A stretch of 64,000 nucleotides of DNA, taken from Betaproteobacteria bacterium. Lineage in GTDB: Bacteria; Pseudomonadota; Gammaproteobacteria; Burkholderiales; Rhodocyclaceae. This document shows, piece by piece, positions 1 through 64,000 of this stretch. A program made the position numbers and the translations under genes. Positions within the stretch are counted from its first letter, which is position 1; every line of letters begins with the position of its first letter. The stretch covers positions 62,001 through 126,000 of the forward strand of contig JAHRYW010000009.1 of assembly GCA_020621865.1 (NCBI GenBank), written 5' to 3'. The notes beneath the pieces are model-generated. The model was not told the DNA's origin, searched no databases, and saw nothing but the letters and a program-made list of their open reading frames with translations.

Positions 1-1626
1 CGCGAAGCGATGGAATACGACGTGGTGATCGTCGGGGGCGGGCCGTCCGGCCTGTCCGCCGCGATTCGCCTCAAGCAGCAGGCCGAACAGGCCGGCCGCG
101 AGCTCTCCGTCTGCCTGCTGGAGAAGGGCTCCGAAATCGGCGCCCATATCCTGTCCGGCGCCGTCATCGAGCCCAAGGCGCTGGCCGAGCTGTTCCCCGA
201 CTGGCAGGAGCGCGGTGCGCCGCTCAACACGGCGGCCGCCGAAGACCGCCTGCTCTATCTCAGCGAAGGCAGCGCGTTCAAGCTGCCGACCCCGCCGCAG
301 ATGGGCAACCACGGCAACTACATCATCAGCCTCGGCGTCTTCTGTCGCTGGCTGGGCGAGCAGGCCGAGGCGCTGGGCGTCGAGATCTACCCCGGCTTTG
401 CCGCGGCCGAAGTGCTCTACCATGAGGACGGCTCGGTCAAGGGCGTCGCCACCGGCGATCTCGGTCTGGGCAAGGATGGCCGTCCCGGCCACAACTTCCA
501 GCCGGGCATGGAACTGCACGCCCGGCAGACCATCTTCGCCGAAGGCTGCCGCGGCTCGCTGACCAAGACCCTGTTTGAGCAGTTCAAGCTGCGCGACGGT
601 GTCGATCCGCAGACCTACGGCATCGGCATCAAGGAACTGTGGGAGATCGACCCGGCCAAGCACCAGCCGGGGCTGATCGTCCATACCGTCGGCTGGCCGC
701 TGCAAAGCGACACCTACGGCGGCTCTTTCCTGTATCACCTGGAAAACAACCTGGTCGCCGTCGGCATGGTCGTCGGCCTCGACTACAAGAATCCCTGGCT
801 GTCGCCCTACGAGGAATTCCAGCGCTACAAGACGCATCCGTCCATCCGCGACACCTTCGCGGGCGGCCGCCGGATTTCCTACGGCGCCCGCGCGCTGTCC
901 GAAGGCGGCTGGCAATCGGTGCCCAAGCTGACTTTCCCGGGCGGGCTGCTGGTCGGCGATACGGCCGGCTTCCTCAACGTGCCGAAGATCAAGGGCACGC
1001 ACATGGCCATGAAGTCCGGCCTGCTTGCCGCCGAAGCCGTGTTCGCGCATCTGGCCAAGGACGATGCCGGCACCGAGGCGACCGAGTACGCCGACCGGCT
1101 CAAGCAAAGCTGGCTGTGGGACGAGCTGTACCAGATGCGCAACATCCGCCCGGCCTTCAAGTGGGGCCTGTGGGGCGCGCTGGCCTACGGCGCCATCGAC
1201 ACCTACGTTTTCAAGGGCAAGGCGCCGTGGACGCTGCATCACCACGAGGACCACACCCAACTGGGCAACAAGGCCGATCACCCGCCGATCGCCTACCCGA
1301 AGCCGGATGGCCAGTTGACCTTCGACCGCCTGTCTTCGGTCTTCCTGTCGGCGACCAACCACGAGGAAAACCAGCCCTGCCACCTGCGCCTGAAGGATGA
1401 GAGCGTCGCGATCAGCGTCAATTACGCCCAGTTCGGCGCGCCGGAAACGCGTTACTGCCCGGCCGGCGTCTACGAAATCCTCGGTGAGGAAGAGGGCAAG
1501 CCGCGCCTGCAGATCAACGGCCAGAACTGCCTGCACTGCAAGACCTGCGACATCAAGGACCCGACCCAGAACATCGTGTGGACGGTGCCGGAAGGCGGTG
1601 GCGGGCCGAGCTATCCAAATATGTAG
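1..1626 (+). CDS. etfD: Electron transfer flavoprotein-ubiquinone oxidoreductase (5' end cut)
   Basis: Membrane-associated flavoprotein that passes electrons from reduced ETF (fatty-acid and amino-acid oxidation) to the quinone pool. The N-terminus carries the Rossmann FAD motif [14 protein letters not shown]. The C-terminus has the ferredoxin-like 4Fe-4S ligands in [13 protein letters not shown] after an upstream CPAGVYE. The first ATG in the window is at 10, but the frame is open to base 1 and reads R-E-A-M-E-Y-D. Family members often begin M-E-R-E-x-M, so the true start probably lies just outside the window and two codons are missing. About 540 residues is normal for the family. It is followed by a repeat-element copy and then DUF485-actP. 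Product assignment is very secure; the start is inferred. Confidence 0.95.
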
Positions 1627-1648
1627 TACCGGTGGGCCGAGCGCGGCG

Positions 1649-1687
1649 AATGCTACGGTCGGCCCCAAAAAAGAGCAAAAAACGAGA
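1649..1687 (+). repeat. Dispersed GCTACGGT element, copy a
   Basis: First of eleven copies of a ~40-bp element. The order is an AATGCTACGGTCGG head, an A-tract, and a second A-rich half. This copy lies 22 bp after the etfD stop codon and before the DUF485 ribosome binding site, so it is transcribed in the intergenic leader. Function unknown; see findings. Confidence 0.7.
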
Positions 1688-1730
1688 ACAGCAAAACCGT
1701 ATCAATTTTCCATGTAATAGAGGAGGGGCC

Positions 1731-2045
1731 ATGTCTCAACCCAATATCCAGGCAAGGATCCGGAGCAATCCGAAATTTGCCGAAATGGTCGGCAAGCGCT
1801 CGCGCTTCGCGATCACCCTGTCGCTGATCGTGCTGGTGCCTTACTACACCTTCATGATGATCACCGCCTTCAACCCGGCACTGCTCGCGCAGCCGCTGAC
1901 GGCCGGTGGCATCGTCACCGTCGGCTGGCCGGTCGGCGCCGTGCTGATCGTCGGTTCCTGGCTGCTGACCGGCATCTACATCCGCCGCGCCAACGGCGAA
2001 TTCGACGCCCTCAACGAACAGATCCTGAGCGAGGCCCGCAAATGA
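1731..2045 (+). CDS. yjcH: DUF485 membrane protein, ActP partner
   Basis: Small inner-membrane protein of the DUF485 family (104 aa), usually encoded directly upstream of the acetate symporter actP. Two hydrophobic segments are visible, around residues 25-48 and 60-80, with a polar tail. The start at 1731 follows a strong AGAGGAGGGG ribosome binding site. The frame is open further upstream, but that part would translate the repeat element and has no ribosome binding site. The stop overlaps the actP start (ATGA), indicating translational coupling. Its role with ActP is not firmly established. Confidence 0.9.
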
Positions 2046-3712
2046 AGCGCTCCTTTTCCGCCCTGACGGCCGGCATCCTGCTGGCTGTTTCCCAACTCGC
2101 CCTGGCCGGACCGGCCATTGAAGGCGTCGAGAAGCAGCCGATCAATGTCAGCGCCATCGCCATGTTCATGGTCTTCGTGCTGGCCACCCTCGGCATCACC
2201 AAGTGGGCCGCCGGCCGCACCAAGTCCACGGCCGACTTCTACACCGCCGGCGGCGGTATCACCGGCTTCCAGAACGGCCTGGCCATCGCCGGCGACTACA
2301 TGTCGGCGGCGACCCTGCTCGGCCTGACCTCGCTGATCTACGCCAAGGGCTACGACGGCTTCATCTACACCATCAGCTTCTTCGTCGGCTGGCCGATCAT
2401 CCTGTTCCTGATCGCCGAACGGCTGCGCAATCTCGGCAAATTCACCTTCGCCGACATCGCCTCCTACCGCCTCGACCAGAACCGCATCCGCACCTTTGCC
2501 GCCTTCGGTTCGCTGACCGTCGTCTGCTTCTACCTGATCGTCCAGATGGTCGGCGCCGGCCAGTTGATCCAGTTGCTGTTCGGGCTGGACTACAACTTCG
2601 CGGTGATCTGCGTCGGCCTGCTGATGATGGTCTATGTCACCTTCGGCGGCATGGTCGCGACGACCTGGGTGCAGATCATCAAGGCCTGCCTGCTGCTCGG
2701 CGGCGGCACGGTCCTGATGGTGCTTGCCTTCAGCCGCTTCGACTTCTCTTTCGACACCCTGTTCACCCAGGCCGTGGCCGCCCACAAATCCGGCATCGCC
2801 ATCATGGCGCCGGGCAAGCTGATGGCTGATCCGGTCTCCGCCGTGTCGCTGTCGCTGGCCCTGCTCTTCGGTACCGCCGGCCTGCCGCACATCATGATGC
2901 GCTTCTTCACCGTGCCGAACGCCAAGGAAGCCCGTAAATCGGTGTTCTACGCCACCGGCTTCATCGGCTTCTTCTTCCTCGTCGTGATGATCCTCGGCGT
3001 CTCCGCCATCGTCATCGTCGGCCAGGACCCTGGCTTCTTCGAAGGCGGCGTCGTTGGCGGCAAGCTGATCGGCGGCTCCAACATGCCGGTCATGCACCTC
3101 GCCAAGGCCGTTGGCGGCGACGTTTTCCTCGGCTTCCTGTCGGCCGTTGCCTTCGCCACCATCCTAGCCGTCGTCTCCGGCCTGGCGTTGGCCGGCGCCT
3201 CGGCCATCTCGCACGACCTCTACGCTCGTGTGATCAAGAAGGGCCAGGCCACCAGCGCCCAGGAAATGAAAGTCACCCGCATCGCCTCGGTCGCCATCGG
3301 CTGCATCGCCATCATCCTCGGCATCCTGTTCAAGGACCAGAACGTCGCCTTCCTGGTTGCCCTGGCCTTCGGCGTCGCCGCCTCGGTCAATTTCCCGGTG
3401 CTGATCCTGTCCATGTACTGGAAGGGCCTGACCACTCGCGGCGCGCTGTGGGGCGGCATCGCCGGCCTGGTTTCCGCCGTCGGCCTGGTCATCCTGTCGC
3501 CGGCCGTCTGGGTCAAGGTGCTTGGCAATGCCCAGCCCGTCTTCCCGTACGACCACCCGGCCATCATCTCGATGACCACCGCCTTCCTCGTCACCTGGCT
3601 GATGTCGGTCACCGACAAGAGCGCCCGTGCCGCCAGCGAAGCCGAAGCCTTCGAGGAGCAGTTCATCCGCGCCCAGACCGGCCTCGGCGCTGCGTCCGCA
3701 TCGGCGCATTAA
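2042..3712 (+). CDS. actP: Cation/acetate symporter ActP
   Basis: Sodium:solute symporter (SSF family) of 556 aa for uptake of acetate and other short carboxylates across the inner membrane. It begins with a signal-like segment ending ALAGPA and continues with about 13 hydrophobic helices; the [12 protein letters not shown] and [11 protein letters not shown] stretches are typical of ActP. It overlaps the DUF485 gene by 4 nt and is followed by a clear intrinsic terminator. Together with ackA and the pta-like fusion (18-20.7 kb) and the alcohol dehydrogenases (47-52 kb) it suggests active acetate metabolism. Confidence 0.95.
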
Positions 3713-3762
3713 AGACCTCTGCGTATGTGGCGGCGGTGCAATCCCGCTCCTCATGCTCCTTT

Positions 3763-3787
3763 AGGGACCTTCGGGTCCCTTTTTTTA
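3763..3787 (+). terminator. Intrinsic terminator of yjcH-actP
   Basis: Perfect 7-bp stem AGGGACC/GGTCCCT with a TTCG tetraloop followed by an unbroken T-run, 50 bp after the actP stop. Textbook rho-independent terminator. Confidence 0.93.
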
Positions 3788-3854
3788 TTGTTGGCGTCGA
3801 CATCACTGCCCGCTGCTGCCTGTCCGTCTTGGCCAGGATAGGCCATCAACTTTT

Positions 3855-3892
3855 GAAAAAAGGGCTGTTTTTTCCGGCCGACCGTAGCATTT
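3855..3892 (-). repeat. Dispersed GCTACGGT element, copy b
   Basis: Minus-orientation copy: the reverse complement reads AAATGCTACGGTCGGCCGG then an A-tract. It starts at the egtD stop codon itself, so it forms the 3' untranslated region of the egtBD transcript. The second half (CCCTTTTTT) deviates from the family. Confidence 0.65.
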
Positions 3893-4869
3893 CAGAGGGC
3901 TGGATCGGGGGACTCCAGCCAGTGCAGGCTGAACAGCCCGGCCTCGTCGCACCAGGTGGCGCGGGGCAGGAAACCGCAGGCGGTGGCCAGGGCGCGAAAG
4001 CCGTCAACGGTATATTTCTGCGAACTTTCGGTGTGGATCGATTCGCCCGGCGCCAGGGCGAAGCGGTCGCCATTCAGCGAAACCTGCTGGGCGGTGGCGC
4101 TGACCAGATGCATCTCGATGCGCTGCTGCGCCGGGTGGTAGAAGGCATAGTGCCGAAAGGCGTCGATTTGGAAATCGCAGCCCAGTTCGCGGTTGGCGCG
4201 GACCAGCAGATTGCGGTTGAAGGCGGCCGTCACCCCGGCCGCATCGTTGTAGGCGGCGTGGAGCAGGGCGGGGTCCTTGACCAAATCGACCCCGATCAGC
4301 AGTCCGCCGCCGCGCAGCAGGCGGGCCGCGGCGACCAGGAAGCGCGTGGCCTCGGGCATGGAGAAATTGCCGATCGTCGAGCCGGGGAAAAAGCCGACCC
4401 GGCGGCCGGTGGTGGAATGCCACAGCGGCAGGTTTTCCGGATGGGTGAAGTCGGCGACCACCGGCGTCACCGTCAGGGCCGGATAGCTGCGCCGCAGGTC
4501 GGTGCACGCGGCGTTCAGATGCTCGCCGGAAATGTCGATGGCGACGAAACCGCGGGGAGCCTCCAGGACGTCGAGCAGCAAACGCGCCTTGAGCAGCGAG
4601 CCGGCGCCGAACTCGATCACCTCCGCCTCGGGGCCGATCAGTGCGGCCATCGGGTAGATATGGCGGCGAAAGATCGCCAGCTCGGTACGCGTTACGTAGT
4701 ACTCCGGCAGTTCGCAAATTCGGTCGAAAAGCTGCGAGCCGTGGGCGTCGTAGAAATACTTGGGGGAAATGGCATGGGGCTTGTCGGCCAGGCAGGCCAG
4801 CATGTCCCGCCCGAATACCGAAGTTTCGTCAGTCCAGGGCGCCGCGAGCTGGCTGAGTACGGCGGCCAT
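3892..4869 (-). CDS. egtD: L-histidine N-alpha-methyltransferase EgtD
   Basis: SAM-dependent trimethylation of histidine to hercynine, the first step of ergothioneine synthesis; cytoplasmic. 325 aa, close to the family norm. Visible motifs are the N-terminal SPKYFYDAHGSQLFDRI and EYYVTRTELAI segments, the SAM-binding VIEFGAGSLLKA, and FFPGSTIGNF. The start at 4869 overlaps the egtB stop by one base (TGATG), giving tight coupling. The frame runs further upstream, but that part is the shadow of egtB. Bacterial ergothioneine usually serves as an antioxidant thiol. Confidence 0.93.
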   Translation of the reverse strand: MAAVLSQLAAPWTDETSVFGRDMLACLADKPHAISPKYFYDAHGSQLFDRICELPEYYVTRTELAIFRRHIYPMAALIGPEAEVIEFGAGSLLKARLLLDVLEAPRGFVAIDISGEHLNAACTDLRRSYPALTVTPVVADFTHPENLPLWHSTTGRRVGFFPGSTIGNFSMPEATRFLVAAARLLRGGGLLIGVDLVKDPALLHAAYNDAAGVTAAFNRNLLVRANRELGCDFQIDAFRHYAFYHPAQQRIEMHLVSATAQQVSLNGDRFALAPGESIHTESSQKYTVDGFRALATACGFLPRATWCDEAGLFSLHWLESPDPAL

Positions 4870-6170
4870 CACAGATCCCGGGCCAGCCGCAGGCCGGAGA
4901 ACTGCCAGCGCGCCGCCGGCGGGAAGAAATTGCGGTAGCTGGCCCGCAGATGGCCCGGCGGGCTGGCGCAACTGCCGCCGCGCAGCACCAGCTGGCCGAC
5001 CATGAACTTGCCGTTGTATTCGCCGACCGTCCCCGGCAACGGCCGGAATCCCGGGTAGGGATCGTAGGACGAACGCGTCCATACCCAGGCATCGCCATAA
5101 GCCTGGCGCAGGCCGGGGCCGGGGCCGCTGGCCTGCGGATGCAGGATGGCCGGATCGAGAAAGTTGCCGCGGACCGGCTGCCCGGCAACGGCGGCCTCCC
5201 ACTCGAATTCGGTCGGCAGGCGCGCATCGGCCCAGGCCGCGTAGGCGGCCGCTTCGTAAAAACTGATGTGGCACAGCGGTTCGGCCGGGTCTACGGCGCG
5301 CCGGCCGTGCAGCGTAAAAACGCTCCATTCGCCGTTGCCTTCCGGGCGCCAATAGAGCGGGGCTTGCCAGTCGTTGGCCTGGACCGCCGCCCAGCCGTCG
5401 GAGAGCCAGAACTCCGGGCGCCGGTAAGCACCATCGGCCATGAAGGCGAGATATTCGCCGCAGGTGGTCAGGCGGTCGGCCAATTGATACGGGCGCAACA
5501 GCAGGCGGTGGCGGGGCGTTTCGTTGTCATAGCAGAAACGGCCATCGACCGGCTGCCCGACGCTTGTTTCGCCGCCGGTGAAGTCCACCCAGCCGGGCGC
5601 CACGGCGTCGCCGACCGGGGTCGGGCGACGTGGGCGATAGACCGGGTCGAAGGGGTTCAGGGCCAGGCCATACTTGATGTCGGTGAGGATCAGTTCCTGG
5701 TGCTGCTGTTCGTGGTTGAGGCCCAGTTCGATCAAGGCCGCGGCCTTTTCCTCAAATTCGTCGCCGCCATCGGCGATGCAAGCCAGCAGCGCACCATCGA
5801 CATGTTGCCGGTAGGCGAGAACCTCATCGATTCCGGGGCGGGTGATCATGCCGCGCTGGGGTCTGGGTTGGCGCGCCCCAAGGCTCTCGTAATAGGAATT
5901 GAACAGGTAAGCGTAGCGGTGATCGTACGGCCGGTAAGCGGCGACATGGGCCAGCAGCACCACGGTTTCAAAAAACCAGGTGGTGTGCGCGAGGTGCCAT
6001 TTCGTCGGGCTGGCATCGGGCATTCCCTGCAGGCATTGATCCTCCGCCGACAGCGGCGCGGCCAGTTGCTCCGACAGGCTCCGCACGGCCAGGTAGCGCG
6101 CCGCCAGATCACTGCGGGCGACGTCAGGGAGCCGGGCATCCGGCCTGTCATACAAGCTGCTGCTCGGCAT
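4869..6170 (-). CDS. egtB: Ergothioneine biosynthesis sulfoxide synthase EgtB
   Basis: Non-heme iron enzyme joining a thiol donor to hercynine. 433 aa with an N-terminal DinB-like helical domain and a C-terminal formylglycine-enzyme-like (FGE-sulfatase) domain. Candidate iron ligands are the histidine in WHLAHTTWFFE and those in NHEQQHQELILTD (H-x3-H-x-E). The C-terminal domain shows PTEFEWEAA and RGGSCASPPGHLRASYRNFF, typical of the fold. An AGGAGTG ribosome binding site precedes the ATG. egtB and egtD overlap as a two-gene operon; no egtA, egtC or egtE is nearby, as is common outside actinobacteria. The thiol donor (cysteine or gamma-glutamylcysteine) cannot be read from the sequence. Confidence 0.92.
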   Translation of the reverse strand: MPSSSLYDRPDARLPDVARSDLAARYLAVRSLSEQLAAPLSAEDQCLQGMPDASPTKWHLAHTTWFFETVVLLAHVAAYRPYDHRYAYLFNSYYESLGARQPRPQRGMITRPGIDEVLAYRQHVDGALLACIADGGDEFEEKAAALIELGLNHEQQHQELILTDIKYGLALNPFDPVYRPRRPTPVGDAVAPGWVDFTGGETSVGQPVDGRFCYDNETPRHRLLLRPYQLADRLTTCGEYLAFMADGAYRRPEFWLSDGWAAVQANDWQAPLYWRPEGNGEWSVFTLHGRRAVDPAEPLCHISFYEAAAYAAWADARLPTEFEWEAAVAGQPVRGNFLDPAILHPQASGPGPGLRQAYGDAWVWTRSSYDPYPGFRPLPGTVGEYNGKFMVGQLVLRGGSCASPPGHLRASYRNFFPPAARWQFSGLRLARDL

Positions 6171-6319
6171 GTCACTCCTCTCGAATGGAGGGTCGGGGGC
6201 GAACTACACGATCACTACGTCGGGCGACGCCTGGTGTCTGAATTTCATGCTTCTACTGCGGGTGCGAACCAAGCTGTCCTCAAGTCGGGGAATTCGGAAT
6301 CACAGGGTGCTACGGTTCC

Positions 6320-6526
6320 TTAGTTGCCCGGGACACCGGCCAACGCTTCTTCCTTGATCAGGGTTTTCAGCATTGCGCGTAGCTCCGGGCTATCGCTGTG
6401 ACCGTGTATGGCCACGGCGTGCTGTACGGCAACGTCCAGCAATTCGCGTTCGGAATCCGCCGAGATCGCCACCGTGCAGTGGATCTCGCTTGGATATTCG
6501 CGGCAGTCGATAAATTTGCGGGCCAT
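6320..6526 (-). CDS. DUF1059 family small protein
   Basis: 68-aa protein with the DUF1059 pattern: a Cys near the N-terminus (DCREYP), a second Cys in HCTVAISADSERELL, and a histidine-rich VQHAVAIHGHSDSPELR segment. The spacing of Cys and His suggests metal binding, but no function is established. ATG 6526 is preferred over the GTG at 6532, which lies inside the GGAGGTG ribosome binding site. Its 3' end faces the leader of egtB. Confidence 0.8.
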   Translation of the reverse strand: MARKFIDCREYPSEIHCTVAISADSERELLDVAVQHAVAIHGHSDSPELRAMLKTLIKEEALAGVPGN

Positions 6527-6637
6527 GATCACCTCCAGAAACGGACTTTGTTCGATACAACGTCATAAACCCGCTGGTTAGAGAAACGCAAAAATGTAAG
6601 GTTCCCGCGCTTCCATCGCATCGTTGTTTATTGGCGT

Positions 6638-6678
6638 TTGCTACGGTCGCCTGGAAAAAATGGCCAAAAAGCGAATGG
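6638..6678 (+). repeat. Dispersed GCTACGGT element, copy c
   Basis: Intergenic copy: TTTGCTACGGTCGCC, GGAAAAAATGGCCAAAAA, then GCGAATGGCCGG. It lies upstream of the DUF1059 gene and 17 bp beyond the 3' end of the small minus-strand ORF that ends at 6695. Confidence 0.7.
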
Positions 6679-6694
6679 CCGGCAACCGCATTTT

Positions 6695-6889
6695 CTAATG
6701 CAGAACCCAGTCACGAGTCCAGTCGTCACTGCGTCGTTTCGACGGGCGGAGCAGGACGCGCAACGCAACCATGAGCGGCACGCCAGTGCGGTACATCAAC
6801 GTCGCTCCTGCCTTGATGTCGGAGAACAAGGCGACCGCAATGCCACGTTCAACGGCGGTGGCTGTCAGGTTATTGGCGCGAACGAACAT
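6695..6889 (-). CDS. Small hypothetical protein
   Basis: Possible 64-aa basic protein starting MFVRANNLTATAVERGIAV, with one weakly hydrophobic stretch (TGVPLMVALRVLL) and an RPSKRRSDDW tail. The ATG at 6889 has a GGAG ribosome binding site seven bases upstream. The reading frame continues to 7045 without a better start. No family recognised. The main support is the ribosome binding site and the otherwise empty region. Confidence 0.4.
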   Translation of the reverse strand: MFVRANNLTATAVERGIAVALFSDIKAGATLMYRTGVPLMVALRVLLRPSKRRSDDWTRDWVLH

Positions 6890-7159
6890 ATCGGACTCCA
6901 CAGGCTGCCTTGTCGTTATCCGACCGATCCAAGGCTTGGGATAGCTAACCCCTTCTTTTAACTTAGATGATTTTTGGGCGAATGTTGTTCCTTTGCTCCT
7001 GAATGAGGTGCCCGACAGGGTTTGGCCATTCAGTACGTCACCCACGCAACAGCCTGGCTGCCGGTCATTTCGGCCTGTGACGTCCGCCAGCGGTAAGTCA
7101 GTGAATTTTTTCCGGCAGGCCGATGTCGAAAAGATACGTCACTCCCTTAGGAGCAAATC

Positions 7160-7516
7160 ATGAAGAAGATTTCTGCACGTCTCCTCCCGACCGCGCTGCT
7201 GGCGCTGACTGTCGGTTTCCACACGCCTGTCGTCCGCGCTGAAATGGTCACCACCCCGGAGGCCGCCACCCAGGAATCCACCGATGCCGAACGGGCCAAG
7301 GTGCAGCAATTCCTTGAGCAGGCCACCGTCAAGGAACGCCTCCAGGCCATGGGGGTGGATGGGGTATTTGCCACCGAGCGGGTAGCGGCCCTGGATCAGC
7401 AGGAAATCCACGCGCTCGCCCAGCGCATCGATGCCATGCCGGCGGGGGGCAATCTCACCACTTATGAGATGATCCTCGTCGTTCTTATCGCCATCCTGGT
7501 GGTGATCATCCTCTGA
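7160..7516 (+). CDS. PA2779-family membrane protein
   Basis: 118-aa exported protein: signal peptide to about residue 27 (VVRAEM), a charged helical middle with the KVQQFLEQATVKERLQAMGV segment typical of the PA2779 family, and a C-terminal hydrophobic anchor (LVVLIAILVVIIL). An AGGAGCAAATC ribosome binding site precedes the ATG. It ends one base before the PA2778-type peptidase gene, the usual pairing. No function has been established; the pair may mark a small envelope secretion or maturation system. Confidence 0.85.
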   Translation: MKKISARLLPTALLALTVGFHTPVVRAEMVTTPEAATQESTDAERAKVQQFLEQATVKERLQAMGVDGVFATERVAALDQQEIHALAQRIDAMPAGGNLTTYEMILVVLIAILVVIIL

Positions 7517-7517
7517 C

Positions 7518-8447
7518 GTGGGATTTTTCTCACGTTGCCTATGCGCCGCCACGGTTCTGCTCCTGGCGGCTTGTGCAAGCCATCCCCCGGGAGACTGGGG
7601 GATCGCGCCCGGCGATCCGCTCCCTGAACGGGCGGAAAGGCAGGACGTCCCCTTCCATCCCCAGGAGGCCTACCAGTGCGGCCCGGCCGCCCTGGCTACT
7701 CTCCTCGGCGGTGCCGGCATCCAGCGCAGTCCGGAGGCACTCCGGGATGAGGTCTATATCCCCGCCCGACAGGGGAGCCTGCAGCCGGAAATCATGGCGG
7801 CCGCACGCCGCGCCGGTGCCGTTGCCTACCGCATTGCTCCCGAGCCACGGGCGCTGCTGAAGGAACTGGCCGCCGGCCATCCCGTGCTGGTGCTCCAGAA
7901 CCTGCGCTTCGACTGGCTGCCCCAGTGGCACTACGCCGTGGCGGTGGGCTACGATCTGCCCGCCGGGCAGGTGTTCTTGCGCTCGGGGGGCGAGCAGCGC
8001 CTGGTCATGGACCTTGCCGACTTCGACCGCAGCTGGGCGAAAGCCAAGCGCTGGGCGTTTGTCGCCCTGCCTCCCGACCGCCTGCCAGCCACCGCCAATG
8101 AAACGGATTACGTGACGGCGGCAGTCGCCGTCGAGCGGGTTGCTCCCGCCACCGCCGAGGCGGCCTACCGCACAGCCCAGAAGGCCTGGCCGCATAATCT
8201 GGTCAGCCGCATCGGGCTCGGCAACGCGGCCTACCGGCGAGGCGACCTGAGCGCTGCCGAAGCCGCCTTCCGGCAAGCGGCGAGCGAACATCCGGAATCC
8301 GGCGATGCCTGGAACAATCTCGCCCAGGTTCTCCACGAGCGGGGCAACAAGGCCGCCGCCCGCGAGGCCGCCGAACGGGCCGTGGCCATCGGCGGGCCGC
8401 GGCTGCCGACTTACCGAAAGACCCTGGAGAGCGTTTCCGGCGGGTGA
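7518..8447 (+). CDS. PA2778-family cysteine peptidase with TPR, lipoprotein
   Basis: 309 aa. A lipoprotein signal (LLLAACASH) predicts envelope anchoring. The peptidase C39-like domain (residues ~40-180) has the catalytic Cys in EAYQCGPAALATLL and His in QWHYAVAVGYD, with an Asn/Asp expected after it. The C-terminal third contains TPR-like helices (GLGNAAYRRGDLSAAEAAFR, SGDAWNNLAQVLHERGN). GTG start at 7518 directly after the PA2779-type gene, so translation is probably coupled. C39-like enzymes often cleave double-glycine leaders, but no substrate is visible here. Confidence 0.87.
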   Translation: MGFFSRCLCAATVLLLAACASHPPGDWGIAPGDPLPERAERQDVPFHPQEAYQCGPAALATLLGGAGIQRSPEALRDEVYIPARQGSLQPEIMAAARRAGAVAYRIAPEPRALLKELAAGHPVLVLQNLRFDWLPQWHYAVAVGYDLPAGQVFLRSGGEQRLVMDLADFDRSWAKAKRWAFVALPPDRLPATANETDYVTAAVAVERVAPATAEAAYRTAQKAWPHNLVSRIGLGNAAYRRGDLSAAEAAFRQAASEHPESGDAWNNLAQVLHERGNKAAAREAAERAVAIGGPRLPTYRKTLESVSGG

Positions 8448-8492
8448 TGCCCGGCTCCTGCTGGCGCTTCGCTTGGCTCTCGCTTAAGCGCG

Positions 8493-8534
8493 AATGCTAC
8501 GGTCGGCGGCAAAAAACGGCCGAAATTGAAATTC
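8493..8534 (+). repeat. Dispersed GCTACGGT element, copy d
   Basis: Near-consensus copy: AATGCTACGGTCGGCGGC, A6, CGGCC, then GAAATTGAAATTCC. It sits between two convergent genes, 45 bp after the peptidase stop and 41 bp from the GGDEF-EAL stop. Confidence 0.75.
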
Positions 8535-8574
8535 CGCCCAGCGCCGCCAAGCGTTACGGAAAAAAACCGGCAAG

Positions 8575-10782
8575 TCAGCCGTATCGCTGGCTCAGCCAGG
8601 CCTCGAATTCGGCCGTCGGCAGCGGGCGACTGAACAGGAAGCCCTGCAGCACATCACACCCGATCTCGGCCAGGAAGTGCTGCTGGGCCTCGGTTTCAAC
8701 GCCTTCGGCGACGACCGACAGGCCGAGCCGGCGGGCCAGGGTGACCACGGCGCTGGCCACGGCGGCGTCGGTTTCCGATTCCGGCAGGTGCTGGACGAAA
8801 CTGCGGTCGAGCTTGAGGACATTGAGCGGCAGGGTGCGCAGCATCGCCAGCGACGAATGGCCCGTGCCGAAATCGTCCATGGCGACCTGGATGCCCCGTT
8901 CGCGCAGGCGCTGCAGGACCTCGATCGCACCTTCCGGGTGGGCCATGGCCGCCGATTCGGTGATCTCCAGTTCGATCCATTCGTTTTCCACGCCGGCCGC
9001 CGTCAGGATGCGTTCCAGGCGGTTGGCCAGGTCGGTGGCGTGGAACTGGCGCGGCGACAGATTGACCGCCATGCGCGGCACGCCGATGCCCTGCTGGCGC
9101 CAGGTGACGATCTGGCGCGCCGCTTCGGCCAGCGCCCATTCGCCGAGTTCGGTGATGATGCCGGCCTCTTCGGCCAGCGGGATGAACTCGACCGGCGAGA
9201 CCAGGCCGCGCTCCGGATGGCGCCAGCGGAGCAGGGCTTCGACGCCGGCCAGCTGGCCGTCGGACGAGCGGATCTGCGGCTGGTAAAACAGTTCGAGCTG
9301 GCGGCGCGCCACGGCCCGGCGCAAATCGCTTTCCAGCGCCAGGCGCTGGCTGGCGCGCCGGTTCATCGCCTCGTCGTAAAAGCGGAAGGTGTTGCGCCCG
9401 GCCGCCTTGGCGGCATACATCGCCGCATCGGCGTTGCGCAGCAGGCTGGTGGCGTCGTTGCCGTCATCGGGGTGGAGCGCCATGCCGAGGCTGGCGGCGA
9501 CATCGATGTCGCGCCCGCCGACGTGCAGCGGCAGGGCCAGGGCGGTGAGTATTCGCTGGGCGACGCCGGCGGCAGCCCCGGCATCGGTGATGTCTTCGAG
9601 CAGCATGACGAACTCGTCGCCAGCCAGCCGGGCCAGCGTGTCGGCGCCGCGGCAGAGGGCGCCCAGGCGCCTGGCGACCTCGATCAGCACGGCATCGCCG
9701 GCGGCATGGCCGAGGCTGTCGTTGATCAGCTTGAAGCGGTCGAGGTCGATGAAGCAGACGGCAAAACCCTTGCCGCGGTCGGCTCGGGCCAGGGCCTGGT
9801 GCAGCCGGTCGTCGAACAGGCTGCGGTTGGGCAGGTTGGTCAGCGAATCGTGGTTGGCCAGGAAAGCCAGCTGGCCCTCGGCCTCCTTCCGGGCGGTGAC
9901 GTCGTTGAGCACGCCGACGTAATGCGAAATGCTGTCGCCGTCGCCGCGCACCGGCGACAGGAACAGTTCGATCCATTGCTGCGAACCGTCGGCGCGCTGT
10001 CGTGACAGGGTCGTGTAGCCGTCGCGGCCTTCGGCGATGGCGCCGCGGATCACGGCAAAGCCGTCGTCGTCGCCGGTGCACAGGCAAGGCTGGCCGAGCA
10101 CCTGGTCGCGCGGCGTGCCGATGATCTGCGAGAAGGCGGCGTTGATGTAGATCAGCCGGCAGTCGTCGGGTGCGGCAGCGGCGATGAAGATGCCATTGAC
10201 GCTGGATTCGATGGCCCGGTCGCGCAGGGCAATGGCGCGTTTGTCGGCGTGGATGTAGGTGTCGAGCGTCAGGCCGAGGTCGAGCATGACGACCTTGAGC
10301 AGCGCGTCGAAAGTCGGGACAAAGGCGGCGAACTCTTCTCCGCTGGCCGTCCAGGTCGCCTTCAGCATGTCCGAAAGATACTTGCGGAAGGCGCCGACAT
10401 ACCATTTCGGGGTCAGGCCGATGCGGGCATGGGTCATGCCGACCCGCAGCCGGCCATCGACGTAGGCATCGCCGTAATCGCCATCGGTCAGGCTGGCGAA
10501 ATAGCGGCCGTGGGCCGACTTCAGGCGGGCGACCGTGGCCTCGTCGGGGAGCAGGGCGGCCAGTTCCGGCAACTGGCGCAGGTATTCGTAAAAGCCGTCG
10601 GCAAAGCCGTTCTGGGCCGCCGCCAGCTTGCCGCGAATGGCGCGCAAGTGCCCGGCATCGGCGTCAGTCAGCTCCAGGAAAGCCTTGCGCGACGCGATCT
10701 CGGCCGCGTCGATGCCCATCTCGGCGGCAATGTCATCCACCGCGCCGGCGCTCAGCGCCGGTGTCTCCGCTCGGCAACTCAT
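8575..10782 (-). CDS. Globin-coupled GGDEF/EAL cyclic-di-GMP enzyme
   Basis: 735-aa cytoplasmic sensor enzyme. Residues ~30-175 form a globin-coupled sensor domain; His ~118 in [10 protein letters not shown] is the likely proximal heme ligand, so it probably senses O2 or another diatomic gas. A PAS domain (~200-310) precedes a GGDEF domain with [14 protein letters not shown]: the signature is AGDEF rather than GGDEF, so cyclase activity is uncertain. The EAL domain begins at [14 protein letters not shown] and retains [11 protein letters not shown] and [10 protein letters not shown], so phosphodiesterase activity looks intact. The start overlaps the stop of the upstream chemoreceptor gene (ATGA), linking gas sensing to motility or biofilm control. 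Confidence 0.93.
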
Positions 10783-11891
10783 GGCGCGACCGTTCGCCCC
10801 GGGCCCTGGGCCAGGATACGCTCCATGCCGGCCATCACCGTCAGATTGGCCTCTTCCATCCGGGTCAGGGCGGCGAGGGCGCTGGTGAAGTCGCCGTTGC
10901 GATAGTGCTCGACGGCCTGCCGGGCCTGGTCGTGCACCGCCTTGTGCGGCGCTTCCATCTCGCGGTAGCCGGCCAGGCGGGAGAACTCGGCGCGGCCTTC
11001 GCCCTCGTAATACCAGCGGCCGAGGCGGCATTGCGTTTCGTCCGGCAGATCGCCCGGCTTGAGATCCGAAAGGCCGAGCAGCACCTTGTAGACCTCGAGC
11101 TTCAGCGTCAGCTCCTCGATATTGGCCAGTTCGGCATTGGCCAGCCGCGACGACGAGGCAATGCTGTCCTGCATGTGCTGGGAGAGGCCGAGCAGGCGCT
11201 GCATGCTGTGCATGGCCGACTCGCTTTCGGCGCTCTGGCTGGCCGCGCTGCCCGCGCCAATGTCCATGATCGCCTTGGCCTGCCCGGTTCCCTGCTGGAT
11301 GCCGGTGACCAGGCCGCCGATTTCCGTCGTCGCCTTGGCCGTCCGCTCGGCCAGCTTGCGCACCTCGTCGGCCACCACGGCAAAACCGCGGCCGGCCTCA
11401 CCCGCCCGCGCCGCCTCGATGGCCGCGTTCAGCGCCAGCAGGTTGGTCTGCTCGGCAATTTCCTTGATCAACTGGACGATGCCGCCGATTTCCCCGGCCC
11501 GCCGCGAAAGATCCTCGACGCTATCGCCGGCGGCGCTGATGCGCTCGAACATGCCGTGCAGATTGGCGGCGATTTTCTCGAAAGCGGTGCGGTTGGCGTC
11601 GGATTCGGTGGCAGCAGTCAGCGCCTTGGCGGAATCCTCGTTCAACTGGCTGGAAAGCCCGGAAAAGGAAAGGCGGATACCAGCTAGGGATTCGCCGAAG
11701 CGGGGAATATTGCCGAGCACGCCATCGAGCAAAACCTGGCGCTTGCGCAGCTCCTGCTGCTCACCCTCCGCCTGGGCGAGGCGGGCGCGGGTCTCCGACA
11801 GCTCCGCCTGCAGCGCCGCCGAACGTGCCTGCAGGGCAGCGTTGTCGGCCAGCGCCGTGGCCAGATCGCGTTTAGTTTGGCTTCCGAACAT
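10779..11891 (-). CDS. Soluble methyl-accepting chemotaxis protein with CZB domain
   Basis: 370-aa chemoreceptor lacking membrane segments. It has an N-terminal coiled coil (residues ~5-55), the receptor signalling hairpin with [20 protein letters not shown] and [16 protein letters not shown], and a C-terminal chemoreceptor zinc-binding (CZB) domain with [12 protein letters not shown] and APHKAVHDQ, which supply Cys and His ligands. CZB receptors are known to respond to zinc or hypochlorous acid; the signal here is unproven. It is followed, with a 4-nt overlap, by the globin-coupled c-di-GMP enzyme. Confidence 0.92.
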
Positions 11892-12000
11892 GGTGACCCT
11901 TCTCTAGTCTGGATGATTGTTGAGTAATTTACTCGGGTATTGTACCGGCGCCCATGACCGGAATCAAAATTTGCTGCGGCCGGGGCGGCGACAAAAAAGG

Positions 12001-12023
12001 AAAGCCGGCTCACCGCCGGCTTT
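12001..12023 (-). terminator. Intrinsic terminator reading leftward
   Basis: Perfect 9-bp stem AAAGCCGGC/GCCGGCTTT with a 5-nt loop. On the minus strand it is followed by CCTTTTTTG. It lies upstream of the chemoreceptor gene, so it belongs to a leftward transcript ending here, apparently the gene fragment at 12049-12165. Confidence 0.75.
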
Positions 12024-12048
12024 CTCGTTCAAAAGGAATGGGCTTGAT

Positions 12049-12165
12049 TCAGAAGACAATCTGCCCGGCGAGGGGTTGCAGTGAGCCGACTGTTAATTCA
12101 CCGGGCGGACTGGCTTGAGGGAATAAGGGCGCGTCGTCGGTCAAAGCCAGCGGATAGCGCAAATG
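12049..12165 (-). pseudogene. 3' remnant of a minus-strand gene
   Basis: An open frame of 38 codons ends FPQASPPGELTVGSLQPLAG followed by Q-I-V-F and a stop, and a good terminator lies 26 bp downstream. It has no start codon with a ribosome binding site, and upstream it meets a repeat element and then the AT-rich island. The look of a normal gene end without its body suggests a gene truncated when the neighbouring DNA changed. The family is not recognised. Confidence 0.33.
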
Positions 12166-12205
12166 CTACGGTCGGTGGCAAAAAACGGCCAGAATTGAAA
12201 TTCTG
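12161..12205 (+). repeat. Dispersed GCTACGGT element, copy e
   Basis: Near-consensus copy: AAATGCTACGGTCGGTGGC, A5, CGGCC, then an inverted repeat CCAGAATT-GA-AATTCTGG. It marks the left limit of the AT-rich island; GC content drops immediately to its right. Confidence 0.75.
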
Positions 12206-12708
12206 GTCTGACCAAAAACGCTACCCATGCTTCTTTAGGTATTTTTGGATCCCGACTTTGGGGGGACGGGTTTTCGGCCAAAGCAGACCTCCTTCATATC
12301 GGTAGTCAATGACTGCTTTACACAGAATTTCGGAAATACCCAAAAGTCATTCAGGAATACCCGACCCGCTGCAGAGGGGTGCCCAGATAGTCAGCTACAT
12401 CATGCCCGCAGACAGAGCCGCCGGCGAGCCTCGACTCGATACAAGGCCCAATAAAGTTCGATCCGGCGTTATGCGGTTGGCTTGGACAACCAAAAGGGGT
12501 GATGTTCCTCGTCATGCGAGTAGGCGGAGAGGGGCACAACCCGGACCCCCTTTTACAGAGACAATAGTCCTAGAACGGCAACGCTTCTTGGAATCTAGTG
12601 CAATTGTCGACGGCGTATTACGCTCAAGGACACTTACATTTTTACTGTGCCTCTATGTTTCTGGTCCGAGCCAGATACTCGCTAAAGTAATGTATTTAGA
12701 TACGGTGA
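12206..12708. other. AT-rich island flank without a convincing gene
   Basis: About 500 bp between the repeat element and the 3' end of the CD-NTase gene. The one open frame of any length (12309-12728, plus) has no ribosome binding site and an arginine-rich, family-less translation, so it is not called. I see no integrase, transposase remnant or tRNA. The composition is mixed: GC-richer at 12360-12550, AT-rich after. Confidence 0.5.
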
Positions 12709-13992
12709 CTAAAAAATCGGAACTTTGATGGTTCCTCTAGCAACGCAAACGTCATCCTTGATTGCATAACATTCAACAAAGTGATCGCCATTAAAGGATG
12801 ACCTCTCAATTCTTTGAGCCTTCCCTTCGTCATCATGAATCTGACCGCGAATTTGGTCCTTTTCTTCCGCGGTTGGACCGATGTTTAGTACCTTCCACTT
12901 TAGGTCAAATGAACCTTTGATATCGTGGTTTTCAACAAAAAACCTTAGTTGCCGCTGCTTAGGGATTTGAAAGCCCAGGTTCGCTCTTCTCATTAAAGCG
13001 CGAAGGAATGTAGATTCATTTTGTACTTCGCAATTAATTGCCAAGTCATAACGAATATCAATCGGATGCTGGTCTTCAATATATTCTTCGGTATCCTGGA
13101 ATGTAAATGATTTGGCAACGGTTTCCGTAATGGCTGGTGTCGGGAAAGCCCTTCCAAACACTATCTTCCACTTTTTGTGAGATTTTGCCCCATCTTCCAA
13201 AGCCTCCAAACAACGGCGAAGAGCCTTTTTTGCCTTTGGGTGAAATGCGCCCTTCTTAAAAACTACTTGGTTACTTCCTGGGGCACGCCATTGAGTTTGA
13301 CTCTCGTCTTGAGTTACGAGAAAGGCGAAGAAATCTCGGACCATGTACTTGTACAGTCCGTATGATCCTGAATCATAATCCTTCGTCTGATTCAAGAAGT
13401 TATAGCAGAAGGTGTCGATCAGAAGCCCACCCATATTCACGCCATGGGTGTTCTTCCACGACCTTACCATCTTGCACAATCGCTTGAGTGTTCGGTTTTT
13501 GTTCTTGTTCAACTCGGTGATTGCATCAATCTCCTTGATAGGCTTGGTCGTCTTCCATGCCCCACCATTGTTCGAGTCAGCATAGATGTAATCGCCATTC
13601 GTATCCAAAAAAACTGGTAGAAGCTCAATCTGGAATCGCCTAAATGGAATACTCACAATCTGCCCGTCACCAGATATGTTTTTCCATTTGTAAAGGTCTT
13701 TGACAACTCGCTTTACTTCTTGAAGCAGTGCCGATTGCCCGTTAGTCTCGTAGGCGTGAAATCGCTGGTAAACTTCATATGGCAATACAAATGCCATATC
13801 GAGGTCGCTCACACCATGAATCGCAGTTTGCCTCCCATAAGAGCCAACTTGGCGGCTATGTGCCGTCTCGGAATCGCTGTCCCAATAGTATTGATTCAGA
13901 CATTTAGTTATTTCGTTGTAAGCCTTCGAAATCTCGCCTGCGTTTTGAACGGATATGATCGATCTAAATCGACTAAATAGTTCAGCACTCAT
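12709..13992 (-). CDS. CD-NTase (SMODS nucleotidyltransferase) with AGS-C sensor, CBASS
   Basis: 427-aa cGAS/DncV-like nucleotidyltransferase predicted to make a cyclic oligonucleotide on phage infection. The nucleotidyltransferase signature is GSYGRQTAIHGVSDLDMAF: Gly50-Ser51 and the metal-binding pair Asp63-x-Asp65, with a third acid probably Glu123 in FQIELLPVF. The C-terminal ~110 residues match the adenylyl/guanylyl-SMODS C-terminal sensor (AGS-C) pattern: LKWKVLNIGPTAEE, IRGQIHDDEG, GDHFVECYAIKDDVCVARG. It begins one base after the stop of the membrane effector gene, forming a two-gene operon. AT-rich codon use contrasts with every neighbour, consistent with horizontal transfer. The product nucleotide cannot be predicted. 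Confidence 0.9.
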   Translation of the reverse strand: MSAELFSRFRSIISVQNAGEISKAYNEITKCLNQYYWDSDSETAHSRQVGSYGRQTAIHGVSDLDMAFVLPYEVYQRFHAYETNGQSALLQEVKRVVKDLYKWKNISGDGQIVSIPFRRFQIELLPVFLDTNGDYIYADSNNGGAWKTTKPIKEIDAITELNKNKNRTLKRLCKMVRSWKNTHGVNMGGLLIDTFCYNFLNQTKDYDSGSYGLYKYMVRDFFAFLVTQDESQTQWRAPGSNQVVFKKGAFHPKAKKALRRCLEALEDGAKSHKKWKIVFGRAFPTPAITETVAKSFTFQDTEEYIEDQHPIDIRYDLAINCEVQNESTFLRALMRRANLGFQIPKQRQLRFFVENHDIKGSFDLKWKVLNIGPTAEEKDQIRGQIHDDEGKAQRIERSSFNGDHFVECYAIKDDVCVARGTIKVPIF

Positions 13993-13993
13993 T

Positions 13994-14593
13994 TCAATGG
14001 CACCAAATATTGGAAATCGTGGGAGTTACGAAATAAATTCCGGTCGCAGTCGCTACAATTATCGCGAAGTGAGCCGATAGTGGAACTTTATCCCGCATAA
14101 ACTTGAAATGCTTTTGTTCATCAATCCAATCAATTTGATGTTGCCAGAAGAATTTAATGTGGGTATACCAGTCGCTCAAGAAAATCTGCTTAGTTATTGC
14201 CAAGTTGCAGAATTCATTCTCAATTGCTACAAGCTCGCCATGCTCGATAGTGAAATCTTGGCAGTTGCTACCTTTAACTTTGTAATAGAGTGATTTGAGC
14301 CTATTAAATAGCTTCAGGATTTCAACTGCAGCTTTAACGTAATTATCCTTCTTGTCGTTGTAGAAGGAGATGTAGAGGCCGCCAACACCGAGAGTCGTGA
14401 TTGCGGCTGATAGGATTTTATTATTGGCGATGTCGTCGATAAAAAGAGCAAATACGCCAACCGCCAAAGACAGTATGCCAATCCAGCCCGGTGCCTTTTC
14501 CACAATATCGTAGGTTGCAAAGTGCTTCTTCGCGCCGAATCCGACGTTGTAGCCCGTTTCGGCGATCATCTTTAGAAGTGTGTTCTTGTCCAT
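13994..14593 (-). CDS. SLATT-like transmembrane CBASS effector
   Basis: 199-aa protein with two adjacent hydrophobic helices (WIGILSLAVGVFALFI, ILSAAITTLGVGGLYI), a following helical cytoplasmic region (DNYVKAAVEILKLFNRLKSL), and a third hydrophobic stretch near the C-terminus (AHFAIIVATATGIYFV). Two N-terminal helices followed by a helical domain next to a CD-NTase is the arrangement of SLATT effectors, predicted to disrupt the inner membrane when they bind the cyclic nucleotide. First gene of the operon; 1 bp separates it from the CD-NTase gene. Effector family is inferred from topology and context rather than a diagnostic motif. Confidence 0.78.
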   Translation of the reverse strand: MDKNTLLKMIAETGYNVGFGAKKHFATYDIVEKAPGWIGILSLAVGVFALFIDDIANNKILSAAITTLGVGGLYISFYNDKKDNYVKAAVEILKLFNRLKSLYYKVKGSNCQDFTIEHGELVAIENEFCNLAITKQIFLSDWYTHIKFFWQHQIDWIDEQKHFKFMRDKVPLSAHFAIIVATATGIYFVTPTISNIWCH

Positions 14594-14836
14594 CCCTGTC
14601 CCTGGTAAATATCTTCTCGCGCTAAAGGCATTCGGCGTCTGGCCATGACGCTAATCATTGGGTACGCAATGAACTGTAATTCTATGGCATACAATGCTGC
14701 ACTGAGATGTAGTACATTCGAATAAATTGGGGGCCAGATGCTGTCTGATCGGACTCCTAAATCGCCGATGTGGCTGATTTTTTGAAAGTCATGAGGGGCG
14801 ATTCAGTCAAAATCCTCGAAGTCTCTGACTAGGCAC

Positions 14837-14875
14837 AATAGACAAGGCCAGTCCGTAAGACTGGCCTTGTCTATT
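14837..14875. repeat. Perfect 17-bp-arm inverted repeat
   Basis: Arms AATAGACAAGGCCAGTC and GACTGGCCTTGTCTATT flank a 5-base CGTAA loop. There is no T-run on either side, so it is not a classical terminator. It sits at the right edge of the island, beyond the effector gene's promoter region. Confidence 0.8.
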
Positions 14876-14943
14876 CGGAGCGGTACAGATTAACCGCTTA
14901 TCAGTCTGTTAGAGTCACACACGGCTCCGGAAAGGGGCCGTAT

Positions 14944-14979
14944 GTTTGTCCAATTTTTGTCCAAATGGGTTGGACAAAC
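14944..14979. repeat. TTTGTCCAA repeat cluster beside nrdJ
   Basis: Two direct TTTGTCCAA copies (14945, 14956) and one inverted TTGGACAAA. The outer pair forms 10-bp arms GTTTGTCCAA/TTGGACAAAC. It lies 5 bp from the nrdJ stop. It could be the nrdJ transcript end or a recombination core at the island border. Confidence 0.55.
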
Positions 14980-14984
14980 TTGCC

Positions 14985-17888
14985 TTACCCACACGTCCCC
15001 ACTGCGCCGCAGGCGGTGCAGAAGTCGCAGCCGTCCTTGCGGATCATCGTGTGGTTACCGCACTCGCCGCACAGCTTGCCCTGGGTCGGCAGCACCTTGT
15101 TGCTGCTGGTGTCTTCCGGCGCTTCCAGGATGCCCATCTGCTGCAGCGGAAAGCCGGCTTCGTCGAGAATGCCGAGCATGGCGTAGCGGTGGATGATCAG
15201 CTGGGCGATGTAGGCCACGGTGGACGGGTAGGTCTGTTGCTTGCGCGAACCCGGGACGAAGGCCATGAAATCGCCGAACGGCTCGGAGTAGTCGACCAGC
15301 TTACGCAGCTTCATGCCGATCCAGGCCGGGTCGAGCACGCGCATGTCCAGCGACAGCAGCTTGCACAGGCCATCCAGGGCGCGCGGGTAGTTGCCGGAGA
15401 GCCACATCGAGTACGGACGCGAAGAGCCGTCGGGCAGTGTGATTTCCTTGAGGCCGAGGACGAAGTCTTCGTTGGTCGAGGAGTTACTGACGTCGACGGT
15501 CCAGGACAGCGTGCCGTCGGTGCCGGTCTTCGGCTCCTTGGTGCTGAACAGGGCGTCCTTGACCGGGGTCGGGCCGTCGTGGCTGACGGCGCCCAGTTGT
15601 TCGACGCGCCACAGGATGACCTGGGCCATGGCGGCGACGACGGACGGCATGCGCTTGCGCTCGCCGTGCGGGGGCATGGCCATGTCGAAGGCGTCGCCCG
15701 GCATCTTGGCCAGCGCTTCAAGTTTCATCTGCAGCCAGCCGTGGTCCTTGGCGCGCATGTCCATCGACAGCGTCTTGGCGACGGCGCCCAGGCCGCGCGG
15801 TTCGGCCGGGCCGTTGGCCCAGACTTCGAACGGCCAGGCGTGGCCGTCCTGCTCGACGTGGCCGACGAACAGGGCGAACTTGCCGATCGGCGAGTCGACC
15901 ATGTAGGTCCAGCACAGATTGCCTTCCGGCAGGTTCGGGCGACCCGGCCAGCGCAGGCTGGCGAGCACCGGGGCCGGCAGGTGCTTGATCTCAAGACGGC
16001 GGTTGGCATCGGAGATGAAGTCTTGCGGGGCCTTGGCGTCGGCGGCCGCGGCTTCGGTCTTGGCCGGTTCGGCCGTGGTGACGGAGAGCACGGAGCCGAG
16101 CACGCTGTTCGGACGGTAGGTGGCCAGCCCCTTGAGGCCGGATTTCCAGGCGCTCATGTAGAGGTCCTGGAAGTCGCCGTACGGGTAGTCGGCCGGGACA
16201 TTGACGGTCTTCGAGATCGAGGTGTCGATGAACGGGGCGACGGCGGCAACCATGTCGCTGTGGGCCAGGGCGGAGATTTCCAGGGCCGTGACGAAATAGT
16301 CCGGTAGCTTGGAGACATCGCCGCCGCGGTGCTTGTACAGGCGCCAGGCGTAGTCTTCGACCGAGTATTCCTTGATCGTGCCGTCCTGCATCCGCTTCTT
16401 GCGGTTGTAGGTCCAGGAGAACGGCGGTTCGATGCCGTTCGAGGCGTTGTCGGCGAAGGCCAGCGAGATGGTGCCGGTCGGGGCGATCGACAGCAGGTGG
16501 GAGTTGCGCAGGCCGTGCTTGCGGATTTCGGCCTTGATGTCGGCCGGCAGGCGGGAAGCAAAATTACCGCCGGAGAGATACAGTTCGGCGTTGAACAGCG
16601 GGAAGGCGCCGCGTTCCTTGGCCATTTCGACCGAGGTCAGGTAGGCGGTGTCGCGCATGAATTCGCTGATCCGGGCGGCCATGGCGCGGGCTTCCGGCTT
16701 GTCGTAGCGCAGGCGCAGCATGGCCAGTGCATCGCCGAGGCCGGTGTAGCCGAGGCCGACGCGACGCTTGTTGGCGGCTTCCTGCTGCTGGCGCTCAAGC
16801 GGCCAGTGGGTGGCGTCGAGCACGTTGTCGAGCATGCGGGTGGAGATGCGGATGACTTCGGCGAAAGCGTCGAAATCGAACTCGGCCTGCTCGGAGAAGG
16901 GCTCCTTGACGTACAGGGTCAGGTTGATCGAACCCAGGCAGCAGCAGCCATACGGCGGCAGCGGCTGTTCGGCGCAGGGGTTGGTGGCCTCGATCACTTC
17001 GCAGTAATTGAGGTTGTTGTCCTTGTTCATCCGGTCGAGGAACAGGATGCCCGGCTCGGCGTGGTCGTAGGTCGATTTCATGACCTGGTCCCACAGGTCG
17101 CGGGCGCGCACCTTGCGGTAGACCCACAGGCCATCCTCGCGCTGGTAGGCGCCGGCAGCACGCATTTCGCTGTTCGGCTCGGCGCGGTGCAGCAGCTCGA
17201 CGTCGCCATCGGTATCGACGGCTTCCATGAACGGGTCGGTGACGCCGATCGAGATGTTGAAGTTGGTCAGGTCGCCCTTGTCCTTGGCGTGGATGAAATC
17301 CTCGATGTCCGGATGGTCGCAGCGCAGCACGCCCATCTGGGCGCCGCGGCGGGCGCCGGCGGATTCGACGGTTTCGCAGGAGCGGTCGAAGACGCGCATG
17401 TACGACACCGGACCGGAGGCGCGCGACTGGGTGCCCTTGACGCGGGCGCCCTGCGGACGGATGGAGGAGAAGTCATAGCCGACGCCGCCACCGCGGCGCA
17501 TGGTTTCAGCGGCCTGGGCCAGGGCAGTGTAGATGCCCGGCTTGCCATCGGTGTTCTCGACGATGGAGTCGCCAACCGGCTGCACGAAGCAGTTGATCAG
17601 CGTGGCCTGCAGGTCGGTACCGGCGGCGGAGTTGATGCGGCCAGCCGGGATGAAGCCGTTTTCCTGGGCCCACAGGAACTTGGCTTCCCAGTGGGCGCGG
17701 TCGGCTTCCTGCTCGACCTGGGCCAGCGCGTAGGCAACGCGGCGACGCACGTCATGGACGTTGGTTTCCTTGCCCTTGGCGTACTTTTCGATCAGCACCT
17801 CGCCGGAAATTTCCTGCTCCGGCAGCGGGGCAAATTGCGGCGGTGCGGGGATGTCGGTCAGCGAAAGTTGTTCGGCGATCTTGCTCAT
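14985..17888 (-). CDS. nrdJ: Adenosylcobalamin-dependent ribonucleotide reductase (class II)
   Basis: Reduces ribonucleotides to deoxyribonucleotides with a B12 radical, independent of oxygen. 967 aa. The catalytic core runs from FIPAGRIN and LINCFVQP through [16 protein letters not shown] to [18 protein letters not shown] (active-site loop Asn/Cys/Glu) and [12 protein letters not shown]. The C-terminal zinc ribbon reads CGECGN...CDFCTACG and ends with G-T-C-G. ATG 17888 is preferred over TTG 17891 because the GAGGAGG ribosome binding site is then correctly spaced. Two NrdR-like boxes 32 bp apart lie upstream. Class II enzymes suit a lineage moving between oxic and anoxic growth. Confidence 0.95.
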
Positions 17889-17947
17889 CAATACCTCCTC
17901 GGCGAATTCGGATTATTTGGTTTGTTGATTTTTAGAATGTTGCAAAG

Positions 17948-17963
17948 CTACTAGATATAGTGG
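17948..17963 (-). promoter_or_regulatory. NrdR box 1 of nrdJ
   Basis: The minus strand reads CCACTATATCTAGTAG, close to the palindromic NrdR consensus (ACAC-W-ATAT-M-TAGTGT-like). It overlaps the likely -10 region and lies 60 bp upstream of the nrdJ start. It pairs with box 2 at exactly 32 bp. Confidence 0.72.
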
Positions 17964-17979
17964 CTGAAGGCAATATCTT

Positions 17980-17995
17980 GACTACATACGGTGTT
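17980..17995 (-). promoter_or_regulatory. NrdR box 2 of nrdJ
   Basis: The minus strand reads AACACCGTATGTAGTC, sharing ACAC-N2-TAT-N-TAGT with the NrdR consensus. The 32-bp offset from box 1 (about three helical turns) is the known arrangement of paired NrdR boxes. Confidence 0.7.
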
Positions 17996-18030
17996 TGGTG
18001 CGTTTGCGCAAAGTGACATTGTCATCGCCA

Positions 18031-18077
18031 AAAAACCCCGAAAAAACAAAGCCCCGGCGCCTTTCGGCGGCCGGGGC
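18031..18077 (-). terminator. Intrinsic terminator of the pta-ackA operon
   Basis: On the minus strand, about 20 nt after the ackA stop: a GC-rich hairpin (GCCCCGG ... CCGGGGC with an inner CGCC-GAAA-GGCG) followed by TTTGTTTTTT. Confidence 0.88.
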
Positions 18078-18097
18078 CGGGCAAAAAAATTTTTTGT

Positions 18098-19279
18098 TTA
18101 GAGGGCGAGCAGGGTCTGCGCGTGGTGCGCCATCATCCACTCTTCGTTGGTCGGGATGACCAGCACGTCGACGCTGCTGTCGCCGGCGCTGATGACCACA
18201 TCGTGGCGGGCGTTGGCTTCCGGGGCGAGGCGGATGCCCAGCCATTCCGATTGCCGGCAGACGCGGCGGCGGACTTCGGCGGCGTGTTCGCCGATGCCGC
18301 CGGTGAAGACCAGCGCATCGAGGCCGCCAGCCGCGGCGACCAGCGAGCCGAGCTCGCGGACGATGCGGTAGCAGAACAGCTCGACCGCCTCTTCGGCTTC
18401 CGGCTTGTCGCTGGCGAGCAGGGTGCGCATGTCCTGGCTGATGCCGGAGACGCCGAGCAGGCCGGATTCCTTGTACAGGATGCGGGTCATGTCCTTGATG
18501 CTCAGGCCGCGGGTTTCCATCAGGTGCAGCACGACGCCGGGGTCGAGGTTGCCGCAGCGGGTGCCCATCATCAGGCCGTCGATGGTCGAGAAGCCGAGCG
18601 TCGTGGCGACGCACTTGCGATTGACCATGGCGGCCATGCTGGCGCCGTTGCCGAGGTGGGCGACGACGACGCGGCCGGTGGCGCGGCTGGAGTGCTGCGG
18701 CAGGGCGCGGGCGATGAACTCGTAGGACAGGCCGTGGAAGCCGTAGCGCTTGATGCCTTCGGCGGAGAGCGCTCGCGGCAGGCCAAAGGCCTGGGCGACG
18801 TCCGGCTGGCTGCGGTGGAAGGCGGTGTCGAAGCAGGCGATCTGCGGCACGTTCGGCAGCAGCTTTTGCAGGGCGCGGATGCCGGCGACGTTGTGCGGTT
18901 CGTGCAGCGGGGCGAGCGGGACGAAGCTGGTCAGGTGCTCGACGACCTGGGCGTCGACGACGGTCGGCTGCGAATAGAGGTCGCCGCCATGGACGACACG
19001 ATGGCCGACGGCAACGATCTGCCAGCCGCTTTGCGTGGCCTGGAACCACTGGAGCAGGGCGTCGAAGGCCTGGTCGTGGCTGACTTGCTCGCCGGCGATG
19101 GCCTGGTCGGCGATCTTGCTGCCGGCGCGGTCCTTGGCGACCATTTTGGTGGCGCTGGTGCCGATGCCGTCGATCTGGCCGGAGACTTCGGCTTCGGGGG
19201 AAATCGGGTGGGCGAGCGGGAAAAGGGCGAACTTGATCGACGACGATCCGGCGTTGATCGTCAGGATGGCTTGCTGCAT
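18098..19279 (-). CDS. ackA: Acetate kinase
   Basis: Interconverts acetate plus ATP and acetyl phosphate plus ADP in the cytoplasm. 393 aa, normal length. ASKHA-fold signatures are the N-terminal ILTINAGSSSIKFALF, HRVVHGGDLYSQP, ACFDTAFH, YGFHGLSYE, VVAHLGNGASMAAM and VFTGGIGEHAAEVR. It follows the MaoC-phosphotransacetylase fusion gene by 1 bp and ends the operon at a strong terminator. With that fusion it provides the Pta-Ack route between acetyl-CoA and acetate. Confidence 0.96.
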   Translation of the reverse strand: MQQAILTINAGSSSIKFALFPLAHPISPEAEVSGQIDGIGTSATKMVAKDRAGSKIADQAIAGEQVSHDQAFDALLQWFQATQSGWQIVAVGHRVVHGGDLYSQPTVVDAQVVEHLTSFVPLAPLHEPHNVAGIRALQKLLPNVPQIACFDTAFHRSQPDVAQAFGLPRALSAEGIKRYGFHGLSYEFIARALPQHSSRATGRVVVAHLGNGASMAAMVNRKCVATTLGFSTIDGLMMGTRCGNLDPGVVLHLMETRGLSIKDMTRILYKESGLLGVSGISQDMRTLLASDKPEAEEAVELFCYRIVRELGSLVAAAGGLDALVFTGGIGEHAAEVRRRVCRQSEWLGIRLAPEANARHDVVISAGDSSVDVLVIPTNEEWMMAHHAQTLLAL

Positions 19280-19280
19280 G

Positions 19281-20699
19281 TCAGGTGCTTCCGTTCTTGC
19301 GGTTGTGGTGGGCGACCAGCGCGGCGATCACGCAGGAGGCGGTACGGGTTTCGGCGCTGTCGGCGCGGCTGGTCAGCACGATGGGCACCTTGGTGCCGAG
19401 TACGATGCCGGCGGTCAGCGCGTTGGCCAGATACTCCAATTGCTTGGCCACCATGTTGCCGGATTCGAGGTCGGGCACGACCAGGATCTCGGCATGGCCG
19501 GCGACCGCCGACTTGATGCCCTTGGTCTTGGCGGCGACGATGGACACGGCGTTGTCGAAGGCCAGTGGGCCGTCGAGGATGCCGCCCTTGATCTGGCCGC
19601 GGTCGGCCATCTTGCACAGGGCGGCGGCGTCGAGGGTGGACTGGATCTTCGGGTTGACGGTCTCGACCGCCGACAGGATGGCGACCTTGGGTTCGGGGAT
19701 GCCGATCACGTGGGCGAGGTCGATGGCGTTCTGGATGATGTCGACCTTTTCTTCCAGCGTCGGGGCGATGTTGATCGCCGCATCGGTGATCAGCAGCGGC
19801 CGGTGGTAGGTCGGCACGTCCATCAGGAAGACGTGGCTGATCCGCCGGTTGGTACGCAGGCCGTTGGCGCGGGCGACGACTTCGCCCATCAGCTCGTCGG
19901 TGTGCAGGCTGCCCTTCATCAGCGCCTCGGCATCGCCGGTGCGGACCAGGGAGACGGCCAGCGCCGCCGAATCGTGGCTGTGCGCGGCATGGACGATGCG
20001 GATGCCGGACAGGTCGATGCCGAACTCTTCGGCGACGGCGCGGATCTTGTTCTCCGGGCCGACCAGGATCGGTTCGATGATCCCGGCCCGGAAGGCCATG
20101 ACCGGGCCTTTGAGCGATTCTTCATCGCAGGGGTGGGCGACCGCGGTGGGGATCGGCTCCAGGCCCTTCACGCGCTCCAGCAGGTGGGTGTAGCGCTCGT
20201 GCTTGTCGTCGATGCGGATCTCCGGCATGTGCACTTCCTGCAGCCGCGAGACTTTTTCCAGCGGGGCCAGCACTTCGGCGGTGCCACGCACGACCGGCAG
20301 GCCTTCCTGGTTGGTGCACAGGCAGTCGAACATGACGTGCCGGTTGTGGTCGAATTTCTGCTTGGCGGTGACGGTGATGGTGATCGTGTCGCCGATGGTG
20401 ACCGGCCGGGCGAAGTGCAGGCTCTGGTCGACCAGGATGGTGCCCGGGCCGGGGAACTGGGTGCCAAGTACGGTCGAGATCAGCGAGCCGCTCCACATGC
20501 CGTGGGCGATGACTTCGCGGAACAGGCCGCTTTCTGAAAAGCCGGGATCGACGACGGCCGGATTGACGTCGCCGGTCAGGATGGCGAAGAGCTTGACGTC
20601 TTCTGGCATCAGCGTGCGGGTCAGGCTGGCCGAGTCGCCGACCTGAATCTCGTCGTAGGTCTTGTTGACCAGGTAGCGTTGTTCGGATGGGTGGTTCAT
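19281..20699 (-). CDS. MaoC-like hydratase/phosphate acyltransferase fusion
   Basis: 472-aa bifunctional protein. Residues ~10-150 form a MaoC-like (R)-enoyl-CoA hydratase hot-dog domain: DVKLFAILTGDVNPAVVD, then GMWSGSLISTVLGTQFPGPG. Residues ~170-465 form a phosphate acetyl/butyryltransferase (AILSAVETVNPKIQSTLDAA, GGILDGPLAFDNAVS). It would make acyl phosphate from acyl-CoA for the adjacent acetate kinase. The hydratase domain could also feed (R)-3-hydroxyacyl-CoA to PHA synthesis, which fits the PhaR-type operator in its promoter. First gene of a two-gene operon with ackA. Confidence 0.92.
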   Translation of the reverse strand: MNHPSEQRYLVNKTYDEIQVGDSASLTRTLMPEDVKLFAILTGDVNPAVVDPGFSESGLFREVIAHGMWSGSLISTVLGTQFPGPGTILVDQSLHFARPVTIGDTITITVTAKQKFDHNRHVMFDCLCTNQEGLPVVRGTAEVLAPLEKVSRLQEVHMPEIRIDDKHERYTHLLERVKGLEPIPTAVAHPCDEESLKGPVMAFRAGIIEPILVGPENKIRAVAEEFGIDLSGIRIVHAAHSHDSAALAVSLVRTGDAEALMKGSLHTDELMGEVVARANGLRTNRRISHVFLMDVPTYHRPLLITDAAINIAPTLEEKVDIIQNAIDLAHVIGIPEPKVAILSAVETVNPKIQSTLDAAALCKMADRGQIKGGILDGPLAFDNAVSIVAAKTKGIKSAVAGHAEILVVPDLESGNMVAKQLEYLANALTAGIVLGTKVPIVLTSRADSAETRTASCVIAALVAHHNRKNGST

Positions 20700-20732
20700 G
20701 ACTGCTGGCTCCGGTATCTCTGGCGATGGATT

Positions 20733-20761
20733 AGTATAGATTGCTGCGGTGCAGCAAACAA
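20733..20761 (-). promoter_or_regulatory. Sigma-70 promoter with PhaR-type operator for pta-ackA
   Basis: On the minus strand -35 TTGTTT (20761-20756) and -10 TATACT (20738-20733) are separated by exactly 17 bp. The spacer and the end of the -35 form the palindrome TTGCTGC-ACC-GCAGCAA (20757-20741), containing CTGC-N3-GCAG, the motif reported for the PHA repressor PhaR of Paracoccus. A bound repressor here would block RNA polymerase. The start of transcription should be near 20726. Confidence 0.75.
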
Positions 20762-20777
20762 TATGCGGCGCTCAGGT

Positions 20778-21260
20778 TCATGCCCGGACGGCGCGACGGC
20801 GTTCGCGGCTGACCAGCGGCGACGGCACATCGACTTCCAGGCCGGGATGGCGCGCCTGCAACTGGTCGATCACCCACTGGTTGGCTTCGTAGGTGAATTC
20901 GCGGGCGTCCAGCGGGGCGCCGGTCAGCGCCTCGGCGAACAGCGCGACGGCGGCCGAGCGGCTGACGCCGTATTCGCAATGGACCATCAGCGTGATCTCG
21001 AACGGCGCCGCGTGCAGTTCCTCGATGAAGGCGCTGATCTGCATCGCCATGTTGCGGTCGAACAGGCCGGGGATGGTGGGCATGTACTCGTCGGCCGGCA
21101 CCGCGTCGAAGAAGGCCAGGCGCAGCACGTGGCGGAACAGCGGGTCGAGCTTGGCTTCCGGCGTCGTCGGGTCGGTGATCGAGATGACCGCCATGTAGGG
21201 CGAGCCGCGCAGTTGCTCGGCCAACTTGCGGGAGGTGTACTGGACTTGGCTGATGGTCAT
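20778..21260 (-). CDS. Tyrosine/dual-specificity phosphatase-like protein
   Basis: 160-aa cytoplasmic protein with the phosphatase P-loop HCEYGVSRSA (His94, Cys95, Arg101), matching H-C-x5-R-S, and an upstream FFDAVPADE region that could supply the general-acid Asp. Length suits a single-domain dual-specificity phosphatase. It begins 4 bp after the stop of a kinase-like gene, so the two form a kinase/phosphatase operon. Substrate unknown. Confidence 0.82.
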   Translation of the reverse strand: MTISQVQYTSRKLAEQLRGSPYMAVISITDPTTPEAKLDPLFRHVLRLAFFDAVPADEYMPTIPGLFDRNMAMQISAFIEELHAAPFEITLMVHCEYGVSRSAAVALFAEALTGAPLDAREFTYEANQWVIDQLQARHPGLEVDVPSPLVSRERRRAVRA

Positions 21261-21264
21261 TCCG

Positions 21265-21840
21265 TCATTCCATGAATACCGGGTCGGAGAAAACGAGGGT
21301 GCCGTCCTTGCGCATCATCAGGTTGTCGGCCTTGATCAGGTCGGGCAGGGCGCCGTAGTCGTCGGAGAAGGTCTCCAGCGCCTGCAGCGAGGCCTGCACG
21401 GCGTCGCTCCAGCCCATCGGCGTCACCGTCAGGTGGTGCAGGGCGATGCGGCCCATGTCCTGGGCCAGGTTGCGCCACATCAGGCAGGCGTCGAAATAGG
21501 AAGTCGATAGCTTGGTTGCCACCTCGACCGCCTCGCCGGTGCCGGGCAGCGGGTAGAGCCGCTCGACCTCGACGATATGGAAGGGAAAGCCGCGACTGGA
21601 ACGGCCGGCCGTGCCGTGGTCGGCATAGACGACCGGGAAATGCCGGCCGGTCGGGCGGTCTGCGGCGGTGTAGTAGGCGTAGTCGGTCGGCGAGGAGAGC
21701 ACCTTGTAGACGCGTTCCTGGCCGTCGACGGTGTCGGCTTCGAGGACGATGGTGCTTTCGCCGCGGCCGATTTCCCGGCGGCCGCGCAGCAGCGGGTGGT
21801 CCGGCACGGGGTCGGGGAGCAGTCCGTCAGCTTGGGGCAT
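21265..21840 (-). CDS. Small protein-kinase-like protein
   Basis: 191 aa. Several kinase-fold landmarks are visible: a glycine-rich loop EIGRGESTIVLEA (residues ~23-35), a candidate ATP-anchoring Lys46 in RVYKVLSS, a catalytic-loop-like DLIKADNLMM (Asp167, Lys170, Asn173), and a metal-binding-like SDPVFM (Asp186) at the very C-terminus in place of DFG. The protein stops just after this motif, so the usual C-lobe helices are missing; it would be a compact or degenerate kinase. The start at 21840 has a GGAG ribosome binding site. It is immediately followed by a phosphatase gene. Family not confidently known. Confidence 0.62.
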   Translation of the reverse strand: MPQADGLLPDPVPDHPLLRGRREIGRGESTIVLEADTVDGQERVYKVLSSPTDYAYYTAADRPTGRHFPVVYADHGTAGRSSRGFPFHIVEVERLYPLPGTGEAVEVATKLSTSYFDACLMWRNLAQDMGRIALHHLTVTPMGWSDAVQASLQALETFSDDYGALPDLIKADNLMMRKDGTLVFSDPVFME

Positions 21841-21879
21841 GATGATCTCCGCGATCAGGTCCGGCGGGCAGGCTGCCCG

Positions 21880-21924
21880 CCGTTTTTCGATTTTGGCGGC
21901 TTTTTGCCGCCGACCGTAGCATTT
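21880..21924 (-). repeat. Dispersed GCTACGGT element, copy f
   Basis: The reverse complement reads AAATGCTACGGTCGGCGGC, A5, GCCGCCAAAATCGAAAAAC. It lies 14 bp after the fabI stop and upstream of the kinase-like gene, within the leader of the kinase/phosphatase pair. Confidence 0.75.
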
Positions 21925-21938
21925 GCCTTGGGGGGACC

Positions 21939-22712
21939 TCAGGCGACGATATGGGCGCCGGCGTCGACGTAGATGGTCTGGCCGGTCATCCCGGACGAAC
22001 CGGAGGTGCACAGGAAGGCGGTCAGGGCGCCGACTTCGTCGATGGTCACGGTGCGGCCCAGCGGCGCTTTTTCGGCATCGTTTTCAAGCAGGCTGTTGAA
22101 GTTGGCGATGCCGGAGGCGGCGCGGGTCATGATCGGGCCGGGCGACACGGCGAAGACGCGGATGCCCTTGGGGCCGAGATCGTAGGCCATGTAGCGGACG
22201 GCCGATTCGAGCGCCGCCTTGATGATGCCCATGACGCCGTAGTTACGGACGACGCGCTCGGCACCCAGGTAGGACATGGTGATCAGCGAGCCGCCGTGGG
22301 CCATTAGCGGCTCCAGTGCCTTGGCCATGCGCAGGAAGCTGTGGCAGGAGACGTTCATGGCCGAGTCGAAGCCGGCTTCGGTGGCGTCGATGACGCGGCC
22401 GTGCAGGTCGTCGGCATTGCAGAAGGCCATCGAGTGGATGGCGAAGTCGATCTCGCCGAAGGTTTCGCCGCACTGGGCAATGACGCCTTCCAGGCAGCCC
22501 GGCTCGGCGACGTCGAGCTTGAGGAAGAGCTTGGCACCGAGCGCCTCGGCCAGCGGCTGGGTGTATTTGGCCGTCTTGTCGTTCTGGTAGGTGATGGCGA
22601 TTTCGCCGCCGAGGTCGACGATGGCCTTGGCGACCGCGTAGGCGATCGACTTGTCGTTGGCGATGCCGGTGATCAGGCCTTTTTTGCCGGCCAGCGGGAG
22701 AGCGGTGTTCAT
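21939..22712 (-). CDS. fabI: Enoyl-[acyl-carrier-protein] reductase (NADH)
   Basis: Last step of fatty-acid elongation. 257-aa short-chain dehydrogenase fold with the FabI-type nucleotide motif GLITGIANDKSIAYAVA and the catalytic Tyr-x6-Lys in NYGVMGIIK. The C-terminus contains GIANFNSLLENDAEKAPLGR. The ATG at 22712 is 9 bp from the GGAAGG ribosome binding site; the in-frame ATG at 22721 abuts that site and is less likely. Apparently monocistronic or leading into the kinase/phosphatase pair. Confidence 0.93.
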   Translation of the reverse strand: MNTALPLAGKKGLITGIANDKSIAYAVAKAIVDLGGEIAITYQNDKTAKYTQPLAEALGAKLFLKLDVAEPGCLEGVIAQCGETFGEIDFAIHSMAFCNADDLHGRVIDATEAGFDSAMNVSCHSFLRMAKALEPLMAHGGSLITMSYLGAERVVRNYGVMGIIKAALESAVRYMAYDLGPKGIRVFAVSPGPIMTRAASGIANFNSLLENDAEKAPLGRTVTIDEVGALTAFLCTSGSSGMTGQTIYVDAGAHIVA

Positions 22713-22803
22713 GTTGTTCATCCTTCCAATACGGTTCGGGGTCTGTTGCGCCGCATCAATCCATTCTTGAGTTGCAGATTTGGCGGGGCTGCGCTTGTTG
22801 CTG

Positions 22804-22816
22804 TGCTGCAGCAGCA
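22804..22816. promoter_or_regulatory. PhaR-like palindrome upstream of fabI
   Basis: TGCTGC-A-GCAGCA: the same half-sites as the pta operator but with a 1-bp instead of 3-bp centre. It lies 92 bp upstream of the fabI start and 124 bp upstream of hoxF. The changed spacing makes PhaR binding doubtful. Confidence 0.35.
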
Positions 22817-22864
22817 TTTTTGCACAGGCGGATTACGAAATGTTGAACGCCAGGGAGTGTTATC

Positions 22865-22878
22865 TTGATCTGAAGCAA
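22865..22878 (+). promoter_or_regulatory. FNR/ANR-like box upstream of hoxF
   Basis: TTGAT-CTGA-AGCAA, one mismatch from TTGAT-N4-ATCAA, centred 68 bp upstream of the hoxF start. A TACATT at 22907 could be the -10, which would put the box near -47. Plausible for an anaerobically induced hydrogenase. Confidence 0.5.
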
Positions 22879-22939
22879 GAAATCGTCATCTGGCGGTGCT
22901 AGTCTGTACATTGTCATAAGCACTTTCCCGGAGCTTGTC

Positions 22940-24838
22940 GTGACAATCAACGAAATGCATGCCGAAGCAGTGGCCGGCGTCGTCGACCGGGTGGTTGCCC
23001 GCCATCGGCGCGACCCGTCGAACATGGTCCAGATCCTGCGCGAAATCCAGGAGGCCTGCGACTGGATCTCCCCCGAGGCGATCGACCGCCTGCAGGCAAC
23101 CCTGGGCGTGCCGCGCACCAAGATCGAGGGTGTCGCCGGCTTTTACGCCTTCTTCTATACCGCACCGCGCGGCCAGTACCGGGTGCTCTTCTCCGACAAC
23201 ATCACCGACCGCATGTTGGGCAGCAAGGCGCTGATCGACCGCCTGTGCAACAACCTCTGGGTCGAGCGCGGCAAGGTTTCCGAGGACGGCCTGGTCAGCG
23301 TCGGCCAGACCGCCTGCACCGGCATGTGCGACCAGGGGCCGGCCATGCTGGTCAATAACCTGGCCATCGCCGGGCTGACCGCCGAGCGCATCGACCAGAT
23401 CGCCGAGCTGATCCGCGGCAAGGTGCCGCTGGCTGAGTGGCCGGCCGAATTCTTCCAGGTCGAGGACAACATCCGCCGCGCCGACATCCTGCTCGACAGC
23501 GACCTCAAGCCGGGCGATGCCCTGCGCGCGGCCCGCGCGCGGGCGCCGAGCGACGGCCTGCACGCCTCGAATATGCGCTCCTGGCGCGAAGGCCTGCCGA
23601 CTGGCCTGGGCGGCCCGGCCGCGACGCTCGACGAGATCAAGCGTGCCAACCTGCGCGGCCGCGGCGGCGCCGGCTTCACCACCGGCCTGAAATGGGAAGC
23701 CTGCCGCAACGCGCCGCTCAAGTCCGGCCAGCAGCGCATCGTCGTCTGCAACGCCGACGAGGGCGAACCCGGCACCTTCAAGGACCGCGTGCTGCTGACC
23801 CGCTTTGCCGACCTGGTTTTCGAAGGCATGACGGTCGCCGCCTACGCGGTCGGCGCGACCAAGGGCTTCATCTATCTGCGCGGCGAGTACCGCTACCTGC
23901 TCGATCAGCTGAACGCCGTGCTCGCCCGGCGGCGGGCCGAAAAGCTGCTCGGCGAGAACATCCTCGGCATCCCGGGGGCGGATTTCGACATCGAGATCCA
24001 CCTCGGCGCCGGCGCCTATGTCTGCGGCGAGGAATCGGCGCTGATCGAATCGCTCGAAGGCAAGCGCGGCACGCCGCGCAACCGGCCGCCTTTCCCGGTG
24101 ACCAACGGTTATCTCGACCAGCCGACCATCGTCAATAACGTTGAAACCTTCGCTGCCGCGGCAATGATCGCGCTGAACGGTGGCGACTGGTACGCCGGCA
24201 TCGGTACCAAGGCGTCGGCCGGCACCAAGATCCTGTCGGTGTCCGGCGATTGCGCCCGGCCCGGCATTTACGAATACCCGTTCGGCGTCAGCGTGCGCCA
24301 GGTGCTTGAGGATTGCGGGGCGACCGACACCCAGGCCGTTCAGGTCAGCGGGCCGTCCGGCGTCTGCGTCGCGGAGAACGAGTTCGACCGCATCATCGGC
24401 TTCGAGGACATCCCGACCGCCGGCGCCTTCACCGTCTTCAACAAAACCCGCGACATGTTCCAGGTGGCGCGCAACTACGTGCATTTCTTCCAGCACGAGA
24501 GCTGCGGCTTCTGCACGCCGTGCCGGGTCGGCACCTCGCTGCTCCGCAACCTGATGGACAAGCTGCATCACGGCGCCGGCTCGCCCTACGATTTCGCCGA
24601 AATCGAGCGGCTCAACCAGCTGTTGCAGTCGATGAGCCATTGCGGCCTCGGCCATACCGCCTGCAACCCGGTGCTCGACACCATCGCCAAGTTCCGTCCC
24701 TATTACGACAAGCGGATGATGCAGCAGGATTTCACGCCGGCCTTCGATCTCGACCGCGCGCTGGGCGCCGCCCGCCAGATGACCGGCCGCGACGACGCCG
24801 CGGCCCACCTGGCCACCGAACACGGAGGCAAAGCATGA
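22940..24838 (+). CDS. hoxF: NAD-reducing hydrogenase diaphorase subunit HoxF
   Basis: 632-aa NuoE-NuoF fusion of the diaphorase module; takes electrons from the hydrogenase and reduces NAD+. N-terminal NuoE-like helical region and thioredoxin-like domain with SCTGMC-type residues (QTACTGMCDQGP). The NuoF part has the FMN/NADH site GRGGAGFTTGLKW, NADEGEPGTFKDR and YVCGEESALIES, and the 4Fe-4S ligands SCGFCTPCRVG with a final Cys in LGHTACNPV. Only CTGMC and one further Cys (RLCNNLW) are obvious for the N-terminal 2Fe-2S site. GTG start at 22940 with GGAG six bases upstream; the stop overlaps hoxU (ATGA). Confidence 0.94.
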   Translation: MTINEMHAEAVAGVVDRVVARHRRDPSNMVQILREIQEACDWISPEAIDRLQATLGVPRTKIEGVAGFYAFFYTAPRGQYRVLFSDNITDRMLGSKALIDRLCNNLWVERGKVSEDGLVSVGQTACTGMCDQGPAMLVNNLAIAGLTAERIDQIAELIRGKVPLAEWPAEFFQVEDNIRRADILLDSDLKPGDALRAARARAPSDGLHASNMRSWREGLPTGLGGPAATLDEIKRANLRGRGGAGFTTGLKWEACRNAPLKSGQQRIVVCNADEGEPGTFKDRVLLTRFADLVFEGMTVAAYAVGATKGFIYLRGEYRYLLDQLNAVLARRRAEKLLGENILGIPGADFDIEIHLGAGAYVCGEESALIESLEGKRGTPRNRPPFPVTNGYLDQPTIVNNVETFAAAAMIALNGGDWYAGIGTKASAGTKILSVSGDCARPGIYEYPFGVSVRQVLEDCGATDTQAVQVSGPSGVCVAENEFDRIIGFEDIPTAGAFTVFNKTRDMFQVARNYVHFFQHESCGFCTPCRVGTSLLRNLMDKLHHGAGSPYDFAEIERLNQLLQSMSHCGLGHTACNPVLDTIAKFRPYYDKRMMQQDFTPAFDLDRALGAARQMTGRDDAAAHLATEHGGKA

Positions 24839-25536
24839 GCCAGACCTTTACCCTGGATGGCAAGACCATCCCCTTCGCCGACGGCCAGACCATCATCCAG
24901 GCGGCGGCCGACGCCGGCGTCTTCATCCCGCACCTCTGCTACCACCCGGAATTCAAGCCGCACGGCTCGTGCAAGCTGTGCACGGTCAAGGTCAATGGCC
25001 GGCACACCGCCTCCTGCACGATGCGCGCCGCGGCCGGCATGGTGGTCGAAAGCGACACCGAGGAAATCAACGCCGAACGCCGGGCGCTGACCCAGATGCT
25101 GTTCGTCGAAGGCAACCACTTCTGTCCATCCTGCGAAAAGAGCGGCAACTGCCAGCTGCAGGCCACCGCCTACCACCTCGGCATGATGAGCCCGCACTAC
25201 GACCATTTCTTCCCCAATCGGGCGGTCGATGCCTCGCATCCCGAGGTACTGCTCGACTTCAACCGCTGCATCCTCTGTTCGCTGTGTGTGCGGGCCAGCC
25301 GCGACGTCGATGGCAAGAACGTCTTCGCGCTGTCCGGGCGCGGTATCCAGACGCACCTGATCGTCAATGCCAAGTCTGGCCAGCTCGGCGACACCGACTT
25401 CACGCTGGCCGACAAGGCGGCGCACGTTTGCCCGGTCGGCGTGATCCTGAAAAAGCGGCAGGGCTTTGCCGTGCCGATCGGCGAGCGCAAGTACGACCAG
25501 GCGCCGATTTCCGAAACCGTCGGGGAGGGCCAGTGA
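24835..25536 (+). CDS. hoxU: NAD-reducing hydrogenase diaphorase subunit HoxU
   Basis: 233-aa iron-sulfur subunit that relays electrons between hydrogenase and diaphorase modules, related to the N-terminus of NuoG. The plant-type 2Fe-2S ligands are in PHLCYHPEFKPHGSCKLC with a later SCTMR. A His-Cys3 4Fe-4S motif follows (EGNHFCPSCEKSGNCQLQ), then a second 4Fe-4S set (NRCILCSLCVRASRD with CPVG downstream). Starts within the hoxF stop and ends one base before hoxY. Confidence 0.94.
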   Translation: MSQTFTLDGKTIPFADGQTIIQAAADAGVFIPHLCYHPEFKPHGSCKLCTVKVNGRHTASCTMRAAAGMVVESDTEEINAERRALTQMLFVEGNHFCPSCEKSGNCQLQATAYHLGMMSPHYDHFFPNRAVDASHPEVLLDFNRCILCSLCVRASRDVDGKNVFALSGRGIQTHLIVNAKSGQLGDTDFTLADKAAHVCPVGVILKKRQGFAVPIGERKYDQAPISETVGEGQ

Positions 25537-25537
25537 A

Positions 25538-26089
25538 ATGACTGCTCCGACCAAAAAACTGAAGGTCGCGACGACCTCGCTGGCTGGCTGCTTCGGCTGC
25601 CACATGTCCTTCCTCGACATCGACGAGCGGCTGTTCACGCTGCTCGAACACATCGAGTTCGACCGCTCGCCGCTGACCGACATCAAGACCACCAGCCCCG
25701 ATTGCGACATCGGCCTGATCGAGGGCGGCCTGTGCAATGCCGAGAACGTCCACGTTCTGCGCGAGTTCCGCGCCCACTGCAAGATCCTGATCGCCGTCGG
25801 CGCCTGCGCCATCAATGGTGGCCTGCCGGCCCAGCGCAACCATCTGCCGCTGACGACCATCCTCGAAGAGGTCTATCACACCAGCCCGGGGCTGGCCAAC
25901 GGCATGATTCCCAACGATCCCGAACTGCCGCTGCCGCTCGACAAGGTGCACCCGATCCACGAGGTGGTCAAGGTCGACTACTTCATGCCCGGCTGCCCGC
26001 CGTCGGCCGATACGATCTGGAAGGTGCTGACCGATCTGCTGGCCGGCCGGGAGCCATCCCTGCAACACGGCCTGATTCATTACGACTGA
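25538..26089 (+). CDS. hoxY: NAD-reducing hydrogenase small subunit HoxY
   Basis: 183-aa small subunit of the NiFe hydrogenase, carrying the proximal 4Fe-4S cluster. Ligand cysteines are in LAGCFGCHMSFLDID, VGACAINGG and FMPGCPPSADTIW. It lacks a Tat signal, as expected for the cytoplasmic bidirectional type. The ATG at 25538 follows the hoxU stop by one base. Confidence 0.94.
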   Translation: MTAPTKKLKVATTSLAGCFGCHMSFLDIDERLFTLLEHIEFDRSPLTDIKTTSPDCDIGLIEGGLCNAENVHVLREFRAHCKILIAVGACAINGGLPAQRNHLPLTTILEEVYHTSPGLANGMIPNDPELPLPLDKVHPIHEVVKVDYFMPGCPPSADTIWKVLTDLLAGREPSLQHGLIHYD

Positions 26090-26098
26090 GGGGGCGCC

Positions 26099-27562
26099 AT
26101 GACCTACCAGCTAGAAACCGCCCAACACCCGGAAACCCTGCGCCGCGTCGCGATCGACCCGGTGTCTCGGGTCGAGGGTCACGGCAAGGTGACGATCCTG
26201 CTCGACGACCAGAACAAGGTGCACCAGGTGCGCCTGCACATCGTCGAGTTCCGGGGCTTCGAGAAGTTCATCCAGGGCCGGCCGTACTGGGAAGTGCCGG
26301 TCATGGTCCAGCGCCTGTGCGGCATCTGCCCGGTGTCGCACCACCTGGCCGCCTCCAAGGCGCTCGACGTCATCGTCGGCGCCAAAAAGCTGACGGCGAC
26401 GGCCGAGAAGATGCGCCGGCTGATGCATTACGGCCAGATGCTGCAATCGCACGCGCTGCATTTCTTCCACCTCTGTTCGCCGGACTTGCTGTTCGGCTTC
26501 GACAGCGACGTCACCCAGCGCAATATCGTCGGCGTCGCCGCGGCACATCCGGAAACGGCCAAGCGCGGCGTGCTGCTGCGCAAGTTCGGCCAGGAGGTGA
26601 TCCGCGTCACGGCCGGCAAGCGGGTGCATGGCACCGGCTCGGTGCCGGGCGGCGTTAACAAGGCGCTGACGGTCGCCGAGCGCGATGCGCTGCTGAAGGA
26701 CGTTTATCACATCGTCCAGTGGTCGCGCGACGCGGTGCACCTGATCCAGAAAGTGCATACGCAGGACCCGGGGCTGTACAACAGCTTTGGCATCTTCCGC
26801 TCCAACTTCATGTCGCTGGTCGGCCACAACGGCGACCTCGACTTCTACCACGGCACGCTGCGCGCCCGCGACGACAACGGCAAGATCCTGTTCGACGGCG
26901 TCGATTACCAGCAGTACGACAAGTACATCGAGGAAGAGGTGCGGCCGTGGAGCTACATGAAGTTCCCGTTCTTCAAGTCCATCGGCAAGGAGCACGGCTG
27001 GTACAAGGTCGGCCCGCTGGCCCGGGTGCAGAACTGCAACCAGATCTCGACGCCGTTCGCCGAGCATGAGCGCAAGGAGTTCGTCGATTACGCCGGCGGC
27101 TCGCCGTTGCACGCCCCGCTGGCCTACCACTGGACGCGGATGATCGAGATGCTGCACGCGGCAGAAGTGATCAAGGAACTGCTGCACGACGACGACCTGC
27201 TCGGCGGCGAACTGATGGTCGAAGGCGAGCGCCAGATGGATGGCGTCGGCGTCATCGAGGCACCGCGCGGCACGCTGTTCCACCACTACCGCGTCGATGA
27301 AAACGACCTGATCACGATGGCCAACCTGATCGTGTCGACGACCAACAACAACCAGGCAATGAACGAGGCGATCCGCCACGTCGCCCGCCGCTACCTGCAC
27401 GGGCGCGAAGTGACTGAGGGACTGCTCAACCACATCGAGGTCGCCATCCGCGCCTTCGACCCCTGCCTGTCCTGCGCCACGCACGCGCTGGGCAAGATGC
27501 CGCTGGAGGTCGAGCTGGTCGATCCGGAAGGCCAGGTCGTCCATGCACTGAGCCGTTCATGA
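26099..27562 (+). CDS. hoxH: NAD-reducing hydrogenase large subunit HoxH
   Basis: 487-aa NiFe active-site subunit. The N-terminal nickel motif is RLCGICPVSHH, preceded by DPVSRVEGHGKV; the C-terminal motif is DPCLSCATHALG. The extension after the final His (KMPLEVELVDPEGQ and onward) is the peptide cleaved by the maturation protease, whose gene overlaps this one by 4 nt. GAGGGGGC ribosome binding site. Cytoplasmic heterotetramer with HoxFUY, catalysing reversible H2-dependent NAD+ reduction. Confidence 0.95.
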   Translation: MTYQLETAQHPETLRRVAIDPVSRVEGHGKVTILLDDQNKVHQVRLHIVEFRGFEKFIQGRPYWEVPVMVQRLCGICPVSHHLAASKALDVIVGAKKLTATAEKMRRLMHYGQMLQSHALHFFHLCSPDLLFGFDSDVTQRNIVGVAAAHPETAKRGVLLRKFGQEVIRVTAGKRVHGTGSVPGGVNKALTVAERDALLKDVYHIVQWSRDAVHLIQKVHTQDPGLYNSFGIFRSNFMSLVGHNGDLDFYHGTLRARDDNGKILFDGVDYQQYDKYIEEEVRPWSYMKFPFFKSIGKEHGWYKVGPLARVQNCNQISTPFAEHERKEFVDYAGGSPLHAPLAYHWTRMIEMLHAAEVIKELLHDDDLLGGELMVEGERQMDGVGVIEAPRGTLFHHYRVDENDLITMANLIVSTTNNNQAMNEAIRHVARRYLHGREVTEGLLNHIEVAIRAFDPCLSCATHALGKMPLEVELVDPEGQVVHALSRS

Positions 27563-28062
27563 CGGCGCCGGTCGTCATCTTCGCCATCGGCAACCCCAGT
27601 CGTGGCGACGACGCGATCGGCCCGGAATGCTACGGTCGCCTCGAAAAAATGCTCAAAAATGAAATTCTGGCCGGCGACGTCGAATTGATAGAGGACTTCC
27701 AGTTGCAGATCGAACACGCCCTCGATCTGCAGGGCAGGGCGCTGGCGCTGTTCATCGACGCCGGCGTCGATACCCCGGCCCCATACGTCTTCGAGCGCAT
27801 CTTTCCCTCGACTGCCGTCGCCCACACCAGCCACGCGCTGTCGCCCCAGGCCGTGCTGCAGGTCTACCGGCAGACCGAAGGCGCCGAGCCGCCACCGGCC
27901 TTCGTGCTCTGCGTGCGCGGGGAGCGCTTCGAGCTAGGCGAGGCACTGTCGGGCGAGGCGAGCGGCCGCGTCGAGGCGGCCGTCCCTCTGGTCGTCGAGC
28001 TCTGTCGTCAGCCCGGATTGAACGCCTGGGAGCAGGCATCCGGAGAGGTCATAAATAGTTGA
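27559..28062 (+). CDS. hoxW: Hydrogenase maturation protease HoxW
   Basis: 167-aa HyaD/HoxW-type endopeptidase that trims the HoxH C-terminus after nickel insertion. Metal-probing residues are the Asp in NPSRGDDAIGP, the Asp in LFIDAG and the His in HTSHALSPQ. EDFQLQIEHALDL is typical of the HoxW group. Residues ~23-37 (ECYGRLEKMLKNEIL) are encoded by a copy of the dispersed repeat element; judged against my recollection of the family, this region of helix 1 is several residues longer than usual. Last gene of hoxFUYHW. No hypABCDEF accessory genes are in the window. Confidence 0.9.
   Translation: MTAPVVIFAIGNPSRGDDAIGPECYGRLEKMLKNEILAGDVELIEDFQLQIEHALDLQGRALALFIDAGVDTPAPYVFERIFPSTAVAHTSHALSPQAVLQVYRQTEGAEPPPAFVLCVRGERFELGEALSGEASGRVEAAVPLVVELCRQPGLNAWEQASGEVINS
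27626..27669 (+). repeat. Dispersed GCTACGGT element, copy g (inside hoxW)
   Basis: AATGCTACGGTCGCC, TCGAAAAAATGCTC, AAAAATGAAATTCTGG. It lies wholly within the hoxW reading frame without a stop and encodes residues ~23-37. Confidence 0.75.
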
Positions 28063-28072
28063 TATACATCAT
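28059..28072 (+). promoter_or_regulatory. FNR/ANR box upstream of the exported protein gene
   Basis: TTGAT-ATAC-ATCAT, one mismatch from the FNR consensus, overlapping the hoxW stop codon. A GAAAAT at 28095 fits a -10, placing the box centre near -41.5 of a start at about 28107, the class II activator position. The gene starts at 28139. Confidence 0.62.
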
Positions 28073-28138
28073 GGGCGGCAGGGGGGATGATGCGGAAAAT
28101 ACACCTGACTTGATGCTGCATGGAGCGTAGCAAGTCAC

Positions 28139-28849
28139 ATGGTTTTCCTCAGACACACATTCGCGGCGACTTTGGTCGCCGCTTTTTTTGGGACCGCCCA
28201 GGCCGGTGAAACCGCCGAGCGGCAATATGTTGCCATCGCCCAGTTGCCGGCGCCGGAAATCGGTGCCCGGGTCGGCCAAGCGGTCGAGGTGGATGTCGAT
28301 CTGGCCGCCGGCAATCTGGAAGTCGGTGAGACGGACGGGCGGATCGAAGTCCATTACACGATGGCCTTCAATCAGATCGCCGAGGGCTGGAGCTGGCAGC
28401 CGCTGGCTGACCCGGCCGTCGAGGACTATTACCGCTTCAAGTATCTGCCGCTGCAATCGGTGCTCGACGACCGCGGCGAATATGCCGGCGAGGACAAGAT
28501 CGGCACGACGCAGCAGATGAAGATCAGCTGGCGCTACGACTATTTCCTGGCCTTCGACAATCTCTACGATTTCTATCCGCGCGTCGTCGACGACGATGCC
28601 GGCTTCTCGGCCAATCTGCCGGCGGCGCTGGCCGGGCGGGTGGGGTTACGCGCCAGGGCGCACCTGGTCGAGCCGGTGATCAGTGAGAGCACGACCTTCT
28701 GGAAGGCGATCCACGCCCGGCCGACCGATTTCACGCTGAAGAAGCGCTACCTGGTCGGCAAGCTCGATGAGATCGACTTCGTCGATACCGCCAGCGGCGA
28801 GGTGCTGTGCCGCATCGGCCCGGGGCAGTCGCGCTGCACCGGGCGCTGA
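28139..28849 (+). CDS. Exported protein of unknown function
   Basis: 236 aa with a clear signal peptide (ATLVAAFFGTAQAGE, cleavage near residue 23), so periplasmic or outer-membrane associated. The mature part is acidic and beta-rich in appearance with many Tyr/Phe/Trp residues (ISWRYDYFLAFDNLYDFYP), and two Cys near the C-terminus (VLCRIGPGQSRC) that could form a disulfide. No family recognised. It follows the hydrogenase operon but has its own FNR-like box, suggesting expression when oxygen is low. Confidence 0.75.
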   Translation: MVFLRHTFAATLVAAFFGTAQAGETAERQYVAIAQLPAPEIGARVGQAVEVDVDLAAGNLEVGETDGRIEVHYTMAFNQIAEGWSWQPLADPAVEDYYRFKYLPLQSVLDDRGEYAGEDKIGTTQQMKISWRYDYFLAFDNLYDFYPRVVDDDAGFSANLPAALAGRVGLRARAHLVEPVISESTTFWKAIHARPTDFTLKKRYLVGKLDEIDFVDTASGEVLCRIGPGQSRCTGR

Positions 28850-28858
28850 GCCTGGCGT

Positions 28859-29302
28859 TCAGCGATAGACCAGGACCGGCACCTTGGAGTGGGTCAGCAC
28901 CTTGTTGGTCTCGCTGCCCAGCAACAGGCCGCTGATCCCGCGCCGCCCGTGCGAGGCCATGAAGATCAGGTCGCAGCCGGATTTTTCGGCGGCTTCGATG
29001 ATCGCCTCATAGGGAATGTCGCTGGTCGCCGAGACGGTGCTGCATTCGACGCCGGCCTCGGCGCATAGTTTGGCGACTTCGCCGAGATATTCGTTGGCTT
29101 GCTGGTCGGCCATTTCGGCAAATTTGTCCGGGGTCGTCGGGTCGATCAGCGCGCCTTCGCCGAAGTAGGCGATCGGGTATTCCGGCTTGGAAAAGAAGGC
29201 CGTAACCCGGGCGCCGGCTTCCTTGGCGAAGGAGACGGCACGTTGCGCCGTGGCACGGGAAAGTTCGGAGCCGTCGGTCGGGACGAAGATGTGCTTGAAC
29301 AT
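28859..29302 (-). CDS. Universal stress protein
   Basis: 147-aa UspA-fold protein. The ATP-binding variant signature G-x2-G-x9-G-S/T is present in GRRGISGLLLGSETNKVL, and the N-terminus HIFVPTDGSELS is typical. Good AGGAGG ribosome binding site. Converges with the exported-protein gene (9 bp apart) and is divergent from the beta-CASP hydrolase gene. Physiological role not readable from sequence. Confidence 0.92.
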   Translation of the reverse strand: MFKHIFVPTDGSELSRATAQRAVSFAKEAGARVTAFFSKPEYPIAYFGEGALIDPTTPDKFAEMADQQANEYLGEVAKLCAEAGVECSTVSATSDIPYEAIIEAAEKSGCDLIFMASHGRRGISGLLLGSETNKVLTHSKVPVLVYR

Positions 29303-29385
29303 GTTTTACCTCCTGAAATGCTTGTCTGGCGTTGCATTCAGCCTTGTTGAGGTTCATGCTACGCCAAGTCGGGAGGATTGAAAAC

Positions 29386-30798
29386 ATGCGTCTCGGGTTT
29401 CTTGGAGCGGCCGGCGAAGTGACCGGTTCCTGCACTGTCGTTGAAGCGGGCGATGTCCGTTTCCTGGTCGATTGCGGCATGTTTCAGGGCGGCCCGGAAG
29501 CCCGGCAGAAAAACCAGCGGGCGCTCAATCCCGGCTTCGACGTCCGCCAGCTCGACTTCGTGTTGCTGACCCACGCCCACATCGATCACTCCGGCCTCTT
29601 GCCCCGCCTGGCGACGCTCGGCTTTCGCGGGCCGATCTACGCCACGCCGGCGACCATCGCCTTGCTCGAAGTCCTGCTGCCGGACAGTGCCCATATCCAG
29701 GAGAAGGAATCGGAGTGGCAGTTGCGCCACCGGCGTCGGCAGGGTCAGGGCGAGCGCGGCATCCAGCCGCCGCTCTACACCGTCGCCCAGGCGCAGGCCT
29801 GCCTGAAGCTGTTGCAGCCGATAGGCTACGGTAAGCCGGAAAAATTGGCCAAAAACGTAACTGTCACTTTCCGCGATGCCGGCCACATCCTTGGTTCGGC
29901 CTCGCTGGAAGTGGTCGTCGGCGGTGAGGGCAAGCCGCGCCGGCTGGTTTTTTCCGGCGACCTCGGCATGCCCGACCGGCCGGTGCTCTGCGACCCCGAG
30001 CCGCCGCCGGCCGAGGCCGACGTGTTGTTGATCGAATCGACCTACGGCGACCGCCTGCATCGCTCGCTGCTGGAGACCGAGGAGGAAATCGTCGGCGCCA
30101 TCGAGCGGACGCGGGCAGCCGGCGGTAACCTGATCATCCCGGCCTTCGCGGTCGGCCGCACGCAGGAGATCATCTACCTGCTGGCCGATCTGGTCCGCCG
30201 CAAGCGGGTGAGTTCGCTGAAGGTCTATGTCGATTCGCCGATGGCCAATGCAGCGACCCGTATCACGCTGGACAATCCCGATCTGCTCGACCCGGAGACC
30301 AGGGAGTTGATCGCCTGGCAGCGGACGCATCAGGATCGAATGCACATCGAGTTCGTCGCCGATGTGGAGCGCTCCAAATCGCTCAACGACATCCGCCACG
30401 GCGCGGTGATCCTGTCGGCCAGCGGCATGTGCGAGGCCGGGCGGATCAAGTACCACCTGCGCGAAAACCTGCCGCGCAGCGAATGCAGCGTGCTGATCGC
30501 CGGTTTTCAGGCGGCCGGGACGCTCGGCCGCCGCTTGGTGGATGGGGCGCGGCTGGTGCATATCTTCGGTCAGCCGGTGCCGGTCCGGGCGCGCATCTAT
30601 ACGGTTGGCGGACTGTCGGCGCACGCCGACCAGGCAGCCTTGCTCAACTGGCTGCGCGGCTTTCACCGGCCGCCCGGCCGGACTTTTGTCGTCCATGGCG
30701 AGGCCGGCGCATCGGCCAATTTCAAGCGCGCCATCGAAGAGGAACTGGGCTGGTCAGAGGTGGGTTTGCCGCTGCCCGGCGAGTTCGTATCGCTGTAA
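29386..30798 (+). CDS. Beta-CASP metallo-beta-lactamase RNA hydrolase-like protein
   Basis: 470-aa member of the CPSF/Ysh1-like branch. The metallo-beta-lactamase motif LLTHAHIDHSGLLP supplies the zinc ligands, with DAGHILGS, FSGDLGM and the beta-CASP motifs VGRTQEIIYLL, SASGMCEAGRI and TVGGLSAHADQ. Expected to be a ribonuclease or related phosphodiesterase. The start at 29386 has a GGGAGG ribosome binding site at good spacing; the longer frame from 29332 does not. Residues ~147-158 (GYGKPEKLAKN) are encoded by a repeat-element copy without obvious change in length relative to relatives. Confidence 0.9.
   Translation: MRLGFLGAAGEVTGSCTVVEAGDVRFLVDCGMFQGGPEARQKNQRALNPGFDVRQLDFVLLTHAHIDHSGLLPRLATLGFRGPIYATPATIALLEVLLPDSAHIQEKESEWQLRHRRRQGQGERGIQPPLYTVAQAQACLKLLQPIGYGKPEKLAKNVTVTFRDAGHILGSASLEVVVGGEGKPRRLVFSGDLGMPDRPVLCDPEPPPAEADVLLIESTYGDRLHRSLLETEEEIVGAIERTRAAGGNLIIPAFAVGRTQEIIYLLADLVRRKRVSSLKVYVDSPMANAATRITLDNPDLLDPETRELIAWQRTHQDRMHIEFVADVERSKSLNDIRHGAVILSASGMCEAGRIKYHLRENLPRSECSVLIAGFQAAGTLGRRLVDGARLVHIFGQPVPVRARIYTVGGLSAHADQAALLNWLRGFHRPPGRTFVVHGEAGASANFKRAIEEELGWSEVGLPLPGEFVSL
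29824..29858 (+). repeat. Dispersed GCTACGGT element, copy h (inside beta-CASP gene)
   Basis: GGCTACGGTAAGCCGG, AAAAATTGGCCAAAAACG. Apart from two positions it matches copy k (61228) across 32 bases, defining a GTAAGCCGG subtype. It lies in frame within the coding sequence. Confidence 0.7.
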
Positions 30799-30840
30799 TA
30801 TGATTTGCTGATTCAATCCAAACAAGAAAAGGTTTTCCCC

Positions 30841-32586
30841 ATGTCCAACGGTTCCGCCCATCACAACGGCGTCGACATCAACCACCTGAGCCCGTTCGAA
30901 ACGCTCGGCAAGGCGGTGAGCAGCGCCATCGATCCCTACGGTGTGACGACCTCGCTGCTCAACGCCCAGATGGCCTGGCTGATGCATCCGCAGGAACTGA
31001 CCCGTGCCGTCAATGCCTTGTCCGGCGATCTGCTGGCGCTGCAGGCGCACGTCCTGCGTCGGGCGATGGGCATCCCGTCGACCGATGTGATCCGGCCGAA
31101 TGCCGACGATTCGCGTTTTGCCGACCCGGTATGGACCGATTCGGCGACCTGGGACATCGTCAAAGAGTGGTATATCGCCTTCACCCACCGCCTTGAGGAC
31201 ATGCTGTTCGAGACGCCGGGACTGTCCGACAAGGAACGCCGCCGCTCCGCCTTCTGGCTGCGTAACTGGCTGAACATGGTGGCGCCGACCAACTTCTTCT
31301 GGCTCAACCCGGTCGCCATGCAGCGCTGTGTCGAAACCGGCGGCGAAAGCCTGCGCAAGGGCTGCGAGAACTTCCTGCGCGATGCCCGGGCCAAGAACAT
31401 CCTGATGGTCGAGCCGGATGCCTTCACGGTTGGCGAGAATCTGGCGACGACGCCGGGCAAGGTCGTTTTCCGCAACCATCTGGTCGAGCTGATCCACTAC
31501 GCGCCGACCACCGAGAAGGTGCGGGCGATGCCCATCGTGATCATCACGCCGTGGATCAACAAGTTCTACATCCTCGATTTGACCGACAAGAAGAGCATGG
31601 TCAAGTACCTGACCGACCAGGGCTTCTCGGTGTTCATCACCAGTTGGAAGAACCCCGATGCAGAGATGGCCGGGGTGCGTTTCGACGACTACCTGGTCGA
31701 CGGCGTCAACGAGGTCGTCCGCATCGCCAGCGAATTCTGCAAGGTGCCGCAGGTGCATCTGGCCGGCTACTGCATCGGTGGCACGCTGGTCAGCACCTAC
31801 ATGGCGTGGGCCAACAAGCATTTTGCCGCAGACAAGGTGCCGGTCGCCCACTGGACGCTGTTTACGACACTGACCGATTTTTCTCACCCGGGCGATATCG
31901 ACGTCTTCATCGACGAAGCCTGCATCGGCGCGCTGGAGGAGTCGATGGCCAAGAAGGGTTATCTCGACGGCAGTGAAATGGCCAGCTCCTTCCGCATGCT
32001 GCGCTCGAATCCGCTGATCTGGCATTACTGGGAACGGAGCTATCTGCGCGGCGATTCGCTGCCGCCGTTCGACGTGCTTTTCTGGAACATGGATACGACG
32101 CGCATGCCCTACGCCATGCATTCCTATTACCTGCGCGAACTGTATCTGGAGAACAACCTGATCAAGCGCGACAAGCTGACCATCGCCGGCGAGCGCATCG
32201 ACCTCGACCGGATCACCCAGCCGCTCTACGCCGTGACCGCCGAGGACGACCATATCGCCCCGTGGAAGCAGTGCTACCGCATCCGCAAGTACGTCAATGT
32301 CGCGGCGCCGGTGCGCTTCGTGCTGTCCACCTCCGGGCATATCCTCGGCATCGTCAATCCGCCGGCCAATCCGCCCAAGCGGGCCTACTGGATCGGCGAG
32401 CCGGAGCGCAACGAGCACTGGGAACACTGGTTCGACCGGGCCGAGAAGAAATCCGGCACCTGGTGGGAGGACTGGACCCGCTGGCTGGGCGAGCGGAGCG
32501 GTGAGCTGGTCCCGGCCTATCCGGCGGCCAACCGCAAGTTCCCGGCCCTGGCCGCGGCCCCGGGAACCTACGTACTGGAGAAGTAG
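30841..32586 (+). CDS. phaC: Class I poly(3-hydroxyalkanoate) synthase PhaC
   Basis: 581-aa alpha/beta-hydrolase that polymerises (R)-3-hydroxyacyl-CoA into PHA granules. The lipase-like box is AGYCIGGTL with the nucleophilic Cys; the catalytic Asp and His are in TAEDDHIAPW and LSTSGHILGIVNPP. WLNPVAMQRCVETGG and FPAAPGTYV-like ends fit class I. ATG 30841 is chosen over an upstream in-frame start at 30805 because the residues before it are not family-like. phaA, phaB and phaP are absent, but the pta operon carries a PhaR-type operator. Confidence 0.94.
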   Translation: MSNGSAHHNGVDINHLSPFETLGKAVSSAIDPYGVTTSLLNAQMAWLMHPQELTRAVNALSGDLLALQAHVLRRAMGIPSTDVIRPNADDSRFADPVWTDSATWDIVKEWYIAFTHRLEDMLFETPGLSDKERRRSAFWLRNWLNMVAPTNFFWLNPVAMQRCVETGGESLRKGCENFLRDARAKNILMVEPDAFTVGENLATTPGKVVFRNHLVELIHYAPTTEKVRAMPIVIITPWINKFYILDLTDKKSMVKYLTDQGFSVFITSWKNPDAEMAGVRFDDYLVDGVNEVVRIASEFCKVPQVHLAGYCIGGTLVSTYMAWANKHFAADKVPVAHWTLFTTLTDFSHPGDIDVFIDEACIGALEESMAKKGYLDGSEMASSFRMLRSNPLIWHYWERSYLRGDSLPPFDVLFWNMDTTRMPYAMHSYYLRELYLENNLIKRDKLTIAGERIDLDRITQPLYAVTAEDDHIAPWKQCYRIRKYVNVAAPVRFVLSTSGHILGIVNPPANPPKRAYWIGEPERNEHWEHWFDRAEKKSGTWWEDWTRWLGERSGELVPAYPAANRKFPALAAAPGTYVLEK

Positions 32587-32672
32587 CGCCGGCTTCCTGG
32601 CAGGCCGGCTGGCCGTTTCTGCGGCAAATTGGTACATTGCCCGCTGGCCTGAACAGGATCGCCGAGATCACC

Positions 32673-33296
32673 ATGACGACAGCACTGACGACGATATCCG
32701 CCACCGCTTCCAAGGCCGGCGTGGACCTCCTGCGCATCGTGCGCATCAACGAAGAGATCAAATCCGTCGTCGGTGTCGCCTTCAAGATCAACATCATGGC
32801 GCTCAACGCGATCTTCCTGGCCAAGCGGGCCGGCACCGCGGCGCGCGGCTTTGGTGTGCTGTCCAACGAACTGCGCGTTTTTTCGCAGGACTTGCGCAAC
32901 TGCATGTCATCGCTGACCGGCCTGATCCACGGCTGCGTCAACGAGGTGTCGCTGGTGCTCCAGGACATCCGCCACACCCGCCTGCTGCGCCAGGCGGTCG
33001 AGATGGCGCCGACGGCCCGGATTTGCCAGGTGCTGGCCGCCAGGGAAATCGAAAACGATCGTCACTCGGTACGGTTGGCCAGCCTGCGCAAACAGCTCAA
33101 GCGCGCCCTGGAAGATGCCTTCCAGATGGTCGAACTGGGTGGCGTGCTGGCCAAATCGGCCAAGATCGAGGCGGCCTACGGGCAGTCCTTTGCCGTGCCG
33201 CTGGCCCAGGTGTCGGGTGAGTTCGACGCTATCGTCGAGGAAATTCGCAGTTCGCTGGAAGCCTTGCGTCGGTCGGCTTTTTTTACCGGCAAGTGA
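32673..33296 (+). CDS. MCP-hairpin-like soluble signalling protein
   Basis: 207-aa, almost entirely helical protein. FKINIMALNAIFLAKRAG followed by ARGFGVLSNELRVFSQDL clearly echoes the chemoreceptor hairpin tip (the usual [17 protein letters not shown] ... GFAVVA.EVR), but key positions such as the Glu in IEAARAGE are changed. No membrane segment, sensor domain or methylation region is obvious. Directly upstream (27 bp) of an ODP-type di-iron protein gene, it may couple that sensor to CheA/CheW. Start at 32673 has only a weak ribosome binding site. Confidence 0.72.
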   Translation: MTTALTTISATASKAGVDLLRIVRINEEIKSVVGVAFKINIMALNAIFLAKRAGTAARGFGVLSNELRVFSQDLRNCMSSLTGLIHGCVNEVSLVLQDIRHTRLLRQAVEMAPTARICQVLAAREIENDRHSVRLASLRKQLKRALEDAFQMVELGGVLAKSAKIEAAYGQSFAVPLAQVSGEFDAIVEEIRSSLEALRRSAFFTGK

Positions 33297-33323
33297 GAAT
33301 AGGAAATCGAGGAAGAAGGCACC

Positions 33324-34064
33324 GTGAAAACAACAAAGACAATCTTTCAGGACGGCAATCACAAATGGGTTGCCATTGTTCGCGATCCTGAAAAACCCAA
33401 CTTCCTGATCGATACCAATGAGTATCTGGTCACGCATGGCGGGCAAGGGCTGTTGCTCGATCCGGGCGGGGCCGAGATATTTCCGGCGGTTTTTTCGGCG
33501 CTGTCTGCGGAGTTCGATCCGTCGACGCTGGCCGGCATCTTCGCTTCGCACCAGGATCCGGACATCTGTTCCTCGCTGGCGCTTTGGCTGGAATTCAATC
33601 CGCAGATGCCCTGCTACGTCAGTTGGCTGTGGGGCGGCTTCATCCCCCATTTCGGCGGTAGCGCAAAAACCTTCGTGACCATCCCCGACGAGGGGGCCGA
33701 CATCTCGCTCGACGGCCTGATCCTGCGCGCCGTGCCAGCGCATTACCTGCATTCTTCGGGCAATTTCAATCTCTACGACAAGATCGCCAAGGTGCTGTTT
33801 TCCGGCGACGTCGGGGCGGCCTTGCTGCCGCCGGGGCAAGATGGCCTGTTTGTCGAAAATTTCGACGCCCATATCCGCCATGCCGAGGGCTTTCACAAAC
33901 GCTGGATGGGCTCCAACGAGGCCAAGCGGCGCTGGTGCGAACGCGTCTCCCAGATGGACATCGACATGCTCTGCCCGCAGCACGGCGCGATCTATCAGGG
34001 GGCCGACGTCCAACGCTTCATCAACTGGTTCGACGAACTGCAGGTGGGTATCGTCGCCGCCTGA
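33324..34064 (+). CDS. ODP-type di-iron metallo-beta-lactamase-fold protein
   Basis: 246-aa flavodiiron-like MBL domain without a flavodoxin domain, as in oxygen-binding di-iron proteins (ODP). Candidate iron ligands are His76-x-Asp78-x-Asp80 in ASHQDPD, the His in AVPAHYLHSSGNF, the Asp in LFSGDVGA and a late His in CPQHGAIY. GAGGAAG ribosome binding site. ODP in Treponema denticola is an oxygen/iron sensor for chemotaxis; the neighbouring MCP-like gene makes that role plausible here, but an oxygen-reducing or NO-related activity is also possible. Confidence 0.82.
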   Translation: MKTTKTIFQDGNHKWVAIVRDPEKPNFLIDTNEYLVTHGGQGLLLDPGGAEIFPAVFSALSAEFDPSTLAGIFASHQDPDICSSLALWLEFNPQMPCYVSWLWGGFIPHFGGSAKTFVTIPDEGADISLDGLILRAVPAHYLHSSGNFNLYDKIAKVLFSGDVGAALLPPGQDGLFVENFDAHIRHAEGFHKRWMGSNEAKRRWCERVSQMDIDMLCPQHGAIYQGADVQRFINWFDELQVGIVAA

Positions 34065-34075
34065 TTGTCCGGTAT

Positions 34076-34089
34076 TTGACCGCGGTCAA
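34076..34089 (+). promoter_or_regulatory. DNR/FNR-type box for the hemerythrin operon
   Basis: Perfect palindrome TTGAC-CGCG-GTCAA of the CRP/FNR family (FNR, ANR or DNR type). With GAGAAT at 34113-34118 as -10, transcription would start near 34124 and the box centre sits at about -41.5, the classical activator position. The first gene starts at 34146. Confidence 0.78.
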
Positions 34090-34145
34090 GGCGTCTGCCG
34101 GGGGGCTGCGCCGAGAATGTGGCAAACCCCAGTACGTGAGCCAAC

Positions 34146-34592
34146 ATGACCACCATCCGCAGTTTCATGACCGACGATCATCGCCGTTGCGACGATCTCT
34201 TCGCCGAAGCCGAGCAGGCCATCGGCAAGGGCAACCTGGAGGCCGCCCAGGCCGCTTTCGGGCATTTCAGGACAGCCGTCCTGGCGCATTTTGCCAGCGA
34301 GGAAAAAACGCTTTTCCCGTCTTTCGAGGCGAAGACCGGCATGAGCATGGGCCCGACCCAGGTCATGCGGATGGAGCACGAGCAGATGCGTGCCCTGTTC
34401 AATGATGCTGCCGATGCCCTGAAGGCAGGCGACTCCGAGGAATATCTCGGGATTGCCGATACCCTGCTGATCATGATGCAGCAGCACAACATGAAGGAAG
34501 AGAATATCCTCTACCCGATGTGTGACCAGCATCTCTCCAGCGAACTGGCGCCGCTGCTCGAGCGCCTGGAAACGGAACTTAGCGAAGCATGA
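34146..34592 (+). CDS. Hemerythrin domain protein
   Basis: 148-aa four-helix non-heme di-iron protein. Ligand-type residues occur in FMTDDHRRCDD, LAHFASEEKTLFP, RMEHEQMRAL and MQQHNMKEENILYP. Such proteins bind O2 or NO, or repair iron-sulfur centres. First gene behind the DNR/FNR-type box, overlapping the DUF2249 gene by 4 nt, so it probably belongs to a nitric-oxide or low-oxygen response. Confidence 0.9.
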   Translation: MTTIRSFMTDDHRRCDDLFAEAEQAIGKGNLEAAQAAFGHFRTAVLAHFASEEKTLFPSFEAKTGMSMGPTQVMRMEHEQMRALFNDAADALKAGDSEEYLGIADTLLIMMQQHNMKEENILYPMCDQHLSSELAPLLERLETELSEA

Positions 34593-34816
34593 CTCATCCG
34601 AAGACCCCGCACGTCGTCGACGCCCGTTACATGGAGCCGCCCGGCCCCTTCGTCGCGACCATGGAAATGCTCGATACCCTGAAAGAAGGGGAAAAAATGC
34701 TGCTGCTGCTGTTCCGCGAGCCGCATCCGCTGTACAAGGTATTGCGCCAGAACGGGCACGACTACGAAGTCGAATTGCAGGCCGACGGCACTTTCGAAAT
34801 CCTGATTTCACGCTGA
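34589..34816 (+). CDS. DUF2249 domain protein
   Basis: 75-aa small protein; DARYMEPPGPFVATMEMLDTL then LLLLFREPHPLYKVL is the DUF2249 pattern (a TusA/SirA-like fold). No conserved Cys is present, so sulfur transfer is unlikely. Often found next to hemerythrin and nitrite/NO-response genes. Overlaps the hemerythrin gene (ATGA). Confidence 0.88.
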   Translation: MTHPKTPHVVDARYMEPPGPFVATMEMLDTLKEGEKMLLLLFREPHPLYKVLRQNGHDYEVELQADGTFEILISR

Positions 34817-34826
34817 ACGCCCGGCC

Positions 34827-36125
34827 ATGCAGGCATTGATGGCCTTCGAAAGCGCGCCGCCCCTGGCGGCCCCGTTGCGCTTTTTCCTGACCGCGCCGCT
34901 GTTTGCCGTTCTGGCCGGGTTGCTGGTCACCTTTGAAGGGGCGGATATCTTCGCTTCGCGGTGGACGCCGGGCGCGCTCGCGGCTACCCATCTGCTGACG
35001 GTCGGTTTCATGATGCAGGCGATGCTGGGGGCGCTGATCCAGATCCTCCCGGTCGTTGCCGGTGCCAACCTCGAGCATCCGCTCAGGGTCGCCAAAATCG
35101 TTCATCCCGGCCTTTCTCTCGGTGCGCTGCTACTGGCGACCGGGCTCTATCTGGCCAATCCGCTGCTGCTCACCGGCGCCGCATTGTTGTTGGGGCTGAC
35201 GGTGGTCTTCTTCCTGGCGGCAACGCTGCGGGCGCTGATCGGCGTTCCATCGACCAGTCCGACTATTCGCGGTCTCAAGCTGGCGCTCCTTGGTCTGGCC
35301 TGTGTTGTCGGCATCGGCATCGTCATGGCACTGGCGCTGGCCTATGGCTGGTCCATTCCTTTGCCGGCGCTGGCCGATCTGCATGCCGGCTGGGGGCTGG
35401 GAGCCTGGGCTGGCGTGTTGCTGGCAGCCATCGCCTACGTGGTTGTCCCGATGTTCCAGCTGACGCCGGGTTACCCGTCGCGCCCCAGCTGGTGGTTTCC
35501 GGTCGCCATGCTGGCCATGCTGCTGCTGTGGAGCATCGCCCTGCTGGTCGATTGGCCCTGGCTGGTCCGCATCAGTCAGCTGGTCGCCGCCGCCGCCGGC
35601 ATCGCCTTTGCCGGGCTGACCCTGCGCCTGCAGGGCGGGCGCCGCCGGGCGCGGGCGGACGCGACCTATCGCTATTGGCAGCTCGGTTTGTCGTCGAGCA
35701 TTTTTGCCCTTTTTTTGCTTTCGACCGTAGCATTGTGGCCTGCCGCGGCCGAAATGGATGGCTGGACGCTGTTGTTCGGCATATCGCTGGTGGCCGGCGG
35801 TTTCGTGTCTTTCATTGTCGGCATGTTCTACAAGATCGTTCCTTTCCTGGCCTGGTTGCACCTGCAGAACTGCGGGCAGGCCAAGGTGCCGGCGCCAGCC
35901 ATGAACAAGATCCTGCCTGATGCCGATGCCCATCGACAGTGGCTGGCGTATGCCGGTTCGCTTGGTTTGCTGCTCGCTGCCGCGCTGTTTCCACGCTGGC
36001 TGGCGGTGCCGGCCGGTCTGGCGTTTGCGGCTGCCAATGGCTGGCTGGCCTGGAACCTGTGGAGCGCTTTCCGTCGCTATGGCCGCTATCGGGCCGAGAT
36101 CCTGAACAAGCTGGCGCTGCCGTGA
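34827..36125 (+). CDS. NnrS-like polytopic heme-copper-type membrane protein
   Basis: 432-aa inner-membrane protein with about 12 hydrophobic helices. His-containing helices (LAATHLLTVGFMMQAMLGAL, DLHAGWGLGAWAGVLL, FLAWLHLQ) could ligand heme or copper, as in NnrS and oxidase-like proteins. Context (hemerythrin, DUF2249, SirB2, DNR box) supports a role in the NO/nitrite or microaerobic response. Residues ~291-303 (SIFALFLLSTVAL), part of one transmembrane helix, are encoded by a repeat-element copy in reverse orientation. Stop overlaps the SirB2 start. Confidence 0.72.
   Translation: MQALMAFESAPPLAAPLRFFLTAPLFAVLAGLLVTFEGADIFASRWTPGALAATHLLTVGFMMQAMLGALIQILPVVAGANLEHPLRVAKIVHPGLSLGALLLATGLYLANPLLLTGAALLLGLTVVFFLAATLRALIGVPSTSPTIRGLKLALLGLACVVGIGIVMALALAYGWSIPLPALADLHAGWGLGAWAGVLLAAIAYVVVPMFQLTPGYPSRPSWWFPVAMLAMLLLWSIALLVDWPWLVRISQLVAAAAGIAFAGLTLRLQGGRRRARADATYRYWQLGLSSSIFALFLLSTVALWPAAAEMDGWTLLFGISLVAGGFVSFIVGMFYKIVPFLAWLHLQNCGQAKVPAPAMNKILPDADAHRQWLAYAGSLGLLLAAALFPRWLAVPAGLAFAAANGWLAWNLWSAFRRYGRYRAEILNKLALP
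35698..35735 (-). repeat. Dispersed GCTACGGT element, copy i (inside NnrS-like gene)
   Basis: The reverse complement reads CAATGCTACGGTCGAAAGC, A7, GGGCAAAAATGCTCG. It is antisense to the host gene and supplies most of a membrane helix in frame. Confidence 0.72.
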
Positions 36126-36502
36126 GCTATCTCGCCATCAAGCACCTGCACGTCACCTGCGTCGTCCTCAGCGGCCTGGGCTTCTGCCTGCGCGGGTTCT
36201 GGATGCTAAACGAGTCGCCGTTGCGCCAGCATCGACTGGCGCGGGTGCTGCCCCACATCGTCGATACCCTGCTGCTCGGCAGTGCGTTGAGTATGGCCTG
36301 GATGAGCGGCCAGTACCCGTTTGTGAACGGCTGGCTGACGGCCAAGCTGTTTGGTCTGCTCGCCTATATCCTGCTCGGCACGATGGCGCTGAAACGCGGC
36401 CGGACCCTGGCGATCCGTCGGGGCTATTTCTGTCTGGCCCTGCTGGCTTATGCCTATATCGTCGGCGTGGCACTCAGCCGCAATCCGACGATCTTTTTCT
36501 GA
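36122..36502 (+). CDS. SirB2 family membrane protein
   Basis: 126-aa protein with four hydrophobic helices. IKHLHVTCVVLSGLGFCLRG, RVLPHIVDTLLLGSALSMAW and KLFGLLAYILLGTMAL are characteristic of SirB2. GTG start at 36122 overlaps the preceding stop (GTGA), so it is the last gene of the DNR-box operon. Function unknown. Confidence 0.88.
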   Translation: MSYLAIKHLHVTCVVLSGLGFCLRGFWMLNESPLRQHRLARVLPHIVDTLLLGSALSMAWMSGQYPFVNGWLTAKLFGLLAYILLGTMALKRGRTLAIRRGYFCLALLAYAYIVGVALSRNPTIFF

Positions 36503-36514
36503 GGCAGGCGGATT

Positions 36515-36541
36515 CTGCCATCCCGGCTGGCGGGATGGCAG
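36515..36541. terminator. Hairpin between convergent genes
   Basis: Perfect 11-bp stem CTGCCATCCCG/CGGGATGGCAG with a 5-nt loop between the SirB2 gene and the sigma-54 activator gene. It has no T-run, so it may act as a bidirectional or rho-assisted end. Confidence 0.65.
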
Positions 36542-36547
36542 GGAGGC

Positions 36548-38533
36548 TTACATTCGGCCCAGTTTGCGGTAGAGCGTATTGCGGCTAATGCCTAGCTGGC
36601 GGGCTGCCGCCGAGATATTGCCACCGGCGGCTTCGAGCGTGCGCAAGGCAGCCTGCCGGCTGATTTCATCCAGGCTGCTGGCACCTTCCAGCGGTGCCGC
36701 TGCCCACGGGTCGAAGGCCGGCGCACTGCCTGCAGCCACCGGCATCACTTCAAACAATTCTTCGGGCAGATGGGTTTCCGTAATCGTCGTTTCATTGTCG
36801 TCGAGCAGGGCGATGGCCACCCGGATGACGTTGAACAATTGGCGGATGTTGCCGGGCCAGGCATAGCTTTCGATGGCTTGCAGCGCACCTTCCGAGAATT
36901 TGACCGACTCGCCCCGGGTGGCTGCTTCGGTGGACGCCAGCTTATAGACCATGGCGCGGATGTCGGTACGGTCGCGCAAGGGCGGGAGCGTTACGCTCAG
37001 GCCGTTGAGGCGGTAATAGAGGTCTTCGCGGAAGGTGCCGCGGGCGACTTCCTCGCGCAACTTGCGGTGAGTGGCGCAGACCAGGGAAATATCGACCTGG
37101 ATCGCCCGGGTGCTGCCCAGCGGCGTCACACAGCGTTCCTGCAGCACGCGCAGCAGGCGGGCCTGCAGGTTGAGCGGCATGTCGCCGATTTCATCGAGGA
37201 ACAGCGTGCCGCCATGGGCCTGCTGGATTTTGCCGGGGGCCCCTTCCTTGCGGGCGCCGGTAAAGGCGCCGCCCTGGTAGCCGAACAGTTCGGATTCGAT
37301 CAGGGTTTCCGGAATCGACGCGCAATTGAGCGCCACGAACGGCGAACCCTGGCGCGGCCCGCTGTTATGGAAGGCCTTGGCGAACATTTCCTTGCCGGCA
37401 CCTGATTCACCCTGAATCAGGATCGGAATGTCGCGGCCGAGGATGCGGCGGGCGCGGTCGATGGCTGCCTGCAAGCGGGCATCGCCGGTATTCAGGGTGT
37501 CCAGGGTCAGGCCGCTGTGCGCCGCGGGCTCGGCGCGCCGGATCGGCGGGCGTGCTGCCGGCGTGTCGTCAAAGACCCGGCCGGCCAGCGTCAGCAGCGG
37601 CAATTGTCCGCGCAACTGGATGTGCACCGGGCGGCCGTTAACATTGATTTCGCAGCTACCCAGCGGGTTGTGCCGCAGGCGATCGACCAAAGCCGACAGC
37701 GTGCTTTCGAAGACGATAGAGAAGTCGCGGCGCACGGCATCGACTTGCCGGATGCCGAGAATTTCGAGACCGGCGGTGTTGATCGCCAGCACCTGACCAT
37801 CCGGAGAAACGGCAGCCATGCCTTCCTTCGGGCTGCCCAGGTAGTCGGCACGCCGGTGGAAGCAGACGAGAATTTCCCGTGCATGCGTCGATTCGAAAAG
37901 GCGCTTCTCGATGATCAGTGCCGAGAGACGGACCAGTCCAAGCGTGTGCCGCTGCTGGCTGCGATAGTCGCCGGAGATGTCGAGAACGCCGATCAGTCTT
38001 CCGTCCGGCCCGACGATCGGGCTGGCGCAGCAGGTCAGGAAGCCGTTGTATTCGAGGAAGTGTTCGCCACCGAGCACCGCGACGGGCATCTCTTCTGAGA
38101 GCGCCGTACCGATGGCATTGGTGCCACGCAGGGTTTCATCCCACGAGGCGCCTGCCGAGAGCGCGACGCGGTCGGCGCGATCGACAAAATCAGGATCGCC
38201 GACCGTTTCGAGCAACAATCCGTTGGCGTTGGCCAGAATGACCATGCTCCCGGATTCGCGAATCTGGTCATAGATATGTTCGAGGATCGGACGTCCCTGC
38301 GAGAGCAGGAAATGGCTGCGCTCCTGCTCGTTCTTCAGGGAGGGGGCGCTCAGCACGTCCGTTTCCGGCATCATGGTCGTCCCCGTCAGGCCAAGCCGGC
38401 GGCAACGTTCCCATGAACGGATGATCAACGGGTCGACCAGGCCTTCCGGCAAGGCGCCTTGGTCAAAGAACAGCTGTCGGGCCTGTTCCAGTCGCTGACC
38501 ATGTGCATCGGCCAAGATTTGCAGACTACCCAT
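36548..38533 (-). CDS. Sigma-54-dependent activator (AcoR type)
   Basis: 661-aa enhancer-binding protein: an N-terminal AcoR-like region with a GAF domain (residues ~80-200), a PAS-like segment, the AAA+ domain with ILIQGESGAGKEMFAKAFH (Walker A), the sigma-54-contacting GAFTGA in YQGGAFTGARKEG and GGTLFLDEIGDMPL (Walker B), and a Fis-type DNA-binding helix-turn-helix (NISAAARQLGISRNTLYRKL). The start at 38533 has a strong GGAGGAG ribosome binding site. Divergent from the pedF-like gene, which has a near-perfect -24/-12 promoter; three more such promoters lie at 41.8 and 52.4-52.6 kb. Probably senses an alcohol or aldehyde. Confidence 0.93.
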   Translation of the reverse strand: MGSLQILADAHGQRLEQARQLFFDQGALPEGLVDPLIIRSWERCRRLGLTGTTMMPETDVLSAPSLKNEQERSHFLLSQGRPILEHIYDQIRESGSMVILANANGLLLETVGDPDFVDRADRVALSAGASWDETLRGTNAIGTALSEEMPVAVLGGEHFLEYNGFLTCCASPIVGPDGRLIGVLDISGDYRSQQRHTLGLVRLSALIIEKRLFESTHAREILVCFHRRADYLGSPKEGMAAVSPDGQVLAINTAGLEILGIRQVDAVRRDFSIVFESTLSALVDRLRHNPLGSCEINVNGRPVHIQLRGQLPLLTLAGRVFDDTPAARPPIRRAEPAAHSGLTLDTLNTGDARLQAAIDRARRILGRDIPILIQGESGAGKEMFAKAFHNSGPRQGSPFVALNCASIPETLIESELFGYQGGAFTGARKEGAPGKIQQAHGGTLFLDEIGDMPLNLQARLLRVLQERCVTPLGSTRAIQVDISLVCATHRKLREEVARGTFREDLYYRLNGLSVTLPPLRDRTDIRAMVYKLASTEAATRGESVKFSEGALQAIESYAWPGNIRQLFNVIRVAIALLDDNETTITETHLPEELFEVMPVAAGSAPAFDPWAAAPLEGASSLDEISRQAALRTLEAAGGNISAAARQLGISRNTLYRKLGRM

Positions 38534-38581
38534 CTCTCCTCCAGAATGAATCATTATGTTTGTTCTAGTGTTCCATAACGT

Positions 38582-38593
38582 AGCACATGTGCT
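38582..38593. promoter_or_regulatory. Palindrome, candidate activator site
   Basis: AGCACATGTGCT, a perfect 12-bp palindrome about 140-150 bp upstream of the -24/-12 element, flanked by a wider TTCC ... GGAA inverted pair. The position suits an upstream activating sequence for the divergently encoded sigma-54 activator. Confidence 0.45.
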
Positions 38594-38731
38594 TTTTGGA
38601 AGCAATGGAGCAAACGGTGGCAGCTTTTTGGCTAAATCGACTTAGGTCAGCTGGTCGCGGAACTGTCGCGTTTTTCCTTCTATGCTCAAATGGCTTTCCG
38701 GAAATTGTTTTGATAATCTGTCAGGCTTACC

Positions 38732-38747
38732 TGGCACAACGCTTGCA
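38732..38747 (+). promoter_or_regulatory. Sigma-54 promoter of the pedF-like operon
   Basis: TGGCAC-AACGC-TTGCA: GG and GC dinucleotides exactly 10 bp apart, matching the sigma-54 consensus. Predicted start near 38759, 36 bp before the gene. Confidence 0.9.
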
Positions 38748-38794
38748 GTGCAGTGCAGGCTTAGTAGCAACCCTTACCTATCAAAGGAGACATT

Positions 38795-39223
38795 GTGAAA
38801 CATCCCTTCCGACACCTCGGTGCTGTTGCGGCAGCTCTTTTCATCAGCGTGGCCGCTCCGCAGGTTTTCGCTCACGGTGATGTGACGCCGCAAGCTGTCG
38901 ATACCACGGGTCTGAAAGACCTGGGTGCCGATTTTCTGAAGAGCAATCCTTATCGCAAGGACAAGACGGCAATCCGCATCGGCAGCTCCGCCTACAACCA
39001 GAACTGCGCCCGCTGCCATGGCCTGGAAGCCATCTCCGGCGGCATCGCTCCCGATCTGCGCTACCTGCCGCTGGGCGATGACGGCGACGAAATCTTCCTG
39101 CAACGCATCCGCAAGGGTTCGGTGCGTGACGGCCGTGTTTACATGCCCCCGTTCGAACATACCCTGAGCCAGGAAGCCATGTGGGCTATCCGTTCTTACC
39201 TTGAAACCGTACATGAAGAGTAA
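38795..39223 (+). CDS. pedF: Cytochrome c-550 PedF-like
   Basis: 142-aa periplasmic c-type cytochrome: signal peptide ending QVFAHG, one heme site CARCHG, and distal Met candidates in RVYMPPFEHTLSQEAMW. The mature sequence resembles cytochrome c-550 of quinoprotein ethanol dehydrogenase systems, which takes electrons from the PQQ enzyme. A second, related cytochrome is at 49890-50360. Driven by the sigma-54 promoter; its last 11 bp overlap the start of the binding-protein gene. Confidence 0.88.
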   Translation: MKHPFRHLGAVAAALFISVAAPQVFAHGDVTPQAVDTTGLKDLGADFLKSNPYRKDKTAIRIGSSAYNQNCARCHGLEAISGGIAPDLRYLPLGDDGDEIFLQRIRKGSVRDGRVYMPPFEHTLSQEAMWAIRSYLETVHEE

Positions 39224-40058
39224 TCGTCGTTTCTGGTTGAAAGCGCTGGCTGCGTTGCCCATGGCCGCAGCCTTGCCTGCGGTCGCGGAGGTTCCTGAGT
39301 CGGTCCGTCAGCGTGGTCGCCTGCGCATCGCCGTCTATAACAACTTCCTGCCTTATTCGAGCGAGGGCAAGGGCATCGACGCCGATATCGGCCGCGCCAT
39401 TGCTGAAAAGCTCGGGCTGCTTCCGGAAGTCGTCGGCTTCAATGCCGACGAGGACATGAATGACGACTTGCGGAACATGGTCTGGAAGGGCCATTACCTG
39501 GGCACCCAACCGGCAGACGTGATGATGCATGTGCCGGTCGATCAGCATCTGGCCAAGACCAATGACAAGGTTCGCATCTTCGGGCCCTATCATCGCGAAA
39601 CGCTGGCGCTGGCACGCAATCCGGAACGGATTCCGAATGCGCTGTCGGGGTCGGCAGTCGTTGCCCTCGAGGTCTTTACGCGCGAAAAGGTAGGGGTCGA
39701 AATTGCGACCTTGCCCGATGCTTTCCTGCTCTCGGCCATGAACGGCCGCTTGCGTGAAAACGTCGTGCATTTCAAGACGGTCGCCGAAGCCGCCAAGGCC
39801 TTGGAAGACGGATCGATCTCCGCGGTATTGGCATCCCGTGGCGAACTCGAAGCTGCTCTCGGAAAGCAGTCGAAGTTCGTTGTTGAGGACCAGAAGTTTG
39901 CCGAACTCAAGGTTGATAGCTGGCCGGTTGGCATGGCGGTCAAGGCCGAGGAAATGGAACTGGCTCAAGCAATTGCCGAGGTTCTGGCTCATTTGAAGCA
40001 GGACGGCACCGTTGCCGCCATCTTCAAGCGGCATGGCATCACCTATTCCCCGGCCTGA
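39213..40058 (+). CDS. Quinoprotein-associated periplasmic substrate-binding protein
   Basis: 281 aa. Signal peptide with an ALPAVAE cleavage region, then an SBP family 3-like fold: RGRLRIAVYNNFLPYSSEGKG at the N-terminus and GIDADIGRAIAEKLGL. Related to the MxaJ/XoxJ-type proteins found with PQQ alcohol dehydrogenases, which interact with the enzyme rather than serving an importer; no ABC permease is nearby. The start at 39213 lies within the pedF-like gene. A strong terminator follows. Confidence 0.85.
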   Translation: MKSNRRFWLKALAALPMAAALPAVAEVPESVRQRGRLRIAVYNNFLPYSSEGKGIDADIGRAIAEKLGLLPEVVGFNADEDMNDDLRNMVWKGHYLGTQPADVMMHVPVDQHLAKTNDKVRIFGPYHRETLALARNPERIPNALSGSAVVALEVFTREKVGVEIATLPDAFLLSAMNGRLRENVVHFKTVAEAAKALEDGSISAVLASRGELEAALGKQSKFVVEDQKFAELKVDSWPVGMAVKAEEMELAQAIAEVLAHLKQDGTVAAIFKRHGITYSPA

Positions 40059-40102
40059 GATGAGTTTGTCTCCGGTCAGGGGCTTGAAGAAGCCGGCGAT
40101 CT

Positions 40103-40149
40103 CTGCCGGAACAGCGGTTGATTCGCTGTTCCGGCAGGTTTCTTTTTTT
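40103..40149 (+). terminator. Intrinsic terminator of the pedF-like operon
   Basis: Perfect 14-bp stem CTGCCGGAACAGCG/CGCTGTTCCGGCAG with a 7-nt loop, then GTTTCTTTTTTT. Very strong. Confidence 0.93.
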
Positions 40150-40214
40150 GACGGTCGCCGCAATATGGCGAGTCTTCTCGATATCGGCTCATGGTTCACG
40201 GGAGTTGTGCTTCG

Positions 40215-40742
40215 ATGAATCTTCAGCGTTACTCCCTGCCGGCAATTATTCTGCATTGGGTTCAGGCGGCCATCGTGCTCTGGTTGCTCTGGCTTGGCTG
40301 GACGATGGTCGACATGCCCAAGGGGGCGGAGCGCACGGCTGTCTACGGGTTGCACAAATCGATGGGGCTTGTGGCCTTGCTCCTGGTCGTGATTCGCCTT
40401 GGCTGGCGTCACCGTAGTCCGGCGCCAGTGCCGCTAGGTCAGGGTTGGGAAGTCAAGGTCGCTCAATTAACGCATCGTCTGCTGTACATCTTTCTGTTGT
40501 GTGCGCCGCTGTCGGCCTATTTGGCGTCGTCGTTTGGAACCTACCCGCTCAAGTTCTTCGGAATCGAGATCATCAAGGCAGGGTGGCCGGACGAGGGTAT
40601 CAACGCAGTTTTCAAGCTCGCCCATCAGGTATTCGTCTGGGGCGGAGCGGGGCTGGTGGCTCTGCATGTCGCCGGAGCAATCAAGCATGCCATCAAAGGT
40701 GACGGGACCCTGCGCCGTATGCTTCCCGGGGGTGGTGTTTAA
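40215..40742 (+). CDS. Cytochrome b561 family protein
   Basis: 175-aa four-helix membrane cytochrome b. Heme-ligand histidines are expected in IILHWVQAA, YGLHKSMGL, AQLTHRLLYIFLL and ALHVAGAIKHAI. Probably moves electrons between quinol and a periplasmic or membrane partner. Separated from the preceding operon by a strong terminator and from the next gene by a bidirectional one, so it is monocistronic. Confidence 0.88.
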   Translation: MNLQRYSLPAIILHWVQAAIVLWLLWLGWTMVDMPKGAERTAVYGLHKSMGLVALLLVVIRLGWRHRSPAPVPLGQGWEVKVAQLTHRLLYIFLLCAPLSAYLASSFGTYPLKFFGIEIIKAGWPDEGINAVFKLAHQVFVWGGAGLVALHVAGAIKHAIKGDGTLRRMLPGGGV

Positions 40743-40836
40743 TTATTAAGCGCACTGTTTCGCAACGAAGCAGTGGTTGAGCAGTTTTTTCGACTAAAGT
40801 CATAGTCGAATGCCATGCTCGGATCGATCCGGGTAC

Positions 40837-40872
40837 AAAAAAACCGCAACCCTTGGGTTGCGGTTTTTTATT
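40837..40872. terminator. Bidirectional intrinsic terminator
   Basis: AAAAAACCGCAACCC-TTGG-GTTGCGGTTTTTT: GC stem flanked by A-run and T-run, between the convergent cytochrome b561 and cytochrome c genes; works for both. Confidence 0.92.
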
Positions 40873-40901
40873 GCGCTGATCTATCGATCAGCTGGCCGCA
40901 A

Positions 40902-41228
40902 TCAATGCAGCGACAGGATCCACTTGATGGCTTCGTGCAGGTCGTCGTTGCTGATCTTGTCTTCGCCGTGCGGGATCATTGGGACGTTGCCCCAGTTGCC
41001 CGAACCACCGTGGCGGACCTTTTCGAAAAGCATGCCCGGGGCCTTGGCGTCACCCTTGTACTTGGCGGCAACTTCCTTGTAGGCGGGGCCGACGCGCTTG
41101 GCATCGACAGTGTGGCAGGCTACGCAGCGCGCTTTCTTGACAATGGCCTCGCCGTCGGCGGCATGGGCCGATGCAGCGATGGCGAATGTGGCAACGGCGA
41201 ACAGGGCGGTGGTGATTTGCTTTTTCAT
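40902..41228 (-). CDS. Small class I cytochrome c (c551-type)
   Basis: 108-aa periplasmic cytochrome: signal peptide to ASAHAAD, heme site CVACHT, and a Met ligand in NVPMIPHGED. Size and the ending DLHEAIKWILSLH fit the cytochrome c551/c552 group, soluble donors or acceptors for terminal oxidases or reductases. Upstream on the same strand lie a 30-codon ORF, a terminator and a sigma-54-like promoter (41789), so it may belong to the alcohol-oxidation regulon. Confidence 0.9.
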   Translation of the reverse strand: MKKQITTALFAVATFAIAASAHAADGEAIVKKARCVACHTVDAKRVGPAYKEVAAKYKGDAKAPGMLFEKVRHGGSGNWGNVPMIPHGEDKISNDDLHEAIKWILSLH

Positions 41229-41350
41229 TTGCCTTCCTTTGGTTTGTTCAGAAAAATCTGGCTATCTGCAGTTAGCCCATTCAATAACGGAGCCTGGGCT
41301 TTATGGTAGCCATTTTCAGGTTGCTAGGTGAATCGCAGTTGGTGAAACGA

Positions 41351-41443
41351 CTACCCAACTGTTAAAACATCAACTCCAAGCCATGTCTGCGTTTCAGGAG
41401 TAAAAACGAACCCGGTGGCGCTTTGGTTGACATGCTCGTTCAT
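41351..41443 (-). CDS. Candidate 30-aa peptide
   Basis: Small ORF translating to MNEHVNQSATGFVFTPETQT followed by W-L-G-V-D-V-L-T-V-G and a stop. GGAG lies five bases before the ATG. A rho-independent terminator ends only about 10 nt upstream of the ATG, so translation would need transcriptional read-through. A short peptide near a PQQ system raises PqqA, but the essential PqqA Glu-x3-Tyr is absent (an E-T-Q-T-W occurs instead), so I do not call it PqqA. Homology unknown. Confidence 0.4.
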   Translation of the reverse strand: MNEHVNQSATGFVFTPETQTWLGVDVLTVG

Positions 41444-41453
41444 CGTGTCTCCA

Positions 41454-41480
41454 GAAAAAGGGGGGCGGTTGCCCGCCCCC
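41454..41480 (-). terminator. Intrinsic terminator just upstream of the 30-codon ORF
   Basis: GGGGGCGG-GCAA-CCGCCCCC followed on the minus strand by CTTTTTC, then directly GGAG and an ATG. Its place between promoter and ORF suggests attenuation or the end of a small RNA. Confidence 0.82.
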
Positions 41481-41788
41481 TAAGAGTTGCCCGCAAACTT
41501 ATGGGCCAGTGGAGGAGATGCAGGGTTAGATGCGCCCATTTTTTTGTTCGTTCCTCAAGGCAGCCGATTACACCTCGGCTGAGACCTGTCGGGGCGTCAT
41601 CAAATTGGTTTCAAGGCTGACCCTCTGGCGGCGACGCTGAATCTGACTAATGCTGATCGCTGGCGGTACCGGGCGAGGCGTAAAGCGTGTGTGTTCAGTC
41701 TTCCTGGTTGCTGTTCAAAAATTTGTTGCTTGACAGGTAGTTGGCGCGATTTGGATGCTGAGATCTGTCATTTCTTTGCTTTAAAGAG

Positions 41789-41804
41789 TGCACGCCGTGT
41801 GCCA
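41789..41804 (-). promoter_or_regulatory. Sigma-54-like promoter (minus strand)
   Basis: The minus strand reads TGGCAC-ACGGC-GTGCA: GG and GC exactly 10 bp apart, one mismatch (G for T) in the -12 box. The -24 half and spacer resemble the promoter at 52620. Predicted start near 41777. Confidence 0.68.
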
Positions 41805-41965
41805 GCTATTCCGGATTTGTTGTTATCGAAAAAAATATATATTAATCAGTTGCTTATGGTTTTTTTTTGGGTGGAGTATTTGCCTTGTTCGTGTCTGTTC
41901 TTGGTCAAATCCGGAACATCTGTTCAGCGCTGGAGCACAAGACTGTTGCTTCAAACAAGTTAAGC

Positions 41966-41992
41966 ACAAAAAAACCGGCCACGTGGGCCGGT
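41966..41992 (-). terminator. Intrinsic terminator of the cytochrome c gene at 42017
   Basis: Stem ACCGGCC/GGCCGGT, 5-nt loop; on the minus strand the hairpin is followed by a run of seven T. Confidence 0.88.
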
Positions 41993-42016
41993 TGGTTGTT
42001 CTGGCATCGGCCGGAG

Positions 42017-42394
42017 TTACATGGCCAGGATCCAATTGACCAGCTGGCGTGCGTTGCCTTCGGTAATGGCGACAGCGTTGGGCGGCATGGAGAGGCCGCT
42101 AACCTTGCCCTTCCAGTGGCTGCTGTAGGGATTGGAGCCTTCCAGGACGACGCGAGTGAGGAACTCGGAAGCGCCTGGCTTGCCCTTGTACTGTTTGGAA
42201 ACGTCGCTCCAGGGAGGGCCGATCGGCTTCATGCCATCCGGGCCCGGCTTGCCAGCTTCGATGCTGTGGCAGGTCATGCAGCCGCTGGTGGTGGCCAGCT
42301 TGAGCATTTCGGTGTCTTTTTTGGCATCGGCCATGGCGAGCGGGCTGAACAGGCTACAAGCCAGCAGGCTGACGAGAATTCGGTTTTTAAACAT
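42017..42394 (-). CDS. Small periplasmic cytochrome c
   Basis: 125 aa: signal peptide ending SPLAMADA, heme site CMTCHS, Met ligand candidate in LSMPPNAVAI. GGAGG ribosome binding site. A distinct mono-heme cytochrome that may shuttle electrons in the alcohol-oxidation chain. It lies immediately downstream of the response regulator gene (85 bp) but ends with its own terminator. Confidence 0.88.
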   Translation of the reverse strand: MFKNRILVSLLACSLFSPLAMADAKKDTEMLKLATTSGCMTCHSIEAGKPGPDGMKPIGPPWSDVSKQYKGKPGASEFLTRVVLEGSNPYSSHWKGKVSGLSMPPNAVAITEGNARQLVNWILAM

Positions 42395-42479
42395 TGCTTT
42401 CCTCCTGATGAGCGGTTGTTGAAGTGGTTTTCCAGACCCGAAGGGAATCGGTATTCCGGACGATAAATCGTTGTAATCC

Positions 42480-43127
42480 TTATGCCTCAATTGTACTGCT
42501 GATGTCCACCAATCCGTGGCGTGCTGCCAGGTGCAACAGTTTGAAGTCGCTGTCGGCATCCAGCTTCTGGCGAATCAGCGAAAGATAGTTGAGGACAGTC
42601 TTGGGTGAGAGATGCATGGAATTGGCAATGTCGCCTGCCGATTCGCCCTGTACCAGCATGCGCAGTACCTCGAATTCGCGTGGGGTGAGAATAGCCAGTG
42701 GGGCGTCGCCTTCGATCGCTTCGCGGGCCAGTACTTCGGCAATTTCCGGGGAAAAGACTCGCTTGCCGGCTGCGATGCGCCGGATGCCGCTGATCACGTC
42801 ATCCGGTTCGCAGTATTTCGTCAGGTAGCCGTGGGCGCCGCTGCGCAGCGCCTGGGTCACATGGCCGGTGCTGTCATGCATCGAGAGAACCAGTACCCTC
42901 AACCTGGGGTGTCTTGCCAGCATACCGCGTATTGCCTCTATGCCACTGCTACCCTTGAGGCTGAGGTCGACCAGTGCTACATCGGGCTCGGCACGCACCA
43001 CCAGCGCATTTGCCTCATCGGCTGTAGCGGCTTCGCCGACAACCTGGATACCCGGCTCGGCATCAAGCAAGCGGTGATATCCCGTACGTACCACGGCGTG
43101 GTCATCGACCAGAATTACACGAATCAT
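42480..43127 (-). CDS. LuxR-family response regulator (NarL/FixJ type)
   Basis: 215 aa: receiver domain with Asp54 as phosphoacceptor (VALVDLSLKGSSG) and the acidic DDH at residues 8-10, then a LuxR-type HTH (LTPREFEVLRMLVQGESAGD, LSPKTVLNYLSLIRQKL). Its start overlaps the stop of its kinase gene (ATGA). Similar regulators (PedR2, ErbR/AgmR) control quinoprotein alcohol dehydrogenases in pseudomonads, so it likely acts on this region. Confidence 0.92.
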   Translation of the reverse strand: MIRVILVDDHAVVRTGYHRLLDAEPGIQVVGEAATADEANALVVRAEPDVALVDLSLKGSSGIEAIRGMLARHPRLRVLVLSMHDSTGHVTQALRSGAHGYLTKYCEPDDVISGIRRIAAGKRVFSPEIAEVLAREAIEGDAPLAILTPREFEVLRMLVQGESAGDIANSMHLSPKTVLNYLSLIRQKLDADSDFKLLHLAARHGLVDISSTIEA

Positions 43128-44431
43128 GCGTCTTTCTCCTGAGCCTCATTCAAGGGCAAAACGGCTCGTAGTTGCAGGCCGGTGGGTTGCCCGGTTTGCA
43201 GTTCCAATCGTCCTTGCACCATTTCCAGTCGTTCTTCTATTCCCAACAGTCCGCCGCGCCGGGTTTCCCCCGTGCTGGGCAGTCCTTTGCCGTCGTCGTC
43301 GATCTGCAGGTGCAAATTTCCATTCTCCGCATGAATCCTTACGATGCAGTGGCGTGCCTCGCTATGGCGCACGGCGTTGGTCAGGGCTTCCTGAACAACG
43401 CGATACAACACCAATGCCTGTTCCTCTCTCATTGCCGGCAGCCGGGCAGGAATCTCCAATCGGAAATCGATGCCGACTTCCCGCTGCTGCCAACTGGCAA
43501 TCAGTTCGCGCAATGCACCTGCGACTCCCTCGGCATCCATGCCATGAGGGCGTAGTCGCTTGAGCATTACGCGTAGCTGCTCGCCATTGGTCCGCACGTC
43601 GCGCCGCAGTTCCTGAGCGCATTCGACAATCCGTTGGCTGTCGAGCGTGCCGGCATTGCGTTCGAGAAATGCTGCTGTCACACCGATGGCAGTCAGCGTT
43701 TGACCAGTCTCATCATGCAATTCCCTTGCCAAGGTCCGGCGCTCTTCTTCCTGAACCTGGATCAACTGTCTGGCCAGTTGCTTCTGGGCTGCCCGTGATG
43801 TCTTCAGCGCGGAAGCAAGTTGGTCTATGGCCCCGGCTACTTGTTTGAATTCGCGAAGGTCGAATGGTGGCAGGCCGGCATTGGGTTCGCCGTGAGCCAA
43901 GCGTTGCAGGCCAGCTTCGAGCTCGCGCACGGGGGCCAGTGCGCGGTCGGCCGACCACCAAGCGACAAGGAGCGTTGCTCCAGAAAAGAGCAGCAAGGTG
44001 ATGCATAGGCGGACGGTATCGCCAAGGCGTTCTTCGATTTCCGAGCCGGGATTGGGGGCAATATACAAGGTCTGCTGACCGAGTTTGACCTGTTTGACCG
44101 GGCTCGGCAGCGTGGTGATGCCAAGCATGTCGGTGTGCTGGACAAGTGTTGTGTCAGCGGGTGCCGGGCCGTCGGGTTCCTCGACTGAAAGGCGCAAGTG
44201 GCGCAACTGGGCTGCATCGATCAGGGCACGCAGGCGTGACACAGCTTCTTCGGGGGCTTGTTGATGATCCAGATTGCTGACATCGAGCAGGATTTTCGCC
44301 AGCCGCTCCGAGGCAGCAACCTCTGCGTTGATGTCGCTGTGCAGTGAGTAGAGGTTAACGAGCAGCGCCATCAGAAACAGCCCGGCAAGCAGGGCGCCAA
44401 GATAACCGACGAGACGTCTTCTAAGATCCAC
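43124..44431 (-). CDS. Membrane sensor histidine kinase (HisKA_3 type)
   Basis: 435 aa: transmembrane helix 1 (~8-28), a periplasmic domain of about 110 residues, helix 2 (~142-160), HAMP-like linker, the HisKA_3 phosphoacceptor His239 in ARELHDETGQTL, and an HATPase domain with QEALTNAVRHSEA (N-box) and DDDGKGLPS (G-box). It pairs with the overlapping response regulator. The TonB receptor gene is divergent, so control of that gene or of the alcohol dehydrogenases is plausible. The periplasmic location would allow sensing of PQQ, a metal or an alcohol. Confidence 0.92.
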   Translation of the reverse strand: MDLRRRLVGYLGALLAGLFLMALLVNLYSLHSDINAEVAASERLAKILLDVSNLDHQQAPEEAVSRLRALIDAAQLRHLRLSVEEPDGPAPADTTLVQHTDMLGITTLPSPVKQVKLGQQTLYIAPNPGSEIEERLGDTVRLCITLLLFSGATLLVAWWSADRALAPVRELEAGLQRLAHGEPNAGLPPFDLREFKQVAGAIDQLASALKTSRAAQKQLARQLIQVQEEERRTLARELHDETGQTLTAIGVTAAFLERNAGTLDSQRIVECAQELRRDVRTNGEQLRVMLKRLRPHGMDAEGVAGALRELIASWQQREVGIDFRLEIPARLPAMREEQALVLYRVVQEALTNAVRHSEARHCIVRIHAENGNLHLQIDDDGKGLPSTGETRRGGLLGIEERLEMVQGRLELQTGQPTGLQLRAVLPLNEAQEKDA

Positions 44432-44687
44432 GTGAGAGGGATTTGTAGTAAGTGAGAGAGCTTACCGAGCAGTTTTTATACCCGGTTGCGAATCGATTCA
44501 ATCGCGGCCGCCCAGTGCGCTGGTTGACGTGATCGTTGCCATCTTGCCCTCACGGGGGCTTGAATGGCCGATGGTCTGCAGCATTCTTCTGCGGATATCT
44601 GCACGGCGGGAAGATTTCCCGGGATTCCGGGCCGGGATTCCTGGAAAATTGGCGCACCTAATTATTCCCAAGATTTTCGGAGACTAT

Positions 44688-47045
44688 ATGAAGTTGCATT
44701 TTGCTGCGGGGAGCGGGGCCTCGGGCTTCCGTCCGCGTTGGCTGGCGCTGGCGGTAATGGCGGCGTATCAAGGAGTGGGGGCGGAGCCGGCAACTTTGTT
44801 GCCGACGGTCGAGATCATCGGCACGACACCTCTGTATGGTATCGGTTTGCCGCTCGAAAAAGTGCCGGCCAACGTGCAGACGGTCAAAGGCAAGGCTCTG
44901 GAAGAGCAGCGCAGTCTGACCATCGCAGATTTCATGGCGCAGAACATGACTGGCGTGAACGTCAATGAAACCCAGAACAATCCGTTTCAGCCTAATGTGA
45001 ATTTCCGCGGTTTTACCGCTTCACCCTTGCTCGGTACTCCGCAGGGCCTGTCCGTGTATCAGGATGGCGTGCGTATCAATGAGCCGTTTGGCGACGTAGT
45101 CAGTTGGGACCTGATTCCGATGAACGCGCTGGCCAACATGTCGCTGATGCCGGGTTCCAATCCGATGTTCGGCCTCAATACGCTGGGCGGCGCCATATCA
45201 ATGCAGACCAAGCGCGGCTATACGCACCGTGGCGGCGCCGTGGAATTTTCCGGCGGCTCCTGGGGGCGTTACAACGCCCAGGCCGAATATGGTGGTGTAG
45301 CGGCCAACGGCGTGGACTACTTTTTCGCCGGCAATTATTTCGACGAAAATGGTTGGCGCGATGCCTCGCCCTCCGAGGTGCGCCAGATGTTCGGTCAGCT
45401 GGGCTGGCGGAACGAGGCTACCGACCTCAGTCTGACTATGTCGCTGGCCGATAACAACTTGATCGGTAACGGGTTAGTGCAAAAGGAATTTCTGAGCGCA
45501 CAGGGTTGGGATGCGATCAATACCAAGCCGGATCAGACGGCTAACAAGATGGCTTTCCTCAATTTCAATGGCAGCCACTGGTTCAATGATGCCACCATGC
45601 TCAGCGTCAATGCCTACTATCGCAATGCGCGTACCCGAACCCTGAATGGTGATGTCAACGATGACGTGGATGATGCTGACTTCAATGCTGACTGCGCAAG
45701 TGCCGTGGACCCGGAGTCGGGTTGCGGCGGCGCGCTAAATCGCAGCAAGTCGAGACGCATCGGCTATGGCATTACCGGACAGCTCAATTTCAATCAGGAC
45801 TTGCTGGGGCACAAGAACCTGTTTATCACCGGTATTGGCTATGATCGCAGCCGGACCGATTTTGAACAGTCCACGGAGTTCGGCAACATCAACGCCAGTC
45901 GCGGTGTTGACGGTGCCGGTATTTTCAGCGATGAGGCCGAAGTTGGGCTGCGCGGTGTCAACCGGACCTGGAGCCTGTTTGCGACCGATACCTTTTCGTT
46001 CAACGATGTCTATCACCTGACCTTGTCGGGTCGCTTCAACCACACCCGGGTGGAGAACCGCGATCGGCTGATCCCGGACGCCAGCAATCCCGAATCGCTG
46101 ACTGGCAACCATAGTTTCAACCGCTTCAATCCTTCCATCGGCCTGGCGATTACGCCGACCAAAACGCTGTCGTTCTATGGCAGCTATAACGAAGGCAGCC
46201 GTGCGCCGACCGCCATTGAACTGGGCTGCGCCAATCCGGACCAGCCTTGCAAACTGCCCAATGCCATGGCTGGTGACCCGCCGCTCGATATGGTGGTCTC
46301 CAAGACCTTTGAGGGTGGTGTACGTGGCAAGATATTGAACGGAATTGGCTATAGCGCCAGCCTGTATCGAACGGAGAACACCAACGACATTCAGTTCATT
46401 GCTGCCAATTCCAGCGGCGCGGGGTACTTCGACAACGTCGGTAAGACCCGTCGCCTTGGCTTTGATCTGGGGTTGAATGGCGAAATTGGCAAGTTCCGCT
46501 GGTATGCCGGCTACAGCTATGTCAAGGCTACTTACCAAAGCCGATTCGATCTGGTGTCGGAAGTTAACTCCTCCAGAGAGGTGATCGGCGTTGATCCCGA
46601 TGGAGAGGACATTGAGGTAATTCACGTCGGCAAGGGCGACAGCATCCCTGGCATCCCGCGTCATCAGTTGAAGTTGCGCGGCGAGTGGGAGGCGCTCCCG
46701 CGGTGGACGATCGGTGCCAACGTCGTTGCCTTCTCCAGCCAGTATTCCCACGGCAATGAAAATAACGACCATCAGGGTGAGGGGGCCAAGGTGCGCGGCT
46801 TTGCCGTCGTCAACCTGGATACCCGTTATAACTTCGGCAATACCGGTTGGCAGGTGTTTGCCAAGGTCAATAACCTGTTTGACAAGAGGTATTACACCGG
46901 GGGAATGTTGGGTGAGACCTTCTTCACCGCTAACGGTGCCTTTATGGCGGGCAACGATGATTTCTCCGCGCTGGTGGCGCCGGGGGCTCCCCGTGCGGCA
47001 TGGGTCGGTGTGCGCTACGAATTCGGCAAACCGGCCGGACGTTAA
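44688..47045 (+). CDS. TonB-dependent outer-membrane receptor
   Basis: 785 aa: signal peptide (to GVGAEP), plug domain (LPTVEIIGTTPLYGIGLPLE through GLSVYQDGVRINEPFGDVVSWDLIP), and a 22-strand-type barrel ending with an aromatic-rich terminal strand (WVGVRYEFGKPAGR). The ATG 44688 has a GGAG ribosome binding site; the frame opens earlier but without one. Sitting between a two-component system and a PQQ dehydrogenase, it could import PQQ (PqqU-like) or a lanthanide chelate (LutH-like). Substrate cannot be read from sequence. Strong terminator follows. Confidence 0.9.
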   Translation: MKLHFAAGSGASGFRPRWLALAVMAAYQGVGAEPATLLPTVEIIGTTPLYGIGLPLEKVPANVQTVKGKALEEQRSLTIADFMAQNMTGVNVNETQNNPFQPNVNFRGFTASPLLGTPQGLSVYQDGVRINEPFGDVVSWDLIPMNALANMSLMPGSNPMFGLNTLGGAISMQTKRGYTHRGGAVEFSGGSWGRYNAQAEYGGVAANGVDYFFAGNYFDENGWRDASPSEVRQMFGQLGWRNEATDLSLTMSLADNNLIGNGLVQKEFLSAQGWDAINTKPDQTANKMAFLNFNGSHWFNDATMLSVNAYYRNARTRTLNGDVNDDVDDADFNADCASAVDPESGCGGALNRSKSRRIGYGITGQLNFNQDLLGHKNLFITGIGYDRSRTDFEQSTEFGNINASRGVDGAGIFSDEAEVGLRGVNRTWSLFATDTFSFNDVYHLTLSGRFNHTRVENRDRLIPDASNPESLTGNHSFNRFNPSIGLAITPTKTLSFYGSYNEGSRAPTAIELGCANPDQPCKLPNAMAGDPPLDMVVSKTFEGGVRGKILNGIGYSASLYRTENTNDIQFIAANSSGAGYFDNVGKTRRLGFDLGLNGEIGKFRWYAGYSYVKATYQSRFDLVSEVNSSREVIGVDPDGEDIEVIHVGKGDSIPGIPRHQLKLRGEWEALPRWTIGANVVAFSSQYSHGNENNDHQGEGAKVRGFAVVNLDTRYNFGNTGWQVFAKVNNLFDKRYYTGGMLGETFFTANGAFMAGNDDFSALVAPGAPRAAWVGVRYEFGKPAGR

Positions 47046-47081
47046 GCTTATTGGAAACATTCCCTGGTTTCCTGTCTCCAG

Positions 47082-47106
47082 CGCCCTCTTCGGAGGGCGT
47101 TTTTTT
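47082..47106 (+). terminator. Intrinsic terminator of the TonB receptor gene
   Basis: CGCCCTC-TTCG-GAGGGCG followed by seven T, 37 bp after the stop. Confidence 0.92.
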
Positions 47107-47395
47107 GTCTTGGCTCCTGGGTTGGATGGCAGTGCTGCGGTAGTTGTCCATCTCCGGTGTCAGAAAAGAGGTGGCCGCGGGGCTATGCCCCGCCGTTTCC
47201 GGGGGGGGGGCTCCCGGAGTCCCTTTAAGGGGGCAATTTGCCCGATCCCATCGGGAAGAATTCCGCGTTTGTCGGGGTGTTGCTCCCGAGACCGAGTGGT
47301 GTAGCGTTCCTATACTGGCCTGACCTGTCGAGACGGATGGGGAGGCCCGGTGTTCGGGCACGTAGCGACACCAATTCTTAGGAGACGAAAGAACA
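47107..47395. other. Leader/promoter region of the PQQ dehydrogenase gene
   Basis: About 290 bp without a gene. It contains a hairpin GCGGGG-CTAT-GCCCCGC (near 47177-47193), a G10 homopolymer (47201-47210), a CCCTTTAAGGG palindrome (47221-47231), a TATACT -10-like box (47311) and an AGGAG ribosome binding site before 47396. No sigma-54 element found. Confidence 0.55.
47201..47210 (+). repeat. G10 homopolymer tract
   Basis: Ten consecutive G about 185 bp upstream of the PQQ dehydrogenase start. Tracts of this length are prone to slippage. It could also be a sequence-assembly weak point. Confidence 0.6.
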
Positions 47396-49267
47396 ATGCA
47401 TTCAATCCGGTTCAATTCCCGTCAGACCATTATTGCCGCCCTGGTGGCAGCGACCTTCTGCGGCTCGGCTGTTGCCGCCGGGGCCAAGGTGTCCTGGGAA
47501 GACATCGTCAATGACGACAAGACGACTGGCGATGTGCTGACCTACGGTCTGGGCATGAAAGCCCAGCGCCACAGCCCGCTGACCAAGCTCACCACGGCCA
47601 ATGTGGCGAATCTGGTGCCGGCCTGGAGCTTCTCCTTCGGTGGCGAAAAGCAGCGCGGCCAGGAGGGGCAGGCGCTGGTTCATGATGGCGTGATCTACGC
47701 GACCAGTTCCTATTCGCGGATTTTTGCCATCGATGCCCGCACCGGCAAGCGTCTGTGGGAGTACCAGCATCGCCTGCCGGAGGATATCCGCCCGTGCTGC
47801 GACGTGGTCAATCGCGGTCCGGCCATTTATGGCGACAAGATCTATTTCGGCACGCTGGATGCCGGCATGGTCGCGCTGAACAAGGATACCGGCAAGGTCG
47901 TCTGGTCGAAGAAGTGGGGTGACCACAAGATCGGCTACACGATGACCGGCGCCCCGTTCATCGTCAAGGATCAGAAGTCCGGCCGCGTGCTGCTGGTGCA
48001 TGGTTCGTCGGGTGACGAGTTCGGCGTCGTCGGCTACCTGTTTGCCCGCGATCCGGAAACAGGAGAAGAAGTCTGGGCCCGGCCGATGGTTGAAGGTCAC
48101 ATGGGGCGCCTGAACGGCAAGGAGAGTACGCCGACCGGCGATGCCAAGGCGCCGAGCTGGCCGGATGGCCCGGACGGCAAGAAGGTTGATGCCTGGAACC
48201 ATGGTGGCGGTGCGCCGTGGCAGACCGCCAGCTATGATGTCGACAGAAACATGGTCGTAATCGGTACCGGCAACCCGGCGCCGTGGAATACCTGGCACCG
48301 GACCAAGGAAGGCGATGATCCGCGCAACTGGGACAGCCTGTTCACCTCCGGTCAGGCCTATGTCGATGCCAGCACTGGCGAGTTGAAGGGTTTCTTCCAG
48401 CACACGCCGAACGATGCCTGGGACTTCTCCGGCAACAACTCGGTCGTCCTCTTCGAGTACAAGGATCCGAAGACCGGCAAACTGGTCAAGGCCTCCGCCC
48501 ACGCCGACCGCAATGGCTTCTTCTTCGTGACCGACCGCGAGAAGCTGGCCTCCGGCGCCGGTTATCCGAACAAGCCGACTTCGCTGATCGGTGCCTGGCC
48601 GTTCGTTGACGGCATCACCTGGGCCAAGAGCTGGAACCTGCAGACCGGCAAGCCGAATATCGTCGAAGGGCAGCATCCTCCGAAGCCGAAGGAAGGCGCC
48701 GACAAGGGTGAATCGATCTTCGTTTCGCCGCCTTTCCTAGGTGGTACCAACTGGATGCCGATGTCGTATAGCCCGGTGACCGAGCTGTTCTACATCCCAG
48801 CCAACCATTGGGCGATGGACTACTGGACCGAAAAGTTGACCTACAAGGCAGGTTCCGCCTACCTGGGCCAGGGCTTCCGCATCAAGAAGTTGTTCGATGA
48901 CCACGTCGGCACGCTGCGCGCCATCGATCCGAAATCCGGCAAGATCGTCTGGGAGCACAAGGAGAAATTCCCGCTCTGGGCCGGTACGCTGACCACCGCC
49001 GGCGGCCTGTTGTTCACCGGCACTTCGGATGGTTACGTCAAGGCTTTCGATGCCAAGAACGGCAAGGAGCTGTGGAAGTTCCAGACTGGTTCGGGCGTTG
49101 TTTCGGTGCCGGTGACCTGGGAAATGGATGGCGAACAGTACGTCGGCATCCAGTCCGGTTACGGCGGTGCCGTGCCTTTGTGGGGTGGGGATATGGCCGA
49201 TCTGACCAAGCAGGTGACCCAGGGGTCGTCGATGTGGGTCTTCAGGCTGCCGAAGATGGCTAAGTAG
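47396..49267 (+). CDS. PQQ-dependent alcohol dehydrogenase, calcium type (ExaA/PedE-like)
   Basis: 623-aa periplasmic quinoprotein: signal peptide to SAVAAGA, then an eight-bladed propeller. The vicinal disulfide is Cys134-Cys135 in RPCCDVV; metal ligands are Glu208 and Asn293; catalytic Asp343 is in AWDFSGNN. Two residues on is Ser345, i.e. D-x-S, the pattern of calcium enzymes, in contrast to the D-x-D enzyme at 50474. It oxidises alcohols to aldehydes or acids with transfer of electrons to cytochrome c. No heme domain. AGGAG ribosome binding site; no sigma-54 promoter seen upstream. Confidence 0.93.
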   Translation: MHSIRFNSRQTIIAALVAATFCGSAVAAGAKVSWEDIVNDDKTTGDVLTYGLGMKAQRHSPLTKLTTANVANLVPAWSFSFGGEKQRGQEGQALVHDGVIYATSSYSRIFAIDARTGKRLWEYQHRLPEDIRPCCDVVNRGPAIYGDKIYFGTLDAGMVALNKDTGKVVWSKKWGDHKIGYTMTGAPFIVKDQKSGRVLLVHGSSGDEFGVVGYLFARDPETGEEVWARPMVEGHMGRLNGKESTPTGDAKAPSWPDGPDGKKVDAWNHGGGAPWQTASYDVDRNMVVIGTGNPAPWNTWHRTKEGDDPRNWDSLFTSGQAYVDASTGELKGFFQHTPNDAWDFSGNNSVVLFEYKDPKTGKLVKASAHADRNGFFFVTDREKLASGAGYPNKPTSLIGAWPFVDGITWAKSWNLQTGKPNIVEGQHPPKPKEGADKGESIFVSPPFLGGTNWMPMSYSPVTELFYIPANHWAMDYWTEKLTYKAGSAYLGQGFRIKKLFDDHVGTLRAIDPKSGKIVWEHKEKFPLWAGTLTTAGGLLFTGTSDGYVKAFDAKNGKELWKFQTGSGVVSVPVTWEMDGEQYVGIQSGYGGAVPLWGGDMADLTKQVTQGSSMWVFRLPKMAK

Positions 49268-49320
49268 TCAGTCTCGTGGCGTGGCGACCACGGTTGCCAC
49301 GCCATTTATTGCTGGAGATG

Positions 49321-49893
49321 ATGAGCTTGACGAGAAATTTCATTTTTGCCCTTTTTTTGCTGCCGACCGTAGCATTTGCTGCGGAACCGGGCGAACCGCT
49401 GGTCATCAACGGTTGCGGCATCTGGCCGCACGCCCGTTGCCCGGGAGCAGACCTGCGCCATGCCGACCTACGCGGCAAAAACCTGGCCGGCGCGGACTTT
49501 ACCGGCGCCAATCTGGCACGTGCCGATTTGCGCGACGCCAATTTGGCTGGGGCGATATTTGACGGTGCTGACCTGACGGCGGTCCGCCTGAACAAGGCAC
49601 AGGCGGCAACTGCAACTTTCCGGGGGGCCAAAATGATCGGCGCCGATCTGGAGTTTGCCCGGCTGTTCCGTGCCGACTTGACCGGGGCCGACTTGACGGC
49701 CGCCAATCTGGAGGCAGTGCGTGCCAATTTTTCCTGGTTCAAGGAAGCTCGCATGGTCAATGCCAATCTCCAGGAAACCAAATTCTTCACGGTGAATTTC
49801 AAGGGGGCAGATTTGACGGGCTCATTCCGCAAATACACCGTTTTCGCCGACAGCTTCTACGAAGGCTGTACGGCATGCCCGAGCGACGAATGA
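49321..49893 (+). CDS. Exported pentapeptide-repeat protein
   Basis: 190 aa. Signal peptide (LTRNFIFALFLLPTVAFAAE) and then A-D/N-L-x-x repeats (ADLRHADLRGKNLAGADFTG and onward to ~residue 175) forming a right-handed beta-helix. Cys pairs near both ends (NGCGIWPHARC, EGCTAC) suggest disulfides in the periplasm. Residues 6-19, the hydrophobic core of the signal peptide, are encoded by a reverse-oriented repeat element. ATG 49321 is preferred over 49318, which abuts the ribosome binding site. The stop overlaps the cytochrome gene. Similar proteins occur beside PQQ dehydrogenases, role unknown. Confidence 0.85.
   Translation: MSLTRNFIFALFLLPTVAFAAEPGEPLVINGCGIWPHARCPGADLRHADLRGKNLAGADFTGANLARADLRDANLAGAIFDGADLTAVRLNKAQAATATFRGAKMIGADLEFARLFRADLTGADLTAANLEAVRANFSWFKEARMVNANLQETKFFTVNFKGADLTGSFRKYTVFADSFYEGCTACPSDE
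49335..49377 (-). repeat. Dispersed GCTACGGT element, copy j (signal peptide of pentapeptide protein)
   Basis: The reverse complement reads AAATGCTACGGTCGGCAGC, A7, GGGCAAAAATGAAATTT. It is antisense to the host gene and encodes the signal-peptide core N-F-I-F-A-L-F-L-L-P-T-V-A-F. Confidence 0.78.
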
Positions 49894-50360
49894 GAAACAT
49901 GCTGATGCGCAATCTGATCCTGGCGGCGCTGATTGCGGGAAAAGCCGCAATAGCCGACGAAGTTGCCAATCACCCGGAGGTCGATTTTTCCAGCTTGCCC
50001 AGGCTTGGCTCAAACTGGCTGGCGACCAATCCATATCGCGGCAATACCGATGCGATCAGGGTCGGGCAACTTACTTATGGTCAGACTTGTGCGCGCTGCC
50101 ACGGCGCGGATGCCAGCACCAACGCCGCGCCGGCGCCGGATCTGAGAAGACTCAATGCATTTTGCCGCCGTGTTGAAGATGCGGAATTGAAGGCCGCCTG
50201 CATGCGCGACAACGATGACTATTTTTCCAAGACCGTTCGCCAGGGGAAAACGATCGTTGGTGTGGTGCATATGCCGGCCTGGGAACCGGTGTTGTCACAG
50301 GAGTTGATTTGGGCCGTGCAGAGCTTTATCGAATCCCGGGTTGAGGTGTCCAAGCGATGA
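49890..50360 (+). CDS. PedF-like cytochrome c
   Basis: 156 aa: signal peptide (NLILAALIAGKAAIADE), heme motif CARCHGAD, Met ligand in VVHMPAWEPVLSQELIW. NPYRGNTDAIRVGQLTYGQT matches the pattern NPYRKDKTAIRIGSSAYNQN of the cytochrome at 38795, so the two are paralogues. An extra loop with two more Cys (NAFCRR, AACMRD) may form a disulfide. Start 49890 overlaps the preceding stop (ATGA). Likely electron acceptor of the dehydrogenase encoded upstream. Confidence 0.86.
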   Translation: MRNMLMRNLILAALIAGKAAIADEVANHPEVDFSSLPRLGSNWLATNPYRGNTDAIRVGQLTYGQTCARCHGADASTNAAPAPDLRRLNAFCRRVEDAELKAACMRDNDDYFSKTVRQGKTIVGVVHMPAWEPVLSQELIWAVQSFIESRVEVSKR

Positions 50361-50380
50361 GCGTTTGCTGGCAAGGCCGG

Positions 50381-50417
50381 CAAAAAAAACGGCACGAACG
50401 CGCTAACGTTCGTGCCG
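50381..50417 (-). terminator. Intrinsic terminator of the lanthanide-type dehydrogenase gene
   Basis: Stem CGGCACGAACG/CGTTCGTGCCG with a 6-nt loop; on the minus strand it is followed by eight T. Lies ~55 nt after the stop. Confidence 0.9.
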
Positions 50418-50473
50418 CCCGACCTGCCAGACAACCCTATCATGTTGCCTGGTGGTCTCTTGCTAAAGCAAGA

Positions 50474-52261
50474 TTACTTGGCCTTGTGCAGCTTGAAGAC
50501 CCAAACGGAACCGCCCTGTTCGAGGTAGTTCACGCGCTTGGCGACGTCGCCGCCCCACAGCGGAACAGCACCGCCCCAGCCAGCCGCTACGGCAATCATC
50601 TGCTCGCCATCCTGTTCCCAGGTGACCGGAGGAGCAACGATGCCGGTACCGACGTTGAAGGACCAGAGTTCCTTGCCGGTCTTGGCGTCAACACCCTTCA
50701 GGAAGCCTTCCGGGGTACCGTAGAACACCAGGCCACCAGCGGTGGTCAGGACGCCGCCCCACAGCGGAGCGTAGTTCTTGTTTTCCCAGACGATCTTGCC
50801 GGTGGCCGGATCAACAGCGCGCATGGCGCCGATGTAGTCGTCATGCAGAGCCTTGATGGTGAAGCCGGCGCCCAGATAGGCAGCACCCTTCTTGTAGGAA
50901 ACCGGTTCATTCCAGATGTCCATGCCCCATTCGTTGGACGGGACGTAGAACAGGTTGGTCTGCGGGCTGTAGGCCATCTGCATCTGGTTCTTGCCGCCGA
51001 GGAAGGACGGAGCGGCGAAGACGGAAGCACCCTTCTTGCCGTCAGCGCCGGCAGCCGGGTCACCCGGGTAGTTTTCCATGTTGTACATCGGACGGCCGGT
51101 GTTCAGGTCAAAGCCCTTGGCCCAGGAAATCTGCTTGACGAACGGGAAGGCGTTCAGCAGCTTGCCGTTGGTACGGTCATTGACGAAGAAGAAACCGTTA
51201 CGGTCGGCCTTGCCGCCAGCCTTGACGATCTTGCCGGTCTTCGGATCCTTGAAATCGAAGGAAACGAATTCGTTGACGCCGTCAAAGTCCCAGCCATCGT
51301 GCGGGGTGCCTTGGAAGTGCCAAACGATCTTGCCGGTGTCGGCGTCGATAGCGACGGTGGAGCAGGAGAACAGGTTGTCGCCCGGACGGTTGTGGCTGTT
51401 CCACGGAGCCGGGTTGCCGGTGCCGGCGAAGATCAGGTTGGTTTCCGGATCGTAGGTAGCGCCGTTCCAGGTGGCAGCGCCGCCGGTCTTCCACAGGTCA
51501 CCGGTCCAGGTGGCGTTGGTGGTGCCGGAGATGCCGTTGTCCATCTTGTTGCCGGAAGCGTCAAACTTGTAGCCCATGTGACCTTCAACGGTCGGACGGG
51601 TCCACAGCAGCTTGCCGGTCATCGGATCGCGGGCGTCGATGCGGCCGACGACACCGAATTCACCACCGGAAACGCCGGTGATCAGCTTGCCGTTGGCGAT
51701 GATCGGAGCAGCGGAGGCAGAGTAGCCAGCGGCGTAGTCTTCCAGCTTTTCCTTCCAGACAACCTTGCCGGAGTCCTGGTCGAGAGCGACCAGTTGAGCA
51801 TCCAGGGTTGCGAAGATGACCAGGTTGCCGTACAGGGCGGCACCGCGGTTGATCACGTCACAGCACGGCATGATGCCGTCCGGCAGACGGTGCTCGTACT
51901 TCCACAGCTTCTTGCCGGTCTTGGCATCAACAGCGAACAGGCGGCTGTAGGAAGCGGTGACGAACATCTTGCCGTTGGCGATCACCGGCTGGGATTCTTG
52001 ACCACGTTGCTTTTCGCCGCCGAAGGACATCGACCAGGCCGGAACCAGGTTTGCGACGGTCTTGGTATTGATTTGGGTGGCCGGGCTGAAGCGCTGACCC
52101 TGGGTGCCGAGACCGAAGCTCACGACGTCGTTCGTGGTCTTGGCATCGTTCAGGATATCAGCCTTGGTGACTTCCGCCATTGCCGGGCTGCCAACAAATG
52201 CCATGGCGGCCATAACTGCGACTGCGAGCGTGCTGCGCTTGAGCAGGGATTGTTTCTGCAT
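50474..52261 (-). CDS. PQQ-dependent alcohol dehydrogenase, lanthanide type (ExaF/PedH-like)
   Basis: 595-aa periplasmic quinoprotein. Signal peptide to SPAMAEV; vicinal disulfide Cys133-Cys134 in MPCCDVI; metal ligands Glu201 and Asn283; catalytic Asp325 followed by Asp327 in GWDFDGVN. The second Asp (D-x-D) marks lanthanide-dependent enzymes such as XoxF, ExaF and PedH. GGAG ribosome binding site at 52261. Convergent with the pentapeptide-cytochrome pair and divergent from the SoxYZ-like operon; a near-perfect sigma-54 promoter lies upstream. In Pseudomonas putida the PedE/PedH pair is switched by lanthanides, and a similar switch is plausible here. Confidence 0.93.
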
Positions 52262-52391
52262 GGATTGTCTCCTTGGTTTCCAATGGTTCCAACCCGCATG
52301 GCGTACTGACTTAGCGAACCTCGGGTTGGAATGACATGCCTGCGAGCCGCCTTCCATTCCCTGAATCGGCCCGCTGACAGGGTCTCCTTTC

Positions 52392-52407
52392 CGCAAGAGG
52401 TGTGCCA
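52392..52407 (-). promoter_or_regulatory. Sigma-54 promoter of the lanthanide-type dehydrogenase
   Basis: The minus strand reads TGGCAC-ACCTC-TTGCG with GG-N10-GC spacing. Predicted start near 52380, giving a ~120-nt leader. Confidence 0.87.
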
Positions 52408-52517
52408 AGTCCTCCGATGGGCGCCGGTTTGGCGCGTTGGCGCTGGGGCGATCCTTCCTGTACGTGGCTTGGCGGGGTGTCGGCGCGTTTCCCTTGTGGC
52501 GGGAGGCTAACGCTCGT

Positions 52518-52545
52518 TTGTTTCAATTGTTACCAGTTGTTTCAA
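52518..52545. promoter_or_regulatory. Tandem TTGTTTCAA repeats, candidate activator sites
   Basis: TTGTTTCAA occurs at 52518-52526 and 52537-52545, 19 bp apart, between two divergent sigma-54 promoters (about 75-100 bp from one and 110-140 bp from the other), the usual distance for an enhancer-binding protein. Confidence 0.5.
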
Positions 52546-52619
52546 AGTTGCACACGCAATGCTGCTCGCTGTTGCTTCGTTTGTGCTCCGATTGCTCGGT
52601 GGAATGCGGTTTTCGCCTT

Positions 52620-52635
52620 TGGCACACGGATTGCA
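52620..52635 (+). promoter_or_regulatory. Sigma-54 promoter of the SoxYZ-like operon
   Basis: TGGCAC-ACGGA-TTGCA, exact consensus spacing. Predicted start near 52647, 33 bp before the gene. Confidence 0.9.
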
Positions 52636-52679
52636 GTCTCCGTTGAAAACAACCCTGTGAAGGTTGTTCAGGAGACAAA

Positions 52680-53453
52680 ATGAAGTATGCGTTGGCGGCA
52701 CTCATTGTCGCCGTGGTGGCTTGCCTGCCTTACCAGTCGAACGCCGCCCAACAGGCCGTGGTTGATCCTTTGGTATCGCCTCGTTGGGAGGACATGCGCA
52801 AGGCGTTTCTCGCCGATGCGCCGGTCGTTTTCGACCCGGCTGTCCAGGTCATCTCGCCGGCCAACGCCGAAAATCCGATGCAGGTGCCGGTGACGATCGA
52901 TGCGACGGCGCTGGGTAAGGTTCAGGAAGTCGTCGTCTTCGCCGATTTCAATCCGATAGTCCAGGTCCTTCGCTTCTTTCCGGACCGGGCGCCGGCCTTC
53001 CTGGGCTTTCGCATCAAGCTGCAGCAATCCTCGCCGGTACGTGCGGCGGTGCGAACGGCAGATGGCGTCTGGCATGTCGGTGGAACCTGGGTGAATACCG
53101 TTGGCGGCGGTTGCACCGCACCTTCGGCAACCGGCGGATCGAAAGAGTGGCAGAAGCGCCTCAATGAAGTCAGCGGCCGCCAGTGGTCCGAAGGGCCGAA
53201 TGCCGGGCGGGTTCGCCTGCGCATCGTGCATCCCATGGACACGGGTTTGATTGCCGGCACGCCAGCCTTCTTTCTGGAAGACATCGATTTTTCCGATGCC
53301 GCAGGGCGCCACCTGATGCGTGTCCAGACCTATGAGCCGGTGGCCGAAAACCCGGTATTCACGCTCAACCTGGGGCCTGGCGGCAGTGAAGGGGTCGAGG
53401 CAAGCGGTCGCGACAATAATGGCAATACCTTTCGTGCCAGGATAGCGCCGTGA
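52680..53453 (+). CDS. Quinoprotein-associated SoxYZ-like carrier protein
   Basis: 257-aa periplasmic protein: signal peptide to QSNAAQQ, a SoxY-like N-terminal part (WEDMRKAFLADAPVVFDPAV) ending in VGGGCTAPSA, which resembles the swinging Gly-Gly-Cys arm of SoxY but lies internally, and a SoxZ-like C-terminal part (VRLRIVHPMDTGL). SoxYZ fusions of this kind form a quinoprotein relay with a zinc hydrolase, whose gene overlaps by 4 nt. The chemistry (perhaps thiol handling of aldehyde) is not established. Sigma-54 promoter directly upstream. Confidence 0.88.
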   Translation: MKYALAALIVAVVACLPYQSNAAQQAVVDPLVSPRWEDMRKAFLADAPVVFDPAVQVISPANAENPMQVPVTIDATALGKVQEVVVFADFNPIVQVLRFFPDRAPAFLGFRIKLQQSSPVRAAVRTADGVWHVGGTWVNTVGGGCTAPSATGGSKEWQKRLNEVSGRQWSEGPNAGRVRLRIVHPMDTGLIAGTPAFFLEDIDFSDAAGRHLMRVQTYEPVAENPVFTLNLGPGGSEGVEASGRDNNGNTFRARIAP

Positions 53454-54397
53454 AGCGCCTCCTTTTCGTTGCCCTCCTGGCGTTTTCGGTTGCCGCGCCG
53501 GCCGCCGATTTCGATTACGGTCTCGTGGCACGAAAAGTGGCCAAGGATGTCTACGCCTTTGTTGGACGGACAGAGGATTTCACCATGGCTAATGGTGGCA
53601 ACATCGTCAATTCCGGTTTCATTGTCGCGCCAAAAGGTGTTGTCGTCATCGACACCGGGTCGTCGCTGCGCTATGGCCAGCAAATGCGTAGCGCCATCGC
53701 GGCCATTGCCGTTGGCAAGCCGATTGTTCTGACCATCAATACGCATCACCATCCCGATCACTTTCTGGGCAACCAGGCATTTGCCGATGCTCCCTTCGGC
53801 GCCCTGCCGGAAACTCGCCAGGGTATCGCGGCGGATGGCAACGCTTTTGCCGAGAATCTGTTTCGCCTGACCGGAGATTGGATGAAGGGGACCGAGGTGG
53901 TCGCGCCAACACAGTCGCTGATCGCCGGAACGATCGAAATAGCCGGTCGAAAATTGCGGCTGATCGCTCTTGGCGGGCATACGGGGGCCGATCTGGCCGT
54001 CTATGATGAAACTACCGGTAGCTTGTTTGCAGGCGATCTGGTCTTCAATGGCCGGGCGCCGACGACGCCGCATGCCGACGTGGCGACTTGGCTGGCAGCC
54101 CTTGAAAAACTGGAAGCGGTGACCCGTGAAACCGGCTTTGCTACCCTCGTTCCCGGGCATGGCGAGATTTCGCATGATGCGGCGCCGATCCGGCAGACGC
54201 GCGCTTGGTTGATGTGGTTGCAGAACAGCATGCGGGAGTCGGCACGGGCCGGGCTGGACATGAACGAAGTTCTGGCTCGCCCGTTGCCGCCGGAATTTGC
54301 TGATTTGCCGGTGGCGGCAAGCGAGTATCGCCGTTCCGTCGGGCATCTGTTCCCAGCGGCTGAACAGGAGGCCTTGGGCAATGCAACGCTGCATTGA
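53450..54397 (+). CDS. Quinoprotein relay zinc metallohydrolase
   Basis: 315-aa periplasmic metallo-beta-lactamase fold: signal peptide (to AAPAADF), zinc motif THHHPDHFLGN, later ligands in LGGHTGADLAV, FAGDLVFNGRAP and VPGHGEI. SoxH-like. Overlaps the SoxYZ-like gene by 4 nt and the TonB-like gene by 17 nt, so all three are one transcript. Presumed to act on a product or thioester carried by the SoxYZ-like protein; substrate unproven. Confidence 0.88.
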   Translation: MKRLLFVALLAFSVAAPAADFDYGLVARKVAKDVYAFVGRTEDFTMANGGNIVNSGFIVAPKGVVVIDTGSSLRYGQQMRSAIAAIAVGKPIVLTINTHHHPDHFLGNQAFADAPFGALPETRQGIAADGNAFAENLFRLTGDWMKGTEVVAPTQSLIAGTIEIAGRKLRLIALGGHTGADLAVYDETTGSLFAGDLVFNGRAPTTPHADVATWLAALEKLEAVTRETGFATLVPGHGEISHDAAPIRQTRAWLMWLQNSMRESARAGLDMNEVLARPLPPEFADLPVAASEYRRSVGHLFPAAEQEALGNATLH

Positions 54398-55094
54398 ATA
54401 CACCCCTCCGGCAGTTGGTCGTCGTTTTTGGGTGATTTTGCTGATCTCCGTAGCCATCCATGCCGGGATGCTGGCCTGGAATCGCGCGAGTAAGGTGCAG
54501 CAACCCGAGTTGCCGCCGCTGATGGCCTCCTTGCGTGCCATGAGCCCGGTATCGCCGGCTCCATCCGAACCGCTTGCCGAGACGATGCCGGCCGCCGTTC
54601 CACAGAAGGTCCGGCCGCAGACCGCAAAACGGGAGTCGCCTTCGACCCCTGTCATGACATCATCTGCCGAATCGTCCAGCCGCGTGGCCCAAGTGCCGGT
54701 GGTGACTCCGGCCGCCGTGACCGAAGTGCAATCGGCCCCGCCGGTCGCGGCTGCAGTCGTTGCTCCGCCAGCGGCGTCGATGCCCAGCCAGGAGGATTTG
54801 TTGGTCAGCTATCGCCGGCGCCTGACCGATTTGCTGGCTCGCCATCAGGAGTACCCCCGGGTTGCGGCCATGCGCGGCTGGGAGGGCGAGGTCCGGGTTC
54901 GCGTGCGGGTGGCGCGCAAAGGCAGTCTGCTCGGCGTTACTCTGGATCACTCGAGCGGCTACGATATTCTCGACAAGCATGCGATAGCGATGCTCGAAGG
55001 GCTGGGCGGTCTGCCCGCCCTTCCCGAAGAGTATGGTTCCAGCGAACTGCAGGTTGTCGTTCCGGTCAGTTACAGCCTGCGCAAGCCATCATGA
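54381..55094 (+). CDS. TonB-like energy-transducer protein
   Basis: 237 aa: one N-terminal transmembrane helix (FWVILLISVAIHAGMLAW), a Pro/Ala/Val/Ser-rich periplasm-spanning linker (~residues 45-135), and a TonB C-terminal domain (EYPRVAAMRGWEGEVRVRVR, ALPEEYGSSELQVVVPVSY). No exbB or exbD is adjacent. In this operon it probably serves the TonB receptor at 44.7 kb. Starts inside the hydrolase gene. Confidence 0.87.
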   Translation: MQRCIEYTPPAVGRRFWVILLISVAIHAGMLAWNRASKVQQPELPPLMASLRAMSPVSPAPSEPLAETMPAAVPQKVRPQTAKRESPSTPVMTSSAESSSRVAQVPVVTPAAVTEVQSAPPVAAAVVAPPAASMPSQEDLLVSYRRRLTDLLARHQEYPRVAAMRGWEGEVRVRVRVARKGSLLGVTLDHSSGYDILDKHAIAMLEGLGGLPALPEEYGSSELQVVVPVSYSLRKPS

Positions 55095-55161
55095 GCGGAT
55101 ATTCGATCATCGCCACCGATCGGGGCTTCTCCAGCCACGAAGCACGGAGTCAAGCCTGAAA

Positions 55162-56517
55162 ATGCAGAAGCCCCGCCAGTTCAGTCTGCACACCCGGATC
55201 AGCGTTGTCCTGACGGTGCTGGCTGCCACCCTTTTGCTGGTGCTTTCCAGTCTTTGGCTGCATGGCACGCGGGCGAGCATCCGCGAGGAAGTGGAAGCCG
55301 CCTCCCGGGTGGCTGAACAATGGCTGACCGCGCTCTCCATCGAACTTGGCGCGCAGCCACAGGCTGAACGCGTGATCGGCGCCGTTCGCCCGCTCGGGCG
55401 CATTCGTGCCAATGCCCTGGAAGTCGTAGCCGCTGACAACGTCGTGCTGTATCGCTCGCCGGCCCCGACCTATAAATCAGGACGGGTTGTACCGGCTTGG
55501 TTTTCCTCGCTGCTTGGCCCAATTTTCCAGCCTCGCACACTGGTCGTGGGCGAATTGCGCATCGTGCTCTACCCGGATGCGTCGCGAGCCTTGATTGATG
55601 CATGGGACGATCTGGTCGAGATGGCCGGTTGGGCGCTGCTCCTGCTCGTTCTGATGTTTGTCGCCATCCATCGGGCGCTGGATCGGGCATTGCGTCCTCT
55701 CGATCTGGTCATGCGCGCCCTCGATCGCACCGGGCATGGTCGCTTCGATACCCGGCTGCCGGATTTCGCAACGCCGGAGCTGGATCGCTTGTCCCGGGCC
55801 TTCAACGGCATGGCTGATCGTCTGGCGGCAGCGGTCGATGACAATGTGCGCCTTGAAACCGAACGGGAAGTCGCTCAGCGTTTGCAGGGGCGACTGGAGG
55901 AAGAGCGCCGCGAAATCTCCCGGGAACTGCACGACGAACTGGCTCAGGGGATTACCGCCGTGCGTGCACTGGCCGGAGCCATTGTCCAGCGCACTACGGA
56001 ACAGCCGGCGCTGCAGGTACCGGCGCAAAGTATCGTGGCAGTTACTGGTGAAATGCAGGATGGCGTTCGGGCCATTCTTCACCGCCTGCGCCCGGTTGCT
56101 GGGGCCGGGCTGGAAGTGGCGCTGGAGCGACTACTTGCCGGGTGGCGGATGCAGCATCCGGCCATTGTCCTGCTGGCCGAGATTGATCTGGGCGATCGAC
56201 CGGTTGGCGACGATTCCGCCCAGGCAGTGATCCGCATCGTCCAGGAGGGGCTGACCAATGTCATCCGCCATGCCGATGCCAGCCGGGTCGACTTGCGGGT
56301 GAGCCAAGTTGCGGGTTGGGTCGAGGTTTCACTTTCCGACAACGGGCGGGGTCTGCGCGGCGGACCTTCTGCTCATCCTGGTTGCGGCCTGGGTCTGGCC
56401 GGCATGGGCGAGCGGATTGCTGCGCTGGGCGGGCAGCTTGTACTGGATAATTCGCCCGGCGGCGGCCTGCATCTGCGGGCGCGCCTGCCCGAAAGATCAA
56501 CCTCGGAGGAGTCATGA
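55162..56517 (+). CDS. Membrane sensor histidine kinase (HisKA_3 type)
   Basis: 451 aa: transmembrane helix ~13-33, periplasmic domain ~35-150, second helix ~153-170, HAMP (RALRPLDLVMRALDRTGHGR), phosphoacceptor His257 in ISRELHDELAQGIT, and ATPase boxes VQEGLTNVIRHADA and SDNGRGL. It follows the SoxYZ-hydrolase-TonB operon by 68 bp and overlaps its regulator (ATGA). Architecture parallels the kinase at 43124 but the periplasmic domain differs. Confidence 0.92.
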   Translation: MQKPRQFSLHTRISVVLTVLAATLLLVLSSLWLHGTRASIREEVEAASRVAEQWLTALSIELGAQPQAERVIGAVRPLGRIRANALEVVAADNVVLYRSPAPTYKSGRVVPAWFSSLLGPIFQPRTLVVGELRIVLYPDASRALIDAWDDLVEMAGWALLLLVLMFVAIHRALDRALRPLDLVMRALDRTGHGRFDTRLPDFATPELDRLSRAFNGMADRLAAAVDDNVRLETEREVAQRLQGRLEEERREISRELHDELAQGITAVRALAGAIVQRTTEQPALQVPAQSIVAVTGEMQDGVRAILHRLRPVAGAGLEVALERLLAGWRMQHPAIVLLAEIDLGDRPVGDDSAQAVIRIVQEGLTNVIRHADASRVDLRVSQVAGWVEVSLSDNGRGLRGGPSAHPGCGLGLAGMGERIAALGGQLVLDNSPGGGLHLRARLPERSTSEES

Positions 56518-57161
56518 GCAATACCCTGCAAGGCATACGCGTCGTTCTTGCCGACGATCATGCCGTCGTCCGCCTCGGCTTTCGCCTGCTGCTGGAAGGT
56601 GCCGGGGCGACCGTGGTCGGCGAGAGCGGCAACGGTGAAGGGGTGGTCAAGCTTTACGAAGATACCAAACCGGATCTTGTCGTCATGGACGTCTCGATGC
56701 CGGGCATCGGTGGTCTGGCGGCGCTTGAGCGCTTGTTGAACCGCGAGCCGAATGCGCGGGTGCTGATGCTGTCGGCGCACCTTGATGACATCGTTCCGGT
56801 TCGGGCGCTGAAGGTCGGCGCGCGGGGCTACTTGTGCAAACGTGCGGCGCCTGAAGAGTTTTTGCGTGCAGTCGGGATGGTGGCGGGTGATCGGCGCTAC
56901 CTCGATCCGGACCTGGCGCAATCGGTTGCGCTGGCACAGTTGTCGGGTTCGGCCAACCCGGTCGATACGCTAACCGAGAAGGAGCTTGCCGTGTTTCTCA
57001 AGCTGGCGGAAGGCCGGTCGGTCAACGAAGTCGCCACCGATTTCTGCCTCAGCCCGTCAACGGTGGGGACGCATCTCTATCACATCAAGCAGAAGCTGAA
57101 TGTGCAGAATGCGGCCGAGTTGACACTGGTTGCGGTTCGCAACGGTCTGATCGAGGCTTGA
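56514..57161 (+). CDS. LuxR-family response regulator
   Basis: 215 aa: receiver with Asp59 (LVVMDVSMPGIGG) and a LuxR HTH (LTEKELAVFLKLAEGRSVNE, LSPSTVGTHLYHIKQKLN). Partner of the overlapping kinase. The proline iminopeptidase gene begins directly after the stop. Candidate regulator for one of the two dehydrogenases. Confidence 0.92.
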   Translation: MSNTLQGIRVVLADDHAVVRLGFRLLLEGAGATVVGESGNGEGVVKLYEDTKPDLVVMDVSMPGIGGLAALERLLNREPNARVLMLSAHLDDIVPVRALKVGARGYLCKRAAPEEFLRAVGMVAGDRRYLDPDLAQSVALAQLSGSANPVDTLTEKELAVFLKLAEGRSVNEVATDFCLSPSTVGTHLYHIKQKLNVQNAAELTLVAVRNGLIEA

Positions 57162-58103
57162 GTGCCGAACGATCCCTTATTTCCCGATAGTCTGCCGCGC
57201 TTTGCGCGGCAGATGTCTGTTGGCGAGGGGCACGTCCTGTATGTCGAGGAATGTGCCGCAATGGATGGGCTGCCGGTGCTTTTCCTGCATGGTGGACCGG
57301 GTAGTGGCTGTACGCCGATGCAACGTCGCCTGTTTGATCCGGAGCGCTTTCATGCCGTGCTGTTCGATCAGCGCGGCTGCGGCAGAAGTCGACCGCTCGG
57401 CAGCATCGAGGCCAACACGACGGCGCACCTGGTCGCCGATCTTGAATATCTGCGCGATGCCCTCGGTATTCCCGGCTGGATCCTGTTTGGCGGTTCCTGG
57501 GGCAGCTTGTTGGCGCTGGCTTATGCCCAGATATTTCCGGAGCGCGTGCTGGGGCTGGTGCTGAGAGGCGTGTTTCTTGGTTCTCGCCAGGAAATCGATG
57601 CCTATGTTCAAGGCAGGAGCGGTGCCGCGCCGGAGGCCTGGAAAGTCTTTGCCAAGCAGATTCCGCCGGGAGAGCAGGGCAATCTGCTGGCTGCCTACGC
57701 CCGGCGCATCCTTCACGACGATCCGGAGATCGCATTGCCGGCGGCGCGCGCCTGGCTGGACTATGAGCGAGCCCTGATGGGAGAGCCGCCGCTTGCCCTG
57801 TTGCCCAATCCCACTCAGATGGCCAAGGCGCGGGTCCAGATGCATTACCTGACGCACGATTGCTTTTTGGCGCCCGGCCAGTTGCTGGCAGGGGTCGAGC
57901 GCCTGCGGCATATCCCGGCGGCGATCGTCCAGGGCTTGGCCGACCCGGTCTGTCCGCCGCATGTGGCCGAAAGTCTGCATCGCGCCTGGCCCGAGGCGAC
58001 CTGGGTGCCGGTTCCCGATGCCGGGCACGGCGGCTTGTCGCCACCGGTGGCGAGGGCATGCATCAATGCCTTGGGCTGGGTTGGCGAATCGGTCGTCGGC
58101 TAG
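57162..58103 (+). CDS. Proline iminopeptidase-like alpha/beta hydrolase
   Basis: 313 aa. Oxyanion-hole motif LHGGPGSGC, DQRGCGRSRP, nucleophile elbow GGSWGSLLAL, catalytic Asp in GLADPVCPP and His in DAGHGGLS: the S33 prolyl aminopeptidase pattern. GTG start immediately after the response regulator stop. A hairpin (58110-58135) follows. It might help degrade peptides in the PQQ pathway, but this is only suggested by position. Confidence 0.88.
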   Translation: MPNDPLFPDSLPRFARQMSVGEGHVLYVEECAAMDGLPVLFLHGGPGSGCTPMQRRLFDPERFHAVLFDQRGCGRSRPLGSIEANTTAHLVADLEYLRDALGIPGWILFGGSWGSLLALAYAQIFPERVLGLVLRGVFLGSRQEIDAYVQGRSGAAPEAWKVFAKQIPPGEQGNLLAAYARRILHDDPEIALPAARAWLDYERALMGEPPLALLPNPTQMAKARVQMHYLTHDCFLAPGQLLAGVERLRHIPAAIVQGLADPVCPPHVAESLHRAWPEATWVPVPDAGHGGLSPPVARACINALGWVGESVVG

Positions 58104-58109
58104 CCCCGT

Positions 58110-58135
58110 GCAGGCGTCTTAGCCCGGACGCCTGC
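58110..58135 (+). terminator. Hairpin after the iminopeptidase gene
   Basis: GCAGGCGTC/GACGCCTGC, 8-nt loop, no T-run. Terminator-like at best; it separates the regulator operon from pqqE. Confidence 0.5.
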
Positions 58136-58238
58136 GGCCTCGTGAAAATCGCTAGGCGCTATTCCGGATTTCATCCTTGTTCCCGCAGGGGCGCTGGCCA
58201 ACAATGGCCCATTGCGTCTTGATGATGAAAGTGACCGT

Positions 58239-59384
58239 ATGCCGAAGGAAGAAAAGGGAATCAGCCTGGACGGGCAGGGCAAGCCGCTATGGTTGTCGCT
58301 GGAACTGACCTATCGTTGCCCGCTGAAGTGCTCCTGGTGCAATAACCCGCTGGATTTCGAGAACTATGGTTCGCAGGAGCTCAGTACCGACGAATGGAAG
58401 AAGGTGCTTGACGATTCGCGCCAGCTCGGTGCCCTGCAGCTTGGATTCACCGGTGGTGAGCCGCTGTTGCGCGACGATCTCGAAGAGCTGGTTGCTCATG
58501 CCGAAAAGATTGGCCTCTACAGCAATCTGATCACTTCCGGGATCGGTCTGACCGAAGAACGCTTGCTGGCACTCAAGGCGGCCGGTCTCAAGCATATCCA
58601 GCTCTCGGTGCAGGCCTCGACGGCTGAATTGACCGATGCACTGGTCGGCGCCCGTGCCCACGCCCTCAAGATGGAGGCGGCGCAGCTGATCAAGAAGCAT
58701 GGCTTCCCGATGGTACTCAACGTGCCGGTGTTCAAGCAGAACATCCATGAGGTCGACGCGATGATCGCCTGGGCGGCAGAACTGAACATCGAATACATCG
58801 AGTTTGCCAACATCCAGTATTACAACTGGGCGCTGATGAATCGCGATGAACTGATGCCGACGCTTGAGCAGGTGCGCACCGCGGAAGCCACGGTCAATCG
58901 CTGGCGCGAGAAGCTGGGCAATTCGATGACCATCTATTTCGTCATCCCGGACTACTACGAAGGGCGCCCGAAAGCCTGCATGAACGGCTGGGGGGCCATT
59001 CACCTGACCGTCGCGCCGGATGGCGTGGCGATGCCTTGCCAGGAAGCGCGGGTCATCCCCGGGCTTGAGTTCGAGTCGGTGCGCGACAAATCGCTGAGCT
59101 GGATCTGGCACGAATCGCCGCTGTTCCGCAAATACCGTGGCCTCGACTGGTTGCCCGAACCGTGCAGTTCGTGCTCGGAAAAGGAGAAGGATTTCGGCGG
59201 TTGCCGCTGCCAGGCCTTCCTGCTGACCGGCGACCCCAGCAACACGGACCCGGCTTGCAGCCGCTCGCCGATGCATCACGTCGTGGAGCAGGCGGTGGCG
59301 GTGCGCGAGCAGCCGATGCGCTTCAAGAAGCCGCTGATCAAGCGCTCCGCGCTTGCTGTCACTACCGATTTCATGGAAGGCTGA
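58239..59384 (+). CDS. pqqE: PQQ biosynthesis radical SAM protein PqqE
   Basis: 381-aa radical SAM enzyme that crosslinks Glu and Tyr of the PqqA peptide. The SAM cluster motif C-x3-C-x2-C is in ELTYRCPLKCSWCNNP; GFTGGEPLLRDD is the SAM-binding GGE; the SPASM auxiliary cluster cysteines are in ACMNGWGAIHLTV, AMPCQEA and PCSSCSEKEKDFGGCRCQAF. ATG 58239 is chosen; an upstream TTG at 58212 would add nine non-family residues. It is not preceded by pqqD and is 4.5 kb from pqqB, so the usual pqqABCDE order is broken. Confidence 0.94.
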   Translation: MPKEEKGISLDGQGKPLWLSLELTYRCPLKCSWCNNPLDFENYGSQELSTDEWKKVLDDSRQLGALQLGFTGGEPLLRDDLEELVAHAEKIGLYSNLITSGIGLTEERLLALKAAGLKHIQLSVQASTAELTDALVGARAHALKMEAAQLIKKHGFPMVLNVPVFKQNIHEVDAMIAWAAELNIEYIEFANIQYYNWALMNRDELMPTLEQVRTAEATVNRWREKLGNSMTIYFVIPDYYEGRPKACMNGWGAIHLTVAPDGVAMPCQEARVIPGLEFESVRDKSLSWIWHESPLFRKYRGLDWLPEPCSSCSEKEKDFGGCRCQAFLLTGDPSNTDPACSRSPMHHVVEQAVAVREQPMRFKKPLIKRSALAVTTDFMEG

Positions 59385-59388
59385 TATT

Positions 59389-59487
59389 TTGCGCCATCCT
59401 TACGACTCCGCTAGCGGCACGATCATGCTCGGCATCTTGCTGACCGTTGTGCTGGTTGCCTCGCTGCGCCTGTGGATGGCGGTTTAA
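59389..59487 (+). CDS. Small single-helix membrane protein
   Basis: 32 aa from a TTG start with GGAAGG eight bases upstream, ending 3 bp before the next gene. R-H-P-Y-D-S-A-S-G-T followed by the hydrophobic IMLGILLTVVLVASLRLWMA. Tight placement between pqqE and the PuuD-like gene supports it as real. Function unknown. Confidence 0.5.
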   Translation: MRHPYDSASGTIMLGILLTVVLVASLRLWMAV

Positions 59488-59490
59488 TCC

Positions 59491-59997
59491 ATGGATGGCG
59501 CACTGTTCGATCTGCTGGCCCGCTGGCTGCATTTCATTGCCGGCATTATCTGGGTCGGCCACAACTACTCCAGCGTGGTTCAGCGCCCGGATTGGCGGCC
59601 ACTGGTGGCGAGCGACCTTTCCGAGCCTGACAGCCCGCGCCTGAAGGCGGTGATCAATCGCGAACACGGCACCTTCCGCTGGGCGGCTGTCGTCGCCTGG
59701 GCCGCAGGCATGTTCATGCTCTGGCAACGCGGTTGGCTGGTCCCCGCGCTGACCCTGGAGGGAGCGCTGGCACCGCTGGGTCTCGGCGTGTGGATCGGCA
59801 CGATCATGCTCGCCAATCTCTGGTTCGTGCTCTGGCCACACCAGAAGAAGGTGCTTGGCCTGAAGCCGGCCAGCATCGATGAGCGCCTGCGCTGCTCGCG
59901 AATCACCCACCTTTCGTCGCGGACCAACACGATGCTGTCGGTGCCCCTGCTGTTTTTCATGGCAACCGGCAGCCACGGCGGCTTTCTCTTCGGTTGA
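59491..59997 (+). CDS. Urate-oxidase-N (PuuD-like) membrane domain protein
   Basis: 168 aa with four hydrophobic helices: ARWLHFIAGIIWVGHNYSSV, AAVVAWAAGMFMLWQRGWL, GLGVWIGTIMLANLWFVLWP and SVPLLFFMATGSHGG. This is the membrane domain of PuuD-type proteins without their cytochrome c domain. Histidines in the helices could bind heme. Sits between pqqE and serC; electron-transfer role possible but unproven. Confidence 0.75.
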   Translation: MDGALFDLLARWLHFIAGIIWVGHNYSSVVQRPDWRPLVASDLSEPDSPRLKAVINREHGTFRWAAVVAWAAGMFMLWQRGWLVPALTLEGALAPLGLGVWIGTIMLANLWFVLWPHQKKVLGLKPASIDERLRCSRITHLSSRTNTMLSVPLLFFMATGSHGGFLFG

Positions 59998-59999
59998 GC

Positions 60000-61055
60000 A
60001 TGGTCTGGAACTTCGCGGCCGGTCCGGCCCGCCTGCCTGACGCGGTGCTGGCGCGGGCGAGCGCGGAGTTGTTTCGGCGTGGGGACGACGGCGCCTGCCA
60101 GATCGAGCGGCCGTTCAGCAGTCAGCCATTTCGCGCGCTTCGCGAGCATGCTCGGCAGCGTCTGAGCGATTTGCTCGGGTTGCCGGACGGCTATCGCATC
60201 CTCTTTCTGGCCGGCGGTGCGATGCAGCAGTTTTCGCAGGTGCCAATGAACCTTGGTTCGCCGGCAAGGCGTGGCGGCTACGTGCAAACAGGTTATTGGT
60301 CGCGCCGGGCGATGAACGAGGGGGCGGCGCATCTGCCGGTCGTCGCGCTGGTGCAACCGGAGGATGGCGGGCAGCCGGCGCTGCCAGAAGATCTTGCCTA
60401 TTGTCATGTGACCACCAACGAAACCGCCGATGGCCTGGCCTGGCCGTCGTTGCCCGACACCGGCAAGATCCCGCTGGTTGGTGACTGCACCTCGGATTTT
60501 TTGACGGCTCCGCTGGCCGTCGAAAAATTCGGCCTGTTGTACGCCAGCGCCCAGAAGAACATCGGGCCGGCCGGCGTGACGGTGGTCATCGTGCGCGAGG
60601 ATCTGCTGGCGCGTTCGCCGGATACCTTGCCGGGGATGTTTTCCTATCGACGCCAGGCCGAGGCCAACAGCTGTGTTAACACCCCGCCGATGCTGGCCTT
60701 GCAACTCTCGGTCATGGTTTTCGACTGGATTGCCGAGCAGGGCGGTCTGCCGGCCATGGCCGAAGCAGGTCGGCGCAAGGCGGCGCTGGTCTATGGCGCG
60801 ATTGATGCCAGCGGCGGGTTTTACCGGATTCAGGTTGCCGCCAGTTGGCGTTCTCCGGTTAATGTCTGTTTTCAACTGGCCGACAACGGGTTGGTGGAGC
60901 ATTTCATCGACGAGGCCGAGGCGGCAGGACTGTATTACCTGCGTGGGCATCCGCAACTTGGCGGTTTGCGGGCCAGCCTGTACAACGCCATGCCGGAGGC
61001 CGGTGCAGCAGCGTTGGCAAAATTCATGGTCGAGTTTCAGCGGCGATGGGGATGA
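60000..61055 (+). CDS. serC: Phosphoserine aminotransferase
   Basis: 351-aa class V PLP aminotransferase making 3-phosphoserine from 3-phosphohydroxypyruvate. NFAAGPARLPDAVL is the family N-terminus; FLAGGAMQQFSQVPMNL and the PLP-lysine in YASAQKNIGPAG are clear. ATG 60000 overlaps the previous stop region. It overlaps the following gene by 10 bp. Slightly diverged from typical SerC, so it could be a second copy. Confidence 0.9.
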   Translation: MVWNFAAGPARLPDAVLARASAELFRRGDDGACQIERPFSSQPFRALREHARQRLSDLLGLPDGYRILFLAGGAMQQFSQVPMNLGSPARRGGYVQTGYWSRRAMNEGAAHLPVVALVQPEDGGQPALPEDLAYCHVTTNETADGLAWPSLPDTGKIPLVGDCTSDFLTAPLAVEKFGLLYASAQKNIGPAGVTVVIVREDLLARSPDTLPGMFSYRRQAEANSCVNTPPMLALQLSVMVFDWIAEQGGLPAMAEAGRRKAALVYGAIDASGGFYRIQVAASWRSPVNVCFQLADNGLVEHFIDEAEAAGLYYLRGHPQLGGLRASLYNAMPEAGAAALAKFMVEFQRRWG

Positions 61056-61798
61056 TGCGCCCCGGGTTCGGCTGGCTAAACCGCCCCGGGCTGGCCGGGG
61101 GCATCGACAAGACCGGCGAACGGGCCGCCGAATTGCTCGCTCTGGATTTTGGCAGTGTCGAGTTCGGTTCGGTGACCAGGCTGCCTCTGCCGGGGAGTAA
61201 CCCGGGATTGCAGGCACTGATTCTCGCAATTGCTACGGTAAGCCGGAAAAAAAGGCCAAAAACCGCAATTGGCATCGGCCTCGGGCTACCTCCGGATTTG
61301 CCGGCCGAGGCGCTGGCCGACGAATGGCTGCAAGGGCTGGGCTTGCTGGCTGAGCTTCCGCCGGTGCCCGACTATCTGAGCCTGAATCTGAGTGCTGCGG
61401 CGAATCGGCGTTTTGTCGGCGCAGATCTGCGGCCCGTCCTGTTGGATGCGCTGGCCCAGGTGGCGCAATGGCGTCAGAAGCAGAGCCCGGTGAATAGGCC
61501 GCAACTGGCCGTCAAATTGCCGCTGGAGGCAGCTATCGGCTTGGTGCCGGCGATTCGGCAGGCCGGCGTGGGGCAGATGACTGTGGTCATTCCTGATGCG
61601 CAGCCACGACGAGTCGGGCTGCTCATGCTCAGGCAGTTGTGTTCGGCTGCTTCGGGGATGCGGATCGTTGCCGTGGGCGGCATCCGTAAAGCGACGGACC
61701 GGCTGGAAATGCTGAACGCCGGCTGTGCCGGCGTTCAGGTCCATCGTCTGTTCGTGGCGGAGGGAGCCGCCACCCCAGGTTTGCTGCTTACTTACTGA
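61046..61798 (+). CDS. Dihydroorotate dehydrogenase-like protein (short)
   Basis: 250 aa, TIM-barrel flavoprotein-like. GLAGGIDKTGERAAELLALDFGSVEFGSVTR resembles the N-terminal FMN region of class 2 PyrD, and PDYLSLNLS and IVAVGGI the later strands, but at 250 residues it is ~80 shorter than PyrD and the catalytic loop is not obvious. Probably a PyrD paralogue of unknown role. Residues ~61-75 (ATVSRKKRPKTAIGI) come from a repeat-element copy. Overlaps serC. Confidence 0.68.
   Translation: MGMMRPGFGWLNRPGLAGGIDKTGERAAELLALDFGSVEFGSVTRLPLPGSNPGLQALILAIATVSRKKRPKTAIGIGLGLPPDLPAEALADEWLQGLGLLAELPPVPDYLSLNLSAAANRRFVGADLRPVLLDALAQVAQWRQKQSPVNRPQLAVKLPLEAAIGLVPAIRQAGVGQMTVVIPDAQPRRVGLLMLRQLCSAASGMRIVAVGGIRKATDRLEMLNAGCAGVQVHRLFVAEGAATPGLLLTY
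61228..61270 (+). repeat. Dispersed GCTACGGT element, copy k (inside PyrD-like gene)
   Basis: CAATTGCTACGGTAAGCCGG, A7, GGCCAAAAACCGCAATTGG. Same GTAAGCCGG subtype as copy h. CGCAATT occurs at both ends. In frame with the host gene. Confidence 0.73.
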
Positions 61799-62777
61799 TC
61801 GTCAGGTAGACCAGCGTCTGGTTGAGCAGCTGGTAGCCAATTTCGCCGAAGGTGATCGGACCCGTAACGTTGGCCGTCCGCTTGCCTTCCAGGTTGGAGT
61901 ACAGGAAGTTCAGGATGCAGTTGCACGAGAAGGTGATGCCTGATTCGATCTTGGGCAGGGCAGCCTGAAACTCGTGGACATAGTCCGTGACCGGCGCCGC
62001 GATCTTGTAGGTCAGCCCCTGGAATACTGGCGCATAGAACTCGACCTTGCCGGCCTTGGCGTCGACTGCCTTGATGCTGACGTTGATCATGGCACCGCAG
62101 TAATCGGCAACCAGCGGCAGGCGGGTGTCGATATTGTTCGCCGTCAGGAATTCAGCCAGGTTGGCCGGTTTGCCCCCGATCGTGCAGGCGCCGGCAGTGA
62201 AACCGGTGTTGTCGAAGGTGATGCTGTCGCCTTGGCCGGGCTGGAAGAGATTGACGATATCGATCTGCGCGTACTGGTCCGGCGGCAGCGGAATGTCCAT
62301 GGCGACTGCGTGCTGATCGGACAGTTCGCCGGTCAGGCCGTTGGCGACCTTGGGCGTGGTTTTGCCCAGATCCTCAAGATGGATGCCGGCCACCCAGCCG
62401 ACCACCGGCTTGATGTACATGTCTTCGTAATTCGGCGCATTCTCGGCGAAGCTGCTGTGGCATGGGCCAAAGGCCGGAACGACGAGGATCGTGTAACCGT
62501 GGTCCGGTGCGTTGCGGCAGAGCTGCGGCAGCGAATCGACATCGTACTGGCGAATGGTCGGTGCGCTGGCCATGTCGACGATCTCGTTGACGAAAACCTG
62601 ATCGCGAGCGATTTTGCCGCCTTCGGACGACATGAAGTAAGGAATGGTGCCGCCGATCCAGTTGCCCTTCGGGAGTTGTTTCAGGGCTTCCTCGTCACCG
62701 GCGATATTCAGAAACTTGCCGGCGTTGATCAATGCGGACGCCTGGCTGATGCTCATCAGCCCGGTGTTTGCTTTCAT
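61788..62777 (-). CDS. Conserved hypothetical protein
   Basis: 329 aa, cytoplasmic, no signal peptide. Contains KGNWIGGTIPYFMSSEGG near the N-terminus and several Cys (LPQLCRN, GPCHSSF, GACTIGG, DYCGAM, FSCNCIL). I do not recognise the family. Overlaps the PyrD-like gene by 11 bp at the 3' end (convergent). 22 bp downstream of the DNA-binding-like gene, so the two form an operon. Confidence 0.72.
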   Translation of the reverse strand: MKANTGLMSISQASALINAGKFLNIAGDEEALKQLPKGNWIGGTIPYFMSSEGGKIARDQVFVNEIVDMASAPTIRQYDVDSLPQLCRNAPDHGYTILVVPAFGPCHSSFAENAPNYEDMYIKPVVGWVAGIHLEDLGKTTPKVANGLTGELSDQHAVAMDIPLPPDQYAQIDIVNLFQPGQGDSITFDNTGFTAGACTIGGKPANLAEFLTANNIDTRLPLVADYCGAMINVSIKAVDAKAGKVEFYAPVFQGLTYKIAAPVTDYVHEFQAALPKIESGITFSCNCILNFLYSNLEGKRTANVTGPITFGEIGYQLLNQTLVYLTISK

Positions 62778-62799
62778 TTTTTTATCCTCGCAAATCGAT

Positions 62800-63495
62800 T
62801 CAAAGTTTGCTTAATTGTGCCAGTTCGTGGCCGAGCGTTTGTTCATAGCGGGCAAAGTAGCGCTGCAGTTCATAAGCCTTGAGGAGCCTGACCTCCGGGT
62901 CGGTGATGACCCGCATCTGCTCGCGCAGCTTGGTGAGCAGGAATTTCAGGCCCAACAGGCGAATATCGATGTTGACCGAGCCATCGAGGAGTTTTTCCCA
63001 GATCGGCGAGTCGGGGTCCGGGACGTTCGATGACGAAGATGCCTCGGGGATGGCGACATTCGGAGCGTTGCCACCGGACAGGCCGGCTTTGCCGCTATCC
63101 AGCGTGTGCTTGAATTTCCACAGGTCGGCAACGGTGATGTCGAGAATGGCACAGATGCTTTGCAATTTGATGCCGTCGCGCATCATGGCCGCAATCATGC
63201 GCGACATGCCGTGCGTGAATGGCATGCCAGGTTCGCCGACCCACGGCAACGGCGGCGAATCGTTGTTGGGAACTGCGTGTACGACACAGCGGCATCCGCC
63301 AAGATTGACATGTCGCCAAGCCATCTCCCGATCTTCCGGGATGGCCGCCGATTTATTGCCGAAAAACCAGCTCTTCCCGGTTTGCCGGGCAATCCAAACG
63401 TCGATCTGCTGCTTACCCAGGTCTTCGCGCACCCGGACGATGTTCCACGGGGGCGAGATGTCCAGCGCCTTGTGCAGTAATTCCTCTGTTTTCAT
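62800..63495 (-). CDS. ISL3-transposase-related protein, probably not mobile
   Basis: 231 aa. The N-terminus (LHKALDISPPWNIVRVREDL, QIDVWIARQ) resembles the start of ISL3-type transposases, CRCVVHAVPN may stand for their zinc region, and IAAMMRDGIKLQSICAILDI looks like a helix-turn-helix. There is no DDE catalytic region and no terminal inverted repeats were seen, so it may be a truncated or domesticated transposase acting as a DNA-binding protein. Pairs with the hypothetical gene downstream. Confidence 0.55.
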   Translation of the reverse strand: MKTEELLHKALDISPPWNIVRVREDLGKQQIDVWIARQTGKSWFFGNKSAAIPEDREMAWRHVNLGGCRCVVHAVPNNDSPPLPWVGEPGMPFTHGMSRMIAAMMRDGIKLQSICAILDITVADLWKFKHTLDSGKAGLSGGNAPNVAIPEASSSSNVPDPDSPIWEKLLDGSVNIDIRLLGLKFLLTKLREQMRVITDPEVRLLKAYELQRYFARYEQTLGHELAQLSKL

Positions 63496-63885
63496 GGTTG
63501 TGCTTGTCTCCTGAATGATTGTATTGGCCGAATGACGCCATGAGATCGTCTTCGTTCTTTGGAAATGCTGATACTCAACGTGCAAGAATCGCACCCGCTT
63601 GCGATGGCAATTCAATGGTCAATTTATCGGAATGCGATTTTCGAACTTGAGATGCAACATTTTTGGCAGGCAGTAGCGGACGACGGGGTTTTTTATATTT
63701 GTTATGCCGCTTGTACGACGCTGGACGTTCCCTCGGTGGTTGTTTAAGTTTGGTACGCCGTTCAATAACTGCGCACCCTTGAACAATTCGGACGAGTTGT
63801 CATACACCGGCCTAAAGAAAACCTTGAGCAGCAATTCACCATAATCCCGATGTCGCTGCCGGTGGGCGCGGGCAAACTCGCTGCC
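63496..63885. other. Region between the ISL3-like gene and pqqB
   Basis: 390 bp. It must hold the divergent promoters. A 60-codon frame (63565-63747) has no ribosome binding site and is not called. I specifically looked for pqqA (short ORF with Glu-x3-Tyr) on both strands and did not find it. Confidence 0.5.
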
Positions 63886-64000
63886 ATGAAAATACTTGTC
63901 CTTGGTTCCTCCGCCGGTGGTGGTTTTCCCCAGTGGAATTGCAATTGCCGCAATTGTGCAGGTGTTCGTGACGGCAGCGTGCGCTCCATTCCCCGCACGC
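63886..64000 (+). CDS. pqqB: PQQ biosynthesis protein PqqB (3' end cut)
   Basis: The first 38 codons: [20 protein letters not shown] and then R-N-C-A-G is diagnostic of PqqB, a metallo-beta-lactamase-fold hydroxylase acting on the PqqA-derived Glu-Tyr intermediate. The gene runs off the window. pqqC and pqqD may follow; pqqE is at 58239. Confidence 0.93.

Follow-up and report, generated by a model that had tools for sequence, protein, structure and literature searches.

The element and its copies in the window

The window, the whole 64-kb stretch of DNA that was analysed, contains 12 copies of GCTACGGT, whereas 100 dinucleotide shuffles average 0.77. Eleven of these are followed by a 7-nt spacer and an A tract, and the twelfth, at 6309, consists of the 8-mer alone. 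The element is 42 nt long: it begins 4 nt ahead of the core and ends 37 nt past the first core base. It consists of the core, a rigid GC-rich 7-nt spacer, W6, usually GGCC, W5, YG, and a final W5, with the centres of the first two tracts spaced about 10.5 bp apart. The 11 sites (Table 1) lie within 4 bases of the coordinates given in a preliminary description of an eleven-copy dispersed element with a shared core, confirming that the element is real. The A tract of that description is present, but the downstream tracts are mixed A/T rather than purely A. A site matrix trained on the loci of relatives recovers exactly the 11 known sites in the window at a cut-off of at least 16 bits.

Table 1. 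Uptake-sequence-like sites of the window, with matrix scores and gene context
Position	Strand	Score (bits)	Context
1648..1689	+	52.7	outside called genes; common to G162
3851..3892	-	44.6	stop end of histidine-specific methyltransferase gene
6636..6677	+	48.6	outside called genes
8492..8533	+	60.1	between convergent called genes
12161..12202	+	55.6	outside called genes
21883..21924	-	51.9	common to G162 and G187
27625..27666	+	56.3	within 167-aa ORF 27559-28062 (+); orthologue substitution ladder
29821..29862	+	41.3	within beta-CASP metallo-beta-lactamase gene 29332-30798 (+)
35694..35735	-	36.9	antisense in 432-aa ORF 34827-36125 (+); orthologue substitution ladder
49336..49377	-	58.2	called start of pentapeptide-repeat gene
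61228..61269	+	50.6	within 250-aa ORF 61046-61798, or intergenic

With a rough gene caller, 6 of the 11 sites have no called gene around them, 3 are intragenic, and 2 lie at gene edges, so that the split into six intergenic and five genic copies proposed earlier is uncertain. The 250-aa ORF around the last site has only a partial match to dihydroorotate dehydrogenase.

In 464 kb of the source genome the same matrix detects 64 sites, and it detects none in the reversed sequence, and the pattern GCTACGGTN7AAAA occurs 209 times in the 2.90-Mb assembly (94 forward and 115 reverse) versus once for the reversed pattern; the chance frequency that would have told against a repeat family is thus not what is observed. 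The core, previously called invariant, is so among the 11 window sites but not over 464 kb, where 56 of the 64 sites have GCTACGGT, nor in sister species. When sites of the source genome are selected by their tracts, 73 cores are perfect, 9 have one mismatch, and 20 have two (1, 2, and 32 in the reversed control). Perfect cores therefore outnumber singly mismatched ones by 73 to 9, and the core consensus in this genome is strong.

Distribution among relatives

From named matches, we infer that the host genus is Azonexus in the GTDB sense. In sister species the architecture is the same, but the shared CGGTC sits within different outer cores, and the main cores differ among the eight clade genomes sampled. 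Of 14 sites in the complete relative G133, 6 have GCTACGGT and 5 have CCCACGGT; the 12 sites of G144 include three different cores, each with 3 sites; and G154, G164, and G190 have the element architecture with outer cores differing from GCTACGGT. In all five of these genomes the outer core is looser than in the source genome. Since the cores are mixed in some relatives, the strong consensus of the source genome is not general. Loss of the element was considered for the sisters G164 (4 strict copies) and G154 (15 strict copies) and rejected, as other outer cores are present there at similar density; strict-pattern counts consequently measure one form only.

The element is almost absent from the samples of five congeners (G112, G174, G126, G121, and G156), and outside Azonexus every genome in the family and class samples has at most two strict-form copies. 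G062 has 7 sites by a generic matrix in 80 kb versus none in the reversed sequence, with a weak consensus. K-mer enrichment over 400 kb of G112 gave no comparable uptake-like motif among the top rows. With iterative refinement, the matrix drifted for G112 (reversed control 41), G144 (6), and G062 (5) and added one-base-shifted duplicates in G144 and G190, and other scans were therefore used for the affected genomes. In the samples taken, the element is restricted to one clade within which the outer cores change. Within the source genome, 3 sites lie in 12 GC-poor bins versus 75 in 42 other bins, so sites are scarce in GC-poor islands; the gene content of these site deserts is partly mobile-like.

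Origin of the sites and alternative explanations

A tiny MITE-like or REP-like mobile element copied by insertion, also entertained in the preliminary description, would account for many copies with a strong consensus, but such a reading is hardly tenable given the orthologues of the two coding loci at 27625 and 35694. Counting the source genome, the 42 nt align without gaps in 23 of 30 rows at one locus and 20 of 30 at the other (22 and 19 other species), and the remaining rows have short gaps only, none beyond a few bases and none near 42 nt. At these two loci, where insertion is refuted, the element is built by point substitution. At the site 29821..29862, the core has been lost through substitution in G162 and is kept in G187. 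Nor do the copies resemble one another as insertions would, as no two 42-nt elements are identical among the 79 sites compared and their 30-nt flanks have a mean pairwise identity of 28% (maximum 67%). RNA folding of six sites gave five no stabler than shuffles, which argues against a mobile element and against a terminator, promoter, or RNA element. For the latter, the exception, a stable hairpin at 12153-12214 (z -3.35), is favourable, as is the position of 14 of the 32 strict copies in 464 kb outside called genes and of 5 at gene edges (rough gene caller). However, the other 13 are wholly intragenic, 8 in sense and 5 in antisense orientation, making a transcriptional or RNA role very unlikely. 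The window has no Rfam match at gathering scores, which speaks against both readings and gives no sign of the already catalogued repeat that the preliminary description had weighed.

A site on which selection acts through the cell's own chromosome, bound by a nucleoid-associated, segregation, or replication protein (KOPS-, matS-, Noc-, or Chi-like), would fit the genome-wide spread, the phased A/T tracts, which suit a DNA-bending protein, and the retention of the site in all but one of the 10 comparisons made with G162 or G187. Sites of the KOPS, Chi, and matS type are likewise over-represented short motifs, but they are strand-skewed or limited to one region. In G133 (4.15 Mb; first 100 of 114 copies, reaching 3.79 Mb, origin not located) neither property was detected: the strand of the copies did not differ between halves (p 0.42), a two-arc test showed no strand bias (p 0.74), and there was no positional non-uniformity (p 0.65). 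The near absence from the five congeners sampled and the differing outer cores of sister species further weaken this explanation, and with it the role in chromosome organisation suggested earlier. The scarcity in GC-poor bins points the same way, although new islands would also lack such chromosomal sites. Overall, we regard a chromosomal-protein site as improbable.

A candidate DNA uptake sequence

Abundance, substitutional origin, lack of strand bias, scarcity in islands, clade restriction, and dialects are signatures of uptake sequences. From this sequence evidence the element is very probably a DNA uptake sequence, by which naturally transforming cells would recognise DNA of their own kind, and of a different lineage from those already known. 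Among the genome-wide functional sites listed in the preliminary description, an idea that the present data support, DNA uptake is the best fit. A putative cell-surface receptor, probably a minor type IV pilin, would bind the core, and the phased 3' A/T tracts may aid bending or melting of the DNA while it is pulled in, by analogy with the Haemophilus USS. Cells would take up tagged fragments in preference to others, and these would then recombine into the chromosome. Any mutation giving rise to a tag, or making an existing one better, would thereby be favoured, and point substitution would lead to a build-up of tags in situ, both within genes and in the spaces between them and on either strand.

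As far as the available parts of the cited papers go, the USS of Pasteurellaceae is a short core followed by 3' AT-rich segments that arises by substitution, with different core types by subclade and recently broken competence genes in some carriers (PMC1626085, PMC12616744). The Azonexus element shares this order of core and 3' A/T tracts, copies in the hundreds, a substitutional origin, a strong consensus, core types by species, and an interrupted competence gene in a carrier; an excess of perfect over mismatched cores has been called anomalous for the USS (PMC1626085). It differs in belonging to a different bacterial family and in having three tracts over 42 nt, whereas these parts describe two tracts and a length of at most about 32 nt for the USS. 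Its density of 1.3-3.5 per 10 kb is about 2- to 6-fold below that of H. influenzae, for which 1471 perfect cores in 1.8 Mb are given (PMC1626085), although the measures differ. This lower density counts against the uptake reading, as do the random spacing of the copies in G133 (cv 1.01), the mixed cores of G133 and G144, and the interrupted comEC described below. The core is GCTACGGT, not AAGTGCGGT or ACAAGCGGT, which are not enriched (1 and 2 copies in 547 kb; 6 and 23 in the reversed controls). In the same limited source material, the DUS of Neisseriaceae is a genome-wide tag of self-DNA with species dialects (PMC7371117, PMC3630211), and aberrant DUS content can mark genomic islands (PMC7371117). 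The Azonexus element is similarly genome-wide, has dialects by species, and is scarce in GC-poor islands. Unlike the DUS, which the text available describes without flanking motifs (PMC1626085), it is flanked by A/T tracts, and the DUS GCCGTCTGAA has no copy in 547 kb. The plan is thus USS-like, with neither USS nor DUS sequence enriched in the source genome.

The papers cited, in the parts available, place uptake sequences in Pasteurellaceae and Neisseriaceae (PMC1626085, PMC12616744, PMC7371117), and a search of the open-licence literature found no description of the Azonexus element. On the strength of sequence comparison, we lean slightly toward a third self-recognition code for DNA exchange, one that would have evolved independently and outside these families. 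Dialect drift between sister species would partly divide the genus into exchange groups, and the receptor would coevolve with the dialect. A third origin, if true, would allow comparative tests of why uptake sequences evolve and of the way in which a receptor changes in step with hundreds of genomic sites; the main core already differs between sister species. In practical terms, tagged DNA might then transform Azonexus and Dechloromonas.

The surface receptor for the Neisseria DUS is ComP. A search of pilin-like proteins in two high-count and two low-count relatives gave no receptor candidate among the 30 of 63 matches recovered. The ComEC family is present in 71 of 76 Azonexus genomes and the DprA family in 75 of 76, and because comEC and dprA are equally common in element-free species, these genes do not discriminate. 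The split comEC of G154 had suggested that the element might be lost where comEC is lost, an idea that was dropped because G154 carries the element with other outer cores. In the source assembly comEC is also interrupted; the part matching G162 residues 667-775 was not found at the locus, and about 2.35 kb separates the piece for residues 1-241 from the one for residues 238-666.

Anatomy, abundance and placement of the element

In the 64-kb window we counted 12 occurrences of the core GCTACGGT, where 0.77 would be expected; 11 of them carry the same extended sequence, which bears out the eleven extended copies of the preliminary description. Conservation in 41 copies, 11 of them from the window and 30 from other parts of the genome, spans -4 to +37 from the first base of the core, and the flanks beyond hold about 0.2 bit at most per position. 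In the 547 kb of this genome that yielded 79 sites, the element reads AAT-GCTACGGT-C followed by a GC-rich spacer, then W6 (W, A or T), one base, GGCC, W5, two bases and W5. The tracts earlier described as A5-A8 are present, but are composed of A and T rather than of A only.

The genome scan proposed in the preliminary description placed the copies far above chance, with 209 matches to the strict pattern GCTACGGTN7AAAA (94 forward and 115 reverse) in the whole assembly (2,901,865 bases, 74.65% complete) and one to its reversed form. The bare 8-mer is much less telling (440 versus 297 for its reversed form). We also trained a matrix on 124 copies found at loci of relatives; at a threshold of at least 16 bits, it detected 64 sites in 464 kb of this genome, none in the reversed sequence and a mean of 0.2 in third-order Markov simulations (n = 5).

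Of 32 strict copies in the 464 kb, a rough home-made gene caller whose genes cover ~81% of the sequence placed 13 within genes, 14 in intergenic sequence and the other 5 on gene edges, an intergenic share that is probably too high because the caller misses genes. Among 54 bins of 10 kb, the 12 with GC below 0.59 hold 3 sites and the other 42 hold 75. Two site deserts were seen on one contig (see table). One lies near mnmE and is associated with a serine recombinase and type I restriction; type I restriction is also found with the other, alongside ImpB/MucB and a second DprA-like protein. Of the nine proteins scanned in or adjoining them, some are mobile-like and some not. They include two R subunits of type I restriction systems, the serine recombinase, the second DprA-like protein and an ImpB/MucB polymerase, together with MnmE and proteins of HD, GGDEF and histidine-kinase type. 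The suggested comparison of orientation with replication was run in the complete genome of a relative, G133, where the first 100 of 114 copies show no strand difference between halves (p 0.42) and no strand bias for any two-arc split (p 0.74), the origin position not being fixed; these copies are uniformly positioned to 3.79 Mb (p 0.65) and randomly spaced (cv 1.01).

Carriers and core dialects

Named genomes with the pattern, among the matches listed, are Azonexus sp., Azonexaceae, Rhodocyclaceae, Dechloromonas sp. and unclassified Beta-, Gamma- and Proteobacteria records, and we infer the genus to be Azonexus in the GTDB sense. Of the 76 genomes of the genus, 14 have more than 20 strict copies. 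In the family sample the strict pattern matched in 17 of 121 genomes, this one and two congeners included, and none outside the genus had more than two copies; with a pattern one base longer, 17 of 369 genomes of the class sample matched and only this genome exceeded two copies. On a tree of 30 species built from one gene, genomes with at least 13 strict copies, a label fixed before the dialects came to light, cluster: they require 4 changes, compared with 10.3 on average for shuffled labels, and none of 500 shuffles went so low.

Sampling of genomes with few strict copies changed this picture of carriers. Matrix sites number 33 in 200 kb of G154 (23 with [TG]CCACGGT), 21 in 80 kb of G164 (14 with [TC]T[CG]ACGGT) and 13 in 40 kb of G190 (7 with [CT]CCACGGT), with none in any reversed sequence. 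The species are not cleanly separated by core type: GCTACGGT forms the core of 56 of 64 sites in this genome, while G133 is mixed (GCTACGGT in 6 and CCCACGGT in 5 of 14), as is G144 (GCTACGGT, GCCACGGT and TCCACGGT, 3 of 12 each). When CGGTC accompanied by A/T tracts at fixed offsets was counted without a matrix, the eight clade genomes sampled (this genome, G162, G133, G138, G154, G164, G144 and G190) had 1.3-2.75 sites per 10 kb, or 11-62 sites each against 1-4 in reversed controls. The same count was 6 in 400 kb of G112, where the reversed control had 1 and permuted cores had 1-5, and 0 or 1 in each 80-kb sample of G174, G126, G121 and G156; G062 was intermediate, with 9 in 80 kb. The generic matrix found a weak degenerate population in G062 (7 sites in 80 kb, pieces L351-L354; reversed 0), which may be a relic population, one at an early stage or a further dialect. 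G112 (L031-L050) also carries a separate enriched repeat, GTCATTCCCG / CGGGAATGAC (15 in 400 kb versus 0.74 expected), possibly a REP-like family.

Origin and likeness to uptake sequences

The preliminary description had raised a very small mobile element, a reading that fails at two coding loci, where orthologues show substitution and gaps of a few bases at most. The first coding copy is aligned without gaps over 42 nt in 23 of 30 rows, which range in steps from no motif at all to the complete motif, and the antisense copy in 20 of 30. Motif score tracks the strict copy number of the genome at both loci (rho 0.84, 22 other species, and 0.76, 19 species), although the p-values are only indicative because species are not independent. 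The remaining 7 and 10 rows, respectively, have gaps that span a few bases. All 7 come from low-count species; among the 10, G138 and G169 have the motif, with a one-base gap towards its 3' end that is compensated. Six of the 32 sites in 464 kb were comparable at full length with relatives G162 or G187, giving ten pairs; the site is kept in nine, two have a one-base gap within the element, and one core was lost by substitution in G162.

The element is real and spread over the whole genome. It is limited to one clade in the samples taken, was built by substitution at the loci tested, and differs in its outer core between sister species. The Haemophilus influenzae uptake signal sequence (USS) has a 9-nt core and two AT-rich segments, extending to ~32 nt; it is described as arising by substitution, with a strong consensus and core types that differ between subclades (PMC12616744, PMC1626085). 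Our element shares the first of these last three traits at two loci and the second in this genome, and the third with the qualification that cores are mixed in some species; both cores end in CGGT, which was given no weight. Membership in the USS family or the Neisseria DNA uptake sequence (DUS) family was rejected because neither USS cores nor DUS are enriched in this genome. There is good support for the element working like an uptake sequence, and it most likely represents a new lineage of DNA uptake sequence, for which we infer a receptor and an uptake preference. The portions consulted of the open-licence literature on uptake sequences, Rhodocyclaceae/Rhodocyclales, Azonexus, Dechloromonas and the string GCTACGGTC do not describe it. 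Core dialects may also partly divide the genus into DNA-exchange groups; the mixed cores in G133 and G144 lowered our estimate of this from fairly likely to slightly better than even.

Competence genes and other features

Among the 76 genomes of the genus, 71 have a ComEC-family gene and 75 a DprA-family gene, species without the element included. The comEC gene is split in this genome, G154 and G174 near codons 240-260, which suggests a recurrent integration site within this competence gene. Shortened comEC open frames were also seen in G130, G191, G192 and G166. Some Pasteurellaceae are reported to have recently inactivated competence genes, yet genomes still dense in USS (PMC1626085).

Coordinates of features in the window, in this genome (G000) and in relatives (C, contig; L, sequence piece)
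Feature	Location	Strand	Description
First coding copy	window 27625-27666		element
Antisense coding copy	window 35694-35735		element
Site with core lost in G162	window 29821		element
CBASS-like pair	window 12712-14593	-	SMODS/AGS-C nucleotide cyclase and 2TM effector gene
Inverted repeat	window 48394-48537 and 51174-51317		long, imperfect; 144-nt arms, 76%
Split comEC, this genome	L285 (G000:C11:198001-208000), 4416-8773		split by ~2.35 kb
Split comEC, G154	C33 ~109-143 kb		split by ~34 kb, nearby codon
Split comEC, G174	C1 ~2218-2251 kb		split by ~32.5 kb, nearby codon
Site deserts	G000:C3 ~150-204 kb and 302-354 kb		GC-poor, no site of at least 16 bits

The window also contains a CBASS-like gene pair and a long inverted repeat, the arms of which probably represent a related gene pair in opposite orientation.
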